This document shows positions 1 through 64,000 of a DNA stretch of 64,000 bases, piece by piece. Source of the stretch: Microbacterium sp. zg-Y625 (lineage in GTDB: Bacteria; Actinomycetota; Actinomycetes; Actinomycetales; Microbacteriaceae); the NCBI RefSeq assembly GCF_030246925.1, contig NZ_CP126740.1, positions 2,852,001-2,916,000 on the forward strand. Direction: 5' to 3'. The notes under the pieces were generated by a model. The model searched no databases. It saw only the letters and a list, made by a program, of their open reading frames with translations, and was not told where the DNA came from. Each line of letters starts with the position of its first letter. The first letter of the stretch is position 1. The translations under genes were made by a program, and so were the position numbers.

Positions 1-470
1 GCGCCATCGCCCTGGACGCCTCCAGCACCGTCGGCACGCTCGCCGCGATGCTCGCGGCACACGCCGGACTCGTCGTTGCAACCAACTCTTACGAGAATTT
101 CACGACTGCCAATGCGAGCGATGTCAGAGCGGTGCTGATCGGCGGGGAGCTGGATGACGCCACGGGCAGCTTCGTCGGCAAGGTCGCCTGCGACGCGGCG
201 TCGTCGATGCTCTATCGGAGATTCTTCACCTCCGCCGCCGCCTTGGATCCTCGCCAGGGCAGCTCCGAGGCGTCGCTGGCAGAGAGCCAGGTCAAGCGCG
301 CCTTTGCCGAACGCAGCCAGCACGTCGTGCTCTGCGTGGATTCCTCCAAGCTCGGCGGCGTCGCAGTGTCCGCAGCCTTCCGACTGCACGAGGTGGAAGC
401 ACTCATCACGGAGCTCAGCCCAGAGGACCCGCGCTTAGACGCCTACCGCGAGGCGACCGACGTCCGCTGA
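1..470 (+). CDS. DeoR/GlpR-family transcriptional regulator, C-terminal part (5' truncated)
   Basis: The reading frame is open from base 3 and ends at TGA 468-470, so only the C-terminal 155 or so residues are present. They match the sugar-phosphate sensor half of DeoR/GlpR repressors: a segment ALDASSTVGTLA, then a GGELDDATGSFVG stretch, a VLCVDSSKLG segment and a terminal ITE motif, all usual in this fold. The N-terminal helix-turn-helix lies outside the window. The gene sits 68 bp upstream of, and in the same direction as, the rhamnulose-phosphate aldolase gene. Regulators of this family commonly control such loci and bind a phosphorylated intermediate, so a role as rhamnose-pathway repressor is likely but inferred from position. 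Confidence 0.85.
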   Translation, partial: AIALDASSTVGTLAAMLAAHAGLVVATNSYENFTTANASDVRAVLIGGELDDATGSFVGKVACDAASSMLYRRFFTSAAALDPRQGSSEASLAESQVKRAFAERSQHVVLCVDSSKLGGVAVSAAFRLHEVEALITELSPEDPRLDAYREATDVR

Positions 471-538
471 GGCCGTCGCTTGTGCTTGAAGTTATTTCTT
501 GTCAAAATCACAGAAACGAACATGAACCAGGAAGCCCT
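471..538 (+). promoter_or_regulatory. AT-rich leader and probable promoter of the rhamnose catabolic genes
   Basis: This short gap is strikingly AT-rich for the window. A possible -35 TTGTGC (480-485) and -10 CAAAAT (503-508) are 17 bp apart. A Shine-Dalgarno AGGAAG (529-534) precedes the ATG at 539. TTTC and GAAA half-sites at 495-498 and 513-516 could belong to a regulator site, but the arms are short and the operator is only suggestive. Confidence 0.4.
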
Positions 539-2575
539 ATGACGAACCCCGCAGCCGCAGACCTCATCGCCCGCAGCAACCGCCTCGGCGCCGACCCGAA
601 GAACACCAACTACGCCGGGGGCAACACCTCCGCCAAGGGCACCGAGACCGACCCGGTGACGGGCGAGCCGGTCGAGCTGCTGTGGGTCAAGGGCTCCGGC
701 GGCGACCTCGGCACCCTCACCGAGAAGGGCCTGGCCGTGCTGCGCCTGGACCGCATGCGGGCACTCGTGAACGTCTACCCTGGCGTCGACCGCGAAGACG
801 AGATGGTCGCGGCCTTCGACTACTGCCTGCACGGCAAGGGCGGCGCCGCCCCGTCGATCGACACCGCCATGCACGGCCTGGTGGATGCCGCGCACGTCGA
901 CCACCTGCACCCGGACTCGGGCATCGCGATCGCGACCGCCGCCGACGGCGAGAAGCTCACCTCCGAGATCTTCGGCGACAAGGTCGTCTGGGTGCCGTGG
1001 CGGCGCCCCGGCTTCCAGCTGGGCCTGGACATCGCCGAGATCAAGGCGCAGAACCCGCAGGCGATCGGCTGCATCCTCGGCGGCCACGGCATCACCGCGT
1101 GGGGCGACACGTCGGAGGAATCCGAGCGCAACAGCCTGTGGGTCATCGACACCGCCGCCGCCTACATCGCCAGCAACGGCAAGGCCGACCCGTTCGGCGG
1201 CGTGCGCGCCGGCTTCGAGGCGCTGCCCGAGGCCGAGCGGCGCGCCCGCGCTGCCGCCCTCGCGCCGACGATCCGCGGCATGGCATCCACCGACAAGCCC
1301 ATGGTCGGCCACTACACCGACAGCGACGTGGTGCTGGACTTCCTCGCCTCCGAGAAGGCGCCCTACCTTGCAGGTCTCGGCACGAGCTGCCCCGACCATT
1401 TCCTGCGCACCAAGGTCAAGCCGCTGATCCTCGACCTGCCCGCCACGGCGACGGTCGAGGAGCAGCTGGCGCGCCTGCAGGAGCTGCACGCCGAGTACCG
1501 CGCCGACTACCAGGCGTACTACGACGCGCACGCGGATGCCTCGAGCCCCGCAATCCGCGGCGCGGACCCGCTCATCGTGCTCGTCCCGGGCGTCGGCATG
1601 TTCAGCTACGGCGCGAACAAGCAGACCGCGCGCGTCGCCGGCGAGTTCTACGTCAACGCGATCAACGTCATGCGCGGCGCCGAGGCGCTGTCGACCTACT
1701 CCCCCATCTCGGATGCCGAGAAGTTCCGCATCGAGTACTGGGCGCTGGAAGAGGCGAAGCTGCAGCGGATGCCGAAGCCCAAGACCCACCAGGGCCGCAT
1801 CGCGTTCGTGACGGGCGCGGCATCCGGCATCGGCAAGGCCATCGCGACCCGCCTGGCGGCCGAGGGCGCGTGCGTCGTCGTGGCCGACCTCGACCTCGAG
1901 AAGGCGCAGGCCGCGGCCGCCGAGCTCGGCAACGCCGACGTGGCGATCGGGGTCGCGGCGAACGTGGCGGATGCCGCGGGCGTGCAGGCCGCCATCGACG
2001 CGACCGTGCTCGCCTTCGGCGGCGTCGACCTCGTCGTGAACAACGCCGGGCTGTCGCTGTCGAAGCCGCTGCTGGAGACCACCGAGAAGGACTGGGACCT
2101 GCAGCACGACGTCATGGCCAAGGGCTCGTTCCTCGTCGCGAAGGCCGCCGCGAAGGCGCTCGTCGAGCAGAAGATGGGCGGCGACGTCATCTACATCTCG
2201 TCGAAGAACTCCGTCTTCGCCGGCCCCAACAACATCGCGTACTCGGCGACCAAGGCCGACCAGGCGCACCAGGTGCGGCTGCTTGCGGTCGAGCTCGGCG
2301 AGCACGGGGTGCGCGTCAACGGCATCAACCCCGACGGCGTCGTTCGCGGATCGGGCATCTTCGCGTCGGGCTGGGGCGCGAACCGCGCCGCGACGTACGG
2401 CGTGAACGAGGAGGACCTCGGCCAGTTCTACGCCAACCGCACCATCCTCAAGCGCGAGGTCGTGCCCGAGAACGTCGCCGACGCGGTGTACGTGCTCACC
2501 GGGCCGGAGCTCTCGCGCACGACCGGGCTGCACATCCCCGTGGACTCCGGCGTCGCCGCCGCGTTCCTGCGATGA
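539..2575 (+). CDS. rhaD: Bifunctional rhamnulose-1-phosphate aldolase / short-chain dehydrogenase
   Basis: A fused enzyme of 678 residues. The N-terminal 400 or so residues are a class II aldolase domain with a metal-binding H-x-x-H-x-H (HVDHLH) near residue 120. The C-terminal part from about residue 418 is a short-chain dehydrogenase with TGAASGIG, NNAG and a catalytic YSATK near residue 568. Family knowledge: such fusions cleave rhamnulose-1-phosphate to dihydroxyacetone phosphate and lactaldehyde, and the dehydrogenase part oxidises lactaldehyde. The ATG at 539 is preferred over an in-frame one at 482 because AGGAAG lies 4 bp before it and the upstream residues are not family-like. It overlaps the rhamnulokinase start by ATGA, so the two are translationally coupled. 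The assignment to rhamnose rather than another deoxysugar rests on that neighbour. Confidence 0.9.
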   Translation: MTNPAAADLIARSNRLGADPKNTNYAGGNTSAKGTETDPVTGEPVELLWVKGSGGDLGTLTEKGLAVLRLDRMRALVNVYPGVDREDEMVAAFDYCLHGKGGAAPSIDTAMHGLVDAAHVDHLHPDSGIAIATAADGEKLTSEIFGDKVVWVPWRRPGFQLGLDIAEIKAQNPQAIGCILGGHGITAWGDTSEESERNSLWVIDTAAAYIASNGKADPFGGVRAGFEALPEAERRARAAALAPTIRGMASTDKPMVGHYTDSDVVLDFLASEKAPYLAGLGTSCPDHFLRTKVKPLILDLPATATVEEQLARLQELHAEYRADYQAYYDAHADASSPAIRGADPLIVLVPGVGMFSYGANKQTARVAGEFYVNAINVMRGAEALSTYSPISDAEKFRIEYWALEEAKLQRMPKPKTHQGRIAFVTGAASGIGKAIATRLAAEGACVVVADLDLEKAQAAAAELGNADVAIGVAANVADAAGVQAAIDATVLAFGGVDLVVNNAGLSLSKPLLETTEKDWDLQHDVMAKGSFLVAKAAAKALVEQKMGGDVIYISSKNSVFAGPNNIAYSATKADQAHQVRLLAVELGEHGVRVNGINPDGVVRGSGIFASGWGANRAATYGVNEEDLGQFYANRTILKREVVPENVADAVYVLTGPELSRTTGLHIPVDSGVAAAFLR

Positions 2576-4029
2576 GCGCGGGTGCAGCGGGCGGGTCCGT
2601 CGTCTCGGGCGGGTCCGTCGCGGCGATCGACCTGGGCGCGACGAGCGGCCGGGTGATCGTCGGGCACGTCGGTCCCGACACGCTCGAGGCGACGACCGTG
2701 GGCCGCTTCGCCAACGACCCGATCGCCACGCCCGACGGGCTGCACTGGAATCTGCTCGGACTGTACAGCGCCGCCCTCGCCGGGCTGCGTGACGCGCTGC
2801 GTGCGGCGCCCGACGTCGCCAGCATCGGCGTGGACTCGTGGGCCGTGGACTACGGGCTGCTGCGCGACGGGCGGCTGCTGGGCGCGCCGTTCCACTACCG
2901 CGATGCGCGCACCGAGCGCGGCGTCGCGGCGGTGCACGAGCGGATGCCGCACGCGGAGCTCTACCGCCGCAACGGGCTGCAGTTCCTGCCGTTCAACACG
3001 CTGTACCAGCTGGCCGCGGAGCCGACGGAGCTCCTCGGCTTCGCCGATACGGCACTGCTCGTGCCCGACCTCATCGGCTACTGGCTCACCGGCCAGGCGC
3101 GCACCGAGGTCACGAACGCCTCGACGACCGGCCTGCTGCGGGCCGGCACAGCGGACTGGGACGACGAGCTTCTCGGCGCCCTGGGCCTTCCCCGCGGCAT
3201 CCTCCCCTCCCTCATCGCGCCCGGCGAGCGCCTGGGCGCGCTGCTGCCCGGGGTCGCCGCGTCGCTCGGCGCCGAATCGGGCGTGTCCGTCACTGCGGTG
3301 GGGTCGCACGACACCGCCTCAGCGGTCGTCGCGGTGCCGATGCGGTCGGAGTCCGCGGCCTACATCTCCTGCGGCACGTGGGGGCTCGTCGGCGTCGAGG
3401 TGGAGCGGCCGGTGCTCACGGACGAGGCGTTCGCTGCGAACTTCACCAACGAGGGCGGCGTGGACGGTCGGGTGCGGCTGCTGCACAACGTGATGGGCCT
3501 GTGGGTGCTGAGCGAGACGGTGCGCGGCTGGGAGCGCGAGGGGCACGCGATCGACCTGCCGACGCTCTTGGATTCCGCGGCCGCAGTGGATGCCGCCTCG
3601 GTGCCGGTCTTCGACGTCGACGACCCGCGGTTCCTTCCGCCGGGCGACATGCCCGCGCGCATCGACCAGTGGTGCGCGGAGCACGGCCTGGCCGCGCCGC
3701 GGACGCGTGCCGAGTACGCCCGGTCGATCGTGGAGTCCCTCGCGCAGGCGTTCGCCGACACCGCCCGGCTCGCGGGCCGCATCGGCGGGGTGGACGTGGA
3801 GACGATCCACATCGTCGGCGGCGGGTCACTGAACCGCCTGCTGTGCCAGCGCACCGCCGATCGGGCGGGGCTGCCGGTGCTCGCGGGTCCGGTCGAGGCG
3901 ACCGCGCTCGGCAACCTGCTGGTGCAGGGTCGCGCCGCCGGCTTCGTCTCCGGCTCCCTGGAGTCGCTCCGGGATCTCGTCGCGCGTACGCACGCCCCGA
4001 CCCGGTACGCCCCCCGCGCCGCCGAGTGA
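2572..4029 (+). CDS. rhaB: Rhamnulokinase
   Basis: A 485-residue FGGY-type sugar kinase. It has the N-terminal phosphate loop AIDLGATSGRV (about residues 18-28), the substrate segment GVDSWAVDYGLL, GSHDTASAV and the C-terminal adenosine motif VGGGSLN. It phosphorylates L-rhamnulose to the substrate of the upstream aldolase. The start overlaps the aldolase stop (ATGA, 2572-2575). The C-terminus is unusual: the last codons GCC GAG TGA lie inside the first unit of a 20-bp-period repeat array, so the protein ends in Ala-Ala-Glu and its stop codon belongs to the repeat. Confidence 0.92.
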   Translation: MSAGAAGGSVVSGGSVAAIDLGATSGRVIVGHVGPDTLEATTVGRFANDPIATPDGLHWNLLGLYSAALAGLRDALRAAPDVASIGVDSWAVDYGLLRDGRLLGAPFHYRDARTERGVAAVHERMPHAELYRRNGLQFLPFNTLYQLAAEPTELLGFADTALLVPDLIGYWLTGQARTEVTNASTTGLLRAGTADWDDELLGALGLPRGILPSLIAPGERLGALLPGVAASLGAESGVSVTAVGSHDTASAVVAVPMRSESAAYISCGTWGLVGVEVERPVLTDEAFAANFTNEGGVDGRVRLLHNVMGLWVLSETVRGWEREGHAIDLPTLLDSAAAVDAASVPVFDVDDPRFLPPGDMPARIDQWCAEHGLAAPRTRAEYARSIVESLAQAFADTARLAGRIGGVDVETIHIVGGGSLNRLLCQRTADRAGLPVLAGPVEATALGNLLVQGRAAGFVSGSLESLRDLVARTHAPTRYAPRAAE

Positions 4030-4098
4030 GTATTCTCGGCGTCGAGTGAGTATTGGCGTCGCCGAGTGAGTATTCGAGGCGCCGAGTGAGTATTCGAG
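4021..4098 (+). repeat. GAGTGAGTATTC array, 4 direct copies at 20-bp spacing
   Basis: Cores at 4024-4035, 4044-4055 (last base G), 4064-4075 and 4084-4095, exactly 20 bp apart. The flanking 8 bp vary but are GC-rich. The first copy contains the rhaB stop codon. The last copy runs directly into the GAGGAG ribosome-binding site (4096-4101) of the next gene. The array therefore fills the whole intercistronic gap between rhaB and the serine hydrolase gene. Confidence 0.95.
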
Positions 4099-4108
4099 GA
4101 GATCACGG

Positions 4109-5086
4109 ATGACCGGGTACGGTGCCGCATTCGACTGGGTGCGGCGGCATGTCGAGGCGGAACGCCTGCCATCCGCCGTTCTGGGCATCGCTACGGCCGA
4201 CGGCGTCGTCGCGCTGGATGCGTTCGGAGCCACGCACGGCCGCACAGCGCGGGTGGACGACCCCTACCGACTGTTCTCGATCACCAAGGTCCTCACCGGC
4301 CTCACGGCCGCGCGGGCGATCGAACGCGGCCTGCTCACCGCGGAGACACCGCTCTCGGCGGCCGTGCCCGACTTCGGAGCCGATCGCGACGACGTCGTGC
4401 GTCTGCGTCACCTGGTGAGCCACACGTCCGGCATCCCGGAGCCTGCCCTCGACAGCGCGGTGCCGCTGCGGCAGGCACTGCTCGAACCCGGTCGCGATTT
4501 CGCCGCCGGCACCGCCTCGCGGTACTCCACCATCGCGTTCGAGGGGATCGCGGCGCTCGTGGCGCACGCCACGGGGCGCACCTGGGACGCCGATGTGGCG
4601 GACTGGACCCGCGCGGTCGGTGCCGGTGGGCTGACGCTGGACGAAGCGGCCGACCCGCACACGGTGGTCGACGGCCCCGAGCTCGGATTCGACGCGGCGG
4701 CGTTCGCCGGCCAGCGCAATCCGGGTGCGGGCATGATCGGCACCGCGGCCGACCTGCTCGCCGTCGGGGCGGCGCTGCTGCGCAACGGCGGCGAGATCGT
4801 GCGGCCCTCGACGCTGGCGATGATGCGGCGACCGCTCACCGGCGGCATCCCGAGGCTCGAACCGTATCCCGCCGAGCGAGGGCAGGACTGGGGCTTCACC
4901 TGGAACCTGCGCACGCGAGCGCCCGGGCTCATCGATCAGGACGTGTACGGCCACGGGGGCTGGGCGGGCACCGAGTTCTGGATCCATCCGACCGCGGGTG
5001 TGGCCTATGTGCTGCTCACCAACCTGGTGCAGCGGCCAGGGGTGGATGCGGACGAGCTCGACAACGCGGTCGTCGCCGCGCGCTGA
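4109..5086 (+). CDS. Serine hydrolase of the beta-lactamase / penicillin-binding-protein-like family
   Basis: A 325-residue protein with the S-x-x-K catalytic motif SITK at residues 57-60, a second-motif Tyr-Ser at about 139-140, and a C-terminal HGGW in place of the KTG box. This is the pattern of class C beta-lactamase-like esterases and D-amino-peptidases. No signal peptide is seen, so a cytoplasmic esterase or peptidase role is more likely than true beta-lactamase activity. The substrate cannot be told from sequence. The start is supported by GAGGAG seven bases upstream, at the edge of the repeat array. It follows rhaB by 79 bp and may be cotranscribed with it. Confidence 0.85.
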   Translation: MTGYGAAFDWVRRHVEAERLPSAVLGIATADGVVALDAFGATHGRTARVDDPYRLFSITKVLTGLTAARAIERGLLTAETPLSAAVPDFGADRDDVVRLRHLVSHTSGIPEPALDSAVPLRQALLEPGRDFAAGTASRYSTIAFEGIAALVAHATGRTWDADVADWTRAVGAGGLTLDEAADPHTVVDGPELGFDAAAFAGQRNPGAGMIGTAADLLAVGAALLRNGGEIVRPSTLAMMRRPLTGGIPRLEPYPAERGQDWGFTWNLRTRAPGLIDQDVYGHGGWAGTEFWIHPTAGVAYVLLTNLVQRPGVDADELDNAVVAAR

Positions 5087-5144
5087 GCCGCCGGCGGTGC
5101 GCTCGGCCCATATCACAGTGACCGGCAGAGCGCTACCATCCGGT

Positions 5145-5444
5145 ATGAACAGTCAGCTCAAACTCGCGCTGTCGGTTGCCGGGTACCTCCTCGGCGCCGC
5201 CGCCGGGATCGCCGGCATCGTCGTCGGCGCGATGCAGTCCGAACCGGGCTACATCGTCATCGGCGTCGCTTTCCTGTTGGCGGTCGTCGTCGCGTTCATC
5301 GCCGGTGCGACGGCGACGCCCCAGGGGTCGTTGTCCGGCCCGAAGTTCGGCGGCAAGTTCACCCCGCCGGACTGGGCGTGGTGGGTCGCGGCCGGGATCG
5401 TCGTGGTCGGCATGGTGATCGGAGGCATCCTTCTGGCCATGTGA
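5145..5444 (+). CDS. Small integral membrane protein, function unknown
   Basis: A 99-residue protein with three hydrophobic segments at about residues 7-27, 33-53 and 78-98. A short polar loop rich in Gly, Pro and Lys (GPKFGGKFTPPDW) lies between the second and third. No recognised enzymatic motif. A -10-like TACCAT (5134-5139) ends 5 bp before the ATG, so the transcript is probably leaderless. This also supports the start. The next gene begins about 50 bp downstream and also encodes a membrane protein. Confidence 0.75.
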   Translation: MNSQLKLALSVAGYLLGAAAGIAGIVVGAMQSEPGYIVIGVAFLLAVVVAFIAGATATPQGSLSGPKFGGKFTPPDWAWWVAAGIVVVGMVIGGILLAM

Positions 5445-5497
5445 ACCCTGCCCTTGCGCACCTGGTGCGACCCGCGCGAAGTGGCGAGACTGAGCGC

Positions 5498-6358
5498 ATG
5501 GATGGCTTGCGCCGCTGGGCGCTTTGGGTCGCTGTCGCCGCGATCGTGCTCGCGGTGTTCGCCTGCATCGGCGCCGGCTTCCTGATCTCACCGCCGTCGC
5601 TGGAAGACCGCATCCTGCTGCTGCAGCAGGACCCCTCCGCCGCGCCGGGTGAGCTCGACCAGGACGATATCGCCGATCTCAGCGCCGACGACTTCGGCGA
5701 GAGCGCCGACGATCCGCCCGGCCTGGCGATCCCCTATCTGGCCCTGCCACTGGGCCTGCTGCTGATCATCGTGGCACTCATGGCCTTGCCGCTGATCATC
5801 GGCAACCGCCGGGTGCCGCTCGTCGGCGGCATCGTGAGCATCGTAGGCGGGCTCGCCGCGGTGATCGGCGGCATCGTGATGACCATCGTTGCCATCGCCG
5901 CGCTGTTGACCATGGTGTCACTGTTCCTCGCGGCGCCCTGGGGAACCCTGGCGTACCTCGCGATCTTCGGCTTCTTCGACGTGGGGACATCGGCCGCCCT
6001 GCTCGGGCTCATCCTGGTGCTGCAGCTCGCGGCCATCGTCTTCCTGCTCGTCGCCCAGCAGCGGATCCTCGGCAACAAGCGGCTCGTCTTCTGGCTGCTG
6101 CTGTCACTACTCCTGACGCTGTTGACGATGCTCCTGCACTCGATCGTGCCGGTGATTCTCGTGAGCATCACGGATGCCGTGGGGGCGATCATCCTCGCCG
6201 TCGTCGGCGTCGTGTGGGGGCTGCTTCTGCTCGTCGGCGGGGTGATCTCACTGGTCAAGCAACTGAGTCTCGGGCGACAGGGCGGCGGCCCGCTGCGGGA
6301 GCGAGAGGCCGCCGACACGACCGTCGGCTCGGTCGGCGCCACGGCGCGCGCAGGCTAG
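5498..6358 (+). CDS. Polytopic membrane protein, function unknown
   Basis: A 286-residue protein. One N-terminal membrane segment (about residues 7-30) is followed by an acidic extracytoplasmic or loop region rich in Asp (around residues 45-75). Five or six further hydrophobic segments then run to residue 270, and the C-terminal tail is short, charged and GREGG-like. No family motif was recognised. The ATG at 5498 is chosen because the region before it reads as non-family sequence. A weak -10-like GAGACT (5486-5491) lies six bases upstream. Its last four bases overlap the end of the convergent gene at 6355. Confidence 0.75.
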   Translation: MDGLRRWALWVAVAAIVLAVFACIGAGFLISPPSLEDRILLLQQDPSAAPGELDQDDIADLSADDFGESADDPPGLAIPYLALPLGLLLIIVALMALPLIIGNRRVPLVGGIVSIVGGLAAVIGGIVMTIVAIAALLTMVSLFLAAPWGTLAYLAIFGFFDVGTSAALLGLILVLQLAAIVFLLVAQQRILGNKRLVFWLLLSLLLTLLTMLLHSIVPVILVSITDAVGAIILAVVGVVWGLLLLVGGVISLVKQLSLGRQGGGPLREREAADTTVGSVGATARAG

Positions 6359-6807
6359 CCGCGCGCCGGCACCACGAGGACGATGCAGGGCGCGACCAGG
6401 ACGCACGTGATCGAGAGCACGGTGTCGCTGTCATACACCGGCACCGGCGCCGGCTCGGCGCACGTCAGGGCGGATGCCGTGACGCGCTGAGCGGGATACT
6501 CCGTCCCCCGCGTGGTGACGACGACCGCGGCAGGCTCCGGGGCGCACAGGGTGATCTGGGCCGGGTCGGGCAGGGGGATGCGGCAGCCGGCGGCGTCCAC
6601 GGTGAAACCGGGGAGCGCGGGGTCGGCGCACGGCGCGTCGGCGACGTCGTCGAAGTCCAGCGTCGGCCGTACCGTGAGCCAGCCGAATCCGCCGTCCACG
6701 CCGCGCCGCACCACGTCGGCCTCGCCGGCCGGGCGCAGCGCACCGTAGAACAGCACCAGCGCCGCGGTGACGGCGATCGCGACCAGCGCGATGATCATGA
6801 CCTTCAC
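6355..6807 (-). CDS. Small membrane-anchored protein at the end of the contractile-tail operon
   Basis: A 150-residue protein that starts with GTG overlapping the stop of the gpI-like gene by four bases (GTGA). This ties it to the tail operon. An N-terminal membrane segment spans about residues 3-25. A middle region follows with six or more cysteines in the pattern of an exported, possibly disulfide-bonded domain, and a second hydrophobic stretch runs from about 132 to 148. No homologous family was recognised. An ATG at 6798 would be an alternative start three codons in. Its conserved position suggests membrane attachment or a regulatory role for the tail structure, but that is inference. Confidence 0.65.
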   Translation of the reverse strand: MKVMIIALVAIAVTAALVLFYGALRPAGEADVVRRGVDGGFGWLTVRPTLDFDDVADAPCADPALPGFTVDAAGCRIPLPDPAQITLCAPEPAAVVVTTRGTEYPAQRVTASALTCAEPAPVPVYDSDTVLSITCVLVAPCIVLVVPARG

Positions 6808-7595
6808 GCGCCGGGTTCCTCGGCGGCGAGGGCGGGGTGCGCTGGCGGCGCAGGGTGATCGGCGGGCGCTGGCGGCTCCGCGACGGTCGTCGGGGGCAGC
6901 TCCGCGGCCGGCCCGACCGACGGGTCAGCGGACTCGGGCGTCGGGCCGGGTGCGCCCGTGAGCACGGGGGCCGGTTGGCTGCCCGGGAAGGAGGGCTCCG
7001 GCGCATGCGCCGGTCCGCCGACGGGCAGCGTGGGCGGTGCCGCGACCTCCGGCGCGCCGGCGTCGGCACTGACCGGGCCGCCCGCGAACACGATCTCGGC
7101 GGTGACATGCGCCGGCTTCTCCTGCTGCACGATCCGTCGCACAAGCACCTGATGCGCGGCGGCTGCCGCGGGCAGGGACACGACGACGTGGAACGGACGC
7201 GGGCGCCCGGCGCCATCTGTCACCTCTTCGTCGATCCGCACGCCGGCCACTCCCGTCGCCCACTCGAGCGCCTCCCGCAGCCCCTGCGCGGTGCCGCGCA
7301 GCCGGGAGAGGCGCGCCGCCGCGGCGACCACCTGCCGCAGCCGTCCGCTGCCGGCATCGAACTGACCCTGGGCGTCGTCCAGCCAGCGGTCGAGGTCGAC
7401 CCAGCGCGCCAGGAACGGCACGAACCGGTCAGGCGTCCGCTGCGGGTCGAAGTACTCCGGCAGCCGCCGGAGCGTCTCCTCGACCGGCTCGTGCAGCTGG
7501 GACATGACCTCCAGCAGACTCGCGATCGGGGTGCCCACCCCGATCGTGCGCTGGTAGACCTCCGGCAGCAGCCGGGCGATGCGGTCAGAGCGCAT
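6804..7595 (-). CDS. Phage tail protein, gpI-like baseplate component
   Basis: A 263-residue protein. The first 165 residues match the P2 gpI / contractile-tail wedge family, with LLPEVYQRT near the N-terminus, LLEVMSQLHEPVEETLRRLPEYFDP, then FLARWVDLDRWLDD and a LRGTAQGLREALEWATGV segment. These are hallmark strings of this family in actinobacterial tail clusters. The remaining 95 or so residues form a Pro/Ala-rich tail of low complexity. It overlaps the stop of the large baseplate gene by 11 bp and is followed by the small anchored protein. In contractile particles gpI-type proteins join wedge protein J in the baseplate. Confidence 0.85.
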   Translation of the reverse strand: MRSDRIARLLPEVYQRTIGVGTPIASLLEVMSQLHEPVEETLRRLPEYFDPQRTPDRFVPFLARWVDLDRWLDDAQGQFDAGSGRLRQVVAAAARLSRLRGTAQGLREALEWATGVAGVRIDEEVTDGAGRPRPFHVVVSLPAAAAAHQVLVRRIVQQEKPAHVTAEIVFAGGPVSADAGAPEVAAPPTLPVGGPAHAPEPSFPGSQPAPVLTGAPGPTPESADPSVGPAAELPPTTVAEPPAPADHPAPPAHPALAAEEPGA

Positions 7596-10149
7596 CGTCG
7601 TATCCGACGGTGATCTCGTGTGCGCCGGGCGCGAAGAGCCAGTCCGGCGGCAGCGATACCTCGCTGTCGAACGTGGCCCGCGAGGCCAGGCCCCACGTTC
7701 GCCCATCAGAGCTGTGGAAGATGCCGTCCGGCCCCCCGCACAGGGCCAGGGGCGGACTGGACTCGTTGGCCGCGACCGTGAACAGCGCCTGGAACGTGCC
7801 GTCCTGGCGCAGAGGCAGCCCGCAGTCGCGCGTCGGGGTGCGCCAGGCCCCGCCGTCCTGCCGGGGGTTGGCGACTGCGACACCGGCGCGTTCGGTCGCC
7901 GCCAGCACGGTCTCGCCGATGAACGCGATGTCGCGGCAGCTCCCGCCCGCCCACTTCGCGCCCGCCGGTTCCCATCCCTTGGCATCCAGCTGCACGCCCA
8001 GCACCTCCACGCGGGAGACGCCGACGCCCTCTTCGGTGCCCGTGGCGTACGCGCCGGCATAGAGGTAGCGCCGGTTCGCGATCTCGAGGGTGCGCAGGAC
8101 GCGGATGTCCACACCGCTGAGACCGGCCTGCACGAAGGTGCCGGGGCGCCCCTCCGCGAAGGACACGAACACGCCCTTGAGCTCCTGGGCGGCGGCAGCC
8201 ACGCACAGCGCCCCCGACGGGTCGACCGAGGTCGAAACGGCGTAGAAGCCGACGCCCGGCTCCTCGGCGACCACGAGGATGTGGTCGCCCACGGCCCCTT
8301 CCTGCAACGGCAGCCGGAACAGGCCGGCGTCGGTCGCGAGGAACGCATGCGGCTGGCCGTCGATGCGCGCGAGTGCGAGCTCTTCGACGTGGGAGTCGAA
8401 CTCACGGACCCGCACCCACGTCTCTCCGTAGTCGGTCGACGCATGCACGACGCTGGACTCCGTCTCGCCCACCCGCGCAACCGCCACGACGCAGCCGGGC
8501 GCCGCCGGCAGCACGGCGAGCCGCTCCACCGACTCCCCCTCGAAGCGGCACACCGCCACCCAGCCTGCGGCATCGTCGATGGAGCGGAACACCTTCTCGC
8601 CGCTGCCGCAGAACCAGGTGCGGCGCTGGTTCGGGTCGCGCACGATCGAGGGGACGATGCCGGGGACGTCTTCGACGAGCAGGGTGACACCGGAGACGTA
8701 GCGGACCCCTCGCTCGCTCTGCAGCACGTCGTACACCCTCGCGACCCGCAGGTACTCGCCGAACGGCCATCCCGGCTCGGAACCCACCGGCACAGGCGAG
8801 AGCACGCGGTCCAGCCGTTCCCGCAACCGCCGTTCGATCGCGGCGCGATCCTCGGTGCGGTGCACGACGACGGATGCGCGCACCTTCGTGCGCTTGAAGC
8901 CGGCCCATGACACCCGTACGCGGGTGCCGATCGGCTGCCGGGAGTGCAGCGCCTCCGCCAGTCGCTCCAGCACCTGTGGACTCATCGCGGCATCCAGCGC
9001 GTCAGCGCCGACGCCACCGGTGACGTCGGCGGTGGGCACGACATACACCTGCACCTCGCCGGGTGCGGCCCCGACCCAGGCGTCGGCGCGTGTCACCGCG
9101 CGGGCGCGCGAGACGCCGCCGCTGGCGGCCACCGCGAATTGCTCGTAGTCGCGCGCGGTGACGACCCGGTCGAGGGTGTGGATGGACTGCGGGCCGCGGA
9201 TCATCGCGTTCTCGAGGGTCTCGCGGTCGCGCCCGCCGGTGGCTGCCGCGGGGTTCGTGACGGTGACACCGGGGACGGCGTCCTTCAGAACGGTGAGCGT
9301 CCCCGCCGCCACGTTCCCGTTCGCGCCGCCACCATGGCGGTACCAGGCGAGGATGCGCCGACCCGGCGCGGGGACCTCGGCCAGCGCCAAGGGCTGCGTG
9401 GTCAGCTCGCCCGTCGTGGGGTCCGCGATCTGAGCCGCGGGCGCGAACGTGATGACGCCCTCCGCACGGTCGACCGTGTACAGGTGGGTCTCGGCTCCTT
9501 GCGGGGGCGGAGCACCGAAGTGCTCGACCTCCGTCCAGATGCGGTAGGGCAGCCCATCCGACTCGCGGGCGGGCTCTCGGTTCGCCAATTCTCCCGGGGC
9601 CGCCTGCACGCCGATGACGAGGTCGAACACGTCGCCGGTGGGCAGGGTGATCGGGGGGTGGGCGACGTGCAGGGTCTGGCCCGGTTTGCCGGTTCCTGTC
9701 CCCAGTTCCTCGGCGTCCACGACATCGCCGGCGAAGGCGCGCACGATCGCGCTCTGCGCGCCGATGGCGATGCGGGCGTCGGCGGCGGTCGAGAAGACCG
9801 GGGAGTCCGCGTCCGACCGTGCCGTGCTCACCCTGCTGCCGCGCGGCACGACCACGTCGGCGGTCGCCGGGGCGGGAAGGGAGAAGACCAGATCGACGGA
9901 TGCAGCGGCCGGGGGAAGCACGCGGACGCCGATCAGTTCGAGGAACTGCACGAACGCCTTCTCGGGGATGCGGTTGACCCGGTACAGCAACGTGTCGGTG
10001 AGGTAGGCGAACACCTCCAGCAGCGTCATGCCGGGGTCGCTTGGTGACAGGTCGGTCCACTCCGGGCTGCGTGCGGCGATGAGCGCCTTGGCGTCGGCCA
10101 GCAGTCGGTCGAAGTCGCGGTCGTCGAGGTTCGGGATGGGGAGGGCCAT
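7585..10149 (-). CDS. Baseplate assembly protein J (gp47-like) with a C-terminal propeller-like extension
   Basis: An 854-residue protein. The N-terminal half has the gpJ/gp47 wedge signature: PNLDDRDFDRLLADAKALI, SPSDPGMTLLEVFAYLTD and a later RDYEQFA stretch, typical of putative baseplate assembly proteins in actinobacteria and cyanobacteria. From about residue 500 to the end the sequence changes to repeated short beta-strand-like units with Asp-box-like elements such as STDYGETWVRV and SSDGRTWG. This suggests a beta-propeller or sialidase-type fold. Such a domain could bind carbohydrate or another particle component. The start ATG lies two bases past the gp25 stop. A GTG at 10155, overlapping that stop, is a possible alternative. 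Confidence 0.88.
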   Translation of the reverse strand: MALPIPNLDDRDFDRLLADAKALIAARSPEWTDLSPSDPGMTLLEVFAYLTDTLLYRVNRIPEKAFVQFLELIGVRVLPPAAASVDLVFSLPAPATADVVVPRGSRVSTARSDADSPVFSTAADARIAIGAQSAIVRAFAGDVVDAEELGTGTGKPGQTLHVAHPPITLPTGDVFDLVIGVQAAPGELANREPARESDGLPYRIWTEVEHFGAPPPQGAETHLYTVDRAEGVITFAPAAQIADPTTGELTTQPLALAEVPAPGRRILAWYRHGGGANGNVAAGTLTVLKDAVPGVTVTNPAAATGGRDRETLENAMIRGPQSIHTLDRVVTARDYEQFAVAASGGVSRARAVTRADAWVGAAPGEVQVYVVPTADVTGGVGADALDAAMSPQVLERLAEALHSRQPIGTRVRVSWAGFKRTKVRASVVVHRTEDRAAIERRLRERLDRVLSPVPVGSEPGWPFGEYLRVARVYDVLQSERGVRYVSGVTLLVEDVPGIVPSIVRDPNQRRTWFCGSGEKVFRSIDDAAGWVAVCRFEGESVERLAVLPAAPGCVVAVARVGETESSVVHASTDYGETWVRVREFDSHVEELALARIDGQPHAFLATDAGLFRLPLQEGAVGDHILVVAEEPGVGFYAVSTSVDPSGALCVAAAAQELKGVFVSFAEGRPGTFVQAGLSGVDIRVLRTLEIANRRYLYAGAYATGTEEGVGVSRVEVLGVQLDAKGWEPAGAKWAGGSCRDIAFIGETVLAATERAGVAVANPRQDGGAWRTPTRDCGLPLRQDGTFQALFTVAANESSPPLALCGGPDGIFHSSDGRTWGLASRATFDSEVSLPPDWLFAPGAHEITVGYDDAL

Positions 10150-10151
10150 GC

Positions 10152-10598
10152 TCACGCGCCTCCCTGCAGCGCGACACCGGCAACGAGGCGCTCGGCGGGT
10201 CCGCCGAGCCGCGGGCGGTAGTCGAGGATCACCTGGAGCCGGTCGGGCGCGTCGGGCACGGGACCGGCGTCGACCGCGAGGATCACGACGCGAGGCTCGA
10301 ACCGTTCCACCGCTCGGGTGACGTAGTGCTTCGCGAGTCCCGCAGCGGTGTCGTCGTTCGGTGAGAACACCAGTCGCCCCAGATCGCACCCGTAGTCCGG
10401 GCGCATGATGCGCTCCCCCGGCCGGGTCGACAGCAGCAGCATGAGCGCCTGACGAATCGCCTCCGCGTCGTGCACCAGGTCGACGCGGCCGTTAGGGCCG
10501 ATCGACAATCCGGCTGATTCACCGTCGAGCCCTGGATAGTGGAACCGCCATCCGGTCCACGCGGGAGGCGTGCGTCGGGTTGGAACCTCGATCGTCAT
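10152..10598 (-). CDS. GPW/gp25-family baseplate protein
   Basis: A 148-residue protein with the gp25 core: an AIRQALMLLLSTRPGERIMRPDYGCDL stretch in two parts, then a segment FEPRVVILAVD. The arginine- and glutamate-containing loop RPGERIM is the family hallmark. gp25 proteins link sheath and wedge and are among the most conserved parts of contractile injection systems and type VI secretion baseplates. The start overlaps the stop of the PAAR-like gene by four bases, and the gene is followed within two bases by the J-like baseplate gene. Confidence 0.93.
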   Translation of the reverse strand: MTIEVPTRRTPPAWTGWRFHYPGLDGESAGLSIGPNGRVDLVHDAEAIRQALMLLLSTRPGERIMRPDYGCDLGRLVFSPNDDTAAGLAKHYVTRAVERFEPRVVILAVDAGPVPDAPDRLQVILDYRPRLGGPAERLVAGVALQGGA

Positions 10599-10939
10599 GG
10601 CGCCTCCGTCACGAGCGTCTGACCGGGGTGCTGCACCCGGTACTTCACCTGGCCTTGGGGGGTGCCGTCGGTGTGCCCGGCGAGGTCGGCGCGCACGACA
10701 GCTCTGCCCGCGATCGTCACGAAGCCGGAGTGCCCCCGCTGCACGTTCACGGTCACCGTGCAGGGTTTGATCCCGACGTTGAGGTTGGGGCATCCGCCGA
10801 TGGAGCGGCCGATCGGGTCGGCGCCGGTGACCACCGGCTGCCCCGACACGAAAACGAAGTCCTCTGGCGCGGTCAACGCGAGGCGCCCGAGCTTGTGCTC
10901 GCAGCGGATGTCGGCGTCCAGGGTCACCCAGAACCACAT
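10595..10939 (-). CDS. PAAR-like spike-tip protein (DUF4280-like)
   Basis: A 114-residue protein with three spaced cysteines or Cys-containing turns (ADIRCEH, GGCPN, KPCTVT). It also has the glycine-rich strand pattern V-x-G-x-PVV, DPIGRSI, GHSGFVTIAGRAV and GTPQGQVKY. This is the repeating beta-strand layout of PAAR-like tip proteins found beside VgrG in contractile systems, and the spacing looks closest to DUF4280. It sits between the VgrG-like spike and gp25 genes, with a one-base gap and a four-base overlap. The start MWFWVTL is chosen because it follows the VgrG stop. The exact family is uncertain; the tip role is inferred from order and composition. Confidence 0.7.
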   Translation of the reverse strand: MWFWVTLDADIRCEHKLGRLALTAPEDFVFVSGQPVVTGADPIGRSIGGCPNLNVGIKPCTVTVNVQRGHSGFVTIAGRAVVRADLAGHTDGTPQGQVKYRVQHPGQTLVTEAP

Positions 10940-10940
10940 C

Positions 10941-12488
10941 TCAGGCCTGCTCGAGCTCGATGCGTCCGGCTCGCAGCCGCAGGAGGTGTCCGGGGGCTGC
11001 GAGCACGAGATCCCCTTCGGCGTGGACGATGACGCCGGCGTCGCTGAGCTCCACGCGGCTGCCCTCACGGTTGCCGATGACGATGCGATCGCCCGCGGCG
11101 CTCATGCGCAGCGACTGCCCCGTCGGCAGCCGCAGACCGTACACGCCGACGGCACCGTCCACCACGCCCACGCCGGGCTCGCCGCTGTCGGTGGTGCGCA
11201 GCCCGCCGAGCACGACGCCCCGCCCGGCGTCACGTATGTCGTGCGCGACGAGGACGTGGTCGCCGACGTCGGGCTGCAGGGCGAGGCCCTTCGCTTCGCC
11301 CGCGCCGAGCGCGAGCACCGGCAGCCACTCGGACTCCAGTCCGTCGTAAGCGGAGAGCGCGACGCGCACGCGCCCGCGGCCGTCGGGATCGTCGATGCGC
11401 AGGACTTCCGCGATGGTGAGCGCGGCCGCCTCCGGACCGGATGCCGTGTCCAGCCGTCGCAGCAGACGCAGATGCCCGGGAGGGGCCGTCGTCACGGTGC
11501 ACGTGTAGCCGCTGAACGCGTCGATGACATGGTCGGCTGCGAGGACGCGGAACGATCCCGAGGTCGCTGCGGGAAGCCCTTCGACCACGAGCGTGGTGCC
11601 GGGGCCGATCACGGGGTCACCGTGAACCACGGCACGCAGCGACCGCGACGCCGCCCGGTCGTCGCCGGTCAGTCCGCGTGCCAGCGCATCGAGGTGTGCG
11701 GGACCGGCGGTCATGGCACCTCCGTAGACCCCGGCGGTCGCCCCCGTCGCCACCGGATCCGCGTCCGCGGATCCGGTGGCGACCTCCCCGGTGACCGGGT
11801 CCCACCCGACCACCCGCCAGCCGGATCGGTTGCCCAGCGCGCTGACCGTCACGGTGGCCTGCAGCAGTGTCTGGCCGTAGACGACGGACACCTCTTCACC
11901 GACGCCGTGATCGTCGTCGAAGAGCGCGAGCGTGCGGCCGGACGGGTCGACACGCCACCACAGCCCTGCGTGACGGGTGACCGAGGTGAGCAGGTCCAAG
12001 GCGGACCGCCCATCCTGCACGACCCGCGGAAGGCGCGGGCCCTCCTCTGCCGCGTCGATGTCCAGTCCCGCGGGCGATGCGAGTTCTCGTGCCGCCTCCG
12101 CCACGGAGACGTCGACGAGCACCCGCAGCTGCGAGTCCCGCCGCAACCGGTGCGCGGCGTCCTGGCACCGTGCCGTGATCTCGGGGACCCCGTCGGCGGC
12201 GAACGCATGGTCCACCGACACGATCTCGCCGGTGAACAGCTCGCCGGAAAAACCCTCCACGCGTGCCTGCACGGCCGCCCCGAGCGTGAGGATCTCCGCC
12301 AGCGCCCCCACCGCGGCCGGGTCCTCGAACGTCAGTGCGCACGCAGCCGGAGCACTCGCCTCGCGCCGCACGCGGATGCGGGAGAGCAGGGCCACCCCGA
12401 CGGCGTCGAGCTCGGCGCCGTCGATGCGCAGCGCCACCCCGGGAGCCCGGTACGGCCCGGTCGCGGCGCGGGACGCGGCATCCGTCAT
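10941..12488 (-). CDS. VgrG-like spike protein (phage late control gene D family)
   Basis: A 515-residue protein. The N-terminal 300 or so residues resemble the gp27-like hub (PGVALRIDGAELDA, RCQDAAHRLRRD, DLLTSVTRHAGLWWRVDPSGRTLALFDD in pieces). The C-terminal part holds the OB-fold carrier segment VLRIDDPDGRGRVRV, then LQPDVGDHVLVA, and repeated short strands near the end (SLRMSAAGDRIVIGN, SRVELSDAGVIVHAEG), as in gp5-type spike helices. In contractile particles it forms the trimeric puncturing hub. It is coupled upstream to the LysM gene by a four-base overlap and downstream to the PAAR-like gene. Confidence 0.9.
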   Translation of the reverse strand: MTDAASRAATGPYRAPGVALRIDGAELDAVGVALLSRIRVRREASAPAACALTFEDPAAVGALAEILTLGAAVQARVEGFSGELFTGEIVSVDHAFAADGVPEITARCQDAAHRLRRDSQLRVLVDVSVAEAARELASPAGLDIDAAEEGPRLPRVVQDGRSALDLLTSVTRHAGLWWRVDPSGRTLALFDDDHGVGEEVSVVYGQTLLQATVTVSALGNRSGWRVVGWDPVTGEVATGSADADPVATGATAGVYGGAMTAGPAHLDALARGLTGDDRAASRSLRAVVHGDPVIGPGTTLVVEGLPAATSGSFRVLAADHVIDAFSGYTCTVTTAPPGHLRLLRRLDTASGPEAAALTIAEVLRIDDPDGRGRVRVALSAYDGLESEWLPVLALGAGEAKGLALQPDVGDHVLVAHDIRDAGRGVVLGGLRTTDSGEPGVGVVDGAVGVYGLRLPTGQSLRMSAAGDRIVIGNREGSRVELSDAGVIVHAEGDLVLAAPGHLLRLRAGRIELEQA

Positions 12489-13342
12489 CGCGCACCTCCC
12501 GTCGGCAGGTCCTCCGGCGCGGGCGGGATGATGAGACCGCGGCCGGCCTCAGGCCAGATGACCTCGTCGAGCAGGTTGACGTCGGCGATCCACCGCCACA
12601 GCGCGCAGCGGCCGCCGAAGTACCGCGCCGCGATCTCCGGCAGCGTCTCGCCGCCGGCGGCCGTACCGCCGGCCGTCGCGGGGCCGCCGCCGATCACGGT
12701 GTGGATCGCGACGGGCACGGCGGCCGCCGCCTCCGCCGCGGCGGCATCCGGGATCCCGACCGACGCAGGCGTCTCCGGGGCGGGCGGATTGGGGTCGGGA
12801 ACGCGCACCAGGCGCATGCTGAGCCACGATCGCCGCGGGGTTCCGTTCGTGTCGAACTGCTCGAACCGTTCCGCGAGCGCCTCGACGACGGCCAGCACGT
12901 TCCACTCCTTGCCCAGCACCATGCGCACCTGCGGAACGCCGCGGCCGCCGTCGACGGAGTTCTCGGCGAGCTGCCACAGCGGACGGGTGTGGTCCCGCAC
13001 GTCGCGCCGAGGCGGGGGCGGGGCGGGGGCGGCGGACGCGGCGGAGCCCGGACCGGTGGCCTCGCCGGCGACGACCTCCTGCGCCGGAACAGGCGAGGGC
13101 GGCGCCGGCACGACCGGAGGCGGGAGCAGATTCACGTCGAACAGCAGCTGCAGCTCGATCTCGGTGCGTCCCCCGCCGGTGTGCTGCAGGGGCGAGTCGG
13201 ACCATGCGGAGCCCGCCACGATCCCGGCGCCGCCCCGCCGCGGGGCGAGTCCCGCGATACGGCGCTGGACGATGTGCTCGGGGTTGAGCATGCAGGTGAT
13301 CCGCTCGCCGGTGCCCTCGACGAGGAACGCGACCCGTTCCAT
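12485..13342 (-). CDS. LysM-domain baseplate/tail protein
   Basis: A 285-residue protein with a C-terminal LysM-type module: a GETLPEIAARYFGG start, the WRWIADVNLLDE middle and a GRGLIIPP end. The central region is Pro/Ala-rich and contains a VPAPPSPVP linker. The N-terminal part (RVAFLVEGTGERITCMLNPE, IVQRRIAG, TEIELQLLFDVN) is the conserved head of tail proteins of the gp53 / Afp7 type. In contractile systems this protein connects tube and hub. The ATG overlaps the stop of the preceding Pro-rich gene by one base. Confidence 0.85.
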   Translation of the reverse strand: MERVAFLVEGTGERITCMLNPEHIVQRRIAGLAPRRGGAGIVAGSAWSDSPLQHTGGGRTEIELQLLFDVNLLPPPVVPAPPSPVPAQEVVAGEATGPGSAASAAPAPPPPRRDVRDHTRPLWQLAENSVDGGRGVPQVRMVLGKEWNVLAVVEALAERFEQFDTNGTPRRSWLSMRLVRVPDPNPPAPETPASVGIPDAAAAEAAAAVPVAIHTVIGGGPATAGGTAAGGETLPEIAARYFGGRCALWRWIADVNLLDEVIWPEAGRGLIIPPAPEDLPTGGAR

Positions 13343-14454
13343 CAGGTGCTCCGCTGCTCGTCGACGAGAACGTCGAGCGCGGATGCCGCGACCCAGGCGC
13401 GGGTTGTTCCGATGTCTGCCCGCGACTCCGCACGTACAGCCGGCAGATCGGGCCACGAGGGACGGACCGAGCGGGCGTGCGCCGGCCATGGGGTGTGCGT
13501 CGGCGGCAGGGACGGTACGGACGATCGCCGCTCCCCTGCGGCGGACGCTGCCGGGGAGGAGGGTGCGGGCCACGGCGACGGCGCGGGCCGCCAGGTGATC
13601 TGCGCGGAGGTCGGCTCCGCGGCCGGATGCCGACGGGCGTCGGCCGCGACGTGCGGGCGGGGGGCGGCGTTCCGGGCGCTGCGGTGCGGCGCGGCCGTCG
13701 CGCGGTCGGAGTCGGAGGTCGACACCCGGCGCGCGCCCGAAGCGTGCTCGGCCGTCGCCGGCGGCGTCGATGCCGATGCGTGGGGTGACGAGCCGGTTGC
13801 GGGGGCCGACTGCGCGAACGTGGGCGCTGACCAGGCGGAGGGCGGGCGGCGGGCGGCGTCACCCGGGAGACCGGTCGCGGCGGCCGGGGCATCCTGGCGG
13901 GCCATGCTGCGGACGGCGGGCGCCGCGGCGGGGCCGTCCGTCGAGTCGAACGTCGTGTGCCCGATCGCCCCGGGATCGCCCGACGTGGCAGCGGGGACCG
14001 GGGCCGGACCCCCTCGGCGACGGCGCGTGAGGACGCGCGGCGTAAGCGGGCGGCCGCCCGGCAGCTCGGCAGCGGAGGGGATCTGCGACCGCGGCGCCGA
14101 CGCGCGCGGCGCACCCGCCGCGGCGTCGGGAGACCCCGCGGCGCGACGTCCGGCGGCGGGGATCAGCGCCGTCGGCTCGGCGCGCGGCATCCCGACCTCG
14201 CCGCCGGGGGCGTCGAACGAGAACCACACCGGGTCGTGCGCGGAGACGTAGGCGGCGAGGTTCGGCTCCACGTCCGCCAGCCGCGGGTCGATGGGCGGGC
14301 CAGGCGAGCCGGTGCGCGCGAGCGAGCGCAGTCCGCCGGCGAGCGCCGCGACGCTGTGCGCGACGGTATCGACACCGTCCGCGATGCGGCCGAGCCCTCG
14401 GCGCGCGGCGGCTCCCAGCACCCGGCGCAGACCGGGTCGGCGGCGCTCACGCAT
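13342..14454 (-). CDS. Pro/Ala/Ser-rich protein of the tail cluster, function unknown
   Basis: A 370-residue protein of low complexity, dominated by Ala, Pro, Arg and Ser. Only the first 95 residues look like a folded segment (LAAYVSAHDPVWFSFDAPGG). The start overlaps the tube gene's end by eight bases, and the stop abuts the LysM gene start. It sits where other contractile clusters carry small assembly or tail-length proteins. A tape-measure or disordered linker role is conceivable, but no coiled coil or hydrophobic pattern supports it. Its low complexity may also hide a fast-evolving protein. Confidence 0.65.
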   Translation of the reverse strand: MRERRRPGLRRVLGAAARRGLGRIADGVDTVAHSVAALAGGLRSLARTGSPGPPIDPRLADVEPNLAAYVSAHDPVWFSFDAPGGEVGMPRAEPTALIPAAGRRAAGSPDAAAGAPRASAPRSQIPSAAELPGGRPLTPRVLTRRRRGGPAPVPAATSGDPGAIGHTTFDSTDGPAAAPAVRSMARQDAPAAATGLPGDAARRPPSAWSAPTFAQSAPATGSSPHASASTPPATAEHASGARRVSTSDSDRATAAPHRSARNAAPRPHVAADARRHPAAEPTSAQITWRPAPSPWPAPSSPAASAAGERRSSVPSLPPTHTPWPAHARSVRPSWPDLPAVRAESRADIGTTRAWVAASALDVLVDEQRST

Positions 14455-14944
14455 TGCCCGCGCCCACTCGTTCGATCCCCTCGTACTTCAGCCCGAACTC
14501 ATGGATGTACACCTCGCGCGCGATCGCCCGCAGGTCGCCGCCGGTGAAGGAGACGGGGAGCGAGTCGAAGAGGTTCCACTGCACGACGGGCGTGGTGCCG
14601 CGGGAATCCAGCAGGATGATCGACACGGCCAGACGGCGGTACTCGCCGTTGAGTGTGGCGACGAACCAGTCCCAGAGCTCGGTCGTACGCGTGAGGCCCT
14701 GCCGCAGATACAGCGTCTCGTACGACGCGATCGTCGGGATGTGGTGAACGACCTGCGACTGGCCGGCCTCCCGGTATTCGACGGTGTCGATGGTGACCTT
14801 GGGTCCGGAGACCTCGGTGAAGTGGCCGACCGCCAGATTGCCGATCATGAGCTTGAAATTGAAGGCCCCGTACGGGTCTACCCACGTGCTCTTCGCGGAT
14901 GCGCCGGCCGGCGGCGCGGTGGGGGTCGGCGTTGCGTCGCTCAC
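14447..14944 (-). CDS. Tail tube protein (gp19 family)
   Basis: A 165-residue protein with the classic tail tube pattern: DPYGAFNFKLMI near residue 23, then HFTEVSGP, VEYREAG, LYLRQGLTRTTELWDW and a final REVYIHEFGLKYEGI. It assembles into the inner tube of contractile particles. The start is a GTG that overlaps the sheath stop by four bases (GTGA). The N-terminal 20 residues are a Thr/Pro/Ala-rich extension before the core. Only one tube gene is present here, whereas larger extracellular systems often encode two or three. Confidence 0.95.
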   Translation of the reverse strand: MSDATPTPTAPPAGASAKSTWVDPYGAFNFKLMIGNLAVGHFTEVSGPKVTIDTVEYREAGQSQVVHHIPTIASYETLYLRQGLTRTTELWDWFVATLNGEYRRLAVSIILLDSRGTTPVVQWNLFDSLPVSFTGGDLRAIAREVYIHEFGLKYEGIERVGAGNA

Positions 14945-16254
14945 GATGCTTCCTCTCCGCCGGCGCTGCCGGCCGCGTACTGGCTCACCTTGAAGACGAT
15001 GAACTCCGCCGGCTTGACCGGGGCCATCCCGACCAGGGCCGTCAGGAGCCCGGCGTCGACATCCTCCTCAGGGTTGGTCTCGCGATCGCACTTGACGTAG
15101 AACGCCTCACGCTCGGATGTCCCGAAGAGCGCACCGTCCCGCCACAACCGACGCAGGAACGCACGGATGTCGCGGCTGACCGCGTTCCAGAGGGTCACAT
15201 CGTTCGGTTCGAAGACGACCCACCCTGTGCCCTGCTGGATCGACTCCTCGGCGAAGGCGAAGAGCCGGCGCACCGGCAGGTACCGCCACTCGCTGGAGCT
15301 GCCGGCGAGGGTGCGCGCACCCCAGATCCGTATGCTCCCGTTGATGATGCGGATCGCATTGATCCCGGAGGTGTTCAGCAGCCCCTGCTCGCTGGGCGTC
15401 CAGGCGTACTTCAGGTCGACCGCGCCGCGCAGCGTCTCGTTCGCGGGCGCCTTGTGCACCCCCCGGCTCGCGTCGGTGCGGGCCCAGACACCGGCGACGT
15501 GTCCGGAGGGCGGAGCCAGCACCAGCGTTCCGGTCAGCGGATCGACGACCCAGGGCCACGGTCCGTACGCGGCGCCCCATTCGGACTGTCGTGGCGCCAG
15601 ACCGGTGTCGCGCGCGGAGGCGGCGGCGCGCCGGGGAGCCGGCGGAGGTGGCGGTTCGTCGGCATCTCCCACGGCATCCGCATCGCCGCCCACGTCCGAC
15701 GAGCTCGAGGACGCGCCCGAGGATTCGCTCGACGACGCGGAGGAACTCGGCGGTTCGGCGGTCGACGTGCCCGACGCCGTGGCCGGCACGGTCAGGTCGT
15801 TGAGGTCGTCGACCGTTTCGGGGATGTCGATGACCGCGACGCGATCCTTCATCAGCTCGCAGTGGCTGAGGACGGCGTCGTACGACGCGGCATCCGTGTA
15901 TCCGGGAGCCGCCACGATCGCGATCTCGTCGATCGGCTCGAGCGCTGAGATGCCGGGCCTTGACGGCGTGCCGGTGATCGAGCCGCCCTCTCCGAGGTTC
16001 AGCACGTAGCAACGCTGGCCGCCGTTGAGGAAGAACCCGTGCACGGCAAGGGTCAGCGGCGTGCTGGGCCCGGTGCTGCCGAAGACGTTCGTGTACTGGG
16101 TCCAGTTGTTGACGGCGGTCGGGATCCCCGCGCGGGCATCCGCGTCGTTGGCCTGTCCGAGGAAGGCGGCGACGTTGGTGCCGACGCCTTCGATCGGTCT
16201 GGTGCCGCCGAGGAGCTCTTCGACGTAGACGCCCGGGGTGAGGTACTGGGGCAT
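14941..16254 (-). CDS. Tail sheath protein with an internal low-complexity insertion
   Basis: A 437-residue protein. The N-terminus (LTPGVYVEELLGGTRPIEGV) and C-terminus (NLYVN-like sheath core AFLRRLWRDGALFG, FYVKCDRETNP, LTALVGMAPVKPAEFIVFKV) are diagnostic of contractile tail sheaths of the injection-system type. Between about residues 155 and 215 lies an insertion of Ser-rich, Asp/Ala-rich and poly-Pro stretches. It interrupts the domain between the first beta-sheet region and the WVVDPLTG segment, and probably forms a surface-exposed flexible loop. The start codon is 25 bp downstream of the Pvc16-like stop. The tube gene follows with a four-base overlap. Confidence 0.95.
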   Translation of the reverse strand: MPQYLTPGVYVEELLGGTRPIEGVGTNVAAFLGQANDADARAGIPTAVNNWTQYTNVFGSTGPSTPLTLAVHGFFLNGGQRCYVLNLGEGGSITGTPSRPGISALEPIDEIAIVAAPGYTDAASYDAVLSHCELMKDRVAVIDIPETVDDLNDLTVPATASGTSTAEPPSSSASSSESSGASSSSSDVGGDADAVGDADEPPPPPAPRRAAASARDTGLAPRQSEWGAAYGPWPWVVDPLTGTLVLAPPSGHVAGVWARTDASRGVHKAPANETLRGAVDLKYAWTPSEQGLLNTSGINAIRIINGSIRIWGARTLAGSSSEWRYLPVRRLFAFAEESIQQGTGWVVFEPNDVTLWNAVSRDIRAFLRRLWRDGALFGTSEREAFYVKCDRETNPEEDVDAGLLTALVGMAPVKPAEFIVFKVSQYAAGSAGGEEAS

Positions 16255-16278
16255 GAGCCGGCCTTTCGCAACGTGTCG

Positions 16279-17001
16279 TCAGACGGATTCCGGGATGTGG
16301 ACCGTGAGGTCCCCGAGGTCGCCGCCGGTGTCCACGGGCGGCGCGTCGACGGCGAGGGTGATGGATGCGCCGCGGGCACGCACGCTGAGGCGCAGCGGTG
16401 CCCCCTCGGCGGTGGCGACGGGGAGGCGGAACCGCCCCCCGTGATCGGTCTCGACGGCCCCACCGGTGTCGGCGAGACCGACCTGTGCGGCGCCGAGCGG
16501 GCGCCCGTCGGTGGCGACGATGCGGCCGACGACCGTGCGGAGGTGAGCAGGGACGAGCCGCACCGGCTGCCGCACGAGAGGGGCGGTCGGGCGTTCCAGC
16601 AGCCGGCGCACCGGAACCCTCAGGATGAACGCCGGTGCCGGCGCACGCTGCAGAGCGCGCCACAGCTCGAGGCTCGGCGGCGCCGCGTCCATCCGCCACT
16701 CGCCCTCGGCGGCGGCCGCCAGCGCCAGAGCGCTCGTCGTGCCCGCCGCCGGGAACAGCGGAAGGCCGACGGTGGTCACCAGCGCGCCGAGGGTCAGCTC
16801 GGCGCTGCTGATGTGTCGGAGCACCGGGCCGGCGGCGGCGGCGACCTCCAGCTCGAGCGGCCGGAGCACCACCGCGCCGTCGCCGGCGTGCGCGTCGTCG
16901 AAGTCGTGGACGACGGGCAGGCCGGAGACCGCACCCGCCCAGGCCCGCACCGGGTCCAGGGCGAGGAAGAAGTCGTCGACAGGCTCAGGGTTCGGTGCCA
17001 T
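16279..17001 (-). CDS. Pvc16-like / carboxypeptidase-regulatory-domain protein of the tail cluster
   Basis: A 240-residue protein. The first 160 residues contain alternating hydrophobic stretches (PLELEVAAAAGPVLR, LTLGALVTTVGLPLFP, FILRVPVRRLLERP in part) reminiscent of the Pvc16 N-terminal domain that caps eCIS sheaths. Residues about 160-240 form a beta-sandwich with the carboxypeptidase-regulatory pattern GRIVATDGRPLGAAQVGL and TDHGGRFRLPV. The gene immediately precedes the sheath, which is where capping proteins are found in eCIS loci. Its start overlaps the end of the membrane protein gene by 17 bp. The cap role is inferred from order and partial similarity. Confidence 0.65.
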   Translation of the reverse strand: MAPNPEPVDDFFLALDPVRAWAGAVSGLPVVHDFDDAHAGDGAVVLRPLELEVAAAAGPVLRHISSAELTLGALVTTVGLPLFPAAGTTSALALAAAAEGEWRMDAAPPSLELWRALQRAPAPAFILRVPVRRLLERPTAPLVRQPVRLVPAHLRTVVGRIVATDGRPLGAAQVGLADTGGAVETDHGGRFRLPVATAEGAPLRLSVRARGASITLAVDAPPVDTGGDLGDLTVHIPESV

Positions 17002-17647
17002 ATGCCCACAGCTCCATCGGTGTGGCGAAGTAGATCCAGCCCCAGAAGCCGGACACCGCGGACCTCGCCGGCGCGCGGAACCATGCCGTGTCGCGCACCC
17101 CGGCGAGGCGCAGGACGAGACCGATCGTGAGGGACCACACGCATTGCAAGAGCGTCATCACGACGTAGGAGATACCGACGATGGGAAGATAGAGGGGACC
17201 GAGGATGCGCGCTTGCAGCAGGTGGACGCGCTCGTGGTTCCCGGCGCCGCCGATGTTGACCGTCCCGATGGTCTGCAGCACATCCGCACCGAACCCCGAC
17301 GTGCCGCGCGCGCGGTATGAGACCCACTCCTTGCCGGCGCTCTGCACCCCCGATGGGGTGCCGAAGAACGGGTAGACCAGGTTCCCCACGACCGCACCCA
17401 GCAGCGTGCTCGGCAGCGCCCACGAGTTGTCGATCACGAGGAGCAGCCATCCGCGCAGCCTCGCCAGGTCGTAACTGCCGAGGATCCCGGCCATCACGCC
17501 CAGTACGAGCGCGATCCCCCCGACCACGATGAGCACCCACGGTGCGCGCAGCGGCGCCCACCACGTCGACGCGGCGAACAGCACCCCGACCGCCACCGCC
17601 GCCGCGATGATCGCGGTGAGGAGCGTCCGGAAGAAGGGACTCGACAT
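16985..17647 (-). CDS. Membrane protein with an HExxH motif, first gene of the tail operon
   Basis: A 220-residue protein with two N-terminal membrane segments (about residues 8-28 and 37-57), a polar region, and a third hydrophobic helix near 160-185. The sequence NHERVHLLQ at about residue 137 contains H-E-R-V-H, the zinc-peptidase HExxH signature. A later MELWAYG could supply a third ligand. It may be a membrane metalloprotease or an anchoring protein; both are inference. Position as first gene, with a 17-base overlap into the Pvc16-like gene, makes it part of the tail operon. The start is the ATG at 17647. Confidence 0.7.
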   Translation of the reverse strand: MSSPFFRTLLTAIIAAAVAVGVLFAASTWWAPLRAPWVLIVVGGIALVLGVMAGILGSYDLARLRGWLLLVIDNSWALPSTLLGAVVGNLVYPFFGTPSGVQSAGKEWVSYRARGTSGFGADVLQTIGTVNIGGAGNHERVHLLQARILGPLYLPIVGISYVVMTLLQCVWSLTIGLVLRLAGVRDTAWFRAPARSAVSGFWGWIYFATPMELWAYGTEP

Positions 17648-17949
17648 GGCGACCTGCTCGGTTTGCCGATGTCGCGGCGCCGAGGCGCCGCGCCGCACAT
17701 GCGGCAGAAGTGTGGTCGACGGGGCAACGCGTGCCGCAGGCGAAAGCCCTCAGATGCTCGGTACAGCTCGATACGGGGCACAACGTAGCAGTCGCCGCGC
17801 GGGCGCACCAGGGCCTCGGATGCGCCACAATCGATCCCTCTCCCAGGCGGTGACCGCGAGCGGGAACCCGCCCCCGGTGAGGGTCCGACACCGCGACGAC
17901 GCCGACCCGCAGCGCGCGGCATCCGACGTCATCACGGACCGCCACGGTC
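17648..17949. promoter_or_regulatory. Leader region upstream of the tail operon; no gene
   Basis: A 302-bp gap between the tail operon start and the end of the PASTA gene. It holds a strong hairpin CGCGGCGCC-GA-GGCGCCGCG (17673-17692), 26 bp upstream of the operon ATG, which could act in the 5' leader or as a terminator of the PASTA gene. No convincing -35/-10 pair or ribosome-binding site stands out, and I found no credible small gene. Confidence 0.4.
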
Positions 17950-19104
17950 TCAGGGGGAAGGTACCGGGATGATCCGATCGGGCGCGATGACGATGTCGTC
18001 CAGGTTGGAGCCGAAGACGAAGCACTTCCGGATCGGGGGTGACTGATCGATGAACACCACGACGTCACTGCCGATCGGCGCCTCGGTGGACTTGGCCGGG
18101 TCCTGGGCCTCGACCTTGGGGTTGCACTCGCCGACCTCGTTGGACGGGATGCCCCGGATCTGGAAACCGCTGTCCGCCAACGTCGCCTGCGCGTTGCGGT
18201 ACGACAAGCCCAGCACGTCGGGCACCACCGCCGTCGTCGGCGCGGCCGGCGGCACCGGGTCGGTCATGGCGGAGGGCGCCGACGCATGCGGGAGGTCGGA
18301 GAGGTCCTCCGTCCCGTCCTCACCGAAGGTCTCCGGATCGACGCGGACAGCGGTTTCGATGACGCGGATACGCCTGCCCACGACCTCCGCGCCGACGACG
18401 AAGGTGTGCCCCTGGGCGGGGGTGGCATCCTCCCCCTCGCCGACGAGGATGTCCTCGCAGTCTGCGTCGTCCTCATCGGTGGCCGACGCCGGGCAGGCCT
18501 GCCAGACGTCGATCTTCACCACGTCATCGGGATCCCACGTGCCTTGCTCGACCGCGAGGTCGGTGCCGACCTCCAACGCGCCCGAGATGGCTGGAGGCTC
18601 CACGGCCGTCGGTGCGGCGGGTGTCCGAGTGAGGATCCAGATCAGGATGCCGCCGCCGGCCAAGACCAGCACGGCGACCACGGCGACGATCACCCACAAC
18701 CAGGGGAAGCGCCGCTTCACTGGGTCGGGCACGCGAAAGGCGACCGTGGGGCCGGAGACCACCTGATCGGGGGCCTCCTCCAGTGCGGCTCCCACCGTGA
18801 ACGATGACTCCCCCGCGGGCGCCGTTGTTGCCACGTGCACCGCGACCTCCACCGTCGCCGTGCCCGCGACGGGAAGGCTCCGCTCCGCGTCACCGGAGAT
18901 CCGGAACCATGCCGGGTCCGCACCGGCGCCGGGGATGACCATCACGCGCGCCCGCACAGGTCGCCCGGTGACGTTGGACACAGTGAAGGAAGCGAGACCC
19001 GAACGCGCGGCATCCAATGACACCGCCGACGGGCCTGCCACCGCGAACGGCGGCCCTCCCGGCGCTGCAGGACCTGTCGGCCCGAACTCCTGGCCCCCCG
19101 ACAT
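17950..19104 (-). CDS. PASTA-domain membrane protein beside the tail cluster
   Basis: A 384-residue protein. The N-terminal 150 or so residues form a beta-rich Ig-like domain. A single membrane segment follows (WLWVIVAVVAVLVLAGGG, about 167-190), then an Ig-like repeat (VGTDLAVEQGTWDPDD ... VVGRRIRV). A PASTA domain occupies about residues 265-335 (VVPDVLGLSYRNAQATLADSGF). PASTA domains bind muropeptides or glycan strands, so an envelope-associated function is expected. A -10-like TACGGT (plus-strand ACCGTA at 19111-19116) ends six bases before the ATG, which suggests a leaderless transcript and supports this start. The link to the tail system is positional. Confidence 0.8.
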   Translation of the reverse strand: MSGGQEFGPTGPAAPGGPPFAVAGPSAVSLDAARSGLASFTVSNVTGRPVRARVMVIPGAGADPAWFRISGDAERSLPVAGTATVEVAVHVATTAPAGESSFTVGAALEEAPDQVVSGPTVAFRVPDPVKRRFPWLWVIVAVVAVLVLAGGGILIWILTRTPAAPTAVEPPAISGALEVGTDLAVEQGTWDPDDVVKIDVWQACPASATDEDDADCEDILVGEGEDATPAQGHTFVVGAEVVGRRIRVIETAVRVDPETFGEDGTEDLSDLPHASAPSAMTDPVPPAAPTTAVVPDVLGLSYRNAQATLADSGFQIRGIPSNEVGECNPKVEAQDPAKSTEAPIGSDVVVFIDQSPPIRKCFVFGSNLDDIVIAPDRIIPVPSP

Positions 19105-19150
19105 GGCGTCACCGTACCGCAGCCCGCGCCCGTCCAACAGAGACCCCGTC

Positions 19151-19188
19151 GCCGAGTGAGTATTCGCATCGCCGAGTGAGTACTCACC
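19151..19188 (+). repeat. GAGTGAGTATTC array, 2 direct copies
   Basis: Cores at 19154-19165 (GAGTGAGTATTC) and 19174-19185 (GAGTGAGTACTC), 20 bp apart. The second copy extends to a local palindrome GTGAGTACTCAC. The pair lies upstream of the PASTA gene start, in the opposite direction to the copies at 19251-19302. Confidence 0.9.
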
Positions 19189-19250
19189 GGCCGAGCCACC
19201 CGCCGCGGGCATCGACACACTGGTGTTCGTGAGTGCGCGCTCAGGGGCTC

Positions 19251-19303
19251 GAATACTCACTCGAGCCCGCGAATACTCACTCGGCAGCGCGAATACTCAC
19301 TCG
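19251..19303 (-). repeat. GAGTGAGTATTC array, 3 inverted copies
   Basis: Complementary cores GAATACTCACTC at 19251-19262, 19271-19282 and 19291-19302, again exactly 20 bp apart. The last copy contains the stop codon and the final GAG codon of the oxidoreductase gene. Together with the two forward copies at 19151-19188 this makes a facing pair of arrays separated by 62 bp. Confidence 0.95.
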
Positions 19304-20643
19304 GCAGCGAGGGCGGCGAGCGCGGGGCCCAGCGACAGCTCGGCGGTGCGCACGGCCTGGCCCGTCTCGAGGGAACGGTTGCCGGCGAGCCCGACGGACA
19401 CCGAGCGCACCCCGTCGTCCCACGTCGCGGCGCGGGCGAGCGGGTCCGCTTCGGCGCCCACGAACAGGTCACGCAAGAGCTGCGCGTCACCGCCGCCGTG
19501 CCCGCCCTCGCCCGCGGGAATCGGCACCTCGCGTGCGACCTCGAAGTGCCGCTGCACCACCAGTCGCTCGCTGACCGGCCGGCCGTCGTCGTCACGCACG
19601 GCGTCGGGCCGCGCGCTCGGATCCACCACGGGGCGGCCGTTGTCCGCGACCAGCACGGCACCGCGCTCGACGACCGTCAGCTCGGCGCGGCCGCGGGTGC
19701 CGTTGACCGCCACCGTATAGCCCTCCCACGGCGAGTGCGCGTTGAGCGCATACGACATCGACGCTCCCCCGGCGTAATCCACCACGAGCGCGAGGTTGTC
19801 CTCGATCGTGATGCCGGCATCGAACACGTCCCGGTCGCGCAGGTAGCCGTCGTGCTCCTCCTGCTCCAGGTAGAGCCCGCGCAGCGTCGGGTCATCGCGC
19901 AGGTCGAGGCTGAACGCATCGCGCAGCGGCGAGTCGCCGGTGCCCCGTTCAGGCCGCGCGCCGAGGCCGCGCCGCGCGGCGTTGTCCGCCCCGTAGAACC
20001 GCAGGCCTCCGCTGGCGAAGACCCGCGTGGGGACGTCGCCGATCCACCAGTTCACCAAGTCGAAGTGATGGCTGGCCTTGTGGATGAGGAGACCCCCGGA
20101 GCTCTCCTTGTCGCGATGCCAGCGCCGGAAGTAGTCCGCGCCGTGGGCGGTGTCGAGCACCCACTCGAAGTGCACCGAGGTCACCTCGCCGATCTCGCCC
20201 GACGAGATGACCTGCTTCAGCGCGCTGTTTCGCGGCGAGTAGCGGTAGTTGAAGGTGACCACCACCGGCAGCCCGGTGCGCTCGGCGGCTTCGGCGATGC
20301 GGCGCACCCCTTCCGCGGTCGTCGTCAGCGGCTTCTCGACGATGGCTCCCGCACCGGCCTCGAGCGCGGTGACGACGTGGTCGTCGTGGGTCCAATCCGG
20401 CGATGTGACGATCACCTGGTCCACGCGATGGCGACGCACCGCCTCGGCCAGCTCGGCCGGTGCGAACCGCGCGGGAACGGGCACCCCGGCATCCACGAGC
20501 CGTCGCTCGTACCAATCCACCCGGCCCGGGTTGGTGTCGCCCCAGGCGACCAGCTCTGCGGTGTCGGCGTGGGGGCCGGTGATGGCGTCAATGTACATCT
20601 GGGCACGACTGCCGGTGCCCACCAGGGCGTAACGAGTGCGCAT
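19297..20643 (-). CDS. Gfo/Idh/MocA-family oxidoreductase
   Basis: A 448-residue NAD(P)-dependent oxidoreductase with an N-terminal Rossmann motif (YALVGTGSRA), then VIVTSPDWTH, the invariant EKPLT of the family, and a C-terminal substrate domain including HKASHHFDLVNWWIG. These enzymes act on sugars, sugar acids or inositols. It ends in Ala-Ala-Glu-stop with the stop codon inside a GAGTGAGTATTC repeat. It is transcribed in the same direction as the two downstream-coded permeases (their genes lie at higher coordinates) and probably shares their operon, processing the imported sugar. Its substrate is unknown. Confidence 0.88.
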   Translation of the reverse strand: MRTRYALVGTGSRAQMYIDAITGPHADTAELVAWGDTNPGRVDWYERRLVDAGVPVPARFAPAELAEAVRRHRVDQVIVTSPDWTHDDHVVTALEAGAGAIVEKPLTTTAEGVRRIAEAAERTGLPVVVTFNYRYSPRNSALKQVISSGEIGEVTSVHFEWVLDTAHGADYFRRWHRDKESSGGLLIHKASHHFDLVNWWIGDVPTRVFASGGLRFYGADNAARRGLGARPERGTGDSPLRDAFSLDLRDDPTLRGLYLEQEEHDGYLRDRDVFDAGITIEDNLALVVDYAGGASMSYALNAHSPWEGYTVAVNGTRGRAELTVVERGAVLVADNGRPVVDPSARPDAVRDDDGRPVSERLVVQRHFEVAREVPIPAGEGGHGGGDAQLLRDLFVGAEADPLARAATWDDGVRSVSVGLAGNRSLETGQAVRTAELSLGPALAALAAE

Positions 20644-20654
20644 CGTGTCGTCCC

Positions 20655-21560
20655 TCACTTGATGCCGGTCGTGGCGATGCCCTTGACCAGGTACTTCTGG
20701 CCGATCAGGAACGCGAGGAACAGCGGGATGAGGGAGACGACGGACATCGCGAACATCGCCCCGTAGTTCGACGAGGACTGCGCGTCGATGAAGCCCTTCA
20801 GCGCCACCGAGACGGGGAAGTTGTCCCGCGTGCGCAGGTAGATCAGCGGCCCGAAGAAGTCGCCCCAGGTCCAGATGAACGTGAAGATCGTCGTCGTCGC
20901 GAGCGCCGGCACCATGAGCGGCAGCGTGACCTGCCCGAAGATGCGGGCATGGCCTGCGCCGTCGATGCGCGCTGCTTCGAAGATCTCCTTCGGAAGGCCC
21001 CGGATGAACTGCACCATCAGGAAGACGAAGAACGCGTCGGTGGCGAGGAACTTCGGCACGATGAGCGGCAGGAACGTCTCGAGCCATCCGAGCTCGCGGA
21101 AGATGATGAACTGCGGCACCAGCACGACGTGGAAGGGCAGCATGATCGTGCCGAGCATGATGACGAAGTAGGCGTTGCGCCCCCAGAACTTCAGGCGGGC
21201 GAACGCGTATGCCGCAAGCGAGCACGACACGAGGTTTCCGATGATCGCGCCCACGACGAGGATCGTGGAGTTCGTCAGGAACACGCTGAACGGCAGCTGC
21301 TGCGCCGTCCACCCGTGCACATAGTTGTCGAGCGTGAGGTCGGTGGTGAAGATGCCGAGGTCGGTGAAGATGTCGGCGTTGGGCTTCAGCGACGACACGA
21401 CCAGCCAGATGAGCGGGTAGATCATCACGATCGACAGGAGGATGAGTCCGGCGTGCTTGAACACCGATCGCACGTTGCTGCGGCGGCGCAGGCGACGGCG
21501 CTCGTCGTCGCCTGCGTTCGGCAGGACGACGGCCAGGGTGGCGTCGGTCGTGGTGGTCAT
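20655..21560 (-). CDS. Carbohydrate ABC transporter permease, MalG-type
   Basis: A 301-residue protein with six membrane segments and the EAA loop (EIFEAARIDGAGHARIFGQVTLPLMVPAL in two parts) of sugar ABC permeases. The N-terminal helix lies around residue 30 (FKHAGLILLSIVMIYPLIWL). The first Met with GGAAGAG about 10 bases upstream was chosen over one 19 codons earlier. The stop is 11 bp before the oxidoreductase start. It works with the adjacent MalF-type permease and the divergently encoded binding lipoprotein. The cognate ATPase is not encoded here and must be shared with another system, as is common in actinobacteria (MsiK-like). Confidence 0.9.
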   Translation of the reverse strand: MTTTTDATLAVVLPNAGDDERRRLRRRSNVRSVFKHAGLILLSIVMIYPLIWLVVSSLKPNADIFTDLGIFTTDLTLDNYVHGWTAQQLPFSVFLTNSTILVVGAIIGNLVSCSLAAYAFARLKFWGRNAYFVIMLGTIMLPFHVVLVPQFIIFRELGWLETFLPLIVPKFLATDAFFVFLMVQFIRGLPKEIFEAARIDGAGHARIFGQVTLPLMVPALATTTIFTFIWTWGDFFGPLIYLRTRDNFPVSVALKGFIDAQSSSNYGAMFAMSVVSLIPLFLAFLIGQKYLVKGIATTGIK

Positions 21561-21606
21561 GGTGCTCTCTTCCGCGCGGACGTAGATGGGGGCGGGGCCG
21601 GGCTGC

Positions 21607-22554
21607 TCAGTCGTCATAGAACACCCAGAATTTCGACAGCCAGAAGTTGAAGGCGGTGAAGCCGCCGATGATCAGCAGCAGGAACCACGCCATGGCCGAG
21701 GCGTACCCCATGTTCAGTTCGGTGAAGGCCTCCTTGTAGAGGTAGAGGGTGAAGAACATGGTCGAATCCGACGGACCGCCCGTGCCGCCCGACACGATGT
21801 AGGCCTGCGTGAACGACTGGAACGCGAAGATGATCTGGAGCACCAGGTTGAAGAAGATGATCGGCGTCAGCAGCGGGAAGGTGATCGAGAAGAACCGGCG
21901 GATCTTGCCGGCGCCGTCCATCTGGGCGGCCTCGTAGTACATCTCCGGGATCTGACGGAGCCCTGCGAGGAAGATCACCATCGGCGACCCGAACGTCCAG
22001 ACGTGAAGGATGATGATCGTCGCGAGTGCGTAGTCGGGATGAGATATCCATCCGGGGCCTTCGATGCCGAACACGGCCAGGAACGAGTTGACGATCCCGT
22101 CCTTGCCGAAGACCTGACGCCAGAGGATCGCGATGGCCACCGACCCACCGAGCAGGCTCGGCAGGTAGAAGACCGACCGGTAGAAGGCCAGGCCCTTCAT
22201 GCCGCGATCCAGCAGCATCGCGACGGCCAGGGCCAGGGCGAGCTGCAGCGGCACCGAGACGATGACGTAGACCAGCGTGACGCGGAGCGAATTCCACAGG
22301 CGGGCGTCGCCCATCATCTCGACGATGTTGTCGAGGCCCGACCAGCGCGGCGGCTGCAGCAGGTTGTAGTCGGTGAACGCGAGGTACAGCGACGCGAGCA
22401 TCGGCCCGATGGTGAACACCACGACGCCGATCAGCCACGGTGCGAGGAAGATGTACCCCGCCTTGTTGTCGGGGTTGCGGTTGCGACCGCCCCGTGCGCC
22501 GGCCGTGCCGCGCGATTGGCGTGCGATGTTGCGCAACTCGCCGATGCTGCTCAC
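21607..22554 (-). CDS. Carbohydrate ABC transporter permease, MalF-type
   Basis: A 315-residue protein with six membrane segments. A lead segment is followed by YIFLAPWLIGVVVFTIGPMLAS, the EAA loop (MYYEAAQMDGAGKIRRF), and the PLLTPIIFFN-type final segments typical of MalF/UgpA permeases. It forms the heterodimeric channel with the downstream MalG-type permease. A LacI-type operator and a divergent promoter precede it, so it belongs to the same regulon as the solute-binding gene at 22858. Confidence 0.9.
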   Translation of the reverse strand: MSSIGELRNIARQSRGTAGARGGRNRNPDNKAGYIFLAPWLIGVVVFTIGPMLASLYLAFTDYNLLQPPRWSGLDNIVEMMGDARLWNSLRVTLVYVIVSVPLQLALALAVAMLLDRGMKGLAFYRSVFYLPSLLGGSVAIAILWRQVFGKDGIVNSFLAVFGIEGPGWISHPDYALATIIILHVWTFGSPMVIFLAGLRQIPEMYYEAAQMDGAGKIRRFFSITFPLLTPIIFFNLVLQIIFAFQSFTQAYIVSGGTGGPSDSTMFFTLYLYKEAFTELNMGYASAMAWFLLLIIGGFTAFNFWLSKFWVFYDD

Positions 22555-22590
22555 GGAGACCTCCTCGTCCTCGTTCAGGGCACGTGTGGA

Positions 22591-22602
22591 GAAACCGCTT
22601 TC
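22591..22602. promoter_or_regulatory. LacI-type operator (permease side)
   Basis: GAAACCGCTTTC, a near-palindrome with CCGC centre, lies 37 bp upstream of the permease start on the minus strand. The complement is identical to the operator at 22758-22769. It is downstream of the promoter, so a bound repressor would block transcription. Confidence 0.75.
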
Positions 22603-22615
22603 ACGTGCGCCGATA

Positions 22616-22645
22616 AGTATGGACCACGAAAGCCGATGGCGTCAA
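22616..22645 (-). promoter_or_regulatory. Promoter of the permease-oxidoreductase operon
   Basis: On the minus strand, -35 TTGACG (plus 22640-22645) and -10 CATACT (plus 22616-22621) are 18 bp apart. The operator at 22591-22602 lies just downstream, over or after the start of transcription. The rest of the 303-bp divergent gap (22555-22857) holds this promoter, its divergent partner and two operators. Confidence 0.6.
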
Positions 22646-22723
22646 ACACCTCGTGCGGTCTGTAATCACAGGCATACGCAGCGACTCGTGGCATCCGGTT
22701 GCATAACGACGTTGCAACGACAA

Positions 22724-22752
22724 TTGACACCGCTCGTACCCGCTGCTACTTT
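22724..22752 (+). promoter_or_regulatory. Promoter of the solute-binding protein gene
   Basis: A consensus -35 TTGACA (22724-22729) is separated by 17 bp from -10 TACTTT (22747-22752). The LacI-type operator (22758-22769) sits at the expected transcription start, so repression by steric block is likely. Confidence 0.75.
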
Positions 22753-22757
22753 CCGGT

Positions 22758-22769
22758 GAAAGCGGTTTC
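22758..22769. promoter_or_regulatory. LacI-type operator (solute-binding side)
   Basis: GAAAGCGGTTTC, the complement of the operator at 22591-22602. It lies five bases after the -10 box. Two further copies flank the LacI gene at 27598 (27461-27472 and 27528-27539), which names that protein as the probable repressor. Confidence 0.8.
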
Positions 22770-22857
22770 TTCGGATGCCGCGTGCGTTCGGTGGCACCCG
22801 CCCCGGGCGCGGGGCGCCGGAACCGGCCCCCGGGGACACGACACGAAAAGAGGCGCA

Positions 22858-24177
22858 ATGACGCGTTCAGCACGACCCATCGCGGCCCGCGCAGCAGCCG
22901 GGACCCTTCTCGTCACGGCGCTCGCTCTCGCCGGTTGCGCCGGCGGCGCCGATCCCGCCCCCGAGGGCGGCGGCGGCTTCGACCCCGAAGAGGAGATCGA
23001 ACTCCAGATCGCCTGGTGGGGCAACGACGAGCGGTCGGCGATCATGGCCGAGGCGATCGACCTGTTCGAAGCGGAATACCCGAACATCACGGTCGTCGAG
23101 CAGCCCGTGGGCGCCCCCGACGACCTGTTCAACCGCCTCGCCACCGACTTCGCCTCGGGTACCGCGCCCGACGTCTTCGCCCTCGGTGGCGCCAAGCCCC
23201 AGGAGTACGGCGCGGCCGGCGCGCTGCTGGACCTCTCGACGGTCAGCGAGCAGCTGCCGACCGACGCCTACCCGGAGTTCACGCTCAGCAGCGCGATGGT
23301 CGACGACACCCTCTACGGCCTTCCCACCGGTGGCAACGCGATCGGCGTGCTGATCAACCCGACCATCTTCGAGGCGGCGGGAGTGGAGCTCCCCGACGCA
23401 TCCTGGACCTGGGAGGACTTCACCGAGACCGCCAACGAGATCTCGGCCAACGCCGGCGACGGCATCGTCGGGCTCGATCTGCGCGTGCAGGACGTGCTGG
23501 GCACCTATGCCGCCCAGTACACCGAGACCGGCATCTACGACTGGGACGGCGAGCTCTCGGTCGACGCCGACGTGATCCAGCAGTGGTACGAGATGGAGCA
23601 GGAGCTCGTCGAGGCCGGCGGCCTTCCCGACCCGTCGGTCATCGTCGAGCACTGGAACGTCACGCCCGACCTCTCGCTCTTCGGCACCGGCAAGGCCGGC
23701 ATGACGTTCGCCTACAGCAACCAGATCGGCGCCTACCAGGGCGGCACCGGTGCCGAGGTGCAGCTTCTCACCCCGCCGTCGTCGACGGGCGTCTCGGGCG
23801 TCGCCGTCCTGCCGTCCCAGTTCTGGGCCATCGCGTCGGAGTCGAAGCACCCCGAAGCGGCTGCTCTCCTCGTCGACTGGCTGCTGAACCAGCCGGAGCC
23901 GGCCGAGCTGATCCTCGCCAACCGCGGTCTGCCGTTCAACCCCGACACCCTCGCCGTCGTGGAGCCGCTGCTCGCGCCCGCCGACGCGCTGTCCGCCGAG
24001 TACGTGGGCACCATCCTCGAGGTGGGCGTCGAGGCACCGCCGCAGCCGGCGGGCGGGGCGATGCTCAACGAGCTGTCGCAGCGCATCGAGTCCGACATCC
24101 TCTTCGGCAACACGAGCCCCGAGGACGGCGCCCGCCAGTGGGTGGAAGAGTTGTCGGCGGCGCTCGCCAACGACTGA
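22858..24177 (+). CDS. Carbohydrate ABC transporter substrate-binding lipoprotein
   Basis: A 439-residue protein with a lipoprotein signal: basic start, hydrophobic core and a lipobox LALAGC ending at Cys27, followed by a Gly/Pro linker. The mature part is a family 1 binding protein (IELQIAWWGNDERS, YPNITVVEQPVGAPDDLFNRL, LYGLPTGGNAIGVLINPTIF in pieces, PSQFWAIASESKHPEAA). It delivers the sugar to the divergent permeases. AAAGAGG precedes the ATG. The tightly packed promoter, 5' operator and 3' hairpin suggest high, substrate-controlled expression. Confidence 0.93.
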   Translation: MTRSARPIAARAAAGTLLVTALALAGCAGGADPAPEGGGGFDPEEEIELQIAWWGNDERSAIMAEAIDLFEAEYPNITVVEQPVGAPDDLFNRLATDFASGTAPDVFALGGAKPQEYGAAGALLDLSTVSEQLPTDAYPEFTLSSAMVDDTLYGLPTGGNAIGVLINPTIFEAAGVELPDASWTWEDFTETANEISANAGDGIVGLDLRVQDVLGTYAAQYTETGIYDWDGELSVDADVIQQWYEMEQELVEAGGLPDPSVIVEHWNVTPDLSLFGTGKAGMTFAYSNQIGAYQGGTGAEVQLLTPPSSTGVSGVAVLPSQFWAIASESKHPEAAALLVDWLLNQPEPAELILANRGLPFNPDTLAVVEPLLAPADALSAEYVGTILEVGVEAPPQPAGGAMLNELSQRIESDILFGNTSPEDGARQWVEELSAALAND

Positions 24178-24187
24178 CCGCACCGGC

Positions 24188-24220
24188 ATGGGCGGGCTCT
24201 CCGACGGGGAGCCCGCCCAT
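24188..24220 (+). terminator. Intercistronic stem-loop after the solute-binding gene
   Basis: A perfect 12-bp stem ATGGGCGGGCTC / GAGCCCGCCCAT with a nine-base loop, without a clear T-tract. It begins 10 bp after the stop codon and the glycosidase gene follows 27 bp later in the same direction. Such stems after binding-protein genes usually act as partial terminators or RNA stabilisers, so the upstream gene is expressed more than the downstream one. Confidence 0.7.
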
Positions 24221-24247
24221 TCCGCGTTCCGAGGAGCTGAGGGACCG

Positions 24248-25888
24248 ATGACACCGATCCAGACCGCGCTGTCCCGGCTGCGCCAGGCCGACGCGCCCTT
24301 GACGGATGCCGACGACCCCGTCGCCCGTGAGGTGCACGCCACCGGCATCCGCTTCGTCGCCCTCGGGGGCGGCCTGGAGCAGCGCTGGCAGCAGGCCTGG
24401 CGGGAGCTGCGGGCCTGCATCGCCCCCATCGGCAGCAGTGCGCCGCTGCTGCACGAGGGCGGGGTCTACCACGGCGCGTGGCTCGAGAGCACGGCCACGA
24501 TCAACGCCGAGATGCTCGACCGTTTCGCACCGTCGGTGACCCGCGCCACGCACCTCGCCTTCGCCGACGCCCAGCGCTCCGACGGTCTGCTGCCGTACAA
24601 GGTCACCGCCGACGGCCCGGCGTTCACGCAGATCCAGACCGTCACGCCGCTGGCACGGTGCGTGTGGAACCACTACCTGCTCACCGGGCGCGACCGCGAC
24701 TACCTCGCCCGCATGCACGACGCGATGGTGCGCAACGACGCGTGGCTGGCCGCGCACCGGGACACCCGCGGCACCGGCGGCGTCGAAGCCTTCTGCACCT
24801 ACGACACCGGCCACGACCTGTCGCCGCGCTTCTGGCACATGCCCGAGCGCTGTCATCGAGGGGATGCCACGGCCTTCGACCCCGGCGTGCCGCTGCTGCC
24901 GGTGGTGGCCCCCGACCTCACCGCCAACGTCGCGTGTCAGCGGGAATATCTCGCGCTCATCGCCGCGGAACTCGGTGAGGATGCCGCGCCGTGGCGCGAG
25001 AAGGCGGCCGCCTCGCGCGCCGCGCTGCACGCCCAGTGCCACGTGGACGGCATGTTCTACGACCGCGCCGCCGGCGGCAGCCACGTGCGGGTCGACTCCG
25101 ACGTGCTGCTCCGGGTGCTCGCCTGCGAGATCGGCGACGACGACGTCTTCGCCGCAGCGCTCGAAGACCATCTCATGAACACGCGCCGCTTCCTGTCGCT
25201 CGCCGGGTTCACCTCCATCGCGATGGACGATCCACGATTCGACGGCGACCACACCCGCAACTCGTGGGCGGGACCGGTGAACGCGCTGACGCTGCTGCGC
25301 GCCGCGCACGCCTTCGAGCACCACGGCCGCGTCGCGGAGCTCGCGCTGACGCACGCCCCGCTGCTGGCGGCGATGGCCGGGCACGACCGGTTCGCCCAGT
25401 GCTACGACCCGACCACGGCCGATGCCGGCTACACCGAGGTGTACTCCCCCTCGATCCTGTGGCTGCTGGACACGCTCGAGCGCGACGCCGGCATCCTCCC
25501 CCGCCCCGACGGCGAGGTGTGGCTGAGCGGGCTGACGCCGACACGGCTCGCCCACGGTCAGGCGGCGACCGCCACGGGTGCCGCCCGCACCGTGGCGGGG
25601 GTGCACTACGAGCTCGTGGGCGACGACGAGGCGATCGAGGTGCACCGGGACGGCGTGCGGTGGCTGCAATTCCCGCGCGGCTGGCGGGTCGTCCTCGGCG
25701 CGGACGGCGAGCCGGCGGCGGTCGTCGGCCTGGCGGTCGTCGGCCTGGCGGCCGGGCCGGTCGCCGGCATCCTGCACGTGGGCGATGACGAGGTCCCCCT
25801 CACCCTCGCGCCGAACGAACGCGTGGCGCTGGCCGGCGGTCGCCTCGGCGCCCGCACGGCACCGGGCTTCACTCCGCCCCGCTTCTGA
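24248..25888 (+). CDS. Putative six-hairpin glycosidase (MGH1-like)
   Basis: A 546-residue protein with features of the (alpha/alpha)6-barrel glycosidases of clan GH-G: an aromatic-rich N-terminal part, the acidic motif TYDTGHDLSPRFW, a HTRNSWAGPVNALTLL segment and YSPSILWLLDTLERD near the end. The last 100 residues form a small beta domain. No signal peptide, so it acts on internalised oligosaccharide. It is downstream of the binding-protein gene with a GAGGAG ribosome site (24231-24236), and the ATG at 24248 is supported by that. The exact substrate is not visible. Confidence 0.7.
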   Translation: MTPIQTALSRLRQADAPLTDADDPVAREVHATGIRFVALGGGLEQRWQQAWRELRACIAPIGSSAPLLHEGGVYHGAWLESTATINAEMLDRFAPSVTRATHLAFADAQRSDGLLPYKVTADGPAFTQIQTVTPLARCVWNHYLLTGRDRDYLARMHDAMVRNDAWLAAHRDTRGTGGVEAFCTYDTGHDLSPRFWHMPERCHRGDATAFDPGVPLLPVVAPDLTANVACQREYLALIAAELGEDAAPWREKAAASRAALHAQCHVDGMFYDRAAGGSHVRVDSDVLLRVLACEIGDDDVFAAALEDHLMNTRRFLSLAGFTSIAMDDPRFDGDHTRNSWAGPVNALTLLRAAHAFEHHGRVAELALTHAPLLAAMAGHDRFAQCYDPTTADAGYTEVYSPSILWLLDTLERDAGILPRPDGEVWLSGLTPTRLAHGQAATATGAARTVAGVHYELVGDDEAIEVHRDGVRWLQFPRGWRVVLGADGEPAAVVGLAVVGLAAGPVAGILHVGDDEVPLTLAPNERVALAGGRLGARTAPGFTPPRF

Positions 25889-25943
25889 GCGCGCCTGCGC
25901 CAGTTGCCGCCTCGGATAAGCCGCTCGCCTCGGCCCATACGCC

Positions 25944-26004
25944 GCTCGCCTGTCGCATGTTGTCGGTTCACGGCAGGAACAGCGACAGATCGCGACAGGC
26001 GAGC
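25944..26004. terminator. Convergent terminator-like palindrome between two glycosidase genes
   Basis: Perfect 13-bp inverted arms GCTCGCCTGTCGC (25944-25956) and its complement at 25992-26004, separated by 35 bp that carry a smaller inverted element. It lies in the 137-bp gap between two convergent genes and could terminate both. Confidence 0.6.
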
Positions 26005-26025
26005 AGCGGCCGGAGAGCCGCGGAC

Positions 26026-27423
26026 TCAGCCGCGCAGGTGCTCGCGCAGCACGGCGGAGAGCCCCACGCGCTCCTCGCACGCGTCGAAGCGGAAGGATGC
26101 CGCCAGGTCGCGGGCCCGCTGCGGATCGACGCCGCGGAAGCGGTCGGCGAACTCCCCGGCGAGCGGCTCTGCGAACAGGATGTGCCGCACCAGCACCGCA
26201 ATGTGCGGCTGACGCCCCCACGGATACGGGCGGTAATCGGGGAACTCGCGGTCGAACAGCGCGTCGATGGGGTCGAGCACGTCGCGGACGCCGGCATCCG
26301 ATCCGCCCCACGAGTCCACGCCCAGGCGGCGCTTCTTCTCCACGACCTCGCCGACGAGCTCGAGGTACGCGCTGTCCGCGCGCGCCGAGACCAGACCCTG
26401 CAGGCCGATGTCCTTGTAGGTCCACAGCGCCCAGCTCGCGCCGTGCTCGCGGTAGATCTCCAGCTGATCGCGCAGCAGCTGCAGGCGCCACGCGTCCTGC
26501 GAGCGGTCGTCGGAGTACACCGGGCCGAACTCCCCGATCCAGATGGGGGTGCCGGTGCGGCGCATGTATTCGGTGCGGCGCAGGAACGTCTGCTCCACCA
26601 CGGACCGGTCGAAGTACTCGCCGCGCGTGACGCCGGGGTAGGCCGTCGCACTCGTGATGCCCGGCAGCGCGTAGTCGTGGGCCGTGTAGACGGTGTTGGC
26701 CATCGGCTCGGTGCGGGCGTCGAGGAAGGAGAAGTCGGTGGAGTACTTGTTGCCGTCGAGGAAGAGGATGTGGCGGGCGTCGATCGCGCGGATCGCGCCC
26801 TCGAGGCGCTCGTAGAAGGCGGGCAGCGCCTCGCCGGTCGGGTCGCTCGGCTCGTTGATGGGATTGAACCCGGCGACTTCGGGGCGGTCCTTGTACCTGT
26901 CGGCGAGGGCCTCCCACAGGTGCACGACCCGGTCCTGGAAATGGCCCTGATTCCAGAACTCGGCGATGTGCGTGGGATTGTCGCTGTGCCAGTGCTGGTT
27001 CTGTCGGCCAGGCAGGGCGTGCAGGTCGAGGATCGAGTAGATGCCGTGCTCGCCGAGCAGGCGCACGACGCGGTCGAGCCGCGCGAAGCCCTCCTCCTTC
27101 AGCTCGAAGGGCGCCTGGTCGTCTTCGAAGTGGCGGTAGTTGAAGGGGATGCGAACGCTGTTGATCCCGAGGGATGCCAGGTGTGCGGCATCCGCCTCGT
27201 CGAAGAAGTCGCGCGAGAACGCCTCGAAGAACGCCTCGTACGCCTCGCTTCCCATGCGATCGCGCAGGAGCCGGCGCATGGTGCCCTCGTCGCCGGGGTA
27301 GCCGGTGATGAAGTTCTCCATGTTCATCCAGCCGCCGAGCCCCACGCCGGCCAGCCGCACGGGCGTGCCCGCGGTGTCGACGAGGTCGGTTCCGGAGACG
27401 GAGAGGAAATCGAGAGTGGTCAC
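26026..27423 (-). CDS. Glycoside hydrolase family 5 enzyme
   Basis: A 465-residue GH5 (beta/alpha)8-barrel glycosidase. The acid/base Glu is in GFNPINEPSD and the nucleophile Glu in PIWIGEFGPVYSDD. A GLGGWMNMENFITGYPGDEG stretch near the start resembles exo-beta-glucanase-like members. It has no signal peptide, so it probably degrades imported gluco-oligosaccharides. The start is the GTG at 27423, six bases after a GAAGGAG; another GTG at 27453 lacks one. A LacI-type operator (27461-27472) precedes it, placing it in the same regulon as the ABC operon. Confidence 0.85.
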   Translation of the reverse strand: MTTLDFLSVSGTDLVDTAGTPVRLAGVGLGGWMNMENFITGYPGDEGTMRRLLRDRMGSEAYEAFFEAFSRDFFDEADAAHLASLGINSVRIPFNYRHFEDDQAPFELKEEGFARLDRVVRLLGEHGIYSILDLHALPGRQNQHWHSDNPTHIAEFWNQGHFQDRVVHLWEALADRYKDRPEVAGFNPINEPSDPTGEALPAFYERLEGAIRAIDARHILFLDGNKYSTDFSFLDARTEPMANTVYTAHDYALPGITSATAYPGVTRGEYFDRSVVEQTFLRRTEYMRRTGTPIWIGEFGPVYSDDRSQDAWRLQLLRDQLEIYREHGASWALWTYKDIGLQGLVSARADSAYLELVGEVVEKKRRLGVDSWGGSDAGVRDVLDPIDALFDREFPDYRPYPWGRQPHIAVLVRHILFAEPLAGEFADRFRGVDPQRARDLAASFRFDACEERVGLSAVLREHLRG

Positions 27424-27460
27424 GGCGCTCCTTCGGGTCGTGGGCGTTTCCACCTTACAA

Positions 27461-27472
27461 GAAACCGCTTTC
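27461..27472. promoter_or_regulatory. LacI-type operator of the GH5 gene
   Basis: GAAACCGCTTTC, identical in sequence to 22591-22602. It lies 38 bp upstream of the GH5 start, near a possible -10 TAAGGT (plus-strand ACCTTA 27452-27457). Confidence 0.75.
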
Positions 27473-27527
27473 CCGCGTGGTTGCGCGTGGTGCGCGGGCG
27501 TTATGTGCGGCCAGCGTGCGGTGTCGG

Positions 27528-27539
27528 GAAACCGGTTTC
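27528..27539. promoter_or_regulatory. LacI-type operator of the lacI gene (perfect palindrome)
   Basis: GAAACCGGTTTC is fully self-complementary. It overlaps the promoter of the regulator, whose -10 TAGGAT is at 27547-27552. This indicates autorepression, and this site is probably the tightest of the four. Confidence 0.8.
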
Positions 27540-27597
27540 ACGGTCCTAGGATGGGTGCAAGACCGGGGCGACGGCGCCTCGGCCAGGAGGGGAGCCG

Positions 27598-28602
27598 ATG
27601 GCCAAGACAGGTGCGACGACGATCGCCGACGTGGCTGCGCACGCGGGGGTGTCGCCGGCGACGGTGTCCCGCGTCATGAACGGTCGCTTCCTGGGCGATC
27701 CCGACGTCGGCGAGCGGGTGCGGGCGTCGGCCGCGCACTTGAACTACTCGCCCAACCACCTGGCGCGCAGCTTCGCGCTCGGAAAGACCAAGGCGATCGC
27801 CTTCCTCGTGCCCGACCTCGCCAACCCGGCCTTCCAGACGGTGCTCGCGGGGCTGAGCAAGGCTGCCGCCGCCGACGGCTACCGGGTGCTGGTGGCGGAC
27901 TCGGCCGAGTCCGCCGCGGATGAGCCGGTGCTGGCCGCCGAGGTGCGCAGCCGCTGCGACGCCATCGTGCTGTGCGCGCCGCGCATGAGCGAGGACGATC
28001 TCGAGCGGGCGACGGCGACACTCGGACCCGTGGTGCTGATGAACCGCTCGAGCCCGCGGGTGACTGCGCCCACGCTGTCGGTGGATTCACGGGCCGGGTT
28101 CGAGCTGATCGCGCAGCACCTGTACGGGCTGGGCCACCGCCGGCTGGTGTACGTCGCAGGTCCCGAGGGCGTCGCGAACGCCAACCGCATCAAGGGTCTC
28201 GGCGACTTCGCCGAGACGGTGGAAGACGTCACGATCACCCACGTCGCCGGGGGCGCGGGCAGCGAAGACGGGCTTGCGGCTGTCGAGGCCGTGATGTCCT
28301 CCGGGGCGACCGCGGCGCTCGCGTTCAACGACCTCGTCGCGGTGGGACTCGTGCATGGGCTCGTGGAGCGCGGCATCCGGGTGCCCGACGATGTGTCGGT
28401 CACGGGTTTCGACGACATCCCGTTCGCGCGGTTCCTGTCGCCGTCGCTGACGACCGCCTCGGTGCCGCACGACGTGCTGGGCACGCTCGCCTGGGCGCGG
28501 ATGCAGGCGCTCATGGCGGGGATGCCGCCCGAGCACAACGTCGTCTTCCAGCCCCGCCTGGAGGTGCGCCGCTCGACGGCCCCTCCCCCCGCTGCCGAGT
28601 GA
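27598..28602 (+). CDS. LacI-family transcriptional repressor of the oligosaccharide regulon
   Basis: A 334-residue regulator with the LacI helix-turn-helix TTIADVAAHAGVSPATVSRVM (in two parts) and a C-terminal periplasmic-binding-like domain (FLVPDLANPAFQTV, VTGFDDIPFARFLSPSLTTA). It sits between two of the four operators, supporting control of the permease, binding-protein, GH5 and its own genes. A GGAGGGGAG precedes the ATG. It ends Ala-Ala-Glu-stop and the stop codon is part of the first copy of a GAGTGAGTATTC array. Confidence 0.92.
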   Translation: MAKTGATTIADVAAHAGVSPATVSRVMNGRFLGDPDVGERVRASAAHLNYSPNHLARSFALGKTKAIAFLVPDLANPAFQTVLAGLSKAAAADGYRVLVADSAESAADEPVLAAEVRSRCDAIVLCAPRMSEDDLERATATLGPVVLMNRSSPRVTAPTLSVDSRAGFELIAQHLYGLGHRRLVYVAGPEGVANANRIKGLGDFAETVEDVTITHVAGGAGSEDGLAAVEAVMSSGATAALAFNDLVAVGLVHGLVERGIRVPDDVSVTGFDDIPFARFLSPSLTTASVPHDVLGTLAWARMQALMAGMPPEHNVVFQPRLEVRRSTAPPPAAE

Positions 28603-28730
28603 GTATTCGCGTGCCCGAGTGAGTATTCGCGTTCCCGAGTGAGTATTCGCGTGCCCGAGTGAGTATTCGCGACGAATACTCACTCGACGCTCGCAATACT
28701 CACTCGACGGCGCGAATACTCACTCGGCGG
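28592..28730. repeat. GAGTGAGTATTC array, 4 direct and 3 inverted copies
   Basis: Direct cores at 28597-28608, 28617-28628, 28637-28648 and 28657-28668; inverted cores at 28674-28685, 28694-28705 (one mismatch) and 28714-28725. Spacing within each orientation is 20 bp. At the switch point the sequence forms a 14-bp perfect stem with a three-base loop (CGAGTGAGTATTCG / CGAATACTCACTCG). The first copy contains the lacI stop. Confidence 0.95.
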
Positions 28731-28779
28731 GGAATGCAAGCCCGGTGCGCCGCGGGGGCTCGCGGCCTAGCGTGGCGGC

Positions 28780-28929
28780 ATGAACCAGGATCGCGACAAC
28801 GCCCAGGGACCCACCGACGAAGACGCGCCGCTCGGCGGCGACGAGAGCACCGAGAACCGACTGCAGGCCGACAACCCGGCCGAGGAGGAGACGCTCAAGA
28901 CGCTCGACCCCGACAGCCCGGCGTCCTGA
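28780..28929 (+). CDS. Small acidic protein, function unknown
   Basis: A 49-residue acidic, hydrophilic protein with no membrane segment or known domain. It has the pattern DEDAPLGGDESTEN and ADNPAEEETLKTLDPDSP. A -10-like TAGCGT (28768-28773) lies six bases before the ATG, indicating a leaderless transcript and supporting the start. It is encoded alone after the repeat array and is followed by a strong hairpin. Its length and composition are unusual; it may be a small stress or structural protein. Confidence 0.6.
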   Translation: MNQDRDNAQGPTDEDAPLGGDESTENRLQADNPAEEETLKTLDPDSPAS

Positions 28930-28944
28930 TGTGACATGACATGA

Positions 28945-28982
28945 CGAGGGGCCCGCCCGGACGCATCCGGACCGGCCCCTCG
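28945..28982. terminator. Bidirectional terminator between convergent genes
   Basis: A 9-bp stem CGAGGGGCC / GGCCCCTCG encloses a 3x3 internal loop and a second 5-bp stem CCGGA / TCCGG with loop CGCA. It lies in the 63-bp gap between the small acidic protein gene and the oppositely oriented binding-protein gene. Confidence 0.75.
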
Positions 28983-28992
28983 CCGCAGCGAC

Positions 28993-30039
28993 TCAGAAGT
29001 CGAAGTCGCCGATGTTCTCCGCATCGAACACGAACGGGTCGCCCAGCAGAACGCCGCCGTCAGGGCCGACCTCGAACGAGCCGAGCTTGCCCGCTTCGAA
29101 GGTGTCGCCCTCCTCGCCCGCGATCTCGCCGGTCACGAGCGCCTGCGTGGCGAACGCTGCCAGGTAGCCGAGGTCGGCCGGGTTCCAGAGCGCGAACGCG
29201 GTCACGGTGCCGTCATCCACGTACTCGCGCATCTGGTTCGGGGTGCCGAGGCCGGTCAGCGCGACCGTGCCCTTGTAATCCGACGTCGACAGGTACCGCG
29301 CGGCCGCGGCGATCCCGACGGTGGTCGGCGACACGATGCCCTTCAGCTCGGGGTAGGTCTGCAGCAGCGCCGCCGTGCGGTCGAACGACGTCTGGTCGTC
29401 GTCGTCGCCGTAGACGACCTGCACGAGCTCGATGTCGGGGTGGCTCGCCGCCAGCTCCTCCTCCATCAGCTCGATCCACGTGTTCTGGTTGGTCGCGTTA
29501 GCCGAAGCCGAGAGGATCGCGATCTGGCCCGCGCCACCGATCTGCTCCGCGATCAGATCCACCTGCACCTGGGCGATGCCCTCGGGGCTCGCCTGGTTGA
29601 TGAACAGGTCGCGGCATTCCGGATTGGTGTCCGAGTCGAAGGTGACGACCTTGACGCCGGCCGACCGCGCCTCATCGAGCGCGTCGCAGATGGCCTCGGG
29701 GTCGTTCGCCGAGACGATGAGCCCGCCTACCCCCTGCTGCGCCGCGGTCTGGATGTAGCTGACCTGGGACGTCGGCGACGCCTCACTGGGCCCGACCTCC
29801 TCGAAGGTGCCGCCGAACTCCTCCGACGCCTCCTCGGCGCCGCCGGTCGAGGTGTCGAAGTACGGGTTGCCCAGGTTCTTCGGCAGCATCGTGATCGACA
29901 CCTCGGCATCCTCGCCGCCGGCGTCACCGCCTCCCGTGCCACCGCCGCCTCCGCCGGAGCATCCTGCGGCGGCGAGCGTGACGCCCAGGGCGAGAGCGGC
30001 GGCGATCCCTGCGCGCCGCGTGCGCTTCATTGCGAACAT
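28993..30039 (-). CDS. rhaS: Rhamnose ABC transporter substrate-binding lipoprotein
   Basis: A 348-residue family 2 (ribose-type) sugar-binding protein. A lipobox ends at Cys27 (LAAAGC), followed by a Gly-rich linker. The mature N-terminus ITMLPKNLGNPYFDT and the downstream GGLIVSANDPEAICDAL and ATNQNTW segments are characteristic of RhaS. The start MFAMKR is preferred because AAGGAA is about six bases upstream; MKR (30030) is an alternative. It is in the same direction as the permease and ATPase genes upstream, with a 146-bp gap holding a tandem repeat. The rhamnose assignment agrees with rhaD/rhaB 25 kb away. Confidence 0.88.
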   Translation of the reverse strand: MFAMKRTRRAGIAAALALGVTLAAAGCSGGGGGGTGGGDAGGEDAEVSITMLPKNLGNPYFDTSTGGAEEASEEFGGTFEEVGPSEASPTSQVSYIQTAAQQGVGGLIVSANDPEAICDALDEARSAGVKVVTFDSDTNPECRDLFINQASPEGIAQVQVDLIAEQIGGAGQIAILSASANATNQNTWIELMEEELAASHPDIELVQVVYGDDDDQTSFDRTAALLQTYPELKGIVSPTTVGIAAAARYLSTSDYKGTVALTGLGTPNQMREYVDDGTVTAFALWNPADLGYLAAFATQALVTGEIAGEEGDTFEAGKLGSFEVGPDGGVLLGDPFVFDAENIGDFDF

Positions 30040-30110
30040 CTGTGTTTCCTTCCGTGGTGCGAGGTTCTCGCGGGTGTGTTCAGGTCGGTGGTCGTGAATG
30101 GAGCACTCGG

Positions 30111-30180
30111 GCGGATGCCGCAAACCGGCGGATGCCGCAAACCGGGCGGATGCCGCAAACCGGCGGATGCCGCGATGCGG
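30111..30180. repeat. 17/18-bp tandem repeat in the rhaQ-rhaS gap
   Basis: Unit GCGGATGCCGCAAACCG begins at 30111, 30128 and 30146, with a fourth partial copy at 30163, so the period is 17, 18 and 17 bp. It lies in the 5' leader region of the binding-protein gene. The units contain the frequent 7-mer GGATGCC. It could be a slippage array or carry RNA structure. Confidence 0.85.
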
Positions 30181-30185
30181 GCGCG

Positions 30186-31274
30186 TCACCCCTGCGGCGC
30201 GCGCCCCGGCCCCCGTCCGCCGGCGCGCTCCGCGGCGCGCAGCCCCCGCCGCCGGCCGACGGCGGCGGTGCGGCGGGCGTGCACCCAGGCCAGCACGCTG
30301 GCCGAGACGACCGAGACGATCAGCAGCACGCCGGTGATGACGTTGATGATGTCACTGGTGATCCCCGCCAGGCGCAGAGCGCTGCCGAGCGTGCCGATCA
30401 GCAGCACGCCGGCGATGACGCCGTGCAGTGCCCCGCGTCCGCCGAAGATCGACACCCCGCCCAGCAGTACCGCGGCGATGATCTGCAGCTCCATCCCCAT
30501 CGCGTTGTCGCCGCGCGCGTTGGAGTACAGCAGCGTGAAGTAGACGCCTGCGAAGCCCGACACCGTCCCCGACATCACGAACAGCAGGAACTTCGCCCGC
30601 CCGACGTCGATACCCGAGAAGTGGGCCGCCTCCTTGTTGAGACCGATGGCGTAGAGCGACCGGCCGAACGGAGTGAAGTGCAGCAGCACCGCGAAGGCGA
30701 TGGCCAGCACGATGAAGGGCACCATGATCCCGGGGATCGGTGTGCCGGGGATGTTGGCTTTGGCGAGGTCGGTCCATTCCTCGGGGAAGTCCGTGACGGC
30801 CGTCGTGCCCAAGAGCCCCACGGCGATGCCACGGAACAGCGCCAGCGTGCCGATCGTGACGGCGAGCGACGGCAGTCCGACGACGGTGACGAGGAACCCG
30901 TTCAGCGCTCCGGCGATCGCCCCGACGATGATCGCGAGCACCGCCGCTAGCGCGAACGGCACGCCGCCCTGAGTGAGGATGCCGGTCGTCACGCTGGCGA
31001 GCCCGACGACGGATGCCACCGACAGGTCGATCTCCTCGGTGATGATGATGAGCGTCATCGGCAGCGCGATGAGCAGGATCGGCGCGACGTCCCGCAGCAG
31101 GTAGGTCACCGTCAGCGGGCTGTCGAAGTTGCGCACCGTGAGGAGCGCGACGACGACGACGAGCAGCAGGATGCCGATGATCGCCGACTCGCGCGTGAGC
31201 AGCACGCGGCGCCACGCCGGGCGGGCGTGCGGGGCGTACAGCCGCACCGGGACGGTCTCGGTCGCGACGGTCAT
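30186..31274 (-). CDS. rhaQ: Rhamnose ABC transporter permease
   Basis: A 362-residue RbsC-like permease with about eight membrane segments. The conserved [30 protein letters not shown] region is present in pieces, with [17 protein letters not shown]-type and [15 protein letters not shown] motifs. It pairs with RhaP. The last 25 residues are Arg/Gly/Pro-rich and likely cytoplasmic. It overlaps the RhaP stop by four bases, and the RhaS gene follows after the tandem repeat. Confidence 0.88.
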
Positions 31275-32308
31275 CGGGCCTCCTCACGTTGGGCGACGAG
31301 TCTTCGGTGCTGACGCACCGCGAGCACGCGATCGAGCACGATCGACCCGATGATGAGCACGCCGACGACGGCGCGCTGCCAGAAGTCGTCGATGCCGAGA
31401 ATCGGCAGCGCCCGGTTGATCGTCAGCAGCAGGAACGCCCCGATCGCCGCGCCCCACACCGTGCCGACGCCGCCCGAGATCGCGACGCCGCCGATGACGG
31501 CCGCGCCGATCGCCTGCAGCTCCCACCCCGTGCCCGCGGCCGAGCTCACCGTGCCGTACCGCGCGGCGTACAGCACACCCGCGAGCCCCGACAGCGCGCC
31601 CGACACCACGAACGCCGTGATGATCCGGCTGCTGACCTTCAAGCCGTAGAGGTGCGCGGCCGACGGGTCCGAGCCGATGGCGTAGAACTCGCGCCCACCC
31701 CGGGTGTTGCGCAGGTACCAGGCCGCGGCGATCAGCACGACGACGGCGATCACGGTGAGCACCGGGATGCCGAGCAGCTGCTCGGTGCCGAGGCCGCGGA
31801 AGTTCCGCGGCAGATCCGACGCGTTGATGCGGTCCGACCCCGTCCACGCGACGTTGAGGCCCCGGTAGACGTACATCGTGCCGAGGGTGATCACGAGCGC
31901 CGGCACCTTGGCCCAGGCCACGAGCATGCCGTTGATCGCACCGAGCAGCCCGCCGAGCAGGATGCCGCCGAAGAAGACCGCGATCATCGGGATGCCGGGA
32001 ATGTCGATGAAGAGCCGCCCGGTGAGGTAGGCGGTGAGCCCGACGATCGAGCCGACCGACAGGTCGACGCTGCGGGTGATGATGACGAAGGCCTGGCCGA
32101 CGGCCACGAGCAGCAGCAGCGACGGGGTGAGGAGCAGGTCGCGGAACCCGTCGCCCGAGAAGACGAACCCGGGGTTGGCGGCGGTCGCCGCCACGATGAC
32201 GATGATGAGCGCCAGCGCGATGCCGGTCTCGCGGGCGCGGGCGACGCGGCGCACCACGGCGCCGGCGGCGCCGCCGGCGGGGGCCGGGCGGGTCAGGGTC
32301 GCGCTCAT
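31271..32308 (-). CDS. rhaP: Rhamnose ABC transporter permease
   Basis: A 345-residue permease of the ribose/rhamnose type. Motifs include [21 protein letters not shown] (in parts), [16 protein letters not shown], and [20 protein letters not shown], which is the cytoplasmic coupling region. Its start overlaps the ATPase gene's end, and it overlaps the next permease by four bases. In RhaSTPQ systems the two permeases form a heterodimer. Confidence 0.88.
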
Positions 32309-33834
32309 GCCGCCGCCTCCGCACCGGCATCCGCCGTCGCCGCGAACATGATCGCCTCGGGTGTCGCCTCGCTGCGGGCGAACTCTCCGGTGAGGCGCCC
32401 CTCGCGCATGACGAGCACCCGGTCGGCCATGCCCAGCACCTCCGGCAGCTCGGACGAGATCATGAGGATCGCGATCCCCTGCTGCGCGAGTTCGCTGAGC
32501 AGCCGGTGCACCTCGGCCTTTGTGCCGACGTCGATGCCGCGCGTGGGCTCGTCGACGATCAGCACCGTCGGCTCGGTGGCGAGCCATTTGCTCAGCACCA
32601 CCTTCTGCTGATTGCCGCCCGACAGGGTGCCCGCCTCGGTGTCGAGGGCTGCGGCCTTCACTTCGAGTCGGCTCGCCCAGAGCTTGGCGGCGCGGTTCTC
32701 CGCGCCCGTCCAGATGAGGCCCCAGCGCGCCAGTCGCGAGCGGATGGCGAGGGTGATGTTGCGGGAGACCCCGTCGTCGAGCACGAGCCCCTGCCGGCGG
32801 CGGTCCTCCGGCACCAGCGCGATGCCGCGGGCGATCGCCACGCGCGGGTTCCCCTTGGGGAGGGCCGAACCGTGCAGAACGACCGATCCGCTCTCATACG
32901 CGTCGACGCCGAAGACGGCACGGGCGACCTCGCTGCGTCCGGCTCCGACGAGGCCGGCCAGCCCCACGATCTCACCGGCGCGCAGCTGGAAGGACACGTC
33001 GCGGAACACCCCGGCGCGGGTGAGGCCGCGCACGTCGAGAACGACCTCGCCGACCTCGGCGGGGAGTTTGGGGAAGAGGTCGGTGACGTCGCGGCCGACC
33101 ATCTGGCGCACGAGCTCGTCGACCGTGGTGTCGGCGATCGCCGTCGTGTCGACGTAGGAGCCGTCGCGCATGACCGTCACGGTGTCGCACAGGGCGAAGA
33201 CCTCGTCGAACCGGTGTGAGATGAACAGCAGCGCCCTGCCCTCGTCGCGCAGGCTCCGCGCCACCGCGAAGAGCCGCTCGACCTCCACACCCGACAGGGC
33301 GGCGGTCGGCTCGTCCATGATGAGCACCCTGGCATCCAATGAGATGGCTTTGGCGATCTCGATGATCTGCTGATCGGCGATCGACAGACCCTCGGTGATG
33401 CGGTCGGGGTCGAGCGAGACGCCGAGGCGTGCGAAGAGCCGCTCGGTCTCGTCGCGCATCGCCTTGCGGTCGATGCGCCCGAGGCGGGTGACGGGCTGGC
33501 GCCCCATGAAGATGTTCTCGGTGACCGACAGGTCGGGGAAGAGGGTCGGCTCCTGGTAGATCACGGCGATGCCGGCCGCCTTGGACTGAGCCGTGCTGCC
33601 GAAGTCGACGGGCTCGCCGTTCAGCAGGACGTCGCCCGAGTCGCGGCGGTAGAGCCCCGCGATGATCTTCACGAGCGTGGACTTGCCGGCGCCGTTCTCG
33701 CCGATGAGTGCGTGGATCGAGCCGAAGTCCAGCGCGAGGCTGCCCGAGCGCAGCGCCACCACGGCGCCGAACGACTTGACGACGCGCCGGAGCACCAGGG
33801 CAGGGTGCCCCGTCTGGTCGGCTGCGGATGCCAT
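32305..33834 (-). CDS. rhaT: Rhamnose ABC transporter ATP-binding protein
   Basis: A 509-residue tandem ABC protein. Domain one has Walker [11 protein letters not shown] near residue 45, signature [10 protein letters not shown] and Walker [12 protein letters not shown]. Domain two has a degenerate Walker A (GLVGAGRSE), signature LSGGNQQKV and [12 protein letters not shown]. This layout is typical of ribose/rhamnose uptake ATPases. The Met at 33834 was chosen because GGAGAGG is six bases upstream, although ATG codons 11 residues earlier are also in frame. It is the first gene of the operon and divergent from the LacI gene. Confidence 0.9.
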
Positions 33835-33871
33835 GGCCATCCTCTCCATCGAGGTTGCGGGTTCCAAAATT

Positions 33872-33887
33872 CCTGAATCGATTCAGG
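33872..33887. promoter_or_regulatory. Operator of the rhamnose ABC operon
   Basis: CCTGAATCGATTCAGG is a perfect 16-bp palindrome containing TGAATCGATTCA, the usual form of a LacI-family site with a central CG. It lies in the 151-bp divergent gap between the ATPase gene and the LacI regulator gene (33835-33985), 38 bp from the ATPase start. It is probably the site for the adjacent regulator. Confidence 0.8.
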
Positions 33888-33985
33888 GGAGTTCAGGCTA
33901 CTGTATGAACCTCAGGGCACCGGGGTCAAGAAGGCGTCGGACCGGTGACCGAATCGTGACCCCGACGACGGAGTGGGAGGACGCG

Positions 33986-34996
33986 ATGCCGGCGAGCATC
34001 CGCGACGTGGCAGTGCGCGCGGGCGTGTCCGTGGGCACCGTCTCGAACGTGCTCAACCGTCCGGGCGAGGTGTCCGCCGAGTCGGTGGAGCGGGTGACCC
34101 GGGCCATCGAAGACCTGGGGTACGTGCGCAACGACGCGGCGCGCAAGCTGCGGGCCGGGGTCAGCACGACGGTCGGATTCGTGGTGCTCGACGGGCAGAA
34201 CCCGTTCTACACCGACGTCGTGCGCGGCGCCGAGGACGAGGCCACGCGTCACGGCATCGCGATCCTCTACGGCAACACCGACGAGGATCCGGGGCGCGAG
34301 AAGGTGTACCTGGACCTCTTCCAGGAGCAGCAGGTGCGGGGGCTGTTGATCGCCCCGTACGGCGACATCACCGCGCGCCTGCAGCGGCTGCGCTCCGGCG
34401 GCATCCCGGCCGTGCTCGTCGATCGCTTCAGCGCCGACGGGCGGTTCTCGTCGGTGTCGGTCGACAGCGTCGCGGGCGGCCGCCTCGCGGTGGAGCACCT
34501 CATCGCGGGCGGGCGACGGCGCATCGCGTTCGTCGGGGGGCCGTTCGACATCCGTCAGGTCAACGACCGGCTCGCGGGCGCCCGCGCGGCCGCCGACAAT
34601 GCGAGCGAGCGGGTGGGGCTGGAGGTCATCGCGACGTCCGGCATGACCGTCGAGGAGGGGGTCGCCGCCGGCGCGCGGGTGCTGGCACGCCCCCGCCGTG
34701 AGTGGCCCGACGCGCTCTTCGCCGCCAACGATCTGCTCGCGCTCGGGCTGCTGCAGTCGCTCGTGGTCGACGGACGTGCGGTGGTGCCCGGTGACATCGC
34801 GCTGATCGGGTTCGACGACATCCCGTTCGCCGCCGCGGCAGCGGTGCCGCTGTCGTCGATCCGGCAGCCGAGCCGCATGATCGGGCGCACGGCGCTGCGC
34901 GTGCTGCTCGAGGAAGCGGCCGATCCCGACAGCGTGCCGCGGCAGACCGTCTTCCCGCCGGAACTCGTCGTGCGGGCGTCGACGGCGGGGCGCTGA
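33986..34996 (+). CDS. LacI-family regulator of the rhamnose transporter
   Basis: A 336-residue LacI-type protein with helix-turn-helix SIRDVAVRAGVSVGTVSNVL and the effector domain (TVGFVVLDGQNPFYTDVV, LIGFDDIPFAAAAAVPLSSI). The start is chosen from the GGGAGG five bases upstream. It is divergent from the rhamnose ABC operon with the 16-bp palindrome between, so it is probably its repressor. A -10/-35 pair is not obvious. Downstream lies a seven-copy repeat array. Confidence 0.9.
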   Translation: MPASIRDVAVRAGVSVGTVSNVLNRPGEVSAESVERVTRAIEDLGYVRNDAARKLRAGVSTTVGFVVLDGQNPFYTDVVRGAEDEATRHGIAILYGNTDEDPGREKVYLDLFQEQQVRGLLIAPYGDITARLQRLRSGGIPAVLVDRFSADGRFSSVSVDSVAGGRLAVEHLIAGGRRRIAFVGGPFDIRQVNDRLAGARAAADNASERVGLEVIATSGMTVEEGVAAGARVLARPRREWPDALFAANDLLALGLLQSLVVDGRAVVPGDIALIGFDDIPFAAAAAVPLSSIRQPSRMIGRTALRVLLEEAADPDSVPRQTVFPPELVVRASTAGR

Positions 34997-35018
34997 GGGT
35001 CAGGCCCTCCGGCGGCGC

Positions 35019-35150
35019 GAATACTCACTCGGCGAGGCGAGTACTCACTCGGCGAGGCGAGTACTCACTCGGCGAGGCGAGTACTCACTCGGCAGCGCGA
35101 ATACTCACTCGGCAGCGCGAATACTCACTCGGCAGCGCGAATACTCACTC
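35019..35150 (-). repeat. GAGTGAGTATTC array, 7 copies, all inverted
   Basis: Complementary cores at 35019-35030, 35039-35050, 35059-35070, 35079-35090, 35099-35110, 35119-35130 and 35139-35150, all 20 bp apart. Copies two to four read GAGTACTCACTC (a GAGTACTC palindrome); the rest read GAATACTCACTC. It fills most of the gap between the LacI gene and the transglutaminase gene stop and is the longest array here. Confidence 0.95.
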
Positions 35151-35160
35151 GCGAGCGGGG

Positions 35161-36006
35161 TCAGGCCTCGCGGGTGATCGTCACCTGCACGTGCAGGTCG
35201 CTCGTCAGTGCGCCGGCGTAGACGCCGCGCAGCGGAGGGACGTCGTTGTAATCGCGGCCACGGCCCACGAGCACGTGCCGCTCGCCGATCTCGACGTTGT
35301 TGGTCGGGTCGAACCCGTGCCAGTCCCCGGCGAACCACTCCACCCACGCGTGGGACTCCCCCACCACGGCGACCCCCACCTCGGCATCGGGGTCGGGGTG
35401 CAGGTATCCCGAGACGTAGCGGGCCGGAATCCCGACCGACCGGAGCGCGCCGAGGGTGATGTGGGCCATGTCCTGGCACACACCCGACCGCTTGTCCCAC
35501 GACTCCGCTGCAGTGGAGTGCACACCCGTGCTGCCGTAGACGTATTCGACGGCCTCGCCCACGGCCACGGCGATCGCGCGGGCGGCTTCACCGGGGTTGT
35601 CGTGCTCCTGCACGATCGTGCGGGCCAGCTGCAGCACCTCGGGGTGTGGCGCCGTGCGGGGTGTCTGCACGAGCATCTCCACGGTGGTGATCGACTTCTG
35701 GGCCTCGGCAGCGAGCTCCTCCCAGAGCATCTCGGGGTTCTCCATCGGCCGCGGACGCACCTCGACGAGCGAGCGGGCGGTGATGCTGAGGGCGCTGTGC
35801 CCCGACAGCACGTCGAACGATGCGACGCGCGTGCCGAAGTAGTCGACGTACTGGTTGACGCTCGTCGAGGGCTCGATGTCGAGCGACGAGCTCAGCACGA
35901 ACTGGTTCTCGGTCGACACCGGCAGCATGCGCGCCTCGTTGTACGACGCCGACACCTCTCCCGGGTACGCGAAGCCGGTGGCGTGCTCGATCCGCAGGCG
36001 CATCAT
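35161..36006 (-). CDS. Transglutaminase-like family protein
   Basis: A 281-residue protein with an N-terminal beta domain and a transglutaminase-like catalytic core: Cys in RSGVCQDMAH, His in ESHAWVEWF, and Asp in GFDPTNN. The thiol-protease or amidase-like fold is typical of COG1305 proteins in this cluster. Two Mets, at 36006 and 36003, both overlap the alpha-E gene's stop. It is the last gene of a three-gene operon with the alpha-E and ATP-grasp proteins. The set is thought to make and cleave peptide or amide bonds, but its substrate is unknown. Confidence 0.88.
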   Translation of the reverse strand: MMRLRIEHATGFAYPGEVSASYNEARMLPVSTENQFVLSSSLDIEPSTSVNQYVDYFGTRVASFDVLSGHSALSITARSLVEVRPRPMENPEMLWEELAAEAQKSITTVEMLVQTPRTAPHPEVLQLARTIVQEHDNPGEAARAIAVAVGEAVEYVYGSTGVHSTAAESWDKRSGVCQDMAHITLGALRSVGIPARYVSGYLHPDPDAEVGVAVVGESHAWVEWFAGDWHGFDPTNNVEIGERHVLVGRGRDYNDVPPLRGVYAGALTSDLHVQVTITREA

Positions 36007-36938
36007 GAGATCTCTCCGATCCAGCTCGGCTCGGCCTGCGTCGGGAAGAACCGCTGCCGGATCGCCTCTGACGCCTCGCGTGTCACGGTCTGCACCCGCT
36101 CCATGTGCTCGGGCAGCTCACCGAGGATGTCGGTGATCGGGCTGTACTCCAGGTCGTTGCGGATGCGCCCGAGTGCACGCAGCACGGCATTCGAGTGGCC
36201 CACCCGGTCGGCGCGGGGGTCGATCGCGCTCATGCACTCCTCGGCCCGTTGGATCGAGTAGATGATCGACCGCGGGAAGAGCCGGTCCAGCAGCAGGAAC
36301 TCCGCCGCGTTGCGCGAGCTCGGCATGCCGCGGTACGTGCGCACATAGGCCTCGTACGCGCCGCACGAACGCAGAATGGTCGTCCACGAGGGACCCGATG
36401 CCTCGGTCAGCGACCGGGTGGCGAGCATGCGGGCCGTCATGTCGGCGCGCTCGATGCTGCGGCCGAGGGTGAAGAACTGCCATGCCTCGTCGCGGCTCGT
36501 CGACGAGTCCACGATGCCGACGGCGAGCGCCGAGCGCTCACGCACCCACTGGAAGAACTCGTGCACCTTCTCGGACTGCAGGCGCCGCGGCATGCGGGAG
36601 TTGGTCGTGTTGAGGGTCTCCCACAGCTCGGTCGAGACGATCTCGCGCGCGCGGCGGGCGTTCTCACGCGCCGCCTGCAGCGAGAACGCGATGCTCGACG
36701 AGTTCGTGCGGTCGACGGCCAGGCGCGCCAGCACGTCCTGGCGCTCGACCTTCTCAAGGTCATCGTCCGGCGGAATCGACCCCATGACGCTGAGCAGCGA
36801 CCGGCACGCGGTGTCCTCGTCGATCCACGGGTCCTCCAGCAGCAGCTGCAGGTGCACGTCGAGGATGCGGGCGGTGCCGTCGGACCGCTCGATGTAGCGG
36901 CCGATCCAGAAGAGAGACTCAGCGATCCGCGACAGCAT
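36003..36938 (-). CDS. Alpha-E domain protein (COG2307-like)
   Basis: A 311-residue mostly alpha-helical protein, starting MLSRIAESLFWIGRYIERSDGTARI, the hallmark opening of the alpha-E family. Later segments include SLLSVMG, RENARRAREIVSTELW, SIERADMTARML and SIIYSIQRAEECM. Function is unknown; it always accompanies an ATP-grasp and a transglutaminase-like protein. It overlaps the ATP-grasp gene by 20 bp and the transglutaminase gene by four bases or so. Confidence 0.9.
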   Translation of the reverse strand: MLSRIAESLFWIGRYIERSDGTARILDVHLQLLLEDPWIDEDTACRSLLSVMGSIPPDDDLEKVERQDVLARLAVDRTNSSSIAFSLQAARENARRAREIVSTELWETLNTTNSRMPRRLQSEKVHEFFQWVRERSALAVGIVDSSTSRDEAWQFFTLGRSIERADMTARMLATRSLTEASGPSWTTILRSCGAYEAYVRTYRGMPSSRNAAEFLLLDRLFPRSIIYSIQRAEECMSAIDPRADRVGHSNAVLRALGRIRNDLEYSPITDILGELPEHMERVQTVTREASEAIRQRFFPTQAEPSWIGEIS

Positions 36939-38646
36939 CCGCCGCCTCCTCGGTCGTTGCGCGAGGAGCGCGGCCCGCCGGCCGCTCGCCCTGCTGCTGT
37001 TGCTGCTCCTGCTGCTCCGAGCGCGCGGCCGGGCTGTCCTGGGGGCCGTGCACCGGCGCGGGCTGGCCGTCATAGATGACGGGGATCGACTCGGTCGTGG
37101 CCTGGTCGGCGACGAGATCCGCCACGTCGCGGCCGTGACGCTGGCCGTACTCGACGTGGCGCGGTGCCGCCCCGCCGACGATCCAGGTGTCCTTGGAACC
37201 GCCGCCCTGGCTGGAGTTGACCACCAGCTGGCCTTCGGGAAGGGCGACGCGCGTGAGCCCTCCGGGGAGCACCCACACCTCGTCGCCGTCGTTGACGGCG
37301 AAGGGACGAAGGTCGGCGTGGCGAGGGCGCATGCCGTCCTCGACCAGCGTCGGGATCGTCGAGAGCATGACCACCGGCTGCGCGATCCAGCCGCGCGGGT
37401 CGGCACGCAGCCGGGTGCGCAGCTTGTCGAGTTCGGCGGGCGAGGCGTCCGGCCCGACCACGAGCCCCTTGCCGCCCGACCCGTCGACGGGTTTCACGAC
37501 CAGCTCGTCCAGGCGGTCGAGCACCTCCTCGAGCGCGCCCGGGTCTTCCAGGCGCCAGGTGTCGACGTTCTTGAGGATGGGCTCCTCGGCCAGGTAGTAG
37601 CGGATGAGGTCCGGGACGTACGTGTAGAGCAGCTTGTCGTCCGCGACGCCGTTACCGACGGCGTTGGCGATGGTGACGTTGCCCAGGCGCGCGGCGAGCA
37701 TGAGTCCCGGAGCACCCAGCATCGAGTCGGCACGGAACTGCAGCGGGTCCAGGAAGTCGTCGTCGACGCGCCGGTAGATGACGTCCACCCGCTGCGGGCC
37801 GCGCGTGGTGCGCATGAAGACCTTGCCGCCGGTGCAGAGCAGGTCCCGCCCTTCGACGAGCTCCACGCCCATGAGCCGCGCCAGCAGCGTGTGCTCGAAG
37901 TACGCGGAGTTGTACACCCCGGGGGTCAGCACGACGACGTTGGGGTCCTCGACGCCGGGCGGGGCCGAGGCGCGCAGCGCCGCGAGCAGCTTGTTGGGGT
38001 ACTCCCCGACCGGGCGCACCCGCATCGAGACGAAGAGCTCGGGAAGCGTCTGGGCCATCACGCGACGGTTGGAGATGACGTAGCTGACGCCCGACGGCAC
38101 CCGCACGTTGTCCTCCAGCACCCGCATCTCGCCGTGCTCGTCCCGGATGAGGTCGATACCCGAGACCTGGATGCGCACACCGTTGGCGGAGTGGATGCCG
38201 GCGGCCTGCCGGTAGAAGTACTGCGACGAGGCGATGAGCCCCGCCGGCAGCACGCCGTCGCGCACGCAGTGCTGGTGGCCGTACACGTCGTCGAGGAAAG
38301 CCTCCAGCGCGAGAACGCGCTGCTTGACGCCGGCCTCGATGCGGGACCATTCGTCATAGTCGATGATGCGCGGCACGGCGTCGAGGGGGAACGGTCGCTC
38401 CTCGCCGGCGAAGTCGAACGTGACGCCCTGGGCGAGGTACGAGCTCGCGAGCGAATCGGTGCGCCCGCGCAGCTCTTCCTGGGTCATCTGCGCCAGCGCC
38501 TGGTACAGCTCCCGGTAGGCGCGACGCGACGGCACCGGCGCGCCGGAGCCGTCGGGGTGGCCGAACATCTCGTCGAACGCGGGGACGCCCGACGGCGTCT
38601 TGCGCGGCGCCAGAGTCGAACCGTAGCCGTCGAACAAGTCACCCAT
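36919..38646 (-). CDS. Circularly permuted ATP-grasp protein (COG2308-like)
   Basis: A 575-residue protein of the type-2 circularly permuted ATP-grasp family, with RIIDYDEWSRIEAGVKQRV, SGVSYVISNRRVM, KPVDGSGGKGLVVG and GWIAQPVVMLSTIPT motifs. The last 45 residues are a Gln/Arg/Ala-rich tail (QQEQQQQQ) not expected in the core fold. It lies at the head of the three-gene operon. Family proteins probably ligate an amino-containing substrate to a carboxylate with ATP. The ATG at 38646 is the first in the core region; no strong ribosome site was seen. Confidence 0.9.
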   Translation of the reverse strand: MGDLFDGYGSTLAPRKTPSGVPAFDEMFGHPDGSGAPVPSRRAYRELYQALAQMTQEELRGRTDSLASSYLAQGVTFDFAGEERPFPLDAVPRIIDYDEWSRIEAGVKQRVLALEAFLDDVYGHQHCVRDGVLPAGLIASSQYFYRQAAGIHSANGVRIQVSGIDLIRDEHGEMRVLEDNVRVPSGVSYVISNRRVMAQTLPELFVSMRVRPVGEYPNKLLAALRASAPPGVEDPNVVVLTPGVYNSAYFEHTLLARLMGVELVEGRDLLCTGGKVFMRTTRGPQRVDVIYRRVDDDFLDPLQFRADSMLGAPGLMLAARLGNVTIANAVGNGVADDKLLYTYVPDLIRYYLAEEPILKNVDTWRLEDPGALEEVLDRLDELVVKPVDGSGGKGLVVGPDASPAELDKLRTRLRADPRGWIAQPVVMLSTIPTLVEDGMRPRHADLRPFAVNDGDEVWVLPGGLTRVALPEGQLVVNSSQGGGSKDTWIVGGAAPRHVEYGQRHGRDVADLVADQATTESIPVIYDGQPAPVHGPQDSPAARSEQQEQQQQQGERPAGRAPRATTEEAADAVADR

Positions 38647-38800
38647 GGGAATCACCCTATCCGCGGCGGATTGCGGTGATGTTTCGAGCCGCAGGACTTG
38701 ACAGCGCGACCCCGCCTCGGGCGGAGGAGACCGGCGCTCACGGCATCCGCTGTCCCTCGGGTTCGCCGGCGGCAATCCCCTCGATCCGGCGCTCCCCCAC

Positions 38801-38865
38801 ACAGGAGGAATCACCGGCACAGGACGTTCCGCGCGGGTTTCTCCTGTACCGGTGAGTTCGCCTGT
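38801..38865. repeat. Nested palindrome in the rocD / ATP-grasp gap
   Basis: Outer arms ACAGG (38801-38805) and CCTGT (38861-38865); inner arms CACCGGCACAGGA (38812-38824) and its near-complement (38842-38854) with one mismatch and a 17-base loop. It lies in a 249-bp intergenic stretch and may act as terminator of the rocD transcript. Confidence 0.6.
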
Positions 38866-38895
38866 TCCCGGGAGGAAGGGGCGGATGCCGCGGCG

Positions 38896-40119
38896 TCAGC
38901 CGAGCGCGACCTTCAGCTGCTCCACCGCCCAGTCGAGCTCGGTGGCGCGGACGACCAGCGGAGGGGCGAGCCGGATGGTCTGCCCGTGGGTGTCCTTCGC
39001 CAGCACGCCGCGGGTGAGCAGCCGCTCGGCGACCTCGCGGCCGGTGCCCCGCGCGGGGTCGATGTCGACGCCTGCCCAGAGGCCCGCGACGCGCACCTCC
39101 GTCACGCCGTGGCCGACGAGCGGGGCGAGCGTGTCCTCGAGGTGCTTCCCGAGGGCCGCCGCGCGCGTCTGCAGCGTGCCGGTCGCGAGCAGCTGCACCA
39201 CCCGCTCCCCGACGGCGGCGGCGAGCGGGTTTCCGCCGAACGTCGAGCCGTGCTCTCCCGGGCGGAGCACCCCCAGCACGTCGCGGTCGGCGACGACCGC
39301 CGACAGCGGCAGGATGCCGCCCCCGAGGGCCTTGCCCAGCAGGTACACGTCGGGAACGACGTCCTCGCGGTCGCAGGCGAAGGTCGTGCCGACCCGGCCG
39401 AGGCCGGACTGGATCTCGTCGGCGATGAAGAGCACGCCGTGGCGGGTGCAGATCTCGCGCACAGCACGCAGGTAGCCCTCGGGCGGCACGATGACGCCCG
39501 CCTCGCCCTGAACGGGCTCCAGCAGCACGGCGGCGGTGTTCTCGTCGATGGCCGCCTCGATCGCCGCGGCGTCGCCGAACGGCACCGAGACGAATCCCGG
39601 CGCGTACGGCCCGAAGTCGTCGCGGGCGACGGGATCGTCGCTGAAGCCGACGATGGTCGTGGTGCGGCCGTGGAAGTTGCCGCCCGCGACGATGATCGTC
39701 GCGGCATCCTGCGCCACGCCCTTCACCCGGTACGCCCACGCCCGCGCGACCTTGATGCCGGACTCCACGGCCTCGGCCCCGGTGTTCATCGGCAGCACGA
39801 GGTCCTTGCCGCAGAGGTCCGCCAGCGCCGCGGCGAACGGGCCCAGCCGGTCGTTGTGGAACGCGCGGCTGGTGAGGGTGAGCCGGCCGAGCTGGGCGGT
39901 CGCGGCGGCGACGAGGTCGGGATGCCGGTGGCCGAAGTTCATCGCCGAGTACGCCGACAGCAGGTCGAGGTACCGCTTGCCCTCGACGTCGGTGACCCAG
40001 GCGCCCTCGCCGCCGGCGATCACGACGGGGAGAGGGTGATAGGTGTGGGCGACGTGCTCGTCTTCGACGGCGATCAGCCGTGCGGCCTCGGCGTCGAGGT
40101 TCGGCGGAACGGCGGTCAT
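38896..40119 (-). CDS. rocD: Ornithine aminotransferase
   Basis: A 407-residue class III aminotransferase. Motifs: YLDLLSAYSAMNFGHRHP, LPMNTGAEAVESGIKVAR, GNFHGRTTTIV, LFIADEIQSGLGR and the PLP-binding Lys in LGKALGGG at about residue 260. The NTGAEAVE segment identifies ornithine aminotransferase, which makes glutamate semialdehyde from ornithine. It is one base downstream of the amidinohydrolase gene, so arginine-derived ornithine could feed the PutA enzyme encoded nearby. Confidence 0.92.
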   Translation of the reverse strand: MTAVPPNLDAEAARLIAVEDEHVAHTYHPLPVVIAGGEGAWVTDVEGKRYLDLLSAYSAMNFGHRHPDLVAAATAQLGRLTLTSRAFHNDRLGPFAAALADLCGKDLVLPMNTGAEAVESGIKVARAWAYRVKGVAQDAATIIVAGGNFHGRTTTIVGFSDDPVARDDFGPYAPGFVSVPFGDAAAIEAAIDENTAAVLLEPVQGEAGVIVPPEGYLRAVREICTRHGVLFIADEIQSGLGRVGTTFACDREDVVPDVYLLGKALGGGILPLSAVVADRDVLGVLRPGEHGSTFGGNPLAAAVGERVVQLLATGTLQTRAAALGKHLEDTLAPLVGHGVTEVRVAGLWAGVDIDPARGTGREVAERLLTRGVLAKDTHGQTIRLAPPLVVRATELDWAVEQLKVALG

Positions 40120-40120
40120 G

Positions 40121-41008
40121 TCAGCCTCTCAGTTCCAACGTGCAGCACTTGATGCCGCCGCCGCCGAGCAGGAGCTCGGACAGGTCGACGGCGATGGGGA
40201 CGTAACCGCGCTCCCGCAGCTGGGCGATGAAGCCGACGGCTCGCGGAGAGACGATCACGTTGCGTCCGTCGCTGGCGGTGTTGAGTCCGAAGACGGCGCC
40301 GTCGGCCTCGTCGACGAGGATCGCGTCGGGGTAGCGCTCGGCGAGCACGGCCCGCGAGCGCTCGTCGAAGGCGCCAGGGAGATACGCGATGTTGGCGCGG
40401 TCCACCCCGCCCGGCCCCTCCACCGGGTCGAGCACGGCGATGGCGGTGTCGAGGTGGTAGAACCGCGGGTCGGTCAGGGTGAGACTCACGACCTCGCGCC
40501 CGAAGACCTCCGCCACCTCGCGGTGGCTCGCTCCGTCGGAGCGGAACCCGGTGCCGGCGAGCACCGTGTCGCCGACGAGCAGGAAGTCGCCCTCGCCCTC
40601 CTGCACCTCGACCGGCTCGACGACGTCGAACCCGTGCGCGGCGAACCAGTCCATGAACGGCCGCTCCTCGCCGCGGCGCTCGGCGACACGGAAGCGCACA
40701 CCCAGCGCGCGCCCGTCGATGACGAATCCGCCGTTGGCGGTGTAGACCATGTCGGGAAGACCCGGCACGGGGTCGATCAGCTCGACGTCGTGGCCCAGCT
40801 GCACGTACGTGTCGTGCAGCTGCTGCCACTGGCGCAGCGCCTTCGCCGTGTCGGTGGGGCGCGCCGGCTCCATCCAGGGGTTGATGCGGTAGCTCACCGT
40901 GAAGTGCTCCGGCCGGCACATCAGGTAGCGGCGGTGCTGCGCGATGCGCTCAGGCACCTCGGGATGGGGCGTCGCCTGGGACTGCTGGAGGGTGGGGTGC
41001 GTGGACAT
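40121..41008 (-). CDS. ddaH: Dimethylargininase / arginine-deiminase-like amidinohydrolase
   Basis: A 295-residue amidinotransferase-fold protein. The N-terminus (RRYLMCRPEHFTVSYRINPWM), VYTANGGFV with conserved Asn, GEGDFLL, FYHLDTA containing the catalytic His, and a C-terminal Cys in GGIKCCTLELRG match the dimethylargininase / amidinohydrolase family. AAGGAG precedes the ATG at 41008. It is transcribed with rocD. Whether the substrate is methylated arginine, arginine or another guanidino compound cannot be decided; the symbol is tentative. Confidence 0.8.
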   Translation of the reverse strand: MSTHPTLQQSQATPHPEVPERIAQHRRYLMCRPEHFTVSYRINPWMEPARPTDTAKALRQWQQLHDTYVQLGHDVELIDPVPGLPDMVYTANGGFVIDGRALGVRFRVAERRGEERPFMDWFAAHGFDVVEPVEVQEGEGDFLLVGDTVLAGTGFRSDGASHREVAEVFGREVVSLTLTDPRFYHLDTAIAVLDPVEGPGGVDRANIAYLPGAFDERSRAVLAERYPDAILVDEADGAVFGLNTASDGRNVIVSPRAVGFIAQLRERGYVPIAVDLSELLLGGGGIKCCTLELRG

Positions 41009-41160
41009 TCGGCTCCTTCGCAAACGCGGCGGACGCTGTCCTCCTGGCCCGGGGGCCCTTCGACCCGCGCTTCGTCAGCCGCGGGGAAAGGTCGATCCGG
41101 ACACGCCGCGACCATTGTGACATGGCGGATGCCGGAGCGCCCCTCCCCCGGCCGCGACCC

Positions 41161-42174
41161 TCACCCGCCGAGCACGACCACCTTGCCCACGGTGTGGGCC
41201 GCGTCGATGTGCGCGAGCGCCGCACCGGCCTCTGCCTGCGGCCACACGCGCTCGATGTGCGGCTTCAGGGCCCCCGCCGCGGCGAGGCCCGCGAGTTCGG
41301 CCGTGACCTCCGGTTTCGCCGTCGCCGCAAGTGGCCGCAGGCGCCGCGATCCGAACACCGAGAGCACCATGGCGCGGAGGATCACGCCGAGGGGCCCGAT
41401 CACGGGACGGCTGCCACCGCTGATGAGCACGACGGTGCCCCGGGGGCGCACGAGGCGGCGCAGCTGCCGCAGCGGATGGTCGCCGGCGATGACCACGACG
41501 GCGTCGAAGGATGCCGCAGCGAGCTGCGACAGATCGGTGCGGCGATGCTCGAGCCCGGTGGTCGCGCCGAGTGCTGTGAGCATGGGAAGGGCGCGGGGGC
41601 CTGCGAGCGCCGTGACCTCGGCTCCGCGCAGCGCCGCCAGCTGCACGGTGAAGTGCCCGACCCCGCCGCCGGCGCCCACGACCAGAACGCGCGCTCCGCC
41701 GGCCGCGTCGCCCTCGATGCCGGCGAGGCCGAGCGCCTGCCACGCCGTGCCGCCGGCCATCGGAAGCGTGGCGGCGACGAGGTCGTCGAGGCCCTCCGGG
41801 CGCCGGACGAGCCGCGCAGCGGGCACCACCACGTAGGGCGCCAGCCCACCGCCGGTGGTCTCGCCGAGCACCGCGTCGCCGACCTGCAGGGTCGTCACAG
41901 CGGTACCGGCGGCGATGACGGTGCCGGCGATGTCGCGGCCCTGCACCGCGGTGCGGGGGCGGCGCAACCCGAAGGCCAGGCGCAGGATCAGCGGGTCGCC
42001 CCGCATCACCCGGGCATCGGCGGAGTTCAGTGCCGTCGCGTGTATGCGCACCAGCACTTCGTCCGGCCTCGGAGAGGGCACCGGCACCTGTTCGGGCGCG
42101 ACAGCATCGGGGCCGCCGTAGCGGTGCTGCGTCCAGGCTGTCATGGTGGTGGGGACTGCGGCAGCGGTGTTCAT
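41161..42174 (-). CDS. Zinc-independent alcohol dehydrogenase / quinone reductase family protein
   Basis: A 337-residue MDR-superfamily protein with the N-terminal GroES-like domain (DEVLVRIHATALNSADARVMRGD) and a Rossmann motif VLVVGAGGGVGHFTVQLAALRG. Catalytic-zinc Cys/His are missing, so quinone-reductase-type activity is more likely. It is the third gene of an operon with a small HTH regulator (its start overlaps the HTH end by four bases) and a membrane protein. Confidence 0.85.
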   Translation of the reverse strand: MNTAAAVPTTMTAWTQHRYGGPDAVAPEQVPVPSPRPDEVLVRIHATALNSADARVMRGDPLILRLAFGLRRPRTAVQGRDIAGTVIAAGTAVTTLQVGDAVLGETTGGGLAPYVVVPAARLVRRPEGLDDLVAATLPMAGGTAWQALGLAGIEGDAAGGARVLVVGAGGGVGHFTVQLAALRGAEVTALAGPRALPMLTALGATTGLEHRRTDLSQLAAASFDAVVVIAGDHPLRQLRRLVRPRGTVVLISGGSRPVIGPLGVILRAMVLSVFGSRRLRPLAATAKPEVTAELAGLAAAGALKPHIERVWPQAEAGAALAHIDAAHTVGKVVVLGG

Positions 42175-42395
42175 GATGCTCCCTCTTCGGGGTACTGGAA
42201 CACATCGTCGAGGCTCCGCTCGAAGACGCGCGCGATCTGAAAGGCGAGTTCGAGCGTGGGCGAGTACTTGCCCTGCTCGATGGCGATGAGCGTCTGGCGC
42301 GTCACCCCGATGCGGCGGGCGAGCTCGGCCTGGGTCAGGCCCGTCGCCTCACGCAGCGTGCGGATGTCGTTCGTGACCTTGGTGGGCTTGACCAT
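42171..42395 (-). CDS. Small Xre-type helix-turn-helix regulator
   Basis: A 74-residue Cro/CI-like protein: the HTH occupies about residues 11-50 (LREATGLTQAELARRIGVTRQTLIAIEQGKYSP, in two pieces), followed by a short tail PTLELAFQIARVFERSLDDVFQ. Such minimal YgzD-like regulators commonly repress the operon in which they lie. Two operator copies upstream of this operon (42846-42865 and 42892-42911) fit. Its start ATG overlaps the upstream membrane-protein stop. Confidence 0.9.
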   Translation of the reverse strand: MVKPTKVTNDIRTLREATGLTQAELARRIGVTRQTLIAIEQGKYSPTLELAFQIARVFERSLDDVFQYPEEGAS

Positions 42396-42829
42396 CAGGC
42401 CAGGCCCCGGCGGTAGGCGATGACCTGCGCGATGCCGCCGATGAAAGCCGACAGCGCGAACCCGAGGTACATGGTGTTCGCGATCCAGAACCAGGATGCC
42501 TCGACGGCGCACAGCACGATCACGCCGAGACCGGCGATGACCATGAAGGCCTGGCCGACCCTGTCACCCAGGCGCGCGATGTCGCGGTCTCGCAGATCCG
42601 AGGCGCCGACCCCGTCGGGGTCGCGCATACCGGCGATGATCCCCCACACGATGCTCACCACGATCGTGCCGACGATGCCGCCGCCGATCGCCCACAGCAT
42701 GATCGGCCACCAGCGAACCTCGGCGAGCGGGCCGCCGTCGGCAGCCTGCAGGATCGCGATGACGTAGGCCGTCATCACGACGGGCAGGACGATGAGTCCC
42801 GCCCAGGTGTTGCGTTCTTCGTAGACCAC
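42395..42829 (-). CDS. Four-segment integral membrane protein, function unknown
   Basis: A 144-residue protein with four hydrophobic segments (WAGLIVLPVVMTAYVIAIL; WAIGGGIVGTIVVSIVWGIIA; AFMVIAGLGVIVLCAV; MYLGFALSAFIGGIAQVIAY) and a polar DPDGVGASDLRDRDIARLG loop. Similar small proteins are often encoded next to a minimal HTH regulator, as here. The GTG at 42829 is chosen because GAGGAGG lies five bases upstream. It is first in a three-gene operon under the palindromic operators. Confidence 0.8.
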   Translation of the reverse strand: MVYEERNTWAGLIVLPVVMTAYVIAILQAADGGPLAEVRWWPIMLWAIGGGIVGTIVVSIVWGIIAGMRDPDGVGASDLRDRDIARLGDRVGQAFMVIAGLGVIVLCAVEASWFWIANTMYLGFALSAFIGGIAQVIAYRRGLA

Positions 42830-42845
42830 GGCGTCCTCCTCGAGG

Positions 42846-42911
42846 GTGTCAAGAATGTTTGACACCCCGAGTATCGACCCGCGCGCCATCCGTGTCAAGA
42901 ATCTTTTACAC
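42846..42911 (-). promoter_or_regulatory. Promoter with two palindromic operators of the HTH operon
   Basis: Minus-strand -35 TTGACA (plus 42893-42898) and -10 GATACT (plus 42870-42875) are 17 bp apart. Two copies of GTGTCAA-N6-TTGACAC-type palindromes lie at 42846-42865 (perfect arms) and 42892-42911 (one mismatch), overlapping the start region and the -35 box respectively. This is a clear autorepression layout for the adjacent HTH protein. Confidence 0.8.
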
Positions 42912-42923
42912 GGATGCCGCGTT

Positions 42924-45900
42924 TCAGATCACCGCTTCGCTCCAGGGGTCGGGGTTGCCGAAGCGGTGCGCGGTGATCGTGATCGACTGCTCGCGCAGGA
43001 ACGGCAGCAGTTCGAGCCGGCCCGCGGTGGTCACCTCGTTGTCGTACACGGCGAGGTCGGGGTCTCCGGCGACAGCCTCGGCGAGCGCGCGGTGAAGGCT
43101 CGCCACCGACGCGCGCGGCCCGACCAGGCGCACGCGCGCGGGGCGCGCGGCGGGCTCGGTGGCGGGCTGCTCGTCGGCGGCCGCCGCCCCCGCGCCGGCC
43201 ATGCGCTGCATCCACTGCTCGTCGGTCTCGACGAACACCGGCACGCGCACGTCGCCGAGCGCGCGCCGCACATCGGCCGGCAGGCCGACCGGTGTGCTGA
43301 GGGTGAACGGCGATCCGGCTCGGATGCCGGCGACGACCACCCGCAGCACGGACTGCCACGTGGCATCGCCCGTGGCACGCACAGCCACCCCGTCGTCGAC
43401 CGGGCGGTAGCGGAAGAGGTTGCGCTCCACCCCGAGCTGCGAGACGTCCCGGACGTGCCCGAATTCGCGGTCCCAGGCGATGGCATCCGACAGCGCCCCG
43501 CGACGCAGCCAGTCGAAGCCTTCGTAGTCGAGGCTGGGCTGGGCCGCCTCGATGATCCCGGTGATGCGGGAGTCCAGGCCCCGCAGGTGCAGCGTCGCGG
43601 ACTGCGCACCGCTGGCCGAGGGCCGCCACGACCCCAGTCCCACGAGGTAGTTCGGCCCACCGGCCTTTGCGCCGGCACCCACCGACGAGCGCTTCCAGCC
43701 GCCGAAGGGCTGGCGCTGCACGATCGCGCCGGTGATGCCGCGGTTGACGTAGAGGTTCCCCGCCTGCACGCGGTCGAGCCAGAGGGCGAGGTCCGCGGGC
43801 GACTGGGTGAAGAGCCCCGCCGTGAGGCCGTAGTCCACCGCGTTCTGGAGTTCGATCGCCTGGGCGAGCGAGGAGGCGTGCATGATGCCGAGCATCGGGC
43901 CGAAGAACTCCTCGAGGTGGGTCCGCGACCCGGGCTGCACCCCGACGCGGATGCCGGGCGTCCAGAGCCGACCCGCATACTCCGGGGCGACGTCGTCGAC
44001 GGGGTGCGGCTGCACGAGCCACCGTTCCCCCTCGTCGAGGGTGTTCAGGGCCCAGGCGAGCTTGCCCCGGGGCGCCTCGATGAGCGGGCCCACCTCCGCG
44101 CGCGGGTCGGTGGGGGGACCCACCCGCAGCGAGCGCGTGGCATCCATCAGCTGTCGCGCGAACCGCTTGGACCGCCCCACGGGACCCACGAGGATCGCGA
44201 GCGACGCGGCCGAGCACTTCTGGCCGGCGTGACCGAAGGCGCTGCGCACCAGATCCGCCACGGCGAGGTCCAGGTCGGCGCTCGGCATGACGATCATGGC
44301 GTTCTTGCCGCTCGTCTCGGCCAGCATCGGCAGCGCCGGCCGCCACGAGCGGAAGAGCGCCGCGGTGTCCCACGAGCCGGTCAGGATGACGCGATCCACC
44401 GCGGGGTGCGAGATGAGCCGCTCCCCGAGCCCCTCCTCCTCGACGTCGGCGAGCACGAGCACGTCGCGAGGGACGCCGGCCTCCCACAGCGCCTCGGCGA
44501 CCACGGCCGCGCACCGGCGCGCCTGGGGCGCCGGCTTGAACACCACTCCCGAGCCTGCGGCGAGCGCGGCGAGCACTCCCCCGGCCGGAATCGCGAGCGG
44601 GAAGTTCCAGGGGGGAGCGACGACCGTGATGCGGGCCGGCTCGAAGACCGCGCCGCTGACGCGGTCGAGCTCGCGCGCCGTGGCGGCGTAGTAGTTCGCG
44701 AAGTCCACCGCCTCGCTCACCTCGACGTCGGTTTCGGCGAACACCTTGCCCGTTTCGGACGCGGCGACCTCGATCAGCTCCGTCCGGCGCGCTTCCAGGG
44801 CGCGGCCTGCGGCGATCAGCACGGTGGCGCGCTCGGCGGCCGGCAGCGACCCCCAGGGGCCGGCGCCTTCCGCGACCGTCGCCATCACGCGCTCGAGTGC
44901 ACCGACGTCGGCGACTCGGGCCGCCTCGATCGTGGCGTCGCCGGCGGCGCTCACCTCGATGCGCTCGAGCACTCCGCCGGCCCACGCGCGGTTGGCGGGG
45001 ACGGCCGCGTCCGAGTCGGGGGCGTTGCGGAAACCGGGTGCACCCAGGGCCCGGCGCGTCTCGCGCGGCGCGAAGACCGCCGTTTCGACGAACTGCTGGC
45101 CGCCGAACAGCACGGCGTCGGCGGTGGGCTCCACGGGCACCGTGTCGTTCGGGTCGGTGGTCGCCGACCGCGCGATGCCCAGCACGGCCTGCGTGAGGCC
45201 GTCATCGCCGTCGTCGGGGAGCGGGGCGTCGCGGAGGATGCTGTGGGCGCGCGCGCCCGGCGCCACGGTGCGATCCTGCGTACGGTTCGGGCCGAGCGGG
45301 AGGGACGGATCGGCACTGCGCTCGAGCGAGTCGAGGAAGCGGTCGCGCTCCCGGTCGAACAGCGTCGGGTCGGCGGCGAGGTCGAAGGCCGCGGAGAGGA
45401 AGTTCTCGCTCGAGGCGTTCTCCTCGAGGCGCCGCACCAGGTAGCTGATGGCGACGTCGAACTCGTCGGGGCGGACGACGGGAACGTACAGCAGCACCGG
45501 GCCCACCTCGCGGGCGACGGCGTGCACCTGCCCTTGCGCCATGCCGAGCAGCATCTCCACGTCGATGTCCGCCTGCACGCCGCGCTCTCCGGCGAGGAGC
45601 CAGGCGTACGCGATGTCGAAGAGGTTGTGTCCGGCCACGCCCAGCCGCACGGCGTCGGTGCGCTCGGGGTGCAGCGCCCAGTCGAGGCAGCGCAGGTAGT
45701 TGGCGTCGGTGTCGAGCTTGCTGTCGTAGGTGGCCAGCGGCCAGCCGTGCATGGTGGCATCCACCCGCTCCATCGCGAGGTTCGCACCCTTGACCAAGCG
45801 CACCTTGATGCGCGCGCCGCCCGCAGCCACCCGCGCACGCGCCCAGGCCGAGAGCTCCTGCAGCGCCGGCAGCGCGTCGGGGAGGTAGGCCTGCAGCACG

Positions 45901-46667
45901 ATGCCCGCTTCGAGCCCGTGCAGACGGGGGTCCTCGAGCAGGCGGGTGAACACCGCGATGGTGAGGTCGAGGTCGCGGTACTCCTCCATGTCGAGGTTGA
46001 TGAAGGTGCCGTCCTCGGCTGCCGACAGATAAAGAGGCAGCAGCCGCTCGATCACCGATTCGACGGTCTCCTCGAAGGCCCACATCGTGATGCGCGGGGT
46101 GATCGCCGACACCTTCACCGAGACGTAGTCGACGTCGTCGCGGCGGATGAGGTCGTGGATGCCGTCGCGGCGCCGGCCCGCCTCACCCTCGCCGAGCACG
46201 GCTTCCCCGAGCAGGTTGAGGTTCAGCCGCGCTCCGCTCTCGCGGATGCGGGCGATCGCCTTGCCGAGCTTGTCGGGTCGGGCGTCGGCGACGAGGTGCC
46301 CCACCATCTCGCGCAGCACCCGACGCGCGATCGGCACGACGGGTGTCGGCAGCACCGGCGCGACCGCGCCACCCACGCGCACCGCTCCCCGCAGATACCA
46401 GGGCAGGAACTCGGGCACGAGGGGGGCGATGCGCCCCAGCTGGGATGCCGCGGCCGACAGGCTCTCCGGTCGCATCACGCCGTCGACGAAGCCGATGGTG
46501 AACGGGAGCCCTTGCGGGTCCTTCAGCACGCCGGCCAGGCGAGCGGCGGCGGGGTCGACGTCGGCGGCAGCGGCTTCGCGCACCCAGCGCTGGGCGAGCT
46601 CCACCGCGTTCTGAGCCAGGTCGGTCGTCCTCGGCGCCTGGCGGGCCTCGTCGTGCGTCTGCGACAT
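42924..46667 (-). CDS. putA: Bifunctional proline dehydrogenase / glutamate-semialdehyde dehydrogenase
   Basis: A 1247-residue PutA. The proline dehydrogenase barrel spans about residues 130-440 (RLVKGANLAME, LRLGVAGHNLFD with local variation). The aldehyde dehydrogenase domain spans about 540-1010, with the nucleotide-binding VAPPWNFPLAIPAGG, general base AETSGKNAMIV and catalytic Cys in GHAGQKCSAAS. It converts proline to glutamate through P5C. The C-terminal 230 residues resemble the family's lid domain. No N-terminal DNA-binding domain is present, as usual outside enterobacteria. Confidence 0.95.
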   Translation of the reverse strand: MSQTHDEARQAPRTTDLAQNAVELAQRWVREAAAADVDPAAARLAGVLKDPQGLPFTIGFVDGVMRPESLSAAASQLGRIAPLVPEFLPWYLRGAVRVGGAVAPVLPTPVVPIARRVLREMVGHLVADARPDKLGKAIARIRESGARLNLNLLGEAVLGEGEAGRRRDGIHDLIRRDDVDYVSVKVSAITPRITMWAFEETVESVIERLLPLYLSAAEDGTFINLDMEEYRDLDLTIAVFTRLLEDPRLHGLEAGIVLQAYLPDALPALQELSAWARARVAAGGARIKVRLVKGANLAMERVDATMHGWPLATYDSKLDTDANYLRCLDWALHPERTDAVRLGVAGHNLFDIAYAWLLAGERGVQADIDVEMLLGMAQGQVHAVAREVGPVLLYVPVVRPDEFDVAISYLVRRLEENASSENFLSAAFDLAADPTLFDRERDRFLDSLERSADPSLPLGPNRTQDRTVAPGARAHSILRDAPLPDDGDDGLTQAVLGIARSATTDPNDTVPVEPTADAVLFGGQQFVETAVFAPRETRRALGAPGFRNAPDSDAAVPANRAWAGGVLERIEVSAAGDATIEAARVADVGALERVMATVAEGAGPWGSLPAAERATVLIAAGRALEARRTELIEVAASETGKVFAETDVEVSEAVDFANYYAATARELDRVSGAVFEPARITVVAPPWNFPLAIPAGGVLAALAAGSGVVFKPAPQARRCAAVVAEALWEAGVPRDVLVLADVEEEGLGERLISHPAVDRVILTGSWDTAALFRSWRPALPMLAETSGKNAMIVMPSADLDLAVADLVRSAFGHAGQKCSAASLAILVGPVGRSKRFARQLMDATRSLRVGPPTDPRAEVGPLIEAPRGKLAWALNTLDEGERWLVQPHPVDDVAPEYAGRLWTPGIRVGVQPGSRTHLEEFFGPMLGIMHASSLAQAIELQNAVDYGLTAGLFTQSPADLALWLDRVQAGNLYVNRGITGAIVQRQPFGGWKRSSVGAGAKAGGPNYLVGLGSWRPSASGAQSATLHLRGLDSRITGIIEAAQPSLDYEGFDWLRRGALSDAIAWDREFGHVRDVSQLGVERNLFRYRPVDDGVAVRATGDATWQSVLRVVVAGIRAGSPFTLSTPVGLPADVRRALGDVRVPVFVETDEQWMQRMAGAGAAAADEQPATEPAARPARVRLVGPRASVASLHRALAEAVAGDPDLAVYDNEVTTAGRLELLPFLREQSITITAHRFGNPDPWSEAVI

Positions 46668-46753
46668 GTGGCCAGCCTACGACCGGGCGCGCGGATCGGG
46701 CCCGCTGCCGCGCGGCGCCCCGCGGACGGGCGAGCGAAGGCCGGGCGGTCGCG

Positions 46754-47314
46754 TCAGCGCCAGATGCTGGGAGCGGGTTTCTTCGTCGACGGCAGGGCAG
46801 AGGATGCTGCCCACGCCTGCACCCATGGCTCCAGCGGCGGCAGGTCGTCGGGCCGGTGCAGCGCCTCGAAGAGCTCCTCCATCGGAACGAGTCCGCCGCC
46901 GCGCTTGAGGAAGCGGGCGCGCACCAGCATCTCGGCGTAGATCTCGCCGTCGACGACCGCGCGGTGCACCATGTACACCGCCTTGTCGTCGTGGCCGTGC
47001 AGGCGCGACTCGATCGTGAAGCGCTGCCACAGCCCGAGCGACTTGCGGAAGGAGATGGTCTCGCTGGCGACCACGGCGTACCAGCCCTGCTTGTTCACCA
47101 GATCCCAGACGCCGGTGCGGATGAGCAGGTCGAACCGGCCGAGGTCGAACAGCGACGCGTAGCGGCCGTTGTTCATGTGGCCGAGCAGATCGATGTCGGT
47201 GGGCAAGGTGCGCAGTCGCACTCTGCCCACCGAGGTCGGCTCGATCGGTCCGTTGCGGCGCAGCATCGCCTTGGCCCGCAGGATCGTCAGGACAGTCCGC
47301 CACCATACGTTCAC
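46754..47314 (-). CDS. Acyl-CoA thioesterase, 4HBT / THEM6-like
   Basis: A 186-residue hot-dog-fold protein with the conserved DLLGHMNNGRYASLFDLGRFDLLI segment (in parts), YAVVASETISFRK and a later KAVYMVHRAVVDGEIYAEMLVRARFLK. This matches the THEM6/4HBT thioesterase-like family. Active-site residues (Asp, His, Asn of the DxxGHxNN) are intact. Substrate unknown. It stands alone between putA and the HNH gene. Confidence 0.85.
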   Translation of the reverse strand: MNVWWRTVLTILRAKAMLRRNGPIEPTSVGRVRLRTLPTDIDLLGHMNNGRYASLFDLGRFDLLIRTGVWDLVNKQGWYAVVASETISFRKSLGLWQRFTIESRLHGHDDKAVYMVHRAVVDGEIYAEMLVRARFLKRGGGLVPMEELFEALHRPDDLPPLEPWVQAWAASSALPSTKKPAPSIWR

Positions 47315-47380
47315 GAGCGGCGATGCTAGCGCGGTGCGGACCCGATCGGACCAACCGCTTGTGGGATGCCGACAACCCGC

Positions 47381-48829
47381 TCACCTCCGCAAGACCGCGT
47401 CCTTCAGGCGTGTGGCGGAGCGGGTGACTCGTCGCCACCTGCCCGAGGCATCGTTCCAGCCGGGCGCCCGCACCTGCGGCACGCCGTCGACCATGCGGAT
47501 CAGCCAGCCGTGCCGGTCGAGGAACCGATGGTGGAACCAGCACAGCAGCACGCCGTTGTCGGTGTGGGTGCGCCCTCCCCGGGCATGCTCCTCGACGTGG
47601 TGGATCTCGCACCAGGCGGCCGGCACGCCGCATCCGGGGATCAGGCAGCCACCATCTCGAGCGGCGAGCGCACGGCGCTGATGGCGATTGAACACACGTT
47701 CCTCGGTGCCGATCGCGACGACCCTGCCCTCGCGGCTCAGCGTCACCCGCTGGATCACCCCGCTGCACCCCGCATGCCTCGCAGCCGCGAGCGAAACCGG
47801 CTCCTCGCACCCGTCCACGTGCGCGTACCCGCGGTCACGGGCGAGGTCCTCCGCACGCACCGTCACGACCAGCGTCGGCGCGGCCCCTCCCACCATGGGC
47901 AGGGCACCACTCGAGGCGGCCACGGTCAGCACGGTCGCGAGCGCGTCATGCTGTCGCTGCGGCCGGGTGCGCTCGTCGAGCGGCGGGACGCTGTCGTCGC
48001 TCCACGCGCCCTCGTCTTCGGCCGCGGCCCCGTTGCAGCCAGCGCCGTCCGGCGCGCCACCGCCGAAGGCGACACGCCCCCGTGGAGAGAGCAGGGAATC
48101 GAAGATGCGCTCCAGCTGCGCAGCGACCTCCGGCATGAGCATGCCGCGGACCGGCACTCCGAACGCGGTGGGTGAACCCAGCCGCAGCGACCGGCGATGC
48201 ATCGTGGCGCGTTCGCGGAGCTCTGCGCCGTCTTGGTCCAGGGCGACCGACCACACCTGCGCCTGCACGCGCAGCAGGTCGGGGCACGCCGGCGGCGCGC
48301 CCTCGGGTCCTTCACCCCGCGCCTCTGCGGCCAGCAGCGCGTCGGCTGTGAGCACCGCCTCGCGCCCCACGCGGGAGCCCATCGCCTGCAGCGGCTCGGC
48401 GACCGCCAGCACGCCGTCCAGTCCGACCATGCCCCCGAGCACCGCGCTGCGCAGCGCCGGCAGCAGGGGGTCGAGCGTCTCACCGGTGAGCCGCGACTCC
48501 CGCGGCCGCACCGCCGACGCGGCTCTGCGCAGGCGGGTCGCCGTCTGCGGCCCGACGAGCGCCGCACGCTGCACCAGTTCGGAGACGTCGTGACAGCCGA
48601 GATGCGTGGTCAGGCGGTCGTCCCGGGGGCCCTCGCTGCGGGCCTGAGCCTCGCCCACGATCTCGATCAAGGCGGCATCCACCCACCGCCCGACGCCGCC
48701 GGCCGCGGCCAGAAGCTCCGCGATCTCGGCGTGGCTCGCCGACCCCAGCTCGCCGTCGCGGATCCCCTCAGCGACCACCGCGGCGGCGTGCTCACGCAGC
48801 GTCTCGAGGCGGCTGAGGAAGGTGGTCAT
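47381..48829 (-). CDS. DUF222 / HNH endonuclease protein
   Basis: A 482-residue protein: N-terminal DUF222 alpha-helical region and a C-terminal HNH motif ([40 protein letters not shown] in pieces) at about residues 400-450. Actinobacteria, notably Microbacteriaceae, carry many copies of this family; they are often linked to repeats or mobile elements, but the function is uncertain. The Met at 48829 is the first plausible start, without a strong ribosome site. Confidence 0.88.
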
Positions 48830-49031
48830 GCGCTCATTCTTGCGGGGGCCACCGACATTCGAGCGGGCAGGAACCGCCAGGTCACACGGCTTATCCAGGG
48901 CCTGTGGAGAACCCACGAGATCGCTCCCTGTGCAGGCGTCGCCGCCGTCCGGCACACGATCCCCGCGACCGCCGCACGCGAGAACTCAACACACCGGTCC
49001 CGGGGGATTTCGCCACCGCGCACCCCGCGCG

Positions 49032-49037
49032 TAGAGT
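49032..49037 (+). promoter_or_regulatory. -10 box of a leaderless GNAT transcript
   Basis: TAGAGT ends six bases before the ATG at 49044, so transcription should begin at or next to the start codon. The divergent HNH gene begins at 48829, leaving a 214-bp gap without other gene candidates. Confidence 0.55.
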
Positions 49038-49043
49038 CGCGGC

Positions 49044-49550
49044 ATGGATGCTGAGACCCAGACCCACATCGTCGTTCGGCCGGTACGCGACGTCGACGCC
49101 GAGGCACTGGGTCGCGTGCACGCACAGTGCTGGCACGAGACGTATGACCACCTCATCAGCAAGGCCGCGCTCGAGAAGGTATCGCCCCGGCGCCTCGCGG
49201 AGCTGTGGACCCACTGGGCACAGCAGGGCGAGGACTTCCGCATGCACGCCGCCCTCGCCGACGGCGAGATCGTGGGCTTCGTCGGCTCGGGACCGGCGCG
49301 CGACCGCGATGCGCCGCGCAACCGCGAGCTGTACTTCCTCTACCTGCTCGATGCATGGCACGGCACCGGCACCGGCCAGCGCCTCTTCGACGCGGCGATC
49401 CACCCCGATGAGCAGGCGTACCTCTGGGTCGCCGAGGATAACCCGCGCGCGCACCGCTTCTACCAGCGCAACGGGTTCACCCTCGACGGCGCGCGCCACA
49501 CCGAGCCCTTCCTCGGTGAGACGCTCACCGAGGTGCGTTTCGTCCGCTGA
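49044..49550 (+). CDS. GNAT-family N-acetyltransferase
   Basis: A 168-residue acetyltransferase. It has the four-strand core ending in [20 protein letters not shown], the Q/R-x-x-G-x-G/A acetyl-CoA loop, and [18 protein letters not shown], the last GNAT motif. The target is unknown. The next gene, a CofE-like ligase, starts four bases after its stop, so the two are probably cotranscribed and coupled. Confidence 0.9.
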
Positions 49551-49554
49551 CGCC

Positions 49555-50328
49555 GTGCTGCAGGTCTGGGCCCTCGAAGGCATTCCTGAGATCTCCGCGG
49601 GCGACGATCTCGTGACCCTGATAGCGGATGCCGCTTCCGACGGCCTCGCCGACGGCGACATCCTCGTGGTGACCTCCAAGATCGTCTCGAAGGCGGAAGG
49701 GCGCATGATCCGCGCCGACGACCGGGAAGAGGCGATCACCGCCGAGACGGTGCGCCTCGTGGCCTCGCGCACCTCGGCATCCGGTCATGTCACGCGCATC
49801 GTCGAGAACCGTCTCGGGATCGTCTCCGCCGCCGCCGGCGTCGACGCCTCCAACACTCCGCACGGCACCGTGCTGCTGTTGCCCGTCGACCCGGATGCCT
49901 CGGCGCGCGCCCTCGCCGCCGGTCTGCGTGACCGACTCGGCGTGCGGGTCGGCGTCATCGTGTCGGACACCCTGGGCCGCGCGTGGCGCGAAGGCCAGAC
50001 CGACCACGCGATCGGCGCGGGGGGCGTGACGGTGATGGAGGACCTGCGCGGACAGACGGATGCCGAGGGCCGCCCGCTCGTGGTGACGATGCCCTGCGTG
50101 GCCGACGAACTGGCCGCGGCCGCCGACCTCGTGAAGGGCAAGGCGTCGCGGCGCCCGGTGGCCGTCGTGCGCGGCCGGGCCGACCTCGTTGGCGCGCTCG
50201 ACCTGCCCGGGGCGCGTTCCATCGTTCGGCCGGCGGAGCGCGATTTCTTCCGCCTGGGCGCCGACGAGGCGCACGCGCAGGGCTACGCCGCCGGCCTCGC
50301 CGCCGCCGCGGCAGCCGCCCGCGGCTGA
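49555..50328 (+). CDS. cofE: Coenzyme F420-0:L-glutamate ligase-like protein
   Basis: A 257-residue CofE-family protein: [22 protein letters not shown], the metal/GTP-site region [37 protein letters not shown], and a C-terminal [13 protein letters not shown]. Known members add glutamate to F420-0. The GTG start is set by the coupling to the upstream gene; no good alternative exists. No other F420 biosynthesis genes (FbiC, FbiD, FbiA) are in the window, so here it may serve a paralogous role. Confidence 0.85.
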
Positions 50329-50604
50329 GTCCGCGGCGCCGCCCCCCTCCCCGCGCCGCCGGGCCGCGCCCCGCGCCGCCGGGCGCCCCGCCCGCGCCCC
50401 GCCGCCACTCCCCCGCCCCGCCCTGGCCACGTCTTCGGAGAACGCCCGTTCCTCGGAGCCGACCGGCGCGATCGGTCCGAAACCGTGGCGATCTCCGAAG
50501 AACCGGCCAGCGGATGCCGCGCCGACGCGGCTTCTTGCGCACCCACCGGTATTCAGTGATACTGACTACCAGTAGTAAGCAACACTGAGTAGTCAAGGGG
50601 CGCG
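50329..50604. other. Non-coding gap before padR: GC-rich repeats, palindromic element, promoter region
   Basis: The first 100 bp are extremely GC-rich with a direct duplication of CCCGCGCCGCCGGGC. A 70-bp palindromic element follows (50433-50502), then an unusually AT-rich segment before padR containing ACTGACTACCAGTAGT and ACTGAGTAGTCA. The latter are likely the padR promoter/operator. No gene was found. Confidence 0.6.
50433..50502. repeat. 70-bp palindromic element, copy A
   Basis: Outer inverted arms TCTTCGGAGA (50432-50441) and TCTCCGAAGA (50492-50501) and an inner GACCG/CGGTC pair (50461-50465, 50473-50477). It aligns without gaps to 52986-53055 at about 53 of 70 positions. The two copies bracket the padR-ABC operon. 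Confidence 0.75.
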
Positions 50605-50934
50605 ATGGGCAAGCAGATGACCGAGATGCTCAAGGGCACGCTGGAGGGCGTGGTTCTGGCGATCCTCGCGCTGCGCCCGGCATACGGGTACGAGATCACC
50701 GGCTGGCTGCGCGAGCAGGGGTTCTCGGACATCGCCGAGGGCACCGTCTACGCCCTGCTGGTGCGCATCGAGCAGCGCGGGCTCGTCGACGTCGAGAAGG
50801 TGCCGTCCGAAAAGGGACCGCCGCGCAAGGTGTACTCGCTCAACGCGCGGGGGCACGCACAGCTCGAAGAGTTCTGGGCGACATGGAGCTTCCTGGCAGA
50901 ACGTCTGGAAGGGCTCCACCAAGGGGGAAAGTGA
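50605..50934 (+). CDS. PadR-family transcriptional regulator
   Basis: A 109-residue PadR winged-helix regulator: KGTLEGVVLAILALRPAYGYEITGWL, EGTVYALLVRIEQRGLV and PRKVYSLNARGHAQLEEF are all diagnostic. It heads an operon with DUF1048, ABC ATPase and ABC permease genes, the standard arrangement for PadR-controlled exporters. Its AT-rich upstream segment with inverted ACTGAGTAGT-type elements probably binds it. Confidence 0.92.
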   Translation: MGKQMTEMLKGTLEGVVLAILALRPAYGYEITGWLREQGFSDIAEGTVYALLVRIEQRGLVDVEKVPSEKGPPRKVYSLNARGHAQLEEFWATWSFLAERLEGLHQGGK

Positions 50935-50936
50935 AC

Positions 50937-51320
50937 ATGGCTGCAGGCTGGATCGAAAAGGTCACCGGATCGTTCGAAGAGAAGAAGCAGTACAAGCAGT
51001 ACAAGGCGCGTGTGGAGCAGCTTCCCGGCCCGTACCGCACCGCCACCGCCGCGCTGGAGCGGTACCTGATGTACTACGGGTCGATCAGCAAGGGCGACAC
51101 CCTGCTCGCGATGCTCGGCGACCTCGCCGACCTGTTCGAGCGGGCTGCCGCCGACGGCACGCCGATCCGCACGATCGTGGGCGAGGACCCGGTGGAGTTC
51201 GCAGAGGAGTTCATGCGCAACTACACCGACGGGCAGTGGATCAACAAGGAACGTGCCCGACTGGTCAAGGCCATCGACGCCGTGACGGGCGACGACCTGG
51301 AGAAGGAGGCGGAATCATGA
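50937..51320 (+). CDS. DUF1048-family protein
   Basis: A 127-residue alpha-helical protein matching DUF1048 (EKKQYKQYKARVEQLPGPYRTATAALERYLMYYG, in pieces, DLFERAAADGTPIRTIVGEDPVEFAEEF). These proteins are regularly found between a PadR regulator and an ABC exporter; their role is unknown, perhaps sensing or modulating the regulator. The start lies two bases after the PadR stop, and the end overlaps the ATPase start by four bases. Confidence 0.9.
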   Translation: MAAGWIEKVTGSFEEKKQYKQYKARVEQLPGPYRTATAALERYLMYYGSISKGDTLLAMLGDLADLFERAAADGTPIRTIVGEDPVEFAEEFMRNYTDGQWINKERARLVKAIDAVTGDDLEKEAES

Positions 51321-52120
51321 CCGCCACACCGGCCCCTGCCATCCACGTGGCGGGACTGGAGAAGTCGTTCAAGGACCTGCACGTCCTGCAGGGCGTCGAC
51401 TTCGACGTCGCACGCGGCGGCATCTTCGCGCTGCTCGGCTCCAACGGCGCCGGTAAGACCACGGTGGTGCGCATCCTCTCGACGCTGCTGCGGGCGGATG
51501 CCGGCACGGCGACGGTCAACGGCGCCGATGTGGTCACGCAGGCACCGCAGGTGCGGGAGTCGATCAGCCTCACCGGTCAGTTCGCCGCGGTCGACGAGGT
51601 GCTCACGGGCCGGGAGAACCTGATCCTGGTCGCGAAGCTGCGGCATCTGAAGGACCCGGGCGGCATCGCCGACGCGCTGCTCGCCCGCTTCGGCCTCACC
51701 GACGCGGGCGGCCGCCGAGCCGGCACGTACTCCGGGGGCATGCGGCGACGCCTCGACATCTCGATGAGCCTCATCGGCGACCCGCCGGTGATCTTCCTCG
51801 ACGAACCGACGACCGGGCTCGACCCGGAAGGACGCCGGGAGGTGTGGCAGGCGGTGAAGCAGCTGGCAGCAGGCGGCACCACGGTGCTGCTGACCACGCA
51901 GTACCTCGACGAGGCCGAGCACCTCGCCGACCGGATCGCGATCCTCCACCAGGGCCGCATCATCGCGGACGGCACCCTGGCGCAGCTGAAGAAGCTGCTG
52001 CCGCCGGCGACCGTCGAGTACGTGGAGAAGCAGCCCACCCTCGAGGAGGTCTTCCTCGCCATCATCGGCGACACACCGGGCACAGGCGCGTCGGCGACCA
52101 CCGGAGAGGAACGACCGTGA
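51317..52120 (+). CDS. ABC transporter ATP-binding protein, DrrA-type
   Basis: A 267-residue ATPase with Walker A LGSNGAGKTT near residue 42, Q-loop SLTGQFAAVDE, signature YSGGMRRRLDI, Walker B VIFLDEPTTGLDPEGRR and a switch His region (LLTTQYLDEAEHLADR). This pattern is that of drug/antibiotic export ATPases (DrrA). It partners with the permease that follows. Start and end overlap neighbours (ATGA and GTGA). Confidence 0.93.
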   Translation: MTATPAPAIHVAGLEKSFKDLHVLQGVDFDVARGGIFALLGSNGAGKTTVVRILSTLLRADAGTATVNGADVVTQAPQVRESISLTGQFAAVDEVLTGRENLILVAKLRHLKDPGGIADALLARFGLTDAGGRRAGTYSGGMRRRLDISMSLIGDPPVIFLDEPTTGLDPEGRREVWQAVKQLAAGGTTVLLTTQYLDEAEHLADRIAILHQGRIIADGTLAQLKKLLPPATVEYVEKQPTLEEVFLAIIGDTPGTGASATTGEERP

Positions 52121-52878
52121 CCCGCCACGCCCTCACCGACACCACCGTCCTCACCGGCCGGTCGCTGCGGCACATCCTGCGCAGCCCCGACACCATCGTC
52201 ACCACCGCAGTCACGCCGATCGCGCTGATGCTGCTGTTCGTCTACGTCTTCGGCGGTGCCATCGACGTCGGCACCGAGGCGTATGTGGACTACATGCTGC
52301 CCGGCATCCTGCTCATCACGATCGCCTCGGGCATCGCGTACACCGCGTACCGGCTGTTCCTCGACATGCAGGGCGGCATCTTCGAACGGTTCCAGTCCAT
52401 GCCCATCGCCCGCTCCGGCGTGCTCTGGGCGCACGTGCTGACCTCGATGGTGGCCAACGCGATCTCCCTGGCCATCGTCGTCGGCGTCGCACTGATCATG
52501 GGGTTCCGCACCGACGCGAACGTGCTGGAGTGGCTCGCCGTCATCGGCATGCTGCTGCTGTTCACGCTGGCGCTGACCTGGATCGCCGTGATCGCCGGCC
52601 TGTCGGCGAAGACCGTCGACGGCGCGAGCGCCTTTTCGTACCCGCTGATCTTCCTGCCGTTCATCAGCTCGGCGTTCGTTCCCACCGAGACCATGCCGGG
52701 CCCGGTGCGCTGGTTCGCCGAGAACCAGCCGGTCACGTCGATCGTCGACAGCACGCGCGCCCTGTTCTCGGGACAGCCGGTCGGCACCGAGATCTGGGTC
52801 GCCCTGGCGTGGTGCCTCGGCATCCTGATCGTCGCGTTCGTGGCCGCCATGGCGCTCTACCGCCGCAGGATCACCTGA
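52117..52878 (+). CDS. ABC transporter permease, DrrB / ABC-2 type
   Basis: A 253-residue ABC-2 type permease with six predicted membrane segments and the conserved IFERFQSMPIARSGVLWAHVLT coupling helix, LPFISSAFVPTETMPGPVRWFAENQPVT and a C-terminal helix. It is typical of DrrB-like exporters. The GTG start overlaps the ATPase stop. It completes the PadR-DUF1048-ABC export operon, whose substrate is probably a toxic compound that also releases PadR. Confidence 0.9.
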   Translation: MTRHALTDTTVLTGRSLRHILRSPDTIVTTAVTPIALMLLFVYVFGGAIDVGTEAYVDYMLPGILLITIASGIAYTAYRLFLDMQGGIFERFQSMPIARSGVLWAHVLTSMVANAISLAIVVGVALIMGFRTDANVLEWLAVIGMLLLFTLALTWIAVIAGLSAKTVDGASAFSYPLIFLPFISSAFVPTETMPGPVRWFAENQPVTSIVDSTRALFSGQPVGTEIWVALAWCLGILIVAFVAAMALYRRRIT

Positions 52879-52924
52879 CCGCCGGCTCATCCGCACGGTC
52901 CACGGGGCGCCGACCCGGGCACCC

Positions 52925-52982
52925 GCTGCGGCTGCGGCTGCGCCCGCCGGCTGCGGCTGCGGCTGCGGCTGCGGCTGCGGCT
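52925..52982 (+). repeat. Hexanucleotide GGCTGC tandem repeat
   Basis: A run of GGCTGC units with one GC-rich interruption lies in the 259-bp gap after the ABC permease gene. It abuts palindromic element copy B. It looks like a slippage-prone microsatellite; no gene is disrupted. Confidence 0.8.
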
Positions 52983-52985
52983 CAG

Positions 52986-53055
52986 CTTCGGAGAAAACCG
53001 GTTCCTCGGACCCGGTCCGCCCCTCCGGTCCGACGACGTGGCGAACCCCGAAGAT
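52986..53055. repeat. 70-bp palindromic element, copy B
   Basis: Ungapped homolog of 50433-50502 with conserved ends (CTTCGGAGAA ... CCCCGAAGA) and the CGGTCCGA and CGTGGCGA blocks. The middle is the most diverged part. It follows the GGCTGC run and precedes the glycosyltransferase gene. Confidence 0.75.
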
Positions 53056-53123
53056 GTGGCGATGCCGGGACCCCGATCCCGCGCCGCTCGGCGGGACCGT
53101 CGCGCGAGAGGGCCGCACCCCCC

Positions 53124-53129
53124 TAGGCT
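53124..53129 (+). promoter_or_regulatory. -10 box of a leaderless glycosyltransferase transcript
   Basis: TAGGCT ends eight bases before the ATG at 53138. No -35 match is seen. Confidence 0.5.
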
Positions 53130-53137
53130 GACGGGCC

Positions 53138-53947
53138 ATGAGCAGCATCAGCATCGTCATCCCATCGCGCGACGACGCGCGCATGCTGCGGCACTGCCTC
53201 GCCGCGATCGCCGCGCAGACCCGGCCCCCGGACGAGGTCATCGTCGTCGACAACGGATCCCGTGACGACACCGCCGAGGTCGCGCGTGCCGCCGGGGCGC
53301 GGGTCGTCTTCGAGCCGCAGCCCGGGGTGCTGCGCGCTACGGCGGCCGGATTCGACGCCGCCGAGGGCGACATCATCGGGCGGCTGGATGCCGATTCGAT
53401 CCCGGCGCCGGATTGGGTCGCGCACCTGGAGGCGCGGTTCGACGCCGACCCCACGCTCACCGGCGTGACGGGCACGGGACGGTTCTACGGCGGCACGTGG
53501 CCGCGTCGCTTCCTCGGACGATACGCCTACCTCGGCGGTTACTTCTGGTCGATGCGCGTGGTGATGGGGCACGTGCCGGTTTTCGGGTCGAACTTCGCCC
53601 TGCGCCGGGAGGCGTGGCAGGAGATGCGCCCGCACCTGCACATGGACGATCCGCGTATGCACGACGACCTCGAGATCAGCTTCGCGCTGCGGCCCGACAT
53701 GGGAGTGGACTTCGACCGCGACCTGCGGGTGGGCGTCTCCGCGCGCCCCTTCGACTCGATGGCCGGCTTTCGCCGTCGCGTGAACTGGGCCTTCCACGGG
53801 CTCGCGGTGAACCTCGCCGAGGAGAGCATCGCGCAGCGTCAATGGGAGTGCGCCGCGGGGCGGCGACGGCGCCACCGACTGCAGCGGGCGGCACGCCGCA
53901 CATCGCGTCAGGTCACGGAGAGATCAGCGCCAGCATCGCTTCGGTGA
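53138..53947 (+). CDS. Family 2 glycosyltransferase
   Basis: A 269-residue GT2 protein with SIVIPSRDDARML, IVVDNGSRDDTAEVA and the metal-binding GRLDADSIPAPDW. A C-terminal basic, Arg-rich tail (RRRRHRLQRAARRTSRQ) follows the catalytic core. No membrane segment is evident except one possible hydrophobic stretch. It could modify envelope polysaccharide or glycolipid. The 3' end overlaps the convergent hydrolase gene by 35 bp. Confidence 0.88.
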   Translation: MSSISIVIPSRDDARMLRHCLAAIAAQTRPPDEVIVVDNGSRDDTAEVARAAGARVVFEPQPGVLRATAAGFDAAEGDIIGRLDADSIPAPDWVAHLEARFDADPTLTGVTGTGRFYGGTWPRRFLGRYAYLGGYFWSMRVVMGHVPVFGSNFALRREAWQEMRPHLHMDDPRMHDDLEISFALRPDMGVDFDRDLRVGVSARPFDSMAGFRRRVNWAFHGLAVNLAEESIAQRQWECAAGRRRRHRLQRAARRTSRQVTERSAPASLR

Positions 53948-54824
53948 CCTGGTGAGGCGCCGATTCGCACGGGCTGTGGCCGGTGTGGATCACCAGTATC
54001 GTCGCGCCCACCCGCGCGGCGAACGCGTCATGCGCCTCGACCGGCCAGACGTCCCCGGTGCCGGTGATCACGAGCACCGGAATGCCCGTGGCCCGCAGCG
54101 CGTCGGCGACGTCGGGCGTGTTCTTCATGAGCCCGAAGATGTCCTCCACGCTCGAACGGCGGGTGAGCGCGAAACGGGCCTTGACGAAGTCCGCCCGATC
54201 CTGCGGCGCGCGGTGGACGTTGTTGCGCACCGCCCACATCATCAGCCGCGCGGCCACCCACGCGGGCACGGGACCCGTCACGGGACCCAGGATCTTGAAC
54301 GAGCGCAGCGCCTGGCCCGCGACCGGCGGTGCCGACAGCAGCGTGAGGCTCAGGAACAGTTGCGGATACCGGGTCGCGGCGGCCGCCGTAACGGTGCCGG
54401 CGAAGGAATAGCCGAGCACGTGCGCCGGCGTCGATCCGGCGTGGAGCACCGCGAGCAGATCATCCATGAAGAGGTCGAGTGTGTAGTGCGGACGCGGCGG
54501 GTCGACGTTCTCGGGCCCCGCCGCATGGGACTCGTACTGGCCCGCCATGTCGTAGGACTCCGCGCGGTACCCCGCCGCCGCCAGCAGCGGCATCATCCGG
54601 ACGAAGTCCTCCTTCGAGCCCGTCACCCCCGGAACGAGCACGACCCGCGTCCCGTCCGGCGGCCCCATCGACACGCGGGCTATGCCTCCGCTGGGCGCGG
54701 CGACCGTGTCGCGCTCGGCGCCCGGCGGAAAGCGGCTCCAATCGATCGGCTCGAGCGCCGCATCCAGCGCGGCGGCGCGACCCATCACGCCCTGCGGTTG
54801 ACCGTTCCTCTGCCTGAGGCCCAC
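53913..54824 (-). CDS. Alpha/beta hydrolase
   Basis: A 303-residue alpha/beta-hydrolase fold protein with the GYSFAG nucleophile elbow (Ser about residue 142), an acidic residue in GTGDVWPVEAH and the late His in HTGHSPCESAP. An LVPGVTGSKEDFVRMMPLL segment supplies the oxyanion loop. A Met at 54785 is an alternative start. Substrate unknown. Confidence 0.87.
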   Translation of the reverse strand: MGLRQRNGQPQGVMGRAAALDAALEPIDWSRFPPGAERDTVAAPSGGIARVSMGPPDGTRVVLVPGVTGSKEDFVRMMPLLAAAGYRAESYDMAGQYESHAAGPENVDPPRPHYTLDLFMDDLLAVLHAGSTPAHVLGYSFAGTVTAAAATRYPQLFLSLTLLSAPPVAGQALRSFKILGPVTGPVPAWVAARLMMWAVRNNVHRAPQDRADFVKARFALTRRSSVEDIFGLMKNTPDVADALRATGIPVLVITGTGDVWPVEAHDAFAARVGATILVIHTGHSPCESAPHQVTEAMLALISP

Positions 54825-54851
54825 GAGGGCATCCTAGGGGGGCGCCGCCGC

Positions 54852-55628
54852 TCAGCGGTGCTGGAATCGCGCAGGCCGCTTCTCGCTGAAGGCGGCCATC
54901 CCCTCTTTCTGGTCTTCCAGCGCGAACAGCGAGGTGAACAGGCTCTTCTCGAGCCGCAGCCCTTCGGTCAGGCTCGTCTCCTGCGCCGCGCGCAGCGCCT
55001 GCTTCGCGGCGTAGACGACCGGCAGCGACTTCGCGGCGATGGTCTCGGCCGTTGCCGCCGCCTCCTCCAGCAGGTCGGATGCCGGCACGACGCGCGACAC
55101 CAGGCCGGCGCGCTCCGCCTCCGTGGCATCCATCATGCGCCCCGTGAGCACGAGCTCGGCCGCCTTGAACGGCCCGATCGCGCGCGTGAGGCGCTGAGTG
55201 CCGCCGATGCCGGGGATCACTCCGAGGTTGATCTCGGGCTGACCGAACCGTGCGGTGTCGGCGGCGAGGATCACGTCGCACATCATGGCCAGCTCGCAGC
55301 CGCCGCCCAGCGCGAAACCGGCGACCGCCGCGACGATGGGGGTGCGCACGCGCGAGAACTCCTCGAGCCCGGCGAAGGGGTTGCGCATCGTCATCTCGTG
55401 GGAGGTCTTGTCGGCCATCTGCTTGATGTCGGCGCCGGCGGCGAAGGCACGCTCGGATCCGGTGAGCACGATGCAGCCGATCTCCTCGTCGGCGTCGAAC
55501 GCCGCCGCCGCTGCGGCGAGCTCGCCCGCGAGTTGGGAGTTGAGGGCGTTCAGCGCATCGGGGCGGTTGAGCGTGATCCACCCGACGCGGCCACGGGTCT
55601 CGACGATGAGAGTCTCGTATGGGGTCAT
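54852..55628 (-). CDS. Enoyl-CoA hydratase
   Basis: A 258-residue crotonase-family protein with [35 protein letters not shown] and [19 protein letters not shown] carrying both catalytic Glu residues. It hydrates enoyl-CoA in beta-oxidation or branched-chain catabolism. It is encoded four bases after the acyl-CoA dehydrogenase stop, and the two form a probable operon. Confidence 0.92.
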
Positions 55629-55632
55629 GGGT

Positions 55633-56814
55633 TCATCGTGCCATGCGGCCGCGGCGCAGCAGCTCACGGCCGACGATGACGCGCATGATCTCGTTGGTGC
55701 CCTCGAGGATCTGGTGGACCCGCAGGTCGCGCACGACCTTCTCGAGGCCGAACTCGCGCAGGTAGCCGTAGCCGCCGTGCAGCTGCAGCGCGTCGTTGGC
55801 GACCCGGAACCCGGCGTCGGTGGCGAAACGCTTGGCCATCGCGCACTGCACCGCGGCGTCGTCCGCACGGGCGTCCAGCGCCCGGGCCGCGCCCTGCACC
55901 AGGGCTCGGGCGGCGTGCAGATCGGTCGCCATGTCGGCGAGGCTGAACACCACCGACTGCTTCTCGGCGAGGGCCTCACCGAACGCGGTGCGCTCCTGTA
56001 CGTAGCGCACCGTGCGGTCCATCGCCCACTGCGCGCCCCCGATCGAGCACGCGGCGATCCCCAGCCGGCCGCCGTCGAGGGCGGCCATCGCGATGCGGAA
56101 GCCCTGCCCCTCCTCACCGACGAGAGCGGATGCCGGCACGCGCACTCCGTCGAGCATCACCTGCCGGGTGGGCTGTGCACGCCACCCCATCTTGTGTTCG
56201 TTCGGGCCGAACGACAGCCCCGGCGCGTCGCCCGGCACGAGAAAGGCCGAGATTCCGCGGGCACCGGACGTGGCATCGCCGGTGCGCGCCATGACGACGT
56301 AGACCGCGGACTCGCCGGCGGCCGAGATGAACTGCTTCACCCCGGTGAGCACGTAGCCGTCGGCGTCGGCCACGGCGGTGGTCGAGAGGGATGCGGCATC
56401 CGACCCCGCCCCCGGTTCGGTCAGGCAGTACGAGCTCACCTCTTCCAGCGACACCAGACGCGGGAGCCACTGGGTGCGCTGCTCCTCGGTGCCGTAGACG
56501 TCGATGATGCCGGCGACCATGTTGTGGATCGAGATGTAGGCCGCCAACGAGGGATCGCCCTCGGCGAGCGCCTCGTAGATCGCGGCCGCGTCGATGCGCG
56601 CGAGGCCGGCGCCACCGACGTCCTCGCGCACGCAGATGCCGCCGAGGCCGAGCTCACCGGCGCGGCGCAGGGTGTCGCGGGGGAAGATCTCCCGTTCATC
56701 GCGCTCGAGTGCGTGCGGCGCCAGCTCGGCGGCGGTGAACTCACGGACGGCGTCGAGGATCGCGGCCCTCTCGTCGTCACTGAGTGCGGGCGGGGCGGTC
56801 ATCATCGACGTCAT
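55633..56814 (-). CDS. Acyl-CoA dehydrogenase
   Basis: A 393-residue flavoenzyme. It has the FAD-binding [26 protein letters not shown] and [18 protein letters not shown] segments, and a catalytic Glu in [10 protein letters not shown]. It resembles isobutyryl-/2-methylbutyryl-type dehydrogenases; valine or fatty-acid degradation is plausible. It reduces the electron-transfer flavoprotein encoded 3 kb away. The Met at 56814 is chosen over upstream in-frame codons by family start. Confidence 0.92.
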
Positions 56815-56895
56815 CGTCGTTCCATCCTGTTCAGGCTTGTGGCCGAGGCGGTGTGAGCGGTGCGAACAGTGTAATCGCGGGGTCCCCTGCCGGGA

Positions 56896-56960
56896 TGAGG
56901 GGATCCGCCCGCATGAGGGCGTGTGGCGGCGGATCGCCCTCATTCCGGCGGATCTCCTCA
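56896..56960. repeat. Nested palindrome between acyl-CoA dehydrogenase and metallo-hydrolase genes
   Basis: Outer arms TGAGGGGATCCGCC (56896-56909) and GGCGGATCTCCTCA (56947-56960) with one mismatch; inner arms ATGAGGGCG (56913-56921) and CGCCCTCAT (56935-56943). Downstream are duplicated CGGGAGCCGG motifs. It lies in the 219-bp gap and could terminate the metallo-hydrolase transcript. Confidence 0.65.
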
Positions 56961-57033
56961 GCCGAGCGTGCGTGCCGGGAGCCGGAATCGGGGATCCGGG
57001 AGCCGGGAGCCGCCGCCGGGCGGGGCGCAGCCA

Positions 57034-57858
57034 TCAGCCCGCGGCGGAGCCCTCACGCAGGTAGGCCAGCTGCGCGCGCACCGAGGCCTCCGCGGCGAAC
57101 CGCACTGCCGGGTCGACCCCGCCGTACACCGCGTCGGTCACGGCGGTGACGAGATCGGCATCCGTCGCCGCAGACCGGCCGAGCGCGGTGAGCGCATCGC
57201 GCACCTCCTGCAGTCGCCCGCGGCGGTGCTCGGCGTAGGCGTCGCACACGGCAGCGAGGTCGGGGAGCATCGGCCCGTGGGCAGGCAGCGTGGGGATGCG
57301 CCCATACGCGCGGAGCCGCTCGAGGGTCGCGAGGTAGCTGCCCAACGACCCGTCGGGCGCGGCGATGATCGTCGTTCCCCGCCCGAGGATCGTGTCGCCG
57401 GTGAGCATGCTGCCCGTGGCGGATGCCGCCGGGTCACCGGCCGGCGCATCGTGCGGCAGGTGCAGCGAAACGGAGTCCGCCGTGTGACCGGGCGTGGCGA
57501 CGACCGCGATCACCGCGCCCGCCGCATCGATGCGCTCGCCGTCCACGAGCGGAGGGCCGTCGATGCACAACGCCGGATCGAGCGCCCGCACCGGCGCGCC
57601 GGTGAGCGCGGCGAACCGCGGCGCCACCTCGACGTGGTCGGCGTGGTGGTGGGTGAGGAGGATCAGCTCCACCGGCCCGAACCCCTGCAGGGCCTGCAGG
57701 TGACCCTCGTCACCGGGTCCGGGGTCGACCACCACGACCGACGTCGCGCCGGGTGCGCCGATCACGAGGGAGTTCGTGCCGTCGAGCGTCATGGGGCCCG
57801 CGTTCGGCGCCAGCACGCGGGTGACCAACCCGGTCCAGCGCTCGGCCGCGGCATCCAT
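57034..57858 (-). CDS. MBL-fold metallo-hydrolase
   Basis: A 274-residue metallo-beta-lactamase-fold protein with the THHHADHVE metal-binding motif, ATPGHTADSVSLHL and LTGDTILG. Such proteins include glyoxalase II and thioester hydrolases. It is last in the etfB-etfA-cytochrome b operon, six bases after the cytochrome stop. Its link to the electron-transfer chain is unclear. Confidence 0.88.
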   Translation of the reverse strand: MDAAAERWTGLVTRVLAPNAGPMTLDGTNSLVIGAPGATSVVVVDPGPGDEGHLQALQGFGPVELILLTHHHADHVEVAPRFAALTGAPVRALDPALCIDGPPLVDGERIDAAGAVIAVVATPGHTADSVSLHLPHDAPAGDPAASATGSMLTGDTILGRGTTIIAAPDGSLGSYLATLERLRAYGRIPTLPAHGPMLPDLAAVCDAYAEHRRGRLQEVRDALTALGRSAATDADLVTAVTDAVYGGVDPAVRFAAEASVRAQLAYLREGSAAG

Positions 57859-57864
57859 GTCGGT

Positions 57865-59688
57865 CTAGCGCCCGCTCACCGTGCCGAACAGGCGCGCAAT
57901 CGGGGCGACGACCATCGGGCGGGCGGCGATCCAGGCGATCGCGATGGCGACGATCGAGGCGATGAAGATCCAGAACCCCGTCCAGTTGTCCGCGTAGGCG
58001 GCCGGGTCGACCGACCCCTGAGCGGCGTACATGTGGTTGAGGTTGCGCAGCGCACCGGTGGCGAACACCAGACCGACGTGCACGATGATGAACGCCACGA
58101 AGAACAGCATCACGGGGAAGTGGAGCTTCCGCGCCCAGTCGATGGGATAGGCCTTGTTGAGCCCAGCGGCGTTCTTCGGCCACAGTCCGCTCATGCGGTA
58201 GCCGGTGATCGTCGCCAGCGGGGCGGCGATGAACACCGTCGTGAAGTACGCCAGCTGCTGGATCGAGTTGTAGTTGACCCAGCCGTTCTCGGTCGGCCAG
58301 TCGAGCGAGATGTACTGCAGCACCGCCGACAGGGCGTTGGGGAAGACCTCCCAGCTGGTCGGGACGATGCGCATCCACTGTCCGGAGACGAACAGCAGCA
58401 CCACGAAGATCAGGCCGTTGGCCAGCCACAGCACGTCCAGCGCCTGGTGGAACCAGATGTTGAGGCTCGTCTTGCCCTTCTTGTCGCCGCGCGGCGTCCA
58501 GAACACCGTGGGCCGCTTCTCGGTGCGCACCTGCAAGCCGGTGCGGATGATCAGCACCATGAGGAACGCGTTGAAGAAGTGCTGCCACCCCAGCCACGCC
58601 GGGAACCCGATGGGGGCACCCTCGGGCAGGTGGTACTCGCCGGGGTAAGTGGTGAGGAACTCCTGCATGAACTCCAGGCTGAGGAACCAGCGCACGAAGA
58701 AGACCGCCATCGCCGCGGCGACCAGCAGGGCGCCGCCGCCCACGAGGACCACACCGGCCCACTGGCCGCGGGTGAACGGTCCGATGCGGCGGGGTTCGGG
58801 CTTCGGAGCCGGGCGCCGGGATGCCGCAGCACCCGGCCATACCGTGCGCGGCACGGTGAGCGGCGGGCGCGGTCCGGTCGCGACGGTGGTGGATGCCGCG
58901 GCGGCTGCCGGTAGGGCCGTCGATGCCGCGGGCACGGCAGCAGGTGCCGTCGCGGCAGCGGCGGCTGCCGGGGCGGTGGCGGATGCCGCGGTCGCAGCGG
59001 TGGATGCCGGTGCGGTCTCGGCAGGCGCCGACGCGGCGTCGCTCATCGGTTCGGTCGAAGCTGCCGGACTTCCGGCGCCGGGGTGCGCGAGGCCGGCCGG
59101 CGGCCAGGGCTCGCCATCGATGGTGCGCGGAAGTCCGCGACGCAGCGGCACTCCGTCGCCGGACGTCGCAGCGGAACCCGCCGGCACGGTGGCGACGCTG
59201 GCCGCGGCGGCCGCGGGTGCGCCGTCGGCCGCGAGCGGCTCGCTCGGGGGCTGCACGGGTGTCGCTTCCGCACGGTCCGCGGCATCCGCACCCGACGGGT
59301 GCGACACCGCAGCGGTACCGGCCGGCGGCCAGGGCTCCCCGCCCGGTACGCGCGGGAGTCCGCGGCGCACCGTACGCGTGGCGCCGGGCTGTTCGCGTGT
59401 CACTTCCGCACGGTCTGCGGCAACCGCAGCCGGCGTCTGCGACACCGGAGCAGCGGCGTCGGGCACGGGTGCGGGCGCGGCGACGGCGGGCTCAGCGGCC
59501 GCGGGAGCAGCGGCCGCGGCCGCAGCCGGCGTGGGAACCTCAGCCGGGGCCGCAGCGCCCGCGCCGTCTTCGCGGATTGCGGATGCCACGCCGGCGAGCG
59601 TCGCCGGCGCCTCGCCCGCGGGCGGCCATGGCTCTCCTCCGGACACCCGCGGAAGGCCCCGGCGCACCGTTCGCCCGTATGTCGCCAC
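57865..59688 (-). CDS. Cytochrome b/b6-like protein with a Pro/Ala-rich N-terminal domain and three repeat motifs
   Basis: A 607-residue protein. The C-terminal 300 residues are a membrane cytochrome b domain with five or six segments and heme-ligand candidates in [27 protein letters not shown] and IIVHVGLVF. The N-terminal 300 residues are Ala/Pro-rich linker carrying three copies of RRGLPR[11 protein letters not shown] (about residues 9-25, 108-124, 183-199). It is three bases downstream of etfA, so it probably takes or delivers electrons for ETF. The linker repeats may bind a partner. Confidence 0.85.
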
Positions 59689-59690
59689 GG

Positions 59691-60683
59691 CTACTTGGCC
59701 TTGTTCGCCTCGAGCGCAGCGATCAGCTGCGGGACGACCTGGAAGAGGTCGCCCACGACGCCGAAGTCAGCGATCTCGAAGATCGGCGCATCGGCATCCT
59801 TGTTGATGGCGACGATGGTCTTGGCGGTCTGCATGCCGGCCTTGTGCTGGATCGCTCCCGAGATGCCGAGAGCGACATACAGCTGCGGCGACACCGAGAC
59901 GCCGGTCTGACCGACCTGGTAGGAGTAGGGCACGTAGCCGGCATCCACTGCTGCGCGCGAGGCGCCGATGGCGGCCCCCAGCGTGTCGGCCAGCTGCTCC
60001 ACGAGCGCGAACTGCTCGCCGGACCCCAGCCCGCGGCCACCGGAGACGACCTTGCCGGCGCCGCGCAACTCGGGCCGCGTCGAGGCGTTGACGGCCTCTT
60101 CGAACGACTCGATGACAGCGGCAGGAGCTCCCGAGGGCGTGACCTGCAGGGCCGTGACGGCCGGCGAGGCGACCGCCTCGGCGCGGGCGTCGATGGCGCC
60201 CTGGCGCACCGTGATGACGTAGGCGCCGAAGGTGGGCGCCGAGGTGACGTTGTACGCGCCGCCGTAGACGGAGTGCTGGGCCAGCACGCCCTCGCCGTCG
60301 CGGGCGACCCCCACGGCATCGGCCGAAAGCGCGCGGCGGGTGCGGGCGGCGAAGCGCCCGGCGATGTCGCGGCCCTCGATGGAGTTGGAGATGAGCACGG
60401 CGTCGGGCTGCACGAGGTCAGCGGCCGCGGCGAGGGCGTCCACGTGCGGCACGGTCAGCGCGGTGTCGGCGCCGCCGAGGTCCGCCACGAGCACCGTCTG
60501 TGCGCCGAGGGCGCCGGCGGCCGCGGCCAGTTCGTCGTGGCGCTCGGCACCGGCGACGATCAGGGCCACGGGGGTGCCCACCGATGCGGCGGCTCCCAGC
60601 AGTCCGGCGGCGGACTTGGCCAGCTCACCGCTGGGCAGCACGTCGAGGTGGACGAGGATCGAATCTGCAGCAAAGTCGGTCAT
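59691..60683 (-). CDS. etfA: Electron transfer flavoprotein alpha subunit
   Basis: A 330-residue EtfA. The C-terminal FAD-binding half has [37 protein letters not shown] (in pieces), [21 protein letters not shown] and [20 protein letters not shown]. It receives electrons from acyl-CoA dehydrogenases. It is transcribed with etfB upstream (14-bp gap) and the cytochrome b gene downstream. Confidence 0.94.
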
Positions 60684-60697
60684 GGTGCCGTTACCCC

Positions 60698-61474
60698 TCA
60701 GGCCAGCCGGTTCTCGATGAGGAACGCCGCGAGCTTCTCGCCCGCATCGCCCTCGTCTGTGATCTTCACGCCCGCCGAACGCGGGGGCTTCTCGCTCACG
60801 GCGGTCATGATCGAGCGGGCCACCGTGTCGACACCGGCATCCACGCCGAGGTCGGCCAGCGAAACCGTCTCGAACGGCTTCTTCTTCGCCGCCATGATGC
60901 CCTTGAAGTTCGGGAACCGCGCGTCGGGGAGCGCCTCGGTGACGGAGATGACGGCCGGCAGCGGCGCGGTGACGCGGGCGTTGCCGGCGTCGGTCACGCG
61001 TGTGCCCGAGACGGAGTCGGCGGAGATCTCCACCGCGGCCAGCGCCGTGGCGTGGGGCACGTTCAGGTGCTCGGCGATCATCGCGCCGATGACACCGCCG
61101 GAGCCGTCCGTGGACTGGTTGCCGGTGATGACGAGGTCGAAGCCCGCACGCTTGACGGCCGCGGCCAGCACCTCGGCCGTGAGACCCAGGTCGGCGCCGG
61201 CGAGGGCGTCGTCGACGACCTGCACAGCGGATGCCGCACCCATCGCGAGCCCCTTGCGGATGGTCGCCGTCGACGCCTCCGGCGCCATCGAGAGCACGAC
61301 CACCTCGGTGCCGGGGTTCTTGTCGGCGTAGCTCAGCGCGACTTCGAGGGACCGCTCGCCGATCTCATCGAGCACCCGCTCACCGGCATCGCGGTCCGCC
61401 AACCCGGTCTCGAGGTTCAGCTTGCGGTCACCGTAGGTGTCCGGAACCTCTTTCACCAGCACGACAATCTTCAT
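60698..61474 (-). CDS. etfB: Electron transfer flavoprotein beta subunit
   Basis: A 258-residue EtfB with the family signature [17 protein letters not shown], the N-terminal [15 protein letters not shown] and [17 protein letters not shown] near the C-terminus. It forms the AMP-binding half of the ETF heterodimer. It heads the operon etfB-etfA-cytochrome b-MBL. The leader before it (61475-61564) contains an AT-rich segment that may be the promoter. Confidence 0.95.
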
Positions 61475-61564
61475 TGACTCTCCTCACGCCTCGGTCGATT
61501 CTATACAATTCCTACGCACGCCGATGACCGGCCCCGAATCGGGCGGCGGGGCCGGGCGGCGCGC

Positions 61565-64000
61565 TCAGAACACGACGACCGGCACCGGCAGTACCGCGCG
61601 CGAGTCGCCGTGCTCGGCGCCCCCCGAGAAGGACACCCGCAGCAGGTGCAGCCCGCGCGGGAGCGCCGGCAGCGCCACGGAGACCTTCCCCCAAGCGGAA
61701 GCGGGGACGTCCGCCGTGGCCAGCACCCGCCCACCGTCCGAGACGGTCACGGTGCCGACCGGCGCACTGCGGTCGGCGCTGGACACCCACGCGGTCACGG
61801 TGACCTTCTGGCCCGCCTTCACGAGCACCCGGTCCGCCACCGCGGCCACGGAGGTCGCGACCGGCTCACGCTCCACCAGCACGACGGCCGTGCGCGGCGG
61901 CACGGTGAGGGTGCCGGCTGCCGCGTCCCATGTCGTCGTCTTCACGACGGGGTCCGCACCGTTCGCCAGCGCGGGAGTGAGCGCGAACGCACGACCCGAC
62001 AGTTCGGGGAGCGTCTGCGTGATCGGCTCCGGCGAGGCGTTGAAGGCCACGAGCGCGCCCTCGAGCCCGCGATCGGCATCGGGACCCACCCGGTCGTCGA
62101 TCAGCATGACCAGCGCGCCGGGGGCGGCATCCGGTCCGCTGCCGGGGAACGACACCTTCTGCTGGATCAGCTCCGCCGACCCGAGGCGCAGCAGCCCGAC
62201 CTCGTCGCGCACCCGCAGCAGGTCGAGCGCCGCGGCCTCCGCGGCAGCGATGTCGGATGACGCGGGCTTGAGTGCCGGATCGGCCAGCAGCGGCGCCATG
62301 ATCGGCCATTTGTCCTCGTTGTCGGCGGCGCGGGGCAGGCCCGACCCGAACGTCGACTCCTGACCGGTCCAGTCGATGCGGTTGAACCAGTCGCCGGAGT
62401 TGTAGCTGTTGCGATCGAGCGACTTCGAGCGCAGCAGCTCGGTGCCGGCGTGCCAGAACGACGGCGTCTGCGCGAAGGCGGTGGTGGCCAGCGACAGCGT
62501 GTTCATGCGCACCCGGTCGGCCATGGGCGTGTCCGCAGGGAGCTTCAGCACCGACAGGTCGTAGAGCGTCTCATTGTCGTGCGCGTCGACGTAGGTGATG
62601 ATCTCGTCCGGCTGCTCGGCGTACCCCGCCGGGGCGCCGCGGTAGTCCAGCTCGTCACCGGCGCGCACCGTTCCCGTCGAGTCCGTGAGCGTGAAGTCCC
62701 GCAGGTTGCCCGCGAGGCCCAGCTTCACCAGGTCGGTCTGGTGCGCGAGGTCGGCCAGCGCCTGCTCTGGCGTGCCGTTGATCGGGTTGCCGTTCGGGTC
62801 GGTGCCGAGGCCGGTGCCGAAACCCTGCTGCTGCACCGTCTCGCCTGCCACCGGGCTGCCGCCGTGCACGGCGTCACGCAGACGGTCGCTGAAGGTGCCG
62901 ATACCCGTGCCGCCGAGGTTCCCCTGCCGCGCCTGCTCGAACAGGGCGTCGTCGACGACCTCGCCGAAGTTCCATCCCTCGCCGTAGAGGTAGACCTTCG
63001 ACCCGTCGACGCCGTCCTTCTTCATCGTGAGCGCGTCCAGCGCATCGCGGACGGCCTGCATGTTGGCGGTCGAGTGGTGACCCATGAGGTCGAACCGGAA
63101 CCCGTCGACCTTGTAGTCGCGCGCCCAGGTGACGACGGAGTCGACCATCAGCTTCTCGGCCAGCTCGTGCTCGGTGGCGACGTTCTGGCAGCAGGTGGAG
63201 GTCTCGACACCGCCGGTGAGGTTCAGGCGGTGGTAATAGCCGGGGACGACCCGGTCGAGTACCGACTTCTCCCCCTGGCCCGACTGCGCGGTGTGGTTGA
63301 AGACCTGGTCGAGCACGACCTGCAGGCCCATACCGTGGAGGGCGCCCACCATCTCGCGGAACTCGTGCACGCGGGCGCCACCCTCGGGATCGACGGCGTA
63401 CGAACCCTCGGGGGCGGTGAAGTGGTACGGGTCGTACCCCCAGTTGAAGCCGTCGGTGTCGGCGATCGCCTCGACGCACGCCTGCTGCTCGGTGGATGCC
63501 GGACCGAACGACGCCAGGTCGCACGCCGGCTGTGCCTGCAGTGCCCGGTTCTCCTCGATCGTGGCGATGTCGAAGGTGGGGAGCAGGTGCACGGTGTTGA
63601 TGCCGGCATCCGCCAGCTGCCGCAGCTGCTGGGTACCCGCACTGTCGCGGGTGAAGGCGCGGTAGGTTCCCCGCTCGGCCTCGGGCACCGACTCATCGGT
63701 GATCGAGAAGTCGCGCACGTGCAGCTCGTAGATGGCCCGGTCGACGGGCCGATCGATCACGGGCGCCTTCGTGCGCTCCCACACCCGCGGGCGCCACTGC
63801 TTGTCGGCCAGGTCGATCGCGACGGACCGCACCGAGTTCGTCGTCAACGCGTGCGAGTACGGATCCGTGACGAGGTTCGTCTCGATCGCTCCGGTCTCTG
63901 GCGCGTAGACCACGACCTCCCAGACGAACTCGTCGCCCGTGAGGTCGCGCTTGCCTGCGACCTCCCACACGCCGGATGCCGCGTCGCGCGTCGCCTCGTG
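61565..64000 (-). CDS. pulA: Pullulanase-type alpha-1,6-glucosidase (GH13), C-terminal part; 5' end outside the window
   Basis: An open frame reaches the right edge, so about 812 C-terminal residues are seen. The GH13 catalytic barrel includes NTVHLLPTFDIATIEEN, WGYDPYHFTAPEGSYAVDP, DQVFNHT, nucleophile DGFRFDLMGHHS, acid/base YGEGWNFGEV and YVDAHDNETLYD. The end carries the aberrant alpha-glucan beta domain. The set is typical of secreted pullulanase/debranching enzymes. N-terminal signal and carbohydrate-binding modules lie outside the window. Confidence 0.9.
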   Translation of the reverse strand, partial: HEATRDAASGVWEVAGKRDLTGDEFVWEVVVYAPETGAIETNLVTDPYSHALTTNSVRSVAIDLADKQWRPRVWERTKAPVIDRPVDRAIYELHVRDFSITDESVPEAERGTYRAFTRDSAGTQQLRQLADAGINTVHLLPTFDIATIEENRALQAQPACDLASFGPASTEQQACVEAIADTDGFNWGYDPYHFTAPEGSYAVDPEGGARVHEFREMVGALHGMGLQVVLDQVFNHTAQSGQGEKSVLDRVVPGYYHRLNLTGGVETSTCCQNVATEHELAEKLMVDSVVTWARDYKVDGFRFDLMGHHSTANMQAVRDALDALTMKKDGVDGSKVYLYGEGWNFGEVVDDALFEQARQGNLGGTGIGTFSDRLRDAVHGGSPVAGETVQQQGFGTGLGTDPNGNPINGTPEQALADLAHQTDLVKLGLAGNLRDFTLTDSTGTVRAGDELDYRGAPAGYAEQPDEIITYVDAHDNETLYDLSVLKLPADTPMADRVRMNTLSLATTAFAQTPSFWHAGTELLRSKSLDRNSYNSGDWFNRIDWTGQESTFGSGLPRAADNEDKWPIMAPLLADPALKPASSDIAAAEAAALDLLRVRDEVGLLRLGSAELIQQKVSFPGSGPDAAPGALVMLIDDRVGPDADRGLEGALVAFNASPEPITQTLPELSGRAFALTPALANGADPVVKTTTWDAAAGTLTVPPRTAVVLVEREPVATSVAAVADRVLVKAGQKVTVTAWVSSADRSAPVGTVTVSDGGRVLATADVPASAWGKVSVALPALPRGLHLLRVSFSGGAEHGDSRAVLPVPVVVF

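What the first reader, a model, noticed from the sequence alone, without database searches (positions are those of the whole stretch)
4021..35150. A 20-bp-period repeat family (GAGTGAGTATTC) in four intergenic arrays
I count 23 copies in 64 kb: four at 4024-4095, two plus three at 19154-19302, seven at 28597-28725 and seven at 35019-35150. In every array the core recurs exactly every 20 bp, about two turns of B-DNA, while the 8 bp between cores vary. A site read on the same face of the helix by a protein would give this constraint. Arrays occur in direct, facing and inverted arrangement. They are next to two sugar-uptake regulons and the rhamnose genes. I do not know a described element with this layout. 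Possible roles: multi-site regulator or nucleoid-protein array, RNA hairpin insulator, or a mobile miniature repeat.
Basis: seen in the sequence. Interest (0 to 1): 0.85.

Follow-up and report, generated by a model that had tools for sequence, protein, structure and literature searches.

The report
Oriented repeat arrays at gene ends
One small group of Microbacterium species carries dozens of short, precisely spaced DNA repeat arrays that point away from the ends of genes and seem to be held there by selection; this looks like an undescribed kind of gene-boundary mark, although what it does has not been tested.

Summary
All 23 window copies exist (17 exact, 6 with one mismatch). The host genome has 281 exact copies, against 0 for the backward control. 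The stretches I fetched hold 85 arrays with 315 copies, and 224 of 230 steps are exactly 20 bp. Arrays are oriented: 53 of 83 with both neighbours called have their 5' end (head) within 25 nt of a stop codon or overlapping it, against 18.5 expected. In 24 host arrays the TGA of the first copy is the gene's stop codon. Opposed neighbouring arrays were only tail to tail.

The family is nearly confined to one clade: tandem pairs occur in 6 of 366 held genomes of the genus and, in a family sample of 398, only in the host. Orthologous arrays keep site and core (0.04 differences per site), while spacers are near saturation (0.44) and copy number changes. Three sister species have fewer, decayed or lost arrays.

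A selected RNA hairpin is not supported. No REP transposase was found. I favour a DNA-level, protein-bound array at transcription-unit ends; partner and function are untested.

The parts
4024..4095 (+). array of 4 copies; first copy holds the TGA stop of the upstream gene; tail lies 13 bp before the next start codon
   Evidence: orthologous site has one copy in G031 and one mismatched copy in M. pullorum (G025)
2572..4029 (+). FGGY-family carbohydrate kinase gene whose stop codon is in the first copy
4109..5086 (+). beta-lactamase-family gene downstream of the array
19154..19185 (+). array of 2 copies, tail to tail with the next array
19251..19302 (-). array of 3 copies; the copy at 19291-19302 holds the TGA stop of the gene 19297-20643(-)
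19297..20643 (-). Gfo/Idh/MocA-family oxidoreductase gene ending in the array
28597..28668 (+). array of 4 copies; first copy holds the TGA stop of the upstream LacI-type regulator
28674..28725 (-). array of 3 copies, tail to tail with 28597-28668 across an exact 5-bp gap
27598..28602 (+). LacI-family regulator gene ending in the array
35019..35150 (-). array of 7 copies in a convergent gap, 10 nt after the stop of the gene 35161-36006(-)
   Evidence: orthologous site has 3 copies in G031 and none in M. pullorum
35161..36006 (-). transglutaminase-like gene upstream (in array sense) of the 7-copy array
33956..34996 (+). LacI-family regulator gene convergent onto the 7-copy array

Best explanation
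A clade-specific family of oriented DNA arrays. The unit is a 13-bp asymmetric core, C-GAGTGAGTA(T/C)TC, plus a loose GC-rich spacer, usually repeated 2-8 times at 20 bp. Most arrays sit with their 5' end (head) against the end of a gene, and especially between convergent genes. Shown: core, step, orientation, placement, conservation of site and core with turnover of spacers and copy number, more exact copies at the head than at the tail in the host, and scarcity or relics in some sister species. Inferred: a protein binds the double-stranded core, several copies on one DNA face (20 bp is about two turns), and the bound array acts as a boundary that stops or insulates RNA polymerase arriving from the head side. 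Tail-to-tail pairs would serve two opposed genes. Neither the protein nor an effect on transcription has been observed.
For: Core positions 1-9 carry 1.7-2.0 bits in three genomes and in G025 too except position 8 (1.48), while the spacer is loose. Orthologous G000/G067 arrays differ by 0.039 per site in the core and 0.436 in the spacer (unrelated arrays 0.456), with the same copy number in only 6 of 35 pairs, so the core is kept by something other than inertia. Heads lie within 25 nt of a stop codon (overlaps included) in 53 of 83 arrays (random placement and orientation: mean 18.5, maximum 29 in 2000 runs); G067 38 of 52 against 15.7; G031 35 of 50 against 19.8. Array-bearing gene ends are convergent in 37 of 56, other gene ends in 139 of 463 (Fisher p 3e-7). 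Opposed neighbours only tail to tail, with a gap of exactly 5 bp in 12 of 24 such G000 pairs. Of 75 G000 arrays with 3 or more copies, the head copy is inexact in 6 and the tail copy in 25; copies with at least 7 of 12 matches lie at exactly +20 beyond the tail in 8 of 47 arrays (0 or 1 at other offsets) and at -20 before the head in 0 of 85. RNA folding does not survive the stricter control.
Against: No partner protein identified and no transcription data. 25 of 83 heads face a start codon (11 of them in divergent gaps) rather than a stop. The window array at 4024 lies between two codirectional genes with a start codon 13 bp after its tail, awkward for a strong terminator. Arrays are dispensable: M. 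pullorum (G025) has 35 and G753 3 pair matches against 255 in the host, and blind tiles of both mostly lack them. The 5-bp gap is absent from the 12 G067 pairs. The head-tail difference is significant only in G000 (G067 p 0.15, G031 p 0.09), and tail remnants in G067 are near background (2 of 36). A drive that copies only intact cores could mimic selection on the core.
Confidence: 0.4

Rival explanations
1. A selfish or neutral repeat. An enzyme or recombination process once copied intact cores around the genome and may still duplicate them in tandem; arrays persist near gene ends because insertions elsewhere are removed by selection. No host function.
For: Spacers are alike within one array (0.231) and unlike between arrays of the genome (0.426), i.e. 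local duplication. Arrays are few or relic-like in G025, G753 and, by copy number, G031. The array-rich genomes are one clade, as after a single burst.
Against: Sites are old: at least 31 of 42 G031 loci and 24 of 41 G067 loci coincide with G000 arrays. Heads abut stop codons far more often than random placement in the same gaps, which removal of harmful insertions does not explain. No candidate enzyme; no PF01797 transposase in 10 genomes.
Confidence: 0.28
2. A supercoiling element like E. coli BIME-2: the arrays recruit gyrase or a nucleoid protein where positive supercoils build up ahead of RNA polymerase, at transcription-unit ends.
For: Convergent-gap enrichment; alternation of an AT-richer core and GC-rich spacer every two helical turns. 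BIME-2 elements are enriched in gyrase sites in E. coli (passages of PMC6379681).
Against: Nine near-invariant core bases are more than gyrase is known to need (recalled); nothing here tests gyrase; a fixed orientation would not be expected.
Confidence: 0.15
3. An RNA element in the 3' UTR: the sense transcript folds or is bound, affecting mRNA 3' ends, stability or translation termination, as described for REPs within 15 nt of stop codons.
For: Sense orientation right after stop codons. Sense RNA folds better than dinucleotide shuffles (mean z -4.18, antisense -1.57, 75 arrays) and slightly better than column-permuted arrays (mean z -1.28 in G000, -0.99 in G067; antisense -0.48 and -0.04). 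One-sided changes that keep a stem occur: T10 to C in 90 of 682 copies turns a G-U pair into G-C. REPs within 15 nt of stops are reported to act on translation (passages of PMC12306157).
Against: Against column-permuted arrays 15.7% (G000) and 22.1% (G067) of permutations are at least as stable, and 20.4% for the consensus. In 682 copies the five predicted hairpin pairs show no double-sided compensatory change, while C12 changes to G in 32 and G13 to another base in 101, breaking the pair. 25 of 83 heads face start codons.
Confidence: 0.12

Closest known systems
REP / BIME elements (GTAG and CGTC super-families, RAYT-linked)
   Same: Short interspersed intergenic repeats, clustered, mostly downstream of genes and between convergent or codirectional genes; termini of GTAG REPs often supply a TAG stop codon to flanking ORFs (passages of PMC3733652). 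Here the core supplies TGA.
   Different: Core is asymmetric with no double-sided stem changes; no GTAG/CGTC tag among the conserved positions; strict 20-bp head-to-tail arrays; no PF01797 transposase in 10 genomes. The link of REPs to RAYT proteins is recalled.
MIRU of mycobacteria
   Same: Short repeats of an actinobacterium that sit exactly at gene boundaries: MIRUs appear to insert at start codons (passage of PMC12548453).
   Different: [quoted passage not shown] here the unit is 20 bp and mostly at gene 3' ends.
Sal-box / TTF1 terminator sites of mammalian rDNA
   Same: Short sites flanking a transcribed region, bound in an orientation-dependent way, with polar stopping of polymerase (passages of PMC11358750). 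The resemblance is in layout only.
   Different: Eukaryotic Pol I system; no homologous protein sought or claimed; effect on transcription here unknown.
Neisseria DNA uptake sequences
   Same: About 12-bp motif in hundreds of copies, some as inverted pairs after genes (recalled; search listing only).
   Different: Uptake sequences are dispersed single copies or pairs, not 20-bp-step arrays (recalled); no uptake system was examined here.

Membership tests
REP/BIME (RAYT-linked) | palindromic unit whose stem is conserved by paired changes | tested here: not met
   no double-sided compensatory change at five predicted pairs in 682 copies (one-sided T10 to C in 90 keeps its pair); fold only mildly better than column-permuted arrays
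REP/BIME (RAYT-linked) | RAYT-type transposase (PF01797) in the genome | tested here: not met
   0 of 10 genomes, while the control search rings in 5 of 14 named genomes
REP/BIME (RAYT-linked) | GTAG or CGTC tag at one end | tested here: not met
   conserved positions read C GAGTGAGTA(T/C)TC G; CGTC occurs only in some variable spacers
REP/BIME (RAYT-linked) | extragenic, mostly downstream of genes, common between convergent genes | tested here: met
BIME-2-type gyrase site | gyrase binding and cleavage | not testable with these tools
   needs gyrase cleavage mapping
MIRU | unit with an ORF coupled to the next gene | tested here: not met
   20-bp unit whose TGA falls in every frame within three copies, so in arrays of three or more (75 of 85 host arrays) no sense ORF can run through
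Intrinsic (hairpin plus T-tract) terminator | GC-rich hairpin followed by a T-tract | tested here: not met
   1 of 56 array-bearing gene ends (22 of 463 others) by my own scan; no Rfam match in the window
Polar protein-bound terminator array (Sal-box-like) | oriented tandem sites after genes | tested here: met
   (58 of 83 heads face a stop codon; 25 do not)
Polar protein-bound terminator array (Sal-box-like) | sequence-specific protein that blocks polymerase in one direction | not testable with these tools
   no partner protein or transcript data
[quoted passage not shown]
   12-14 bp core, 8-bp spacers that recur within and between arrays; CRISPR sizes from PMC3733652; cas genes not sought
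DNA uptake sequence | promotes uptake of DNA carrying it | not testable with these tools
   no transformation data

The most novel reading that the evidence does not exclude
A bacterial counterpart of the Sal-box principle: a dedicated DNA-binding protein fills oriented tandem sites at the ends of transcription units and stops RNA polymerase (or separates convergent transcription) in one direction only. It would have arisen in one Microbacterium clade and been abandoned by some of its species, where the arrays now decay.
Probability: 0.2. Interest if true: 0.88.

Novelty: new variant of a known kind. Interest (0 to 1): 0.57.

Why it matters
High-GC bacteria often lack recognisable terminators (recalled); by my own scan only 23 of 519 gene ends in the fetched host stretches have a hairpin with a T-tract. 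A clade that added dozens of oriented arrays at gene ends, with some species keeping and others lacking them at the same orthologous sites, is a natural experiment: comparing array-rich with array-poor sister species can show whether such arrays set transcript ends, protect convergent genes, or do nothing. If a partner protein exists, it should be findable as a gene kept in array-rich species and lost in array-poor ones.

Tried and rejected
RNA hairpin: first looked strong (z -4.2 against dinucleotide shuffles), but is only mildly better than column-permuted arrays and shows no double-sided pair changes. RAYT/REP: no PF01797 in 10 genomes. Rfam: nothing in the window. Phage, plasmid or viral origin: no match to the exact pair pattern in viral contigs, nor to one window array each in phages and plasmids. 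CRISPR-like addition at the head: spacers of orthologous arrays match no better from the tail than from the head, so tail decay more likely reflects weaker constraint than age. Inverted copying of one arm to make tail-to-tail pairs: arms of the pairs I looked at carry different spacers (by eye). Frame-independent stop cassette as the purpose: TGA is no better kept than the rest of the core. Among 65 heads that overlap a gene (four genomes), the stop is in the first copy in 59 and in the second in 6, which selection against longer proteins would explain. tRNA genes next to start-facing arrays: none near them in the 19 stretches scanned or in the window.

Literature: the exact 12-mer and its complement gave 2 and 1 papers, unrelated by title and abstract start. 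Searches on Microbacterium repeats and gene-end tandem repeats listed nothing relevant. Other searches. So no description was found in this open-access library; subscription papers are not covered. Of papers I saw only listings, and passages of PMC12306157, PMC12548453, PMC11358750, PMC3733652 and PMC6379681.

Errors on the way: several loci (pheT and gatB) printed in the wrong orientation, and the trees contain misoriented sequences; one search replaces both. One search was an empty script. Loci L263 and L097-L102 were fetched but not analysed.
Full report
OBSERVATION. The finding is genome-wide: the host genome (G000, unnamed, 3,259,775 bases, one contig) has 281 exact copies, 144 forward and 137 reverse, and none of the backward control, with 208 pairs at 20 bp. 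I fetched stretches around listed arrays plus arbitrary blocks; with the window this is 572 kb. They hold 85 arrays and 315 copies (251 exact, so 30 of the 281 exact copies lie outside). Of the steps, 224 of 230 are exactly 20 bp, and 75 of the 85 arrays have three or more copies.

UNIT. Across 682 copies in four genomes, positions 1-9 (GAGTGAGTA) and the C before them are nearly invariant. Position 10 is T or C, position 12 is C with 5% G in the host, position 13 is mostly G, and the rest of the 8-bp spacer is loose and GC-rich.

PLACEMENT AND ORIENTATION. With my own gene caller, 83 host arrays have neighbours on both sides. Heads face a stop codon in 58, at a median of 5 nt; 53 are within 25 nt, overlaps included. 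Random placement and orientation in the same gaps gives 18.5 (maximum 29 in 2000 runs). G067 gives 38 of 52 against 15.7 and G031 35 of 50 against 19.8 (these sets include 1 and 7 single copies). Heads that overlap the gene use the TGA of the first copy in 59 of 65 cases over four genomes and that of the second in 6. Of 56 array-bearing gene ends, 37 are convergent, against 139 of 463 other ends. In nine 20-kb blocks chosen without regard to arrays, 4 of 52 convergent ends, 1 of 26 codirectional ends with a gap over 100 bp and 0 of 97 with a shorter gap had an array in the tested position. Against a strict 3'-end rule, 25 of 83 heads face a start codon; 11 of these lie in divergent gaps and 4 are lone arrays pointing the other way between codirectional genes. 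Opposed neighbours under 800 bp apart are all tail to tail (24, 12, 10 and 2 pairs in G000, G067, G031 and G025), with a gap of exactly 5 bp in 12, 0, 3 and 1 of them.

DISTRIBUTION. In the genus, exact pairs (T or C at position 10) occur in 4 of 198 sampled genomes. With up to three mismatches they occur in 6 of 366 held genomes: G000, G067, G031, G025, a single 4-copy array in G753, and a variant core GAGTGCGTATTC in G133. In the family sample only G000 matched, 1 of 398 genomes; that sample held 9 genomes of the genus and none of the other array bearers. A triple-pattern scan of the named species collection found only Microbacterium pullorum, whose contig lengths equal those of G025; the host's own or very near records may be left out there. 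By PheT and GatB the four array genomes are each other's nearest kin among the genomes listed (G031 97/94%, G025 93/93%, G067 92/94% to G000, others at most 86% and 89%). They form one clade in both gene trees (14 and 11 genomes chosen from the hits; support 1.000 and 0.999), but the two trees disagree on branching inside it. G753 was not in the trees; over 12 kb around its array it is 83-91% identical to G031, G025 and G067 in the main aligned blocks.

HISTORY. Loci with both flanks found are nearly always occupied: G000 to G067 26 of 27 (of 64 loci), G000 to G031 32 of 35, G000 to G025 5 of 7, G031 to G000 31 of 31 (of 42), G067 to G000 24 of 24 (of 41). These figures are biased, because most fetched target stretches were chosen for holding arrays; the safe reading is that at least 31 of 42 G031 loci and 24 of 41 G067 loci are shared with G000. 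Tiles chosen blind show absence: in 400 kb of G025 there was no 20-bp GAGTGAG pair, and of 12 G000 loci with a flank there, two kept one motif within 250 nt and ten none (two of the ten sit at tile edges). In 399 kb of G753 (19 of 20 tiles blind), 12 G000 loci have both flanks; 3 keep one motif with one or two mismatches and 9 none. I read these as relics of lost arrays (alignments), which the tree conflict leaves as an inference. At the window's own sites, the 4-copy array at 4024 is one copy in G031 and one mismatched copy in G025, and the 7-copy array at 35019 is three copies in G031 and absent in G025.

CONSTRAINT. In 35 orthologous G000/G067 array pairs the cores differ by 0.039 per site and the spacers by 0.436, nearly as much as spacers of unrelated arrays (0.456); flanks are 83.8% identical (median) and copy number agrees in 6 of 35. 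Cores were found by matching, which caps their difference at 2 of 12, but the value is far below the cap. Spacers within one array are alike (0.231) and between arrays unlike (0.426); spacer types also differ slightly between G000 and G067 (0 of 300 permutations) but not between G000 and G031 (263 of 300). So units are born and lost locally while something holds the core. In G000 the head copy is inexact in 6 of 75 arrays and the tail copy in 25 of 75 (p 0.0002). Faded copies follow the tail at exactly +20 in 8 of 47 arrays in G000, 5 of 38 in G031, 3 of 12 in G025, but only 2 of 36 in G067. G067 (9 and 16 of 43 inexact at head and tail) and G031 (4 and 10 of 18) lean the same way without significance; G025 does not clearly (3 and 4 of 11).

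STOP CODONS. PheT shows that the exact overlap is not fixed: in G000 and G031 the stop is inside the first copy, in G067 the array starts 10 nt after the stop, and array-less G025 ends in GAG TGA by itself. GatB ends in AAE-stop inside the array in G000, G031 and G067, against AAQ and other ends in relatives; G025 has two copies there of a changed core, GAGTGAGCGCTC.

RNA OR DNA. The sense strand can fold, but tandem arrays of permuted units fold nearly as well, and predicted pairs break without double-sided compensation, although one one-sided change (T10 to C, 90 of 682) keeps its pair. Canonical terminators are rare everywhere and not enriched at arrays: 1 of 56 against 22 of 463. I therefore place the recognition in double-stranded DNA, as inference.

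MECHANISM. Best supported, at 0.4: a protein-bound, oriented boundary array at transcription-unit ends. Shown are the sequence, placement, orientation and constraint. Inferred are the protein, cooperative binding on one face, and the effect on polymerase. Rivals: selfish or neutral repeat 0.28, supercoiling element 0.15, RNA element 0.12.

KNOWN KINDS. It looks most like gene-end repeats of the REP/BIME sort and shares their location and habit of supplying stop codons (passages), but fails three defining features tested here (paired stem, tag, RAYT). It is not filed as a REP. I rate it a new variant of a known kind, intergenic gene-end repeats.

Noticed in passing
L223 (G133 C3:45000-64999), about 13521-13572, - strand sense: A related array with a changed core (GAGTGCGTATTC, GAGTGCGCATTC and further faded copies) at 20 bp, close to a gene end, in a species outside the array clade; a sign that the family may be older than the clade.
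   Followed up: partly
L136 (G025, gatB 3' end): Two tandem copies of a different core, GAGTGAGCGCTC, at 20 bp where the sister species have GAGTGAGTATTC arrays: either decay or a drifting core.
   Followed up: partly
window 4084-4109: The ribosome-binding-site-like GAGGAG of the beta-lactamase-family gene follows directly on the last core (by eye), and the orthologous junction in two other species has just one core copy there.
   Followed up: partly
L210 (G025 C18:117000-136900): M. pullorum keeps seven GAGTGAG arrays within about 15 kb while 400 kb of blind tiles have none.
   Followed up: no
L065 13498 and 17685, L220 8881, L052 2774 (host): Arrays 17-25 nt upstream of start codons with their head toward the start, perhaps over promoter elements; their role cannot be 3'-end related for that gene.
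   Followed up: partly
pheT and gatB of G000, G031, G025, G067: The two gene trees place the four species differently inside a well-supported clade, suggesting recombination between these species.
   Followed up: no
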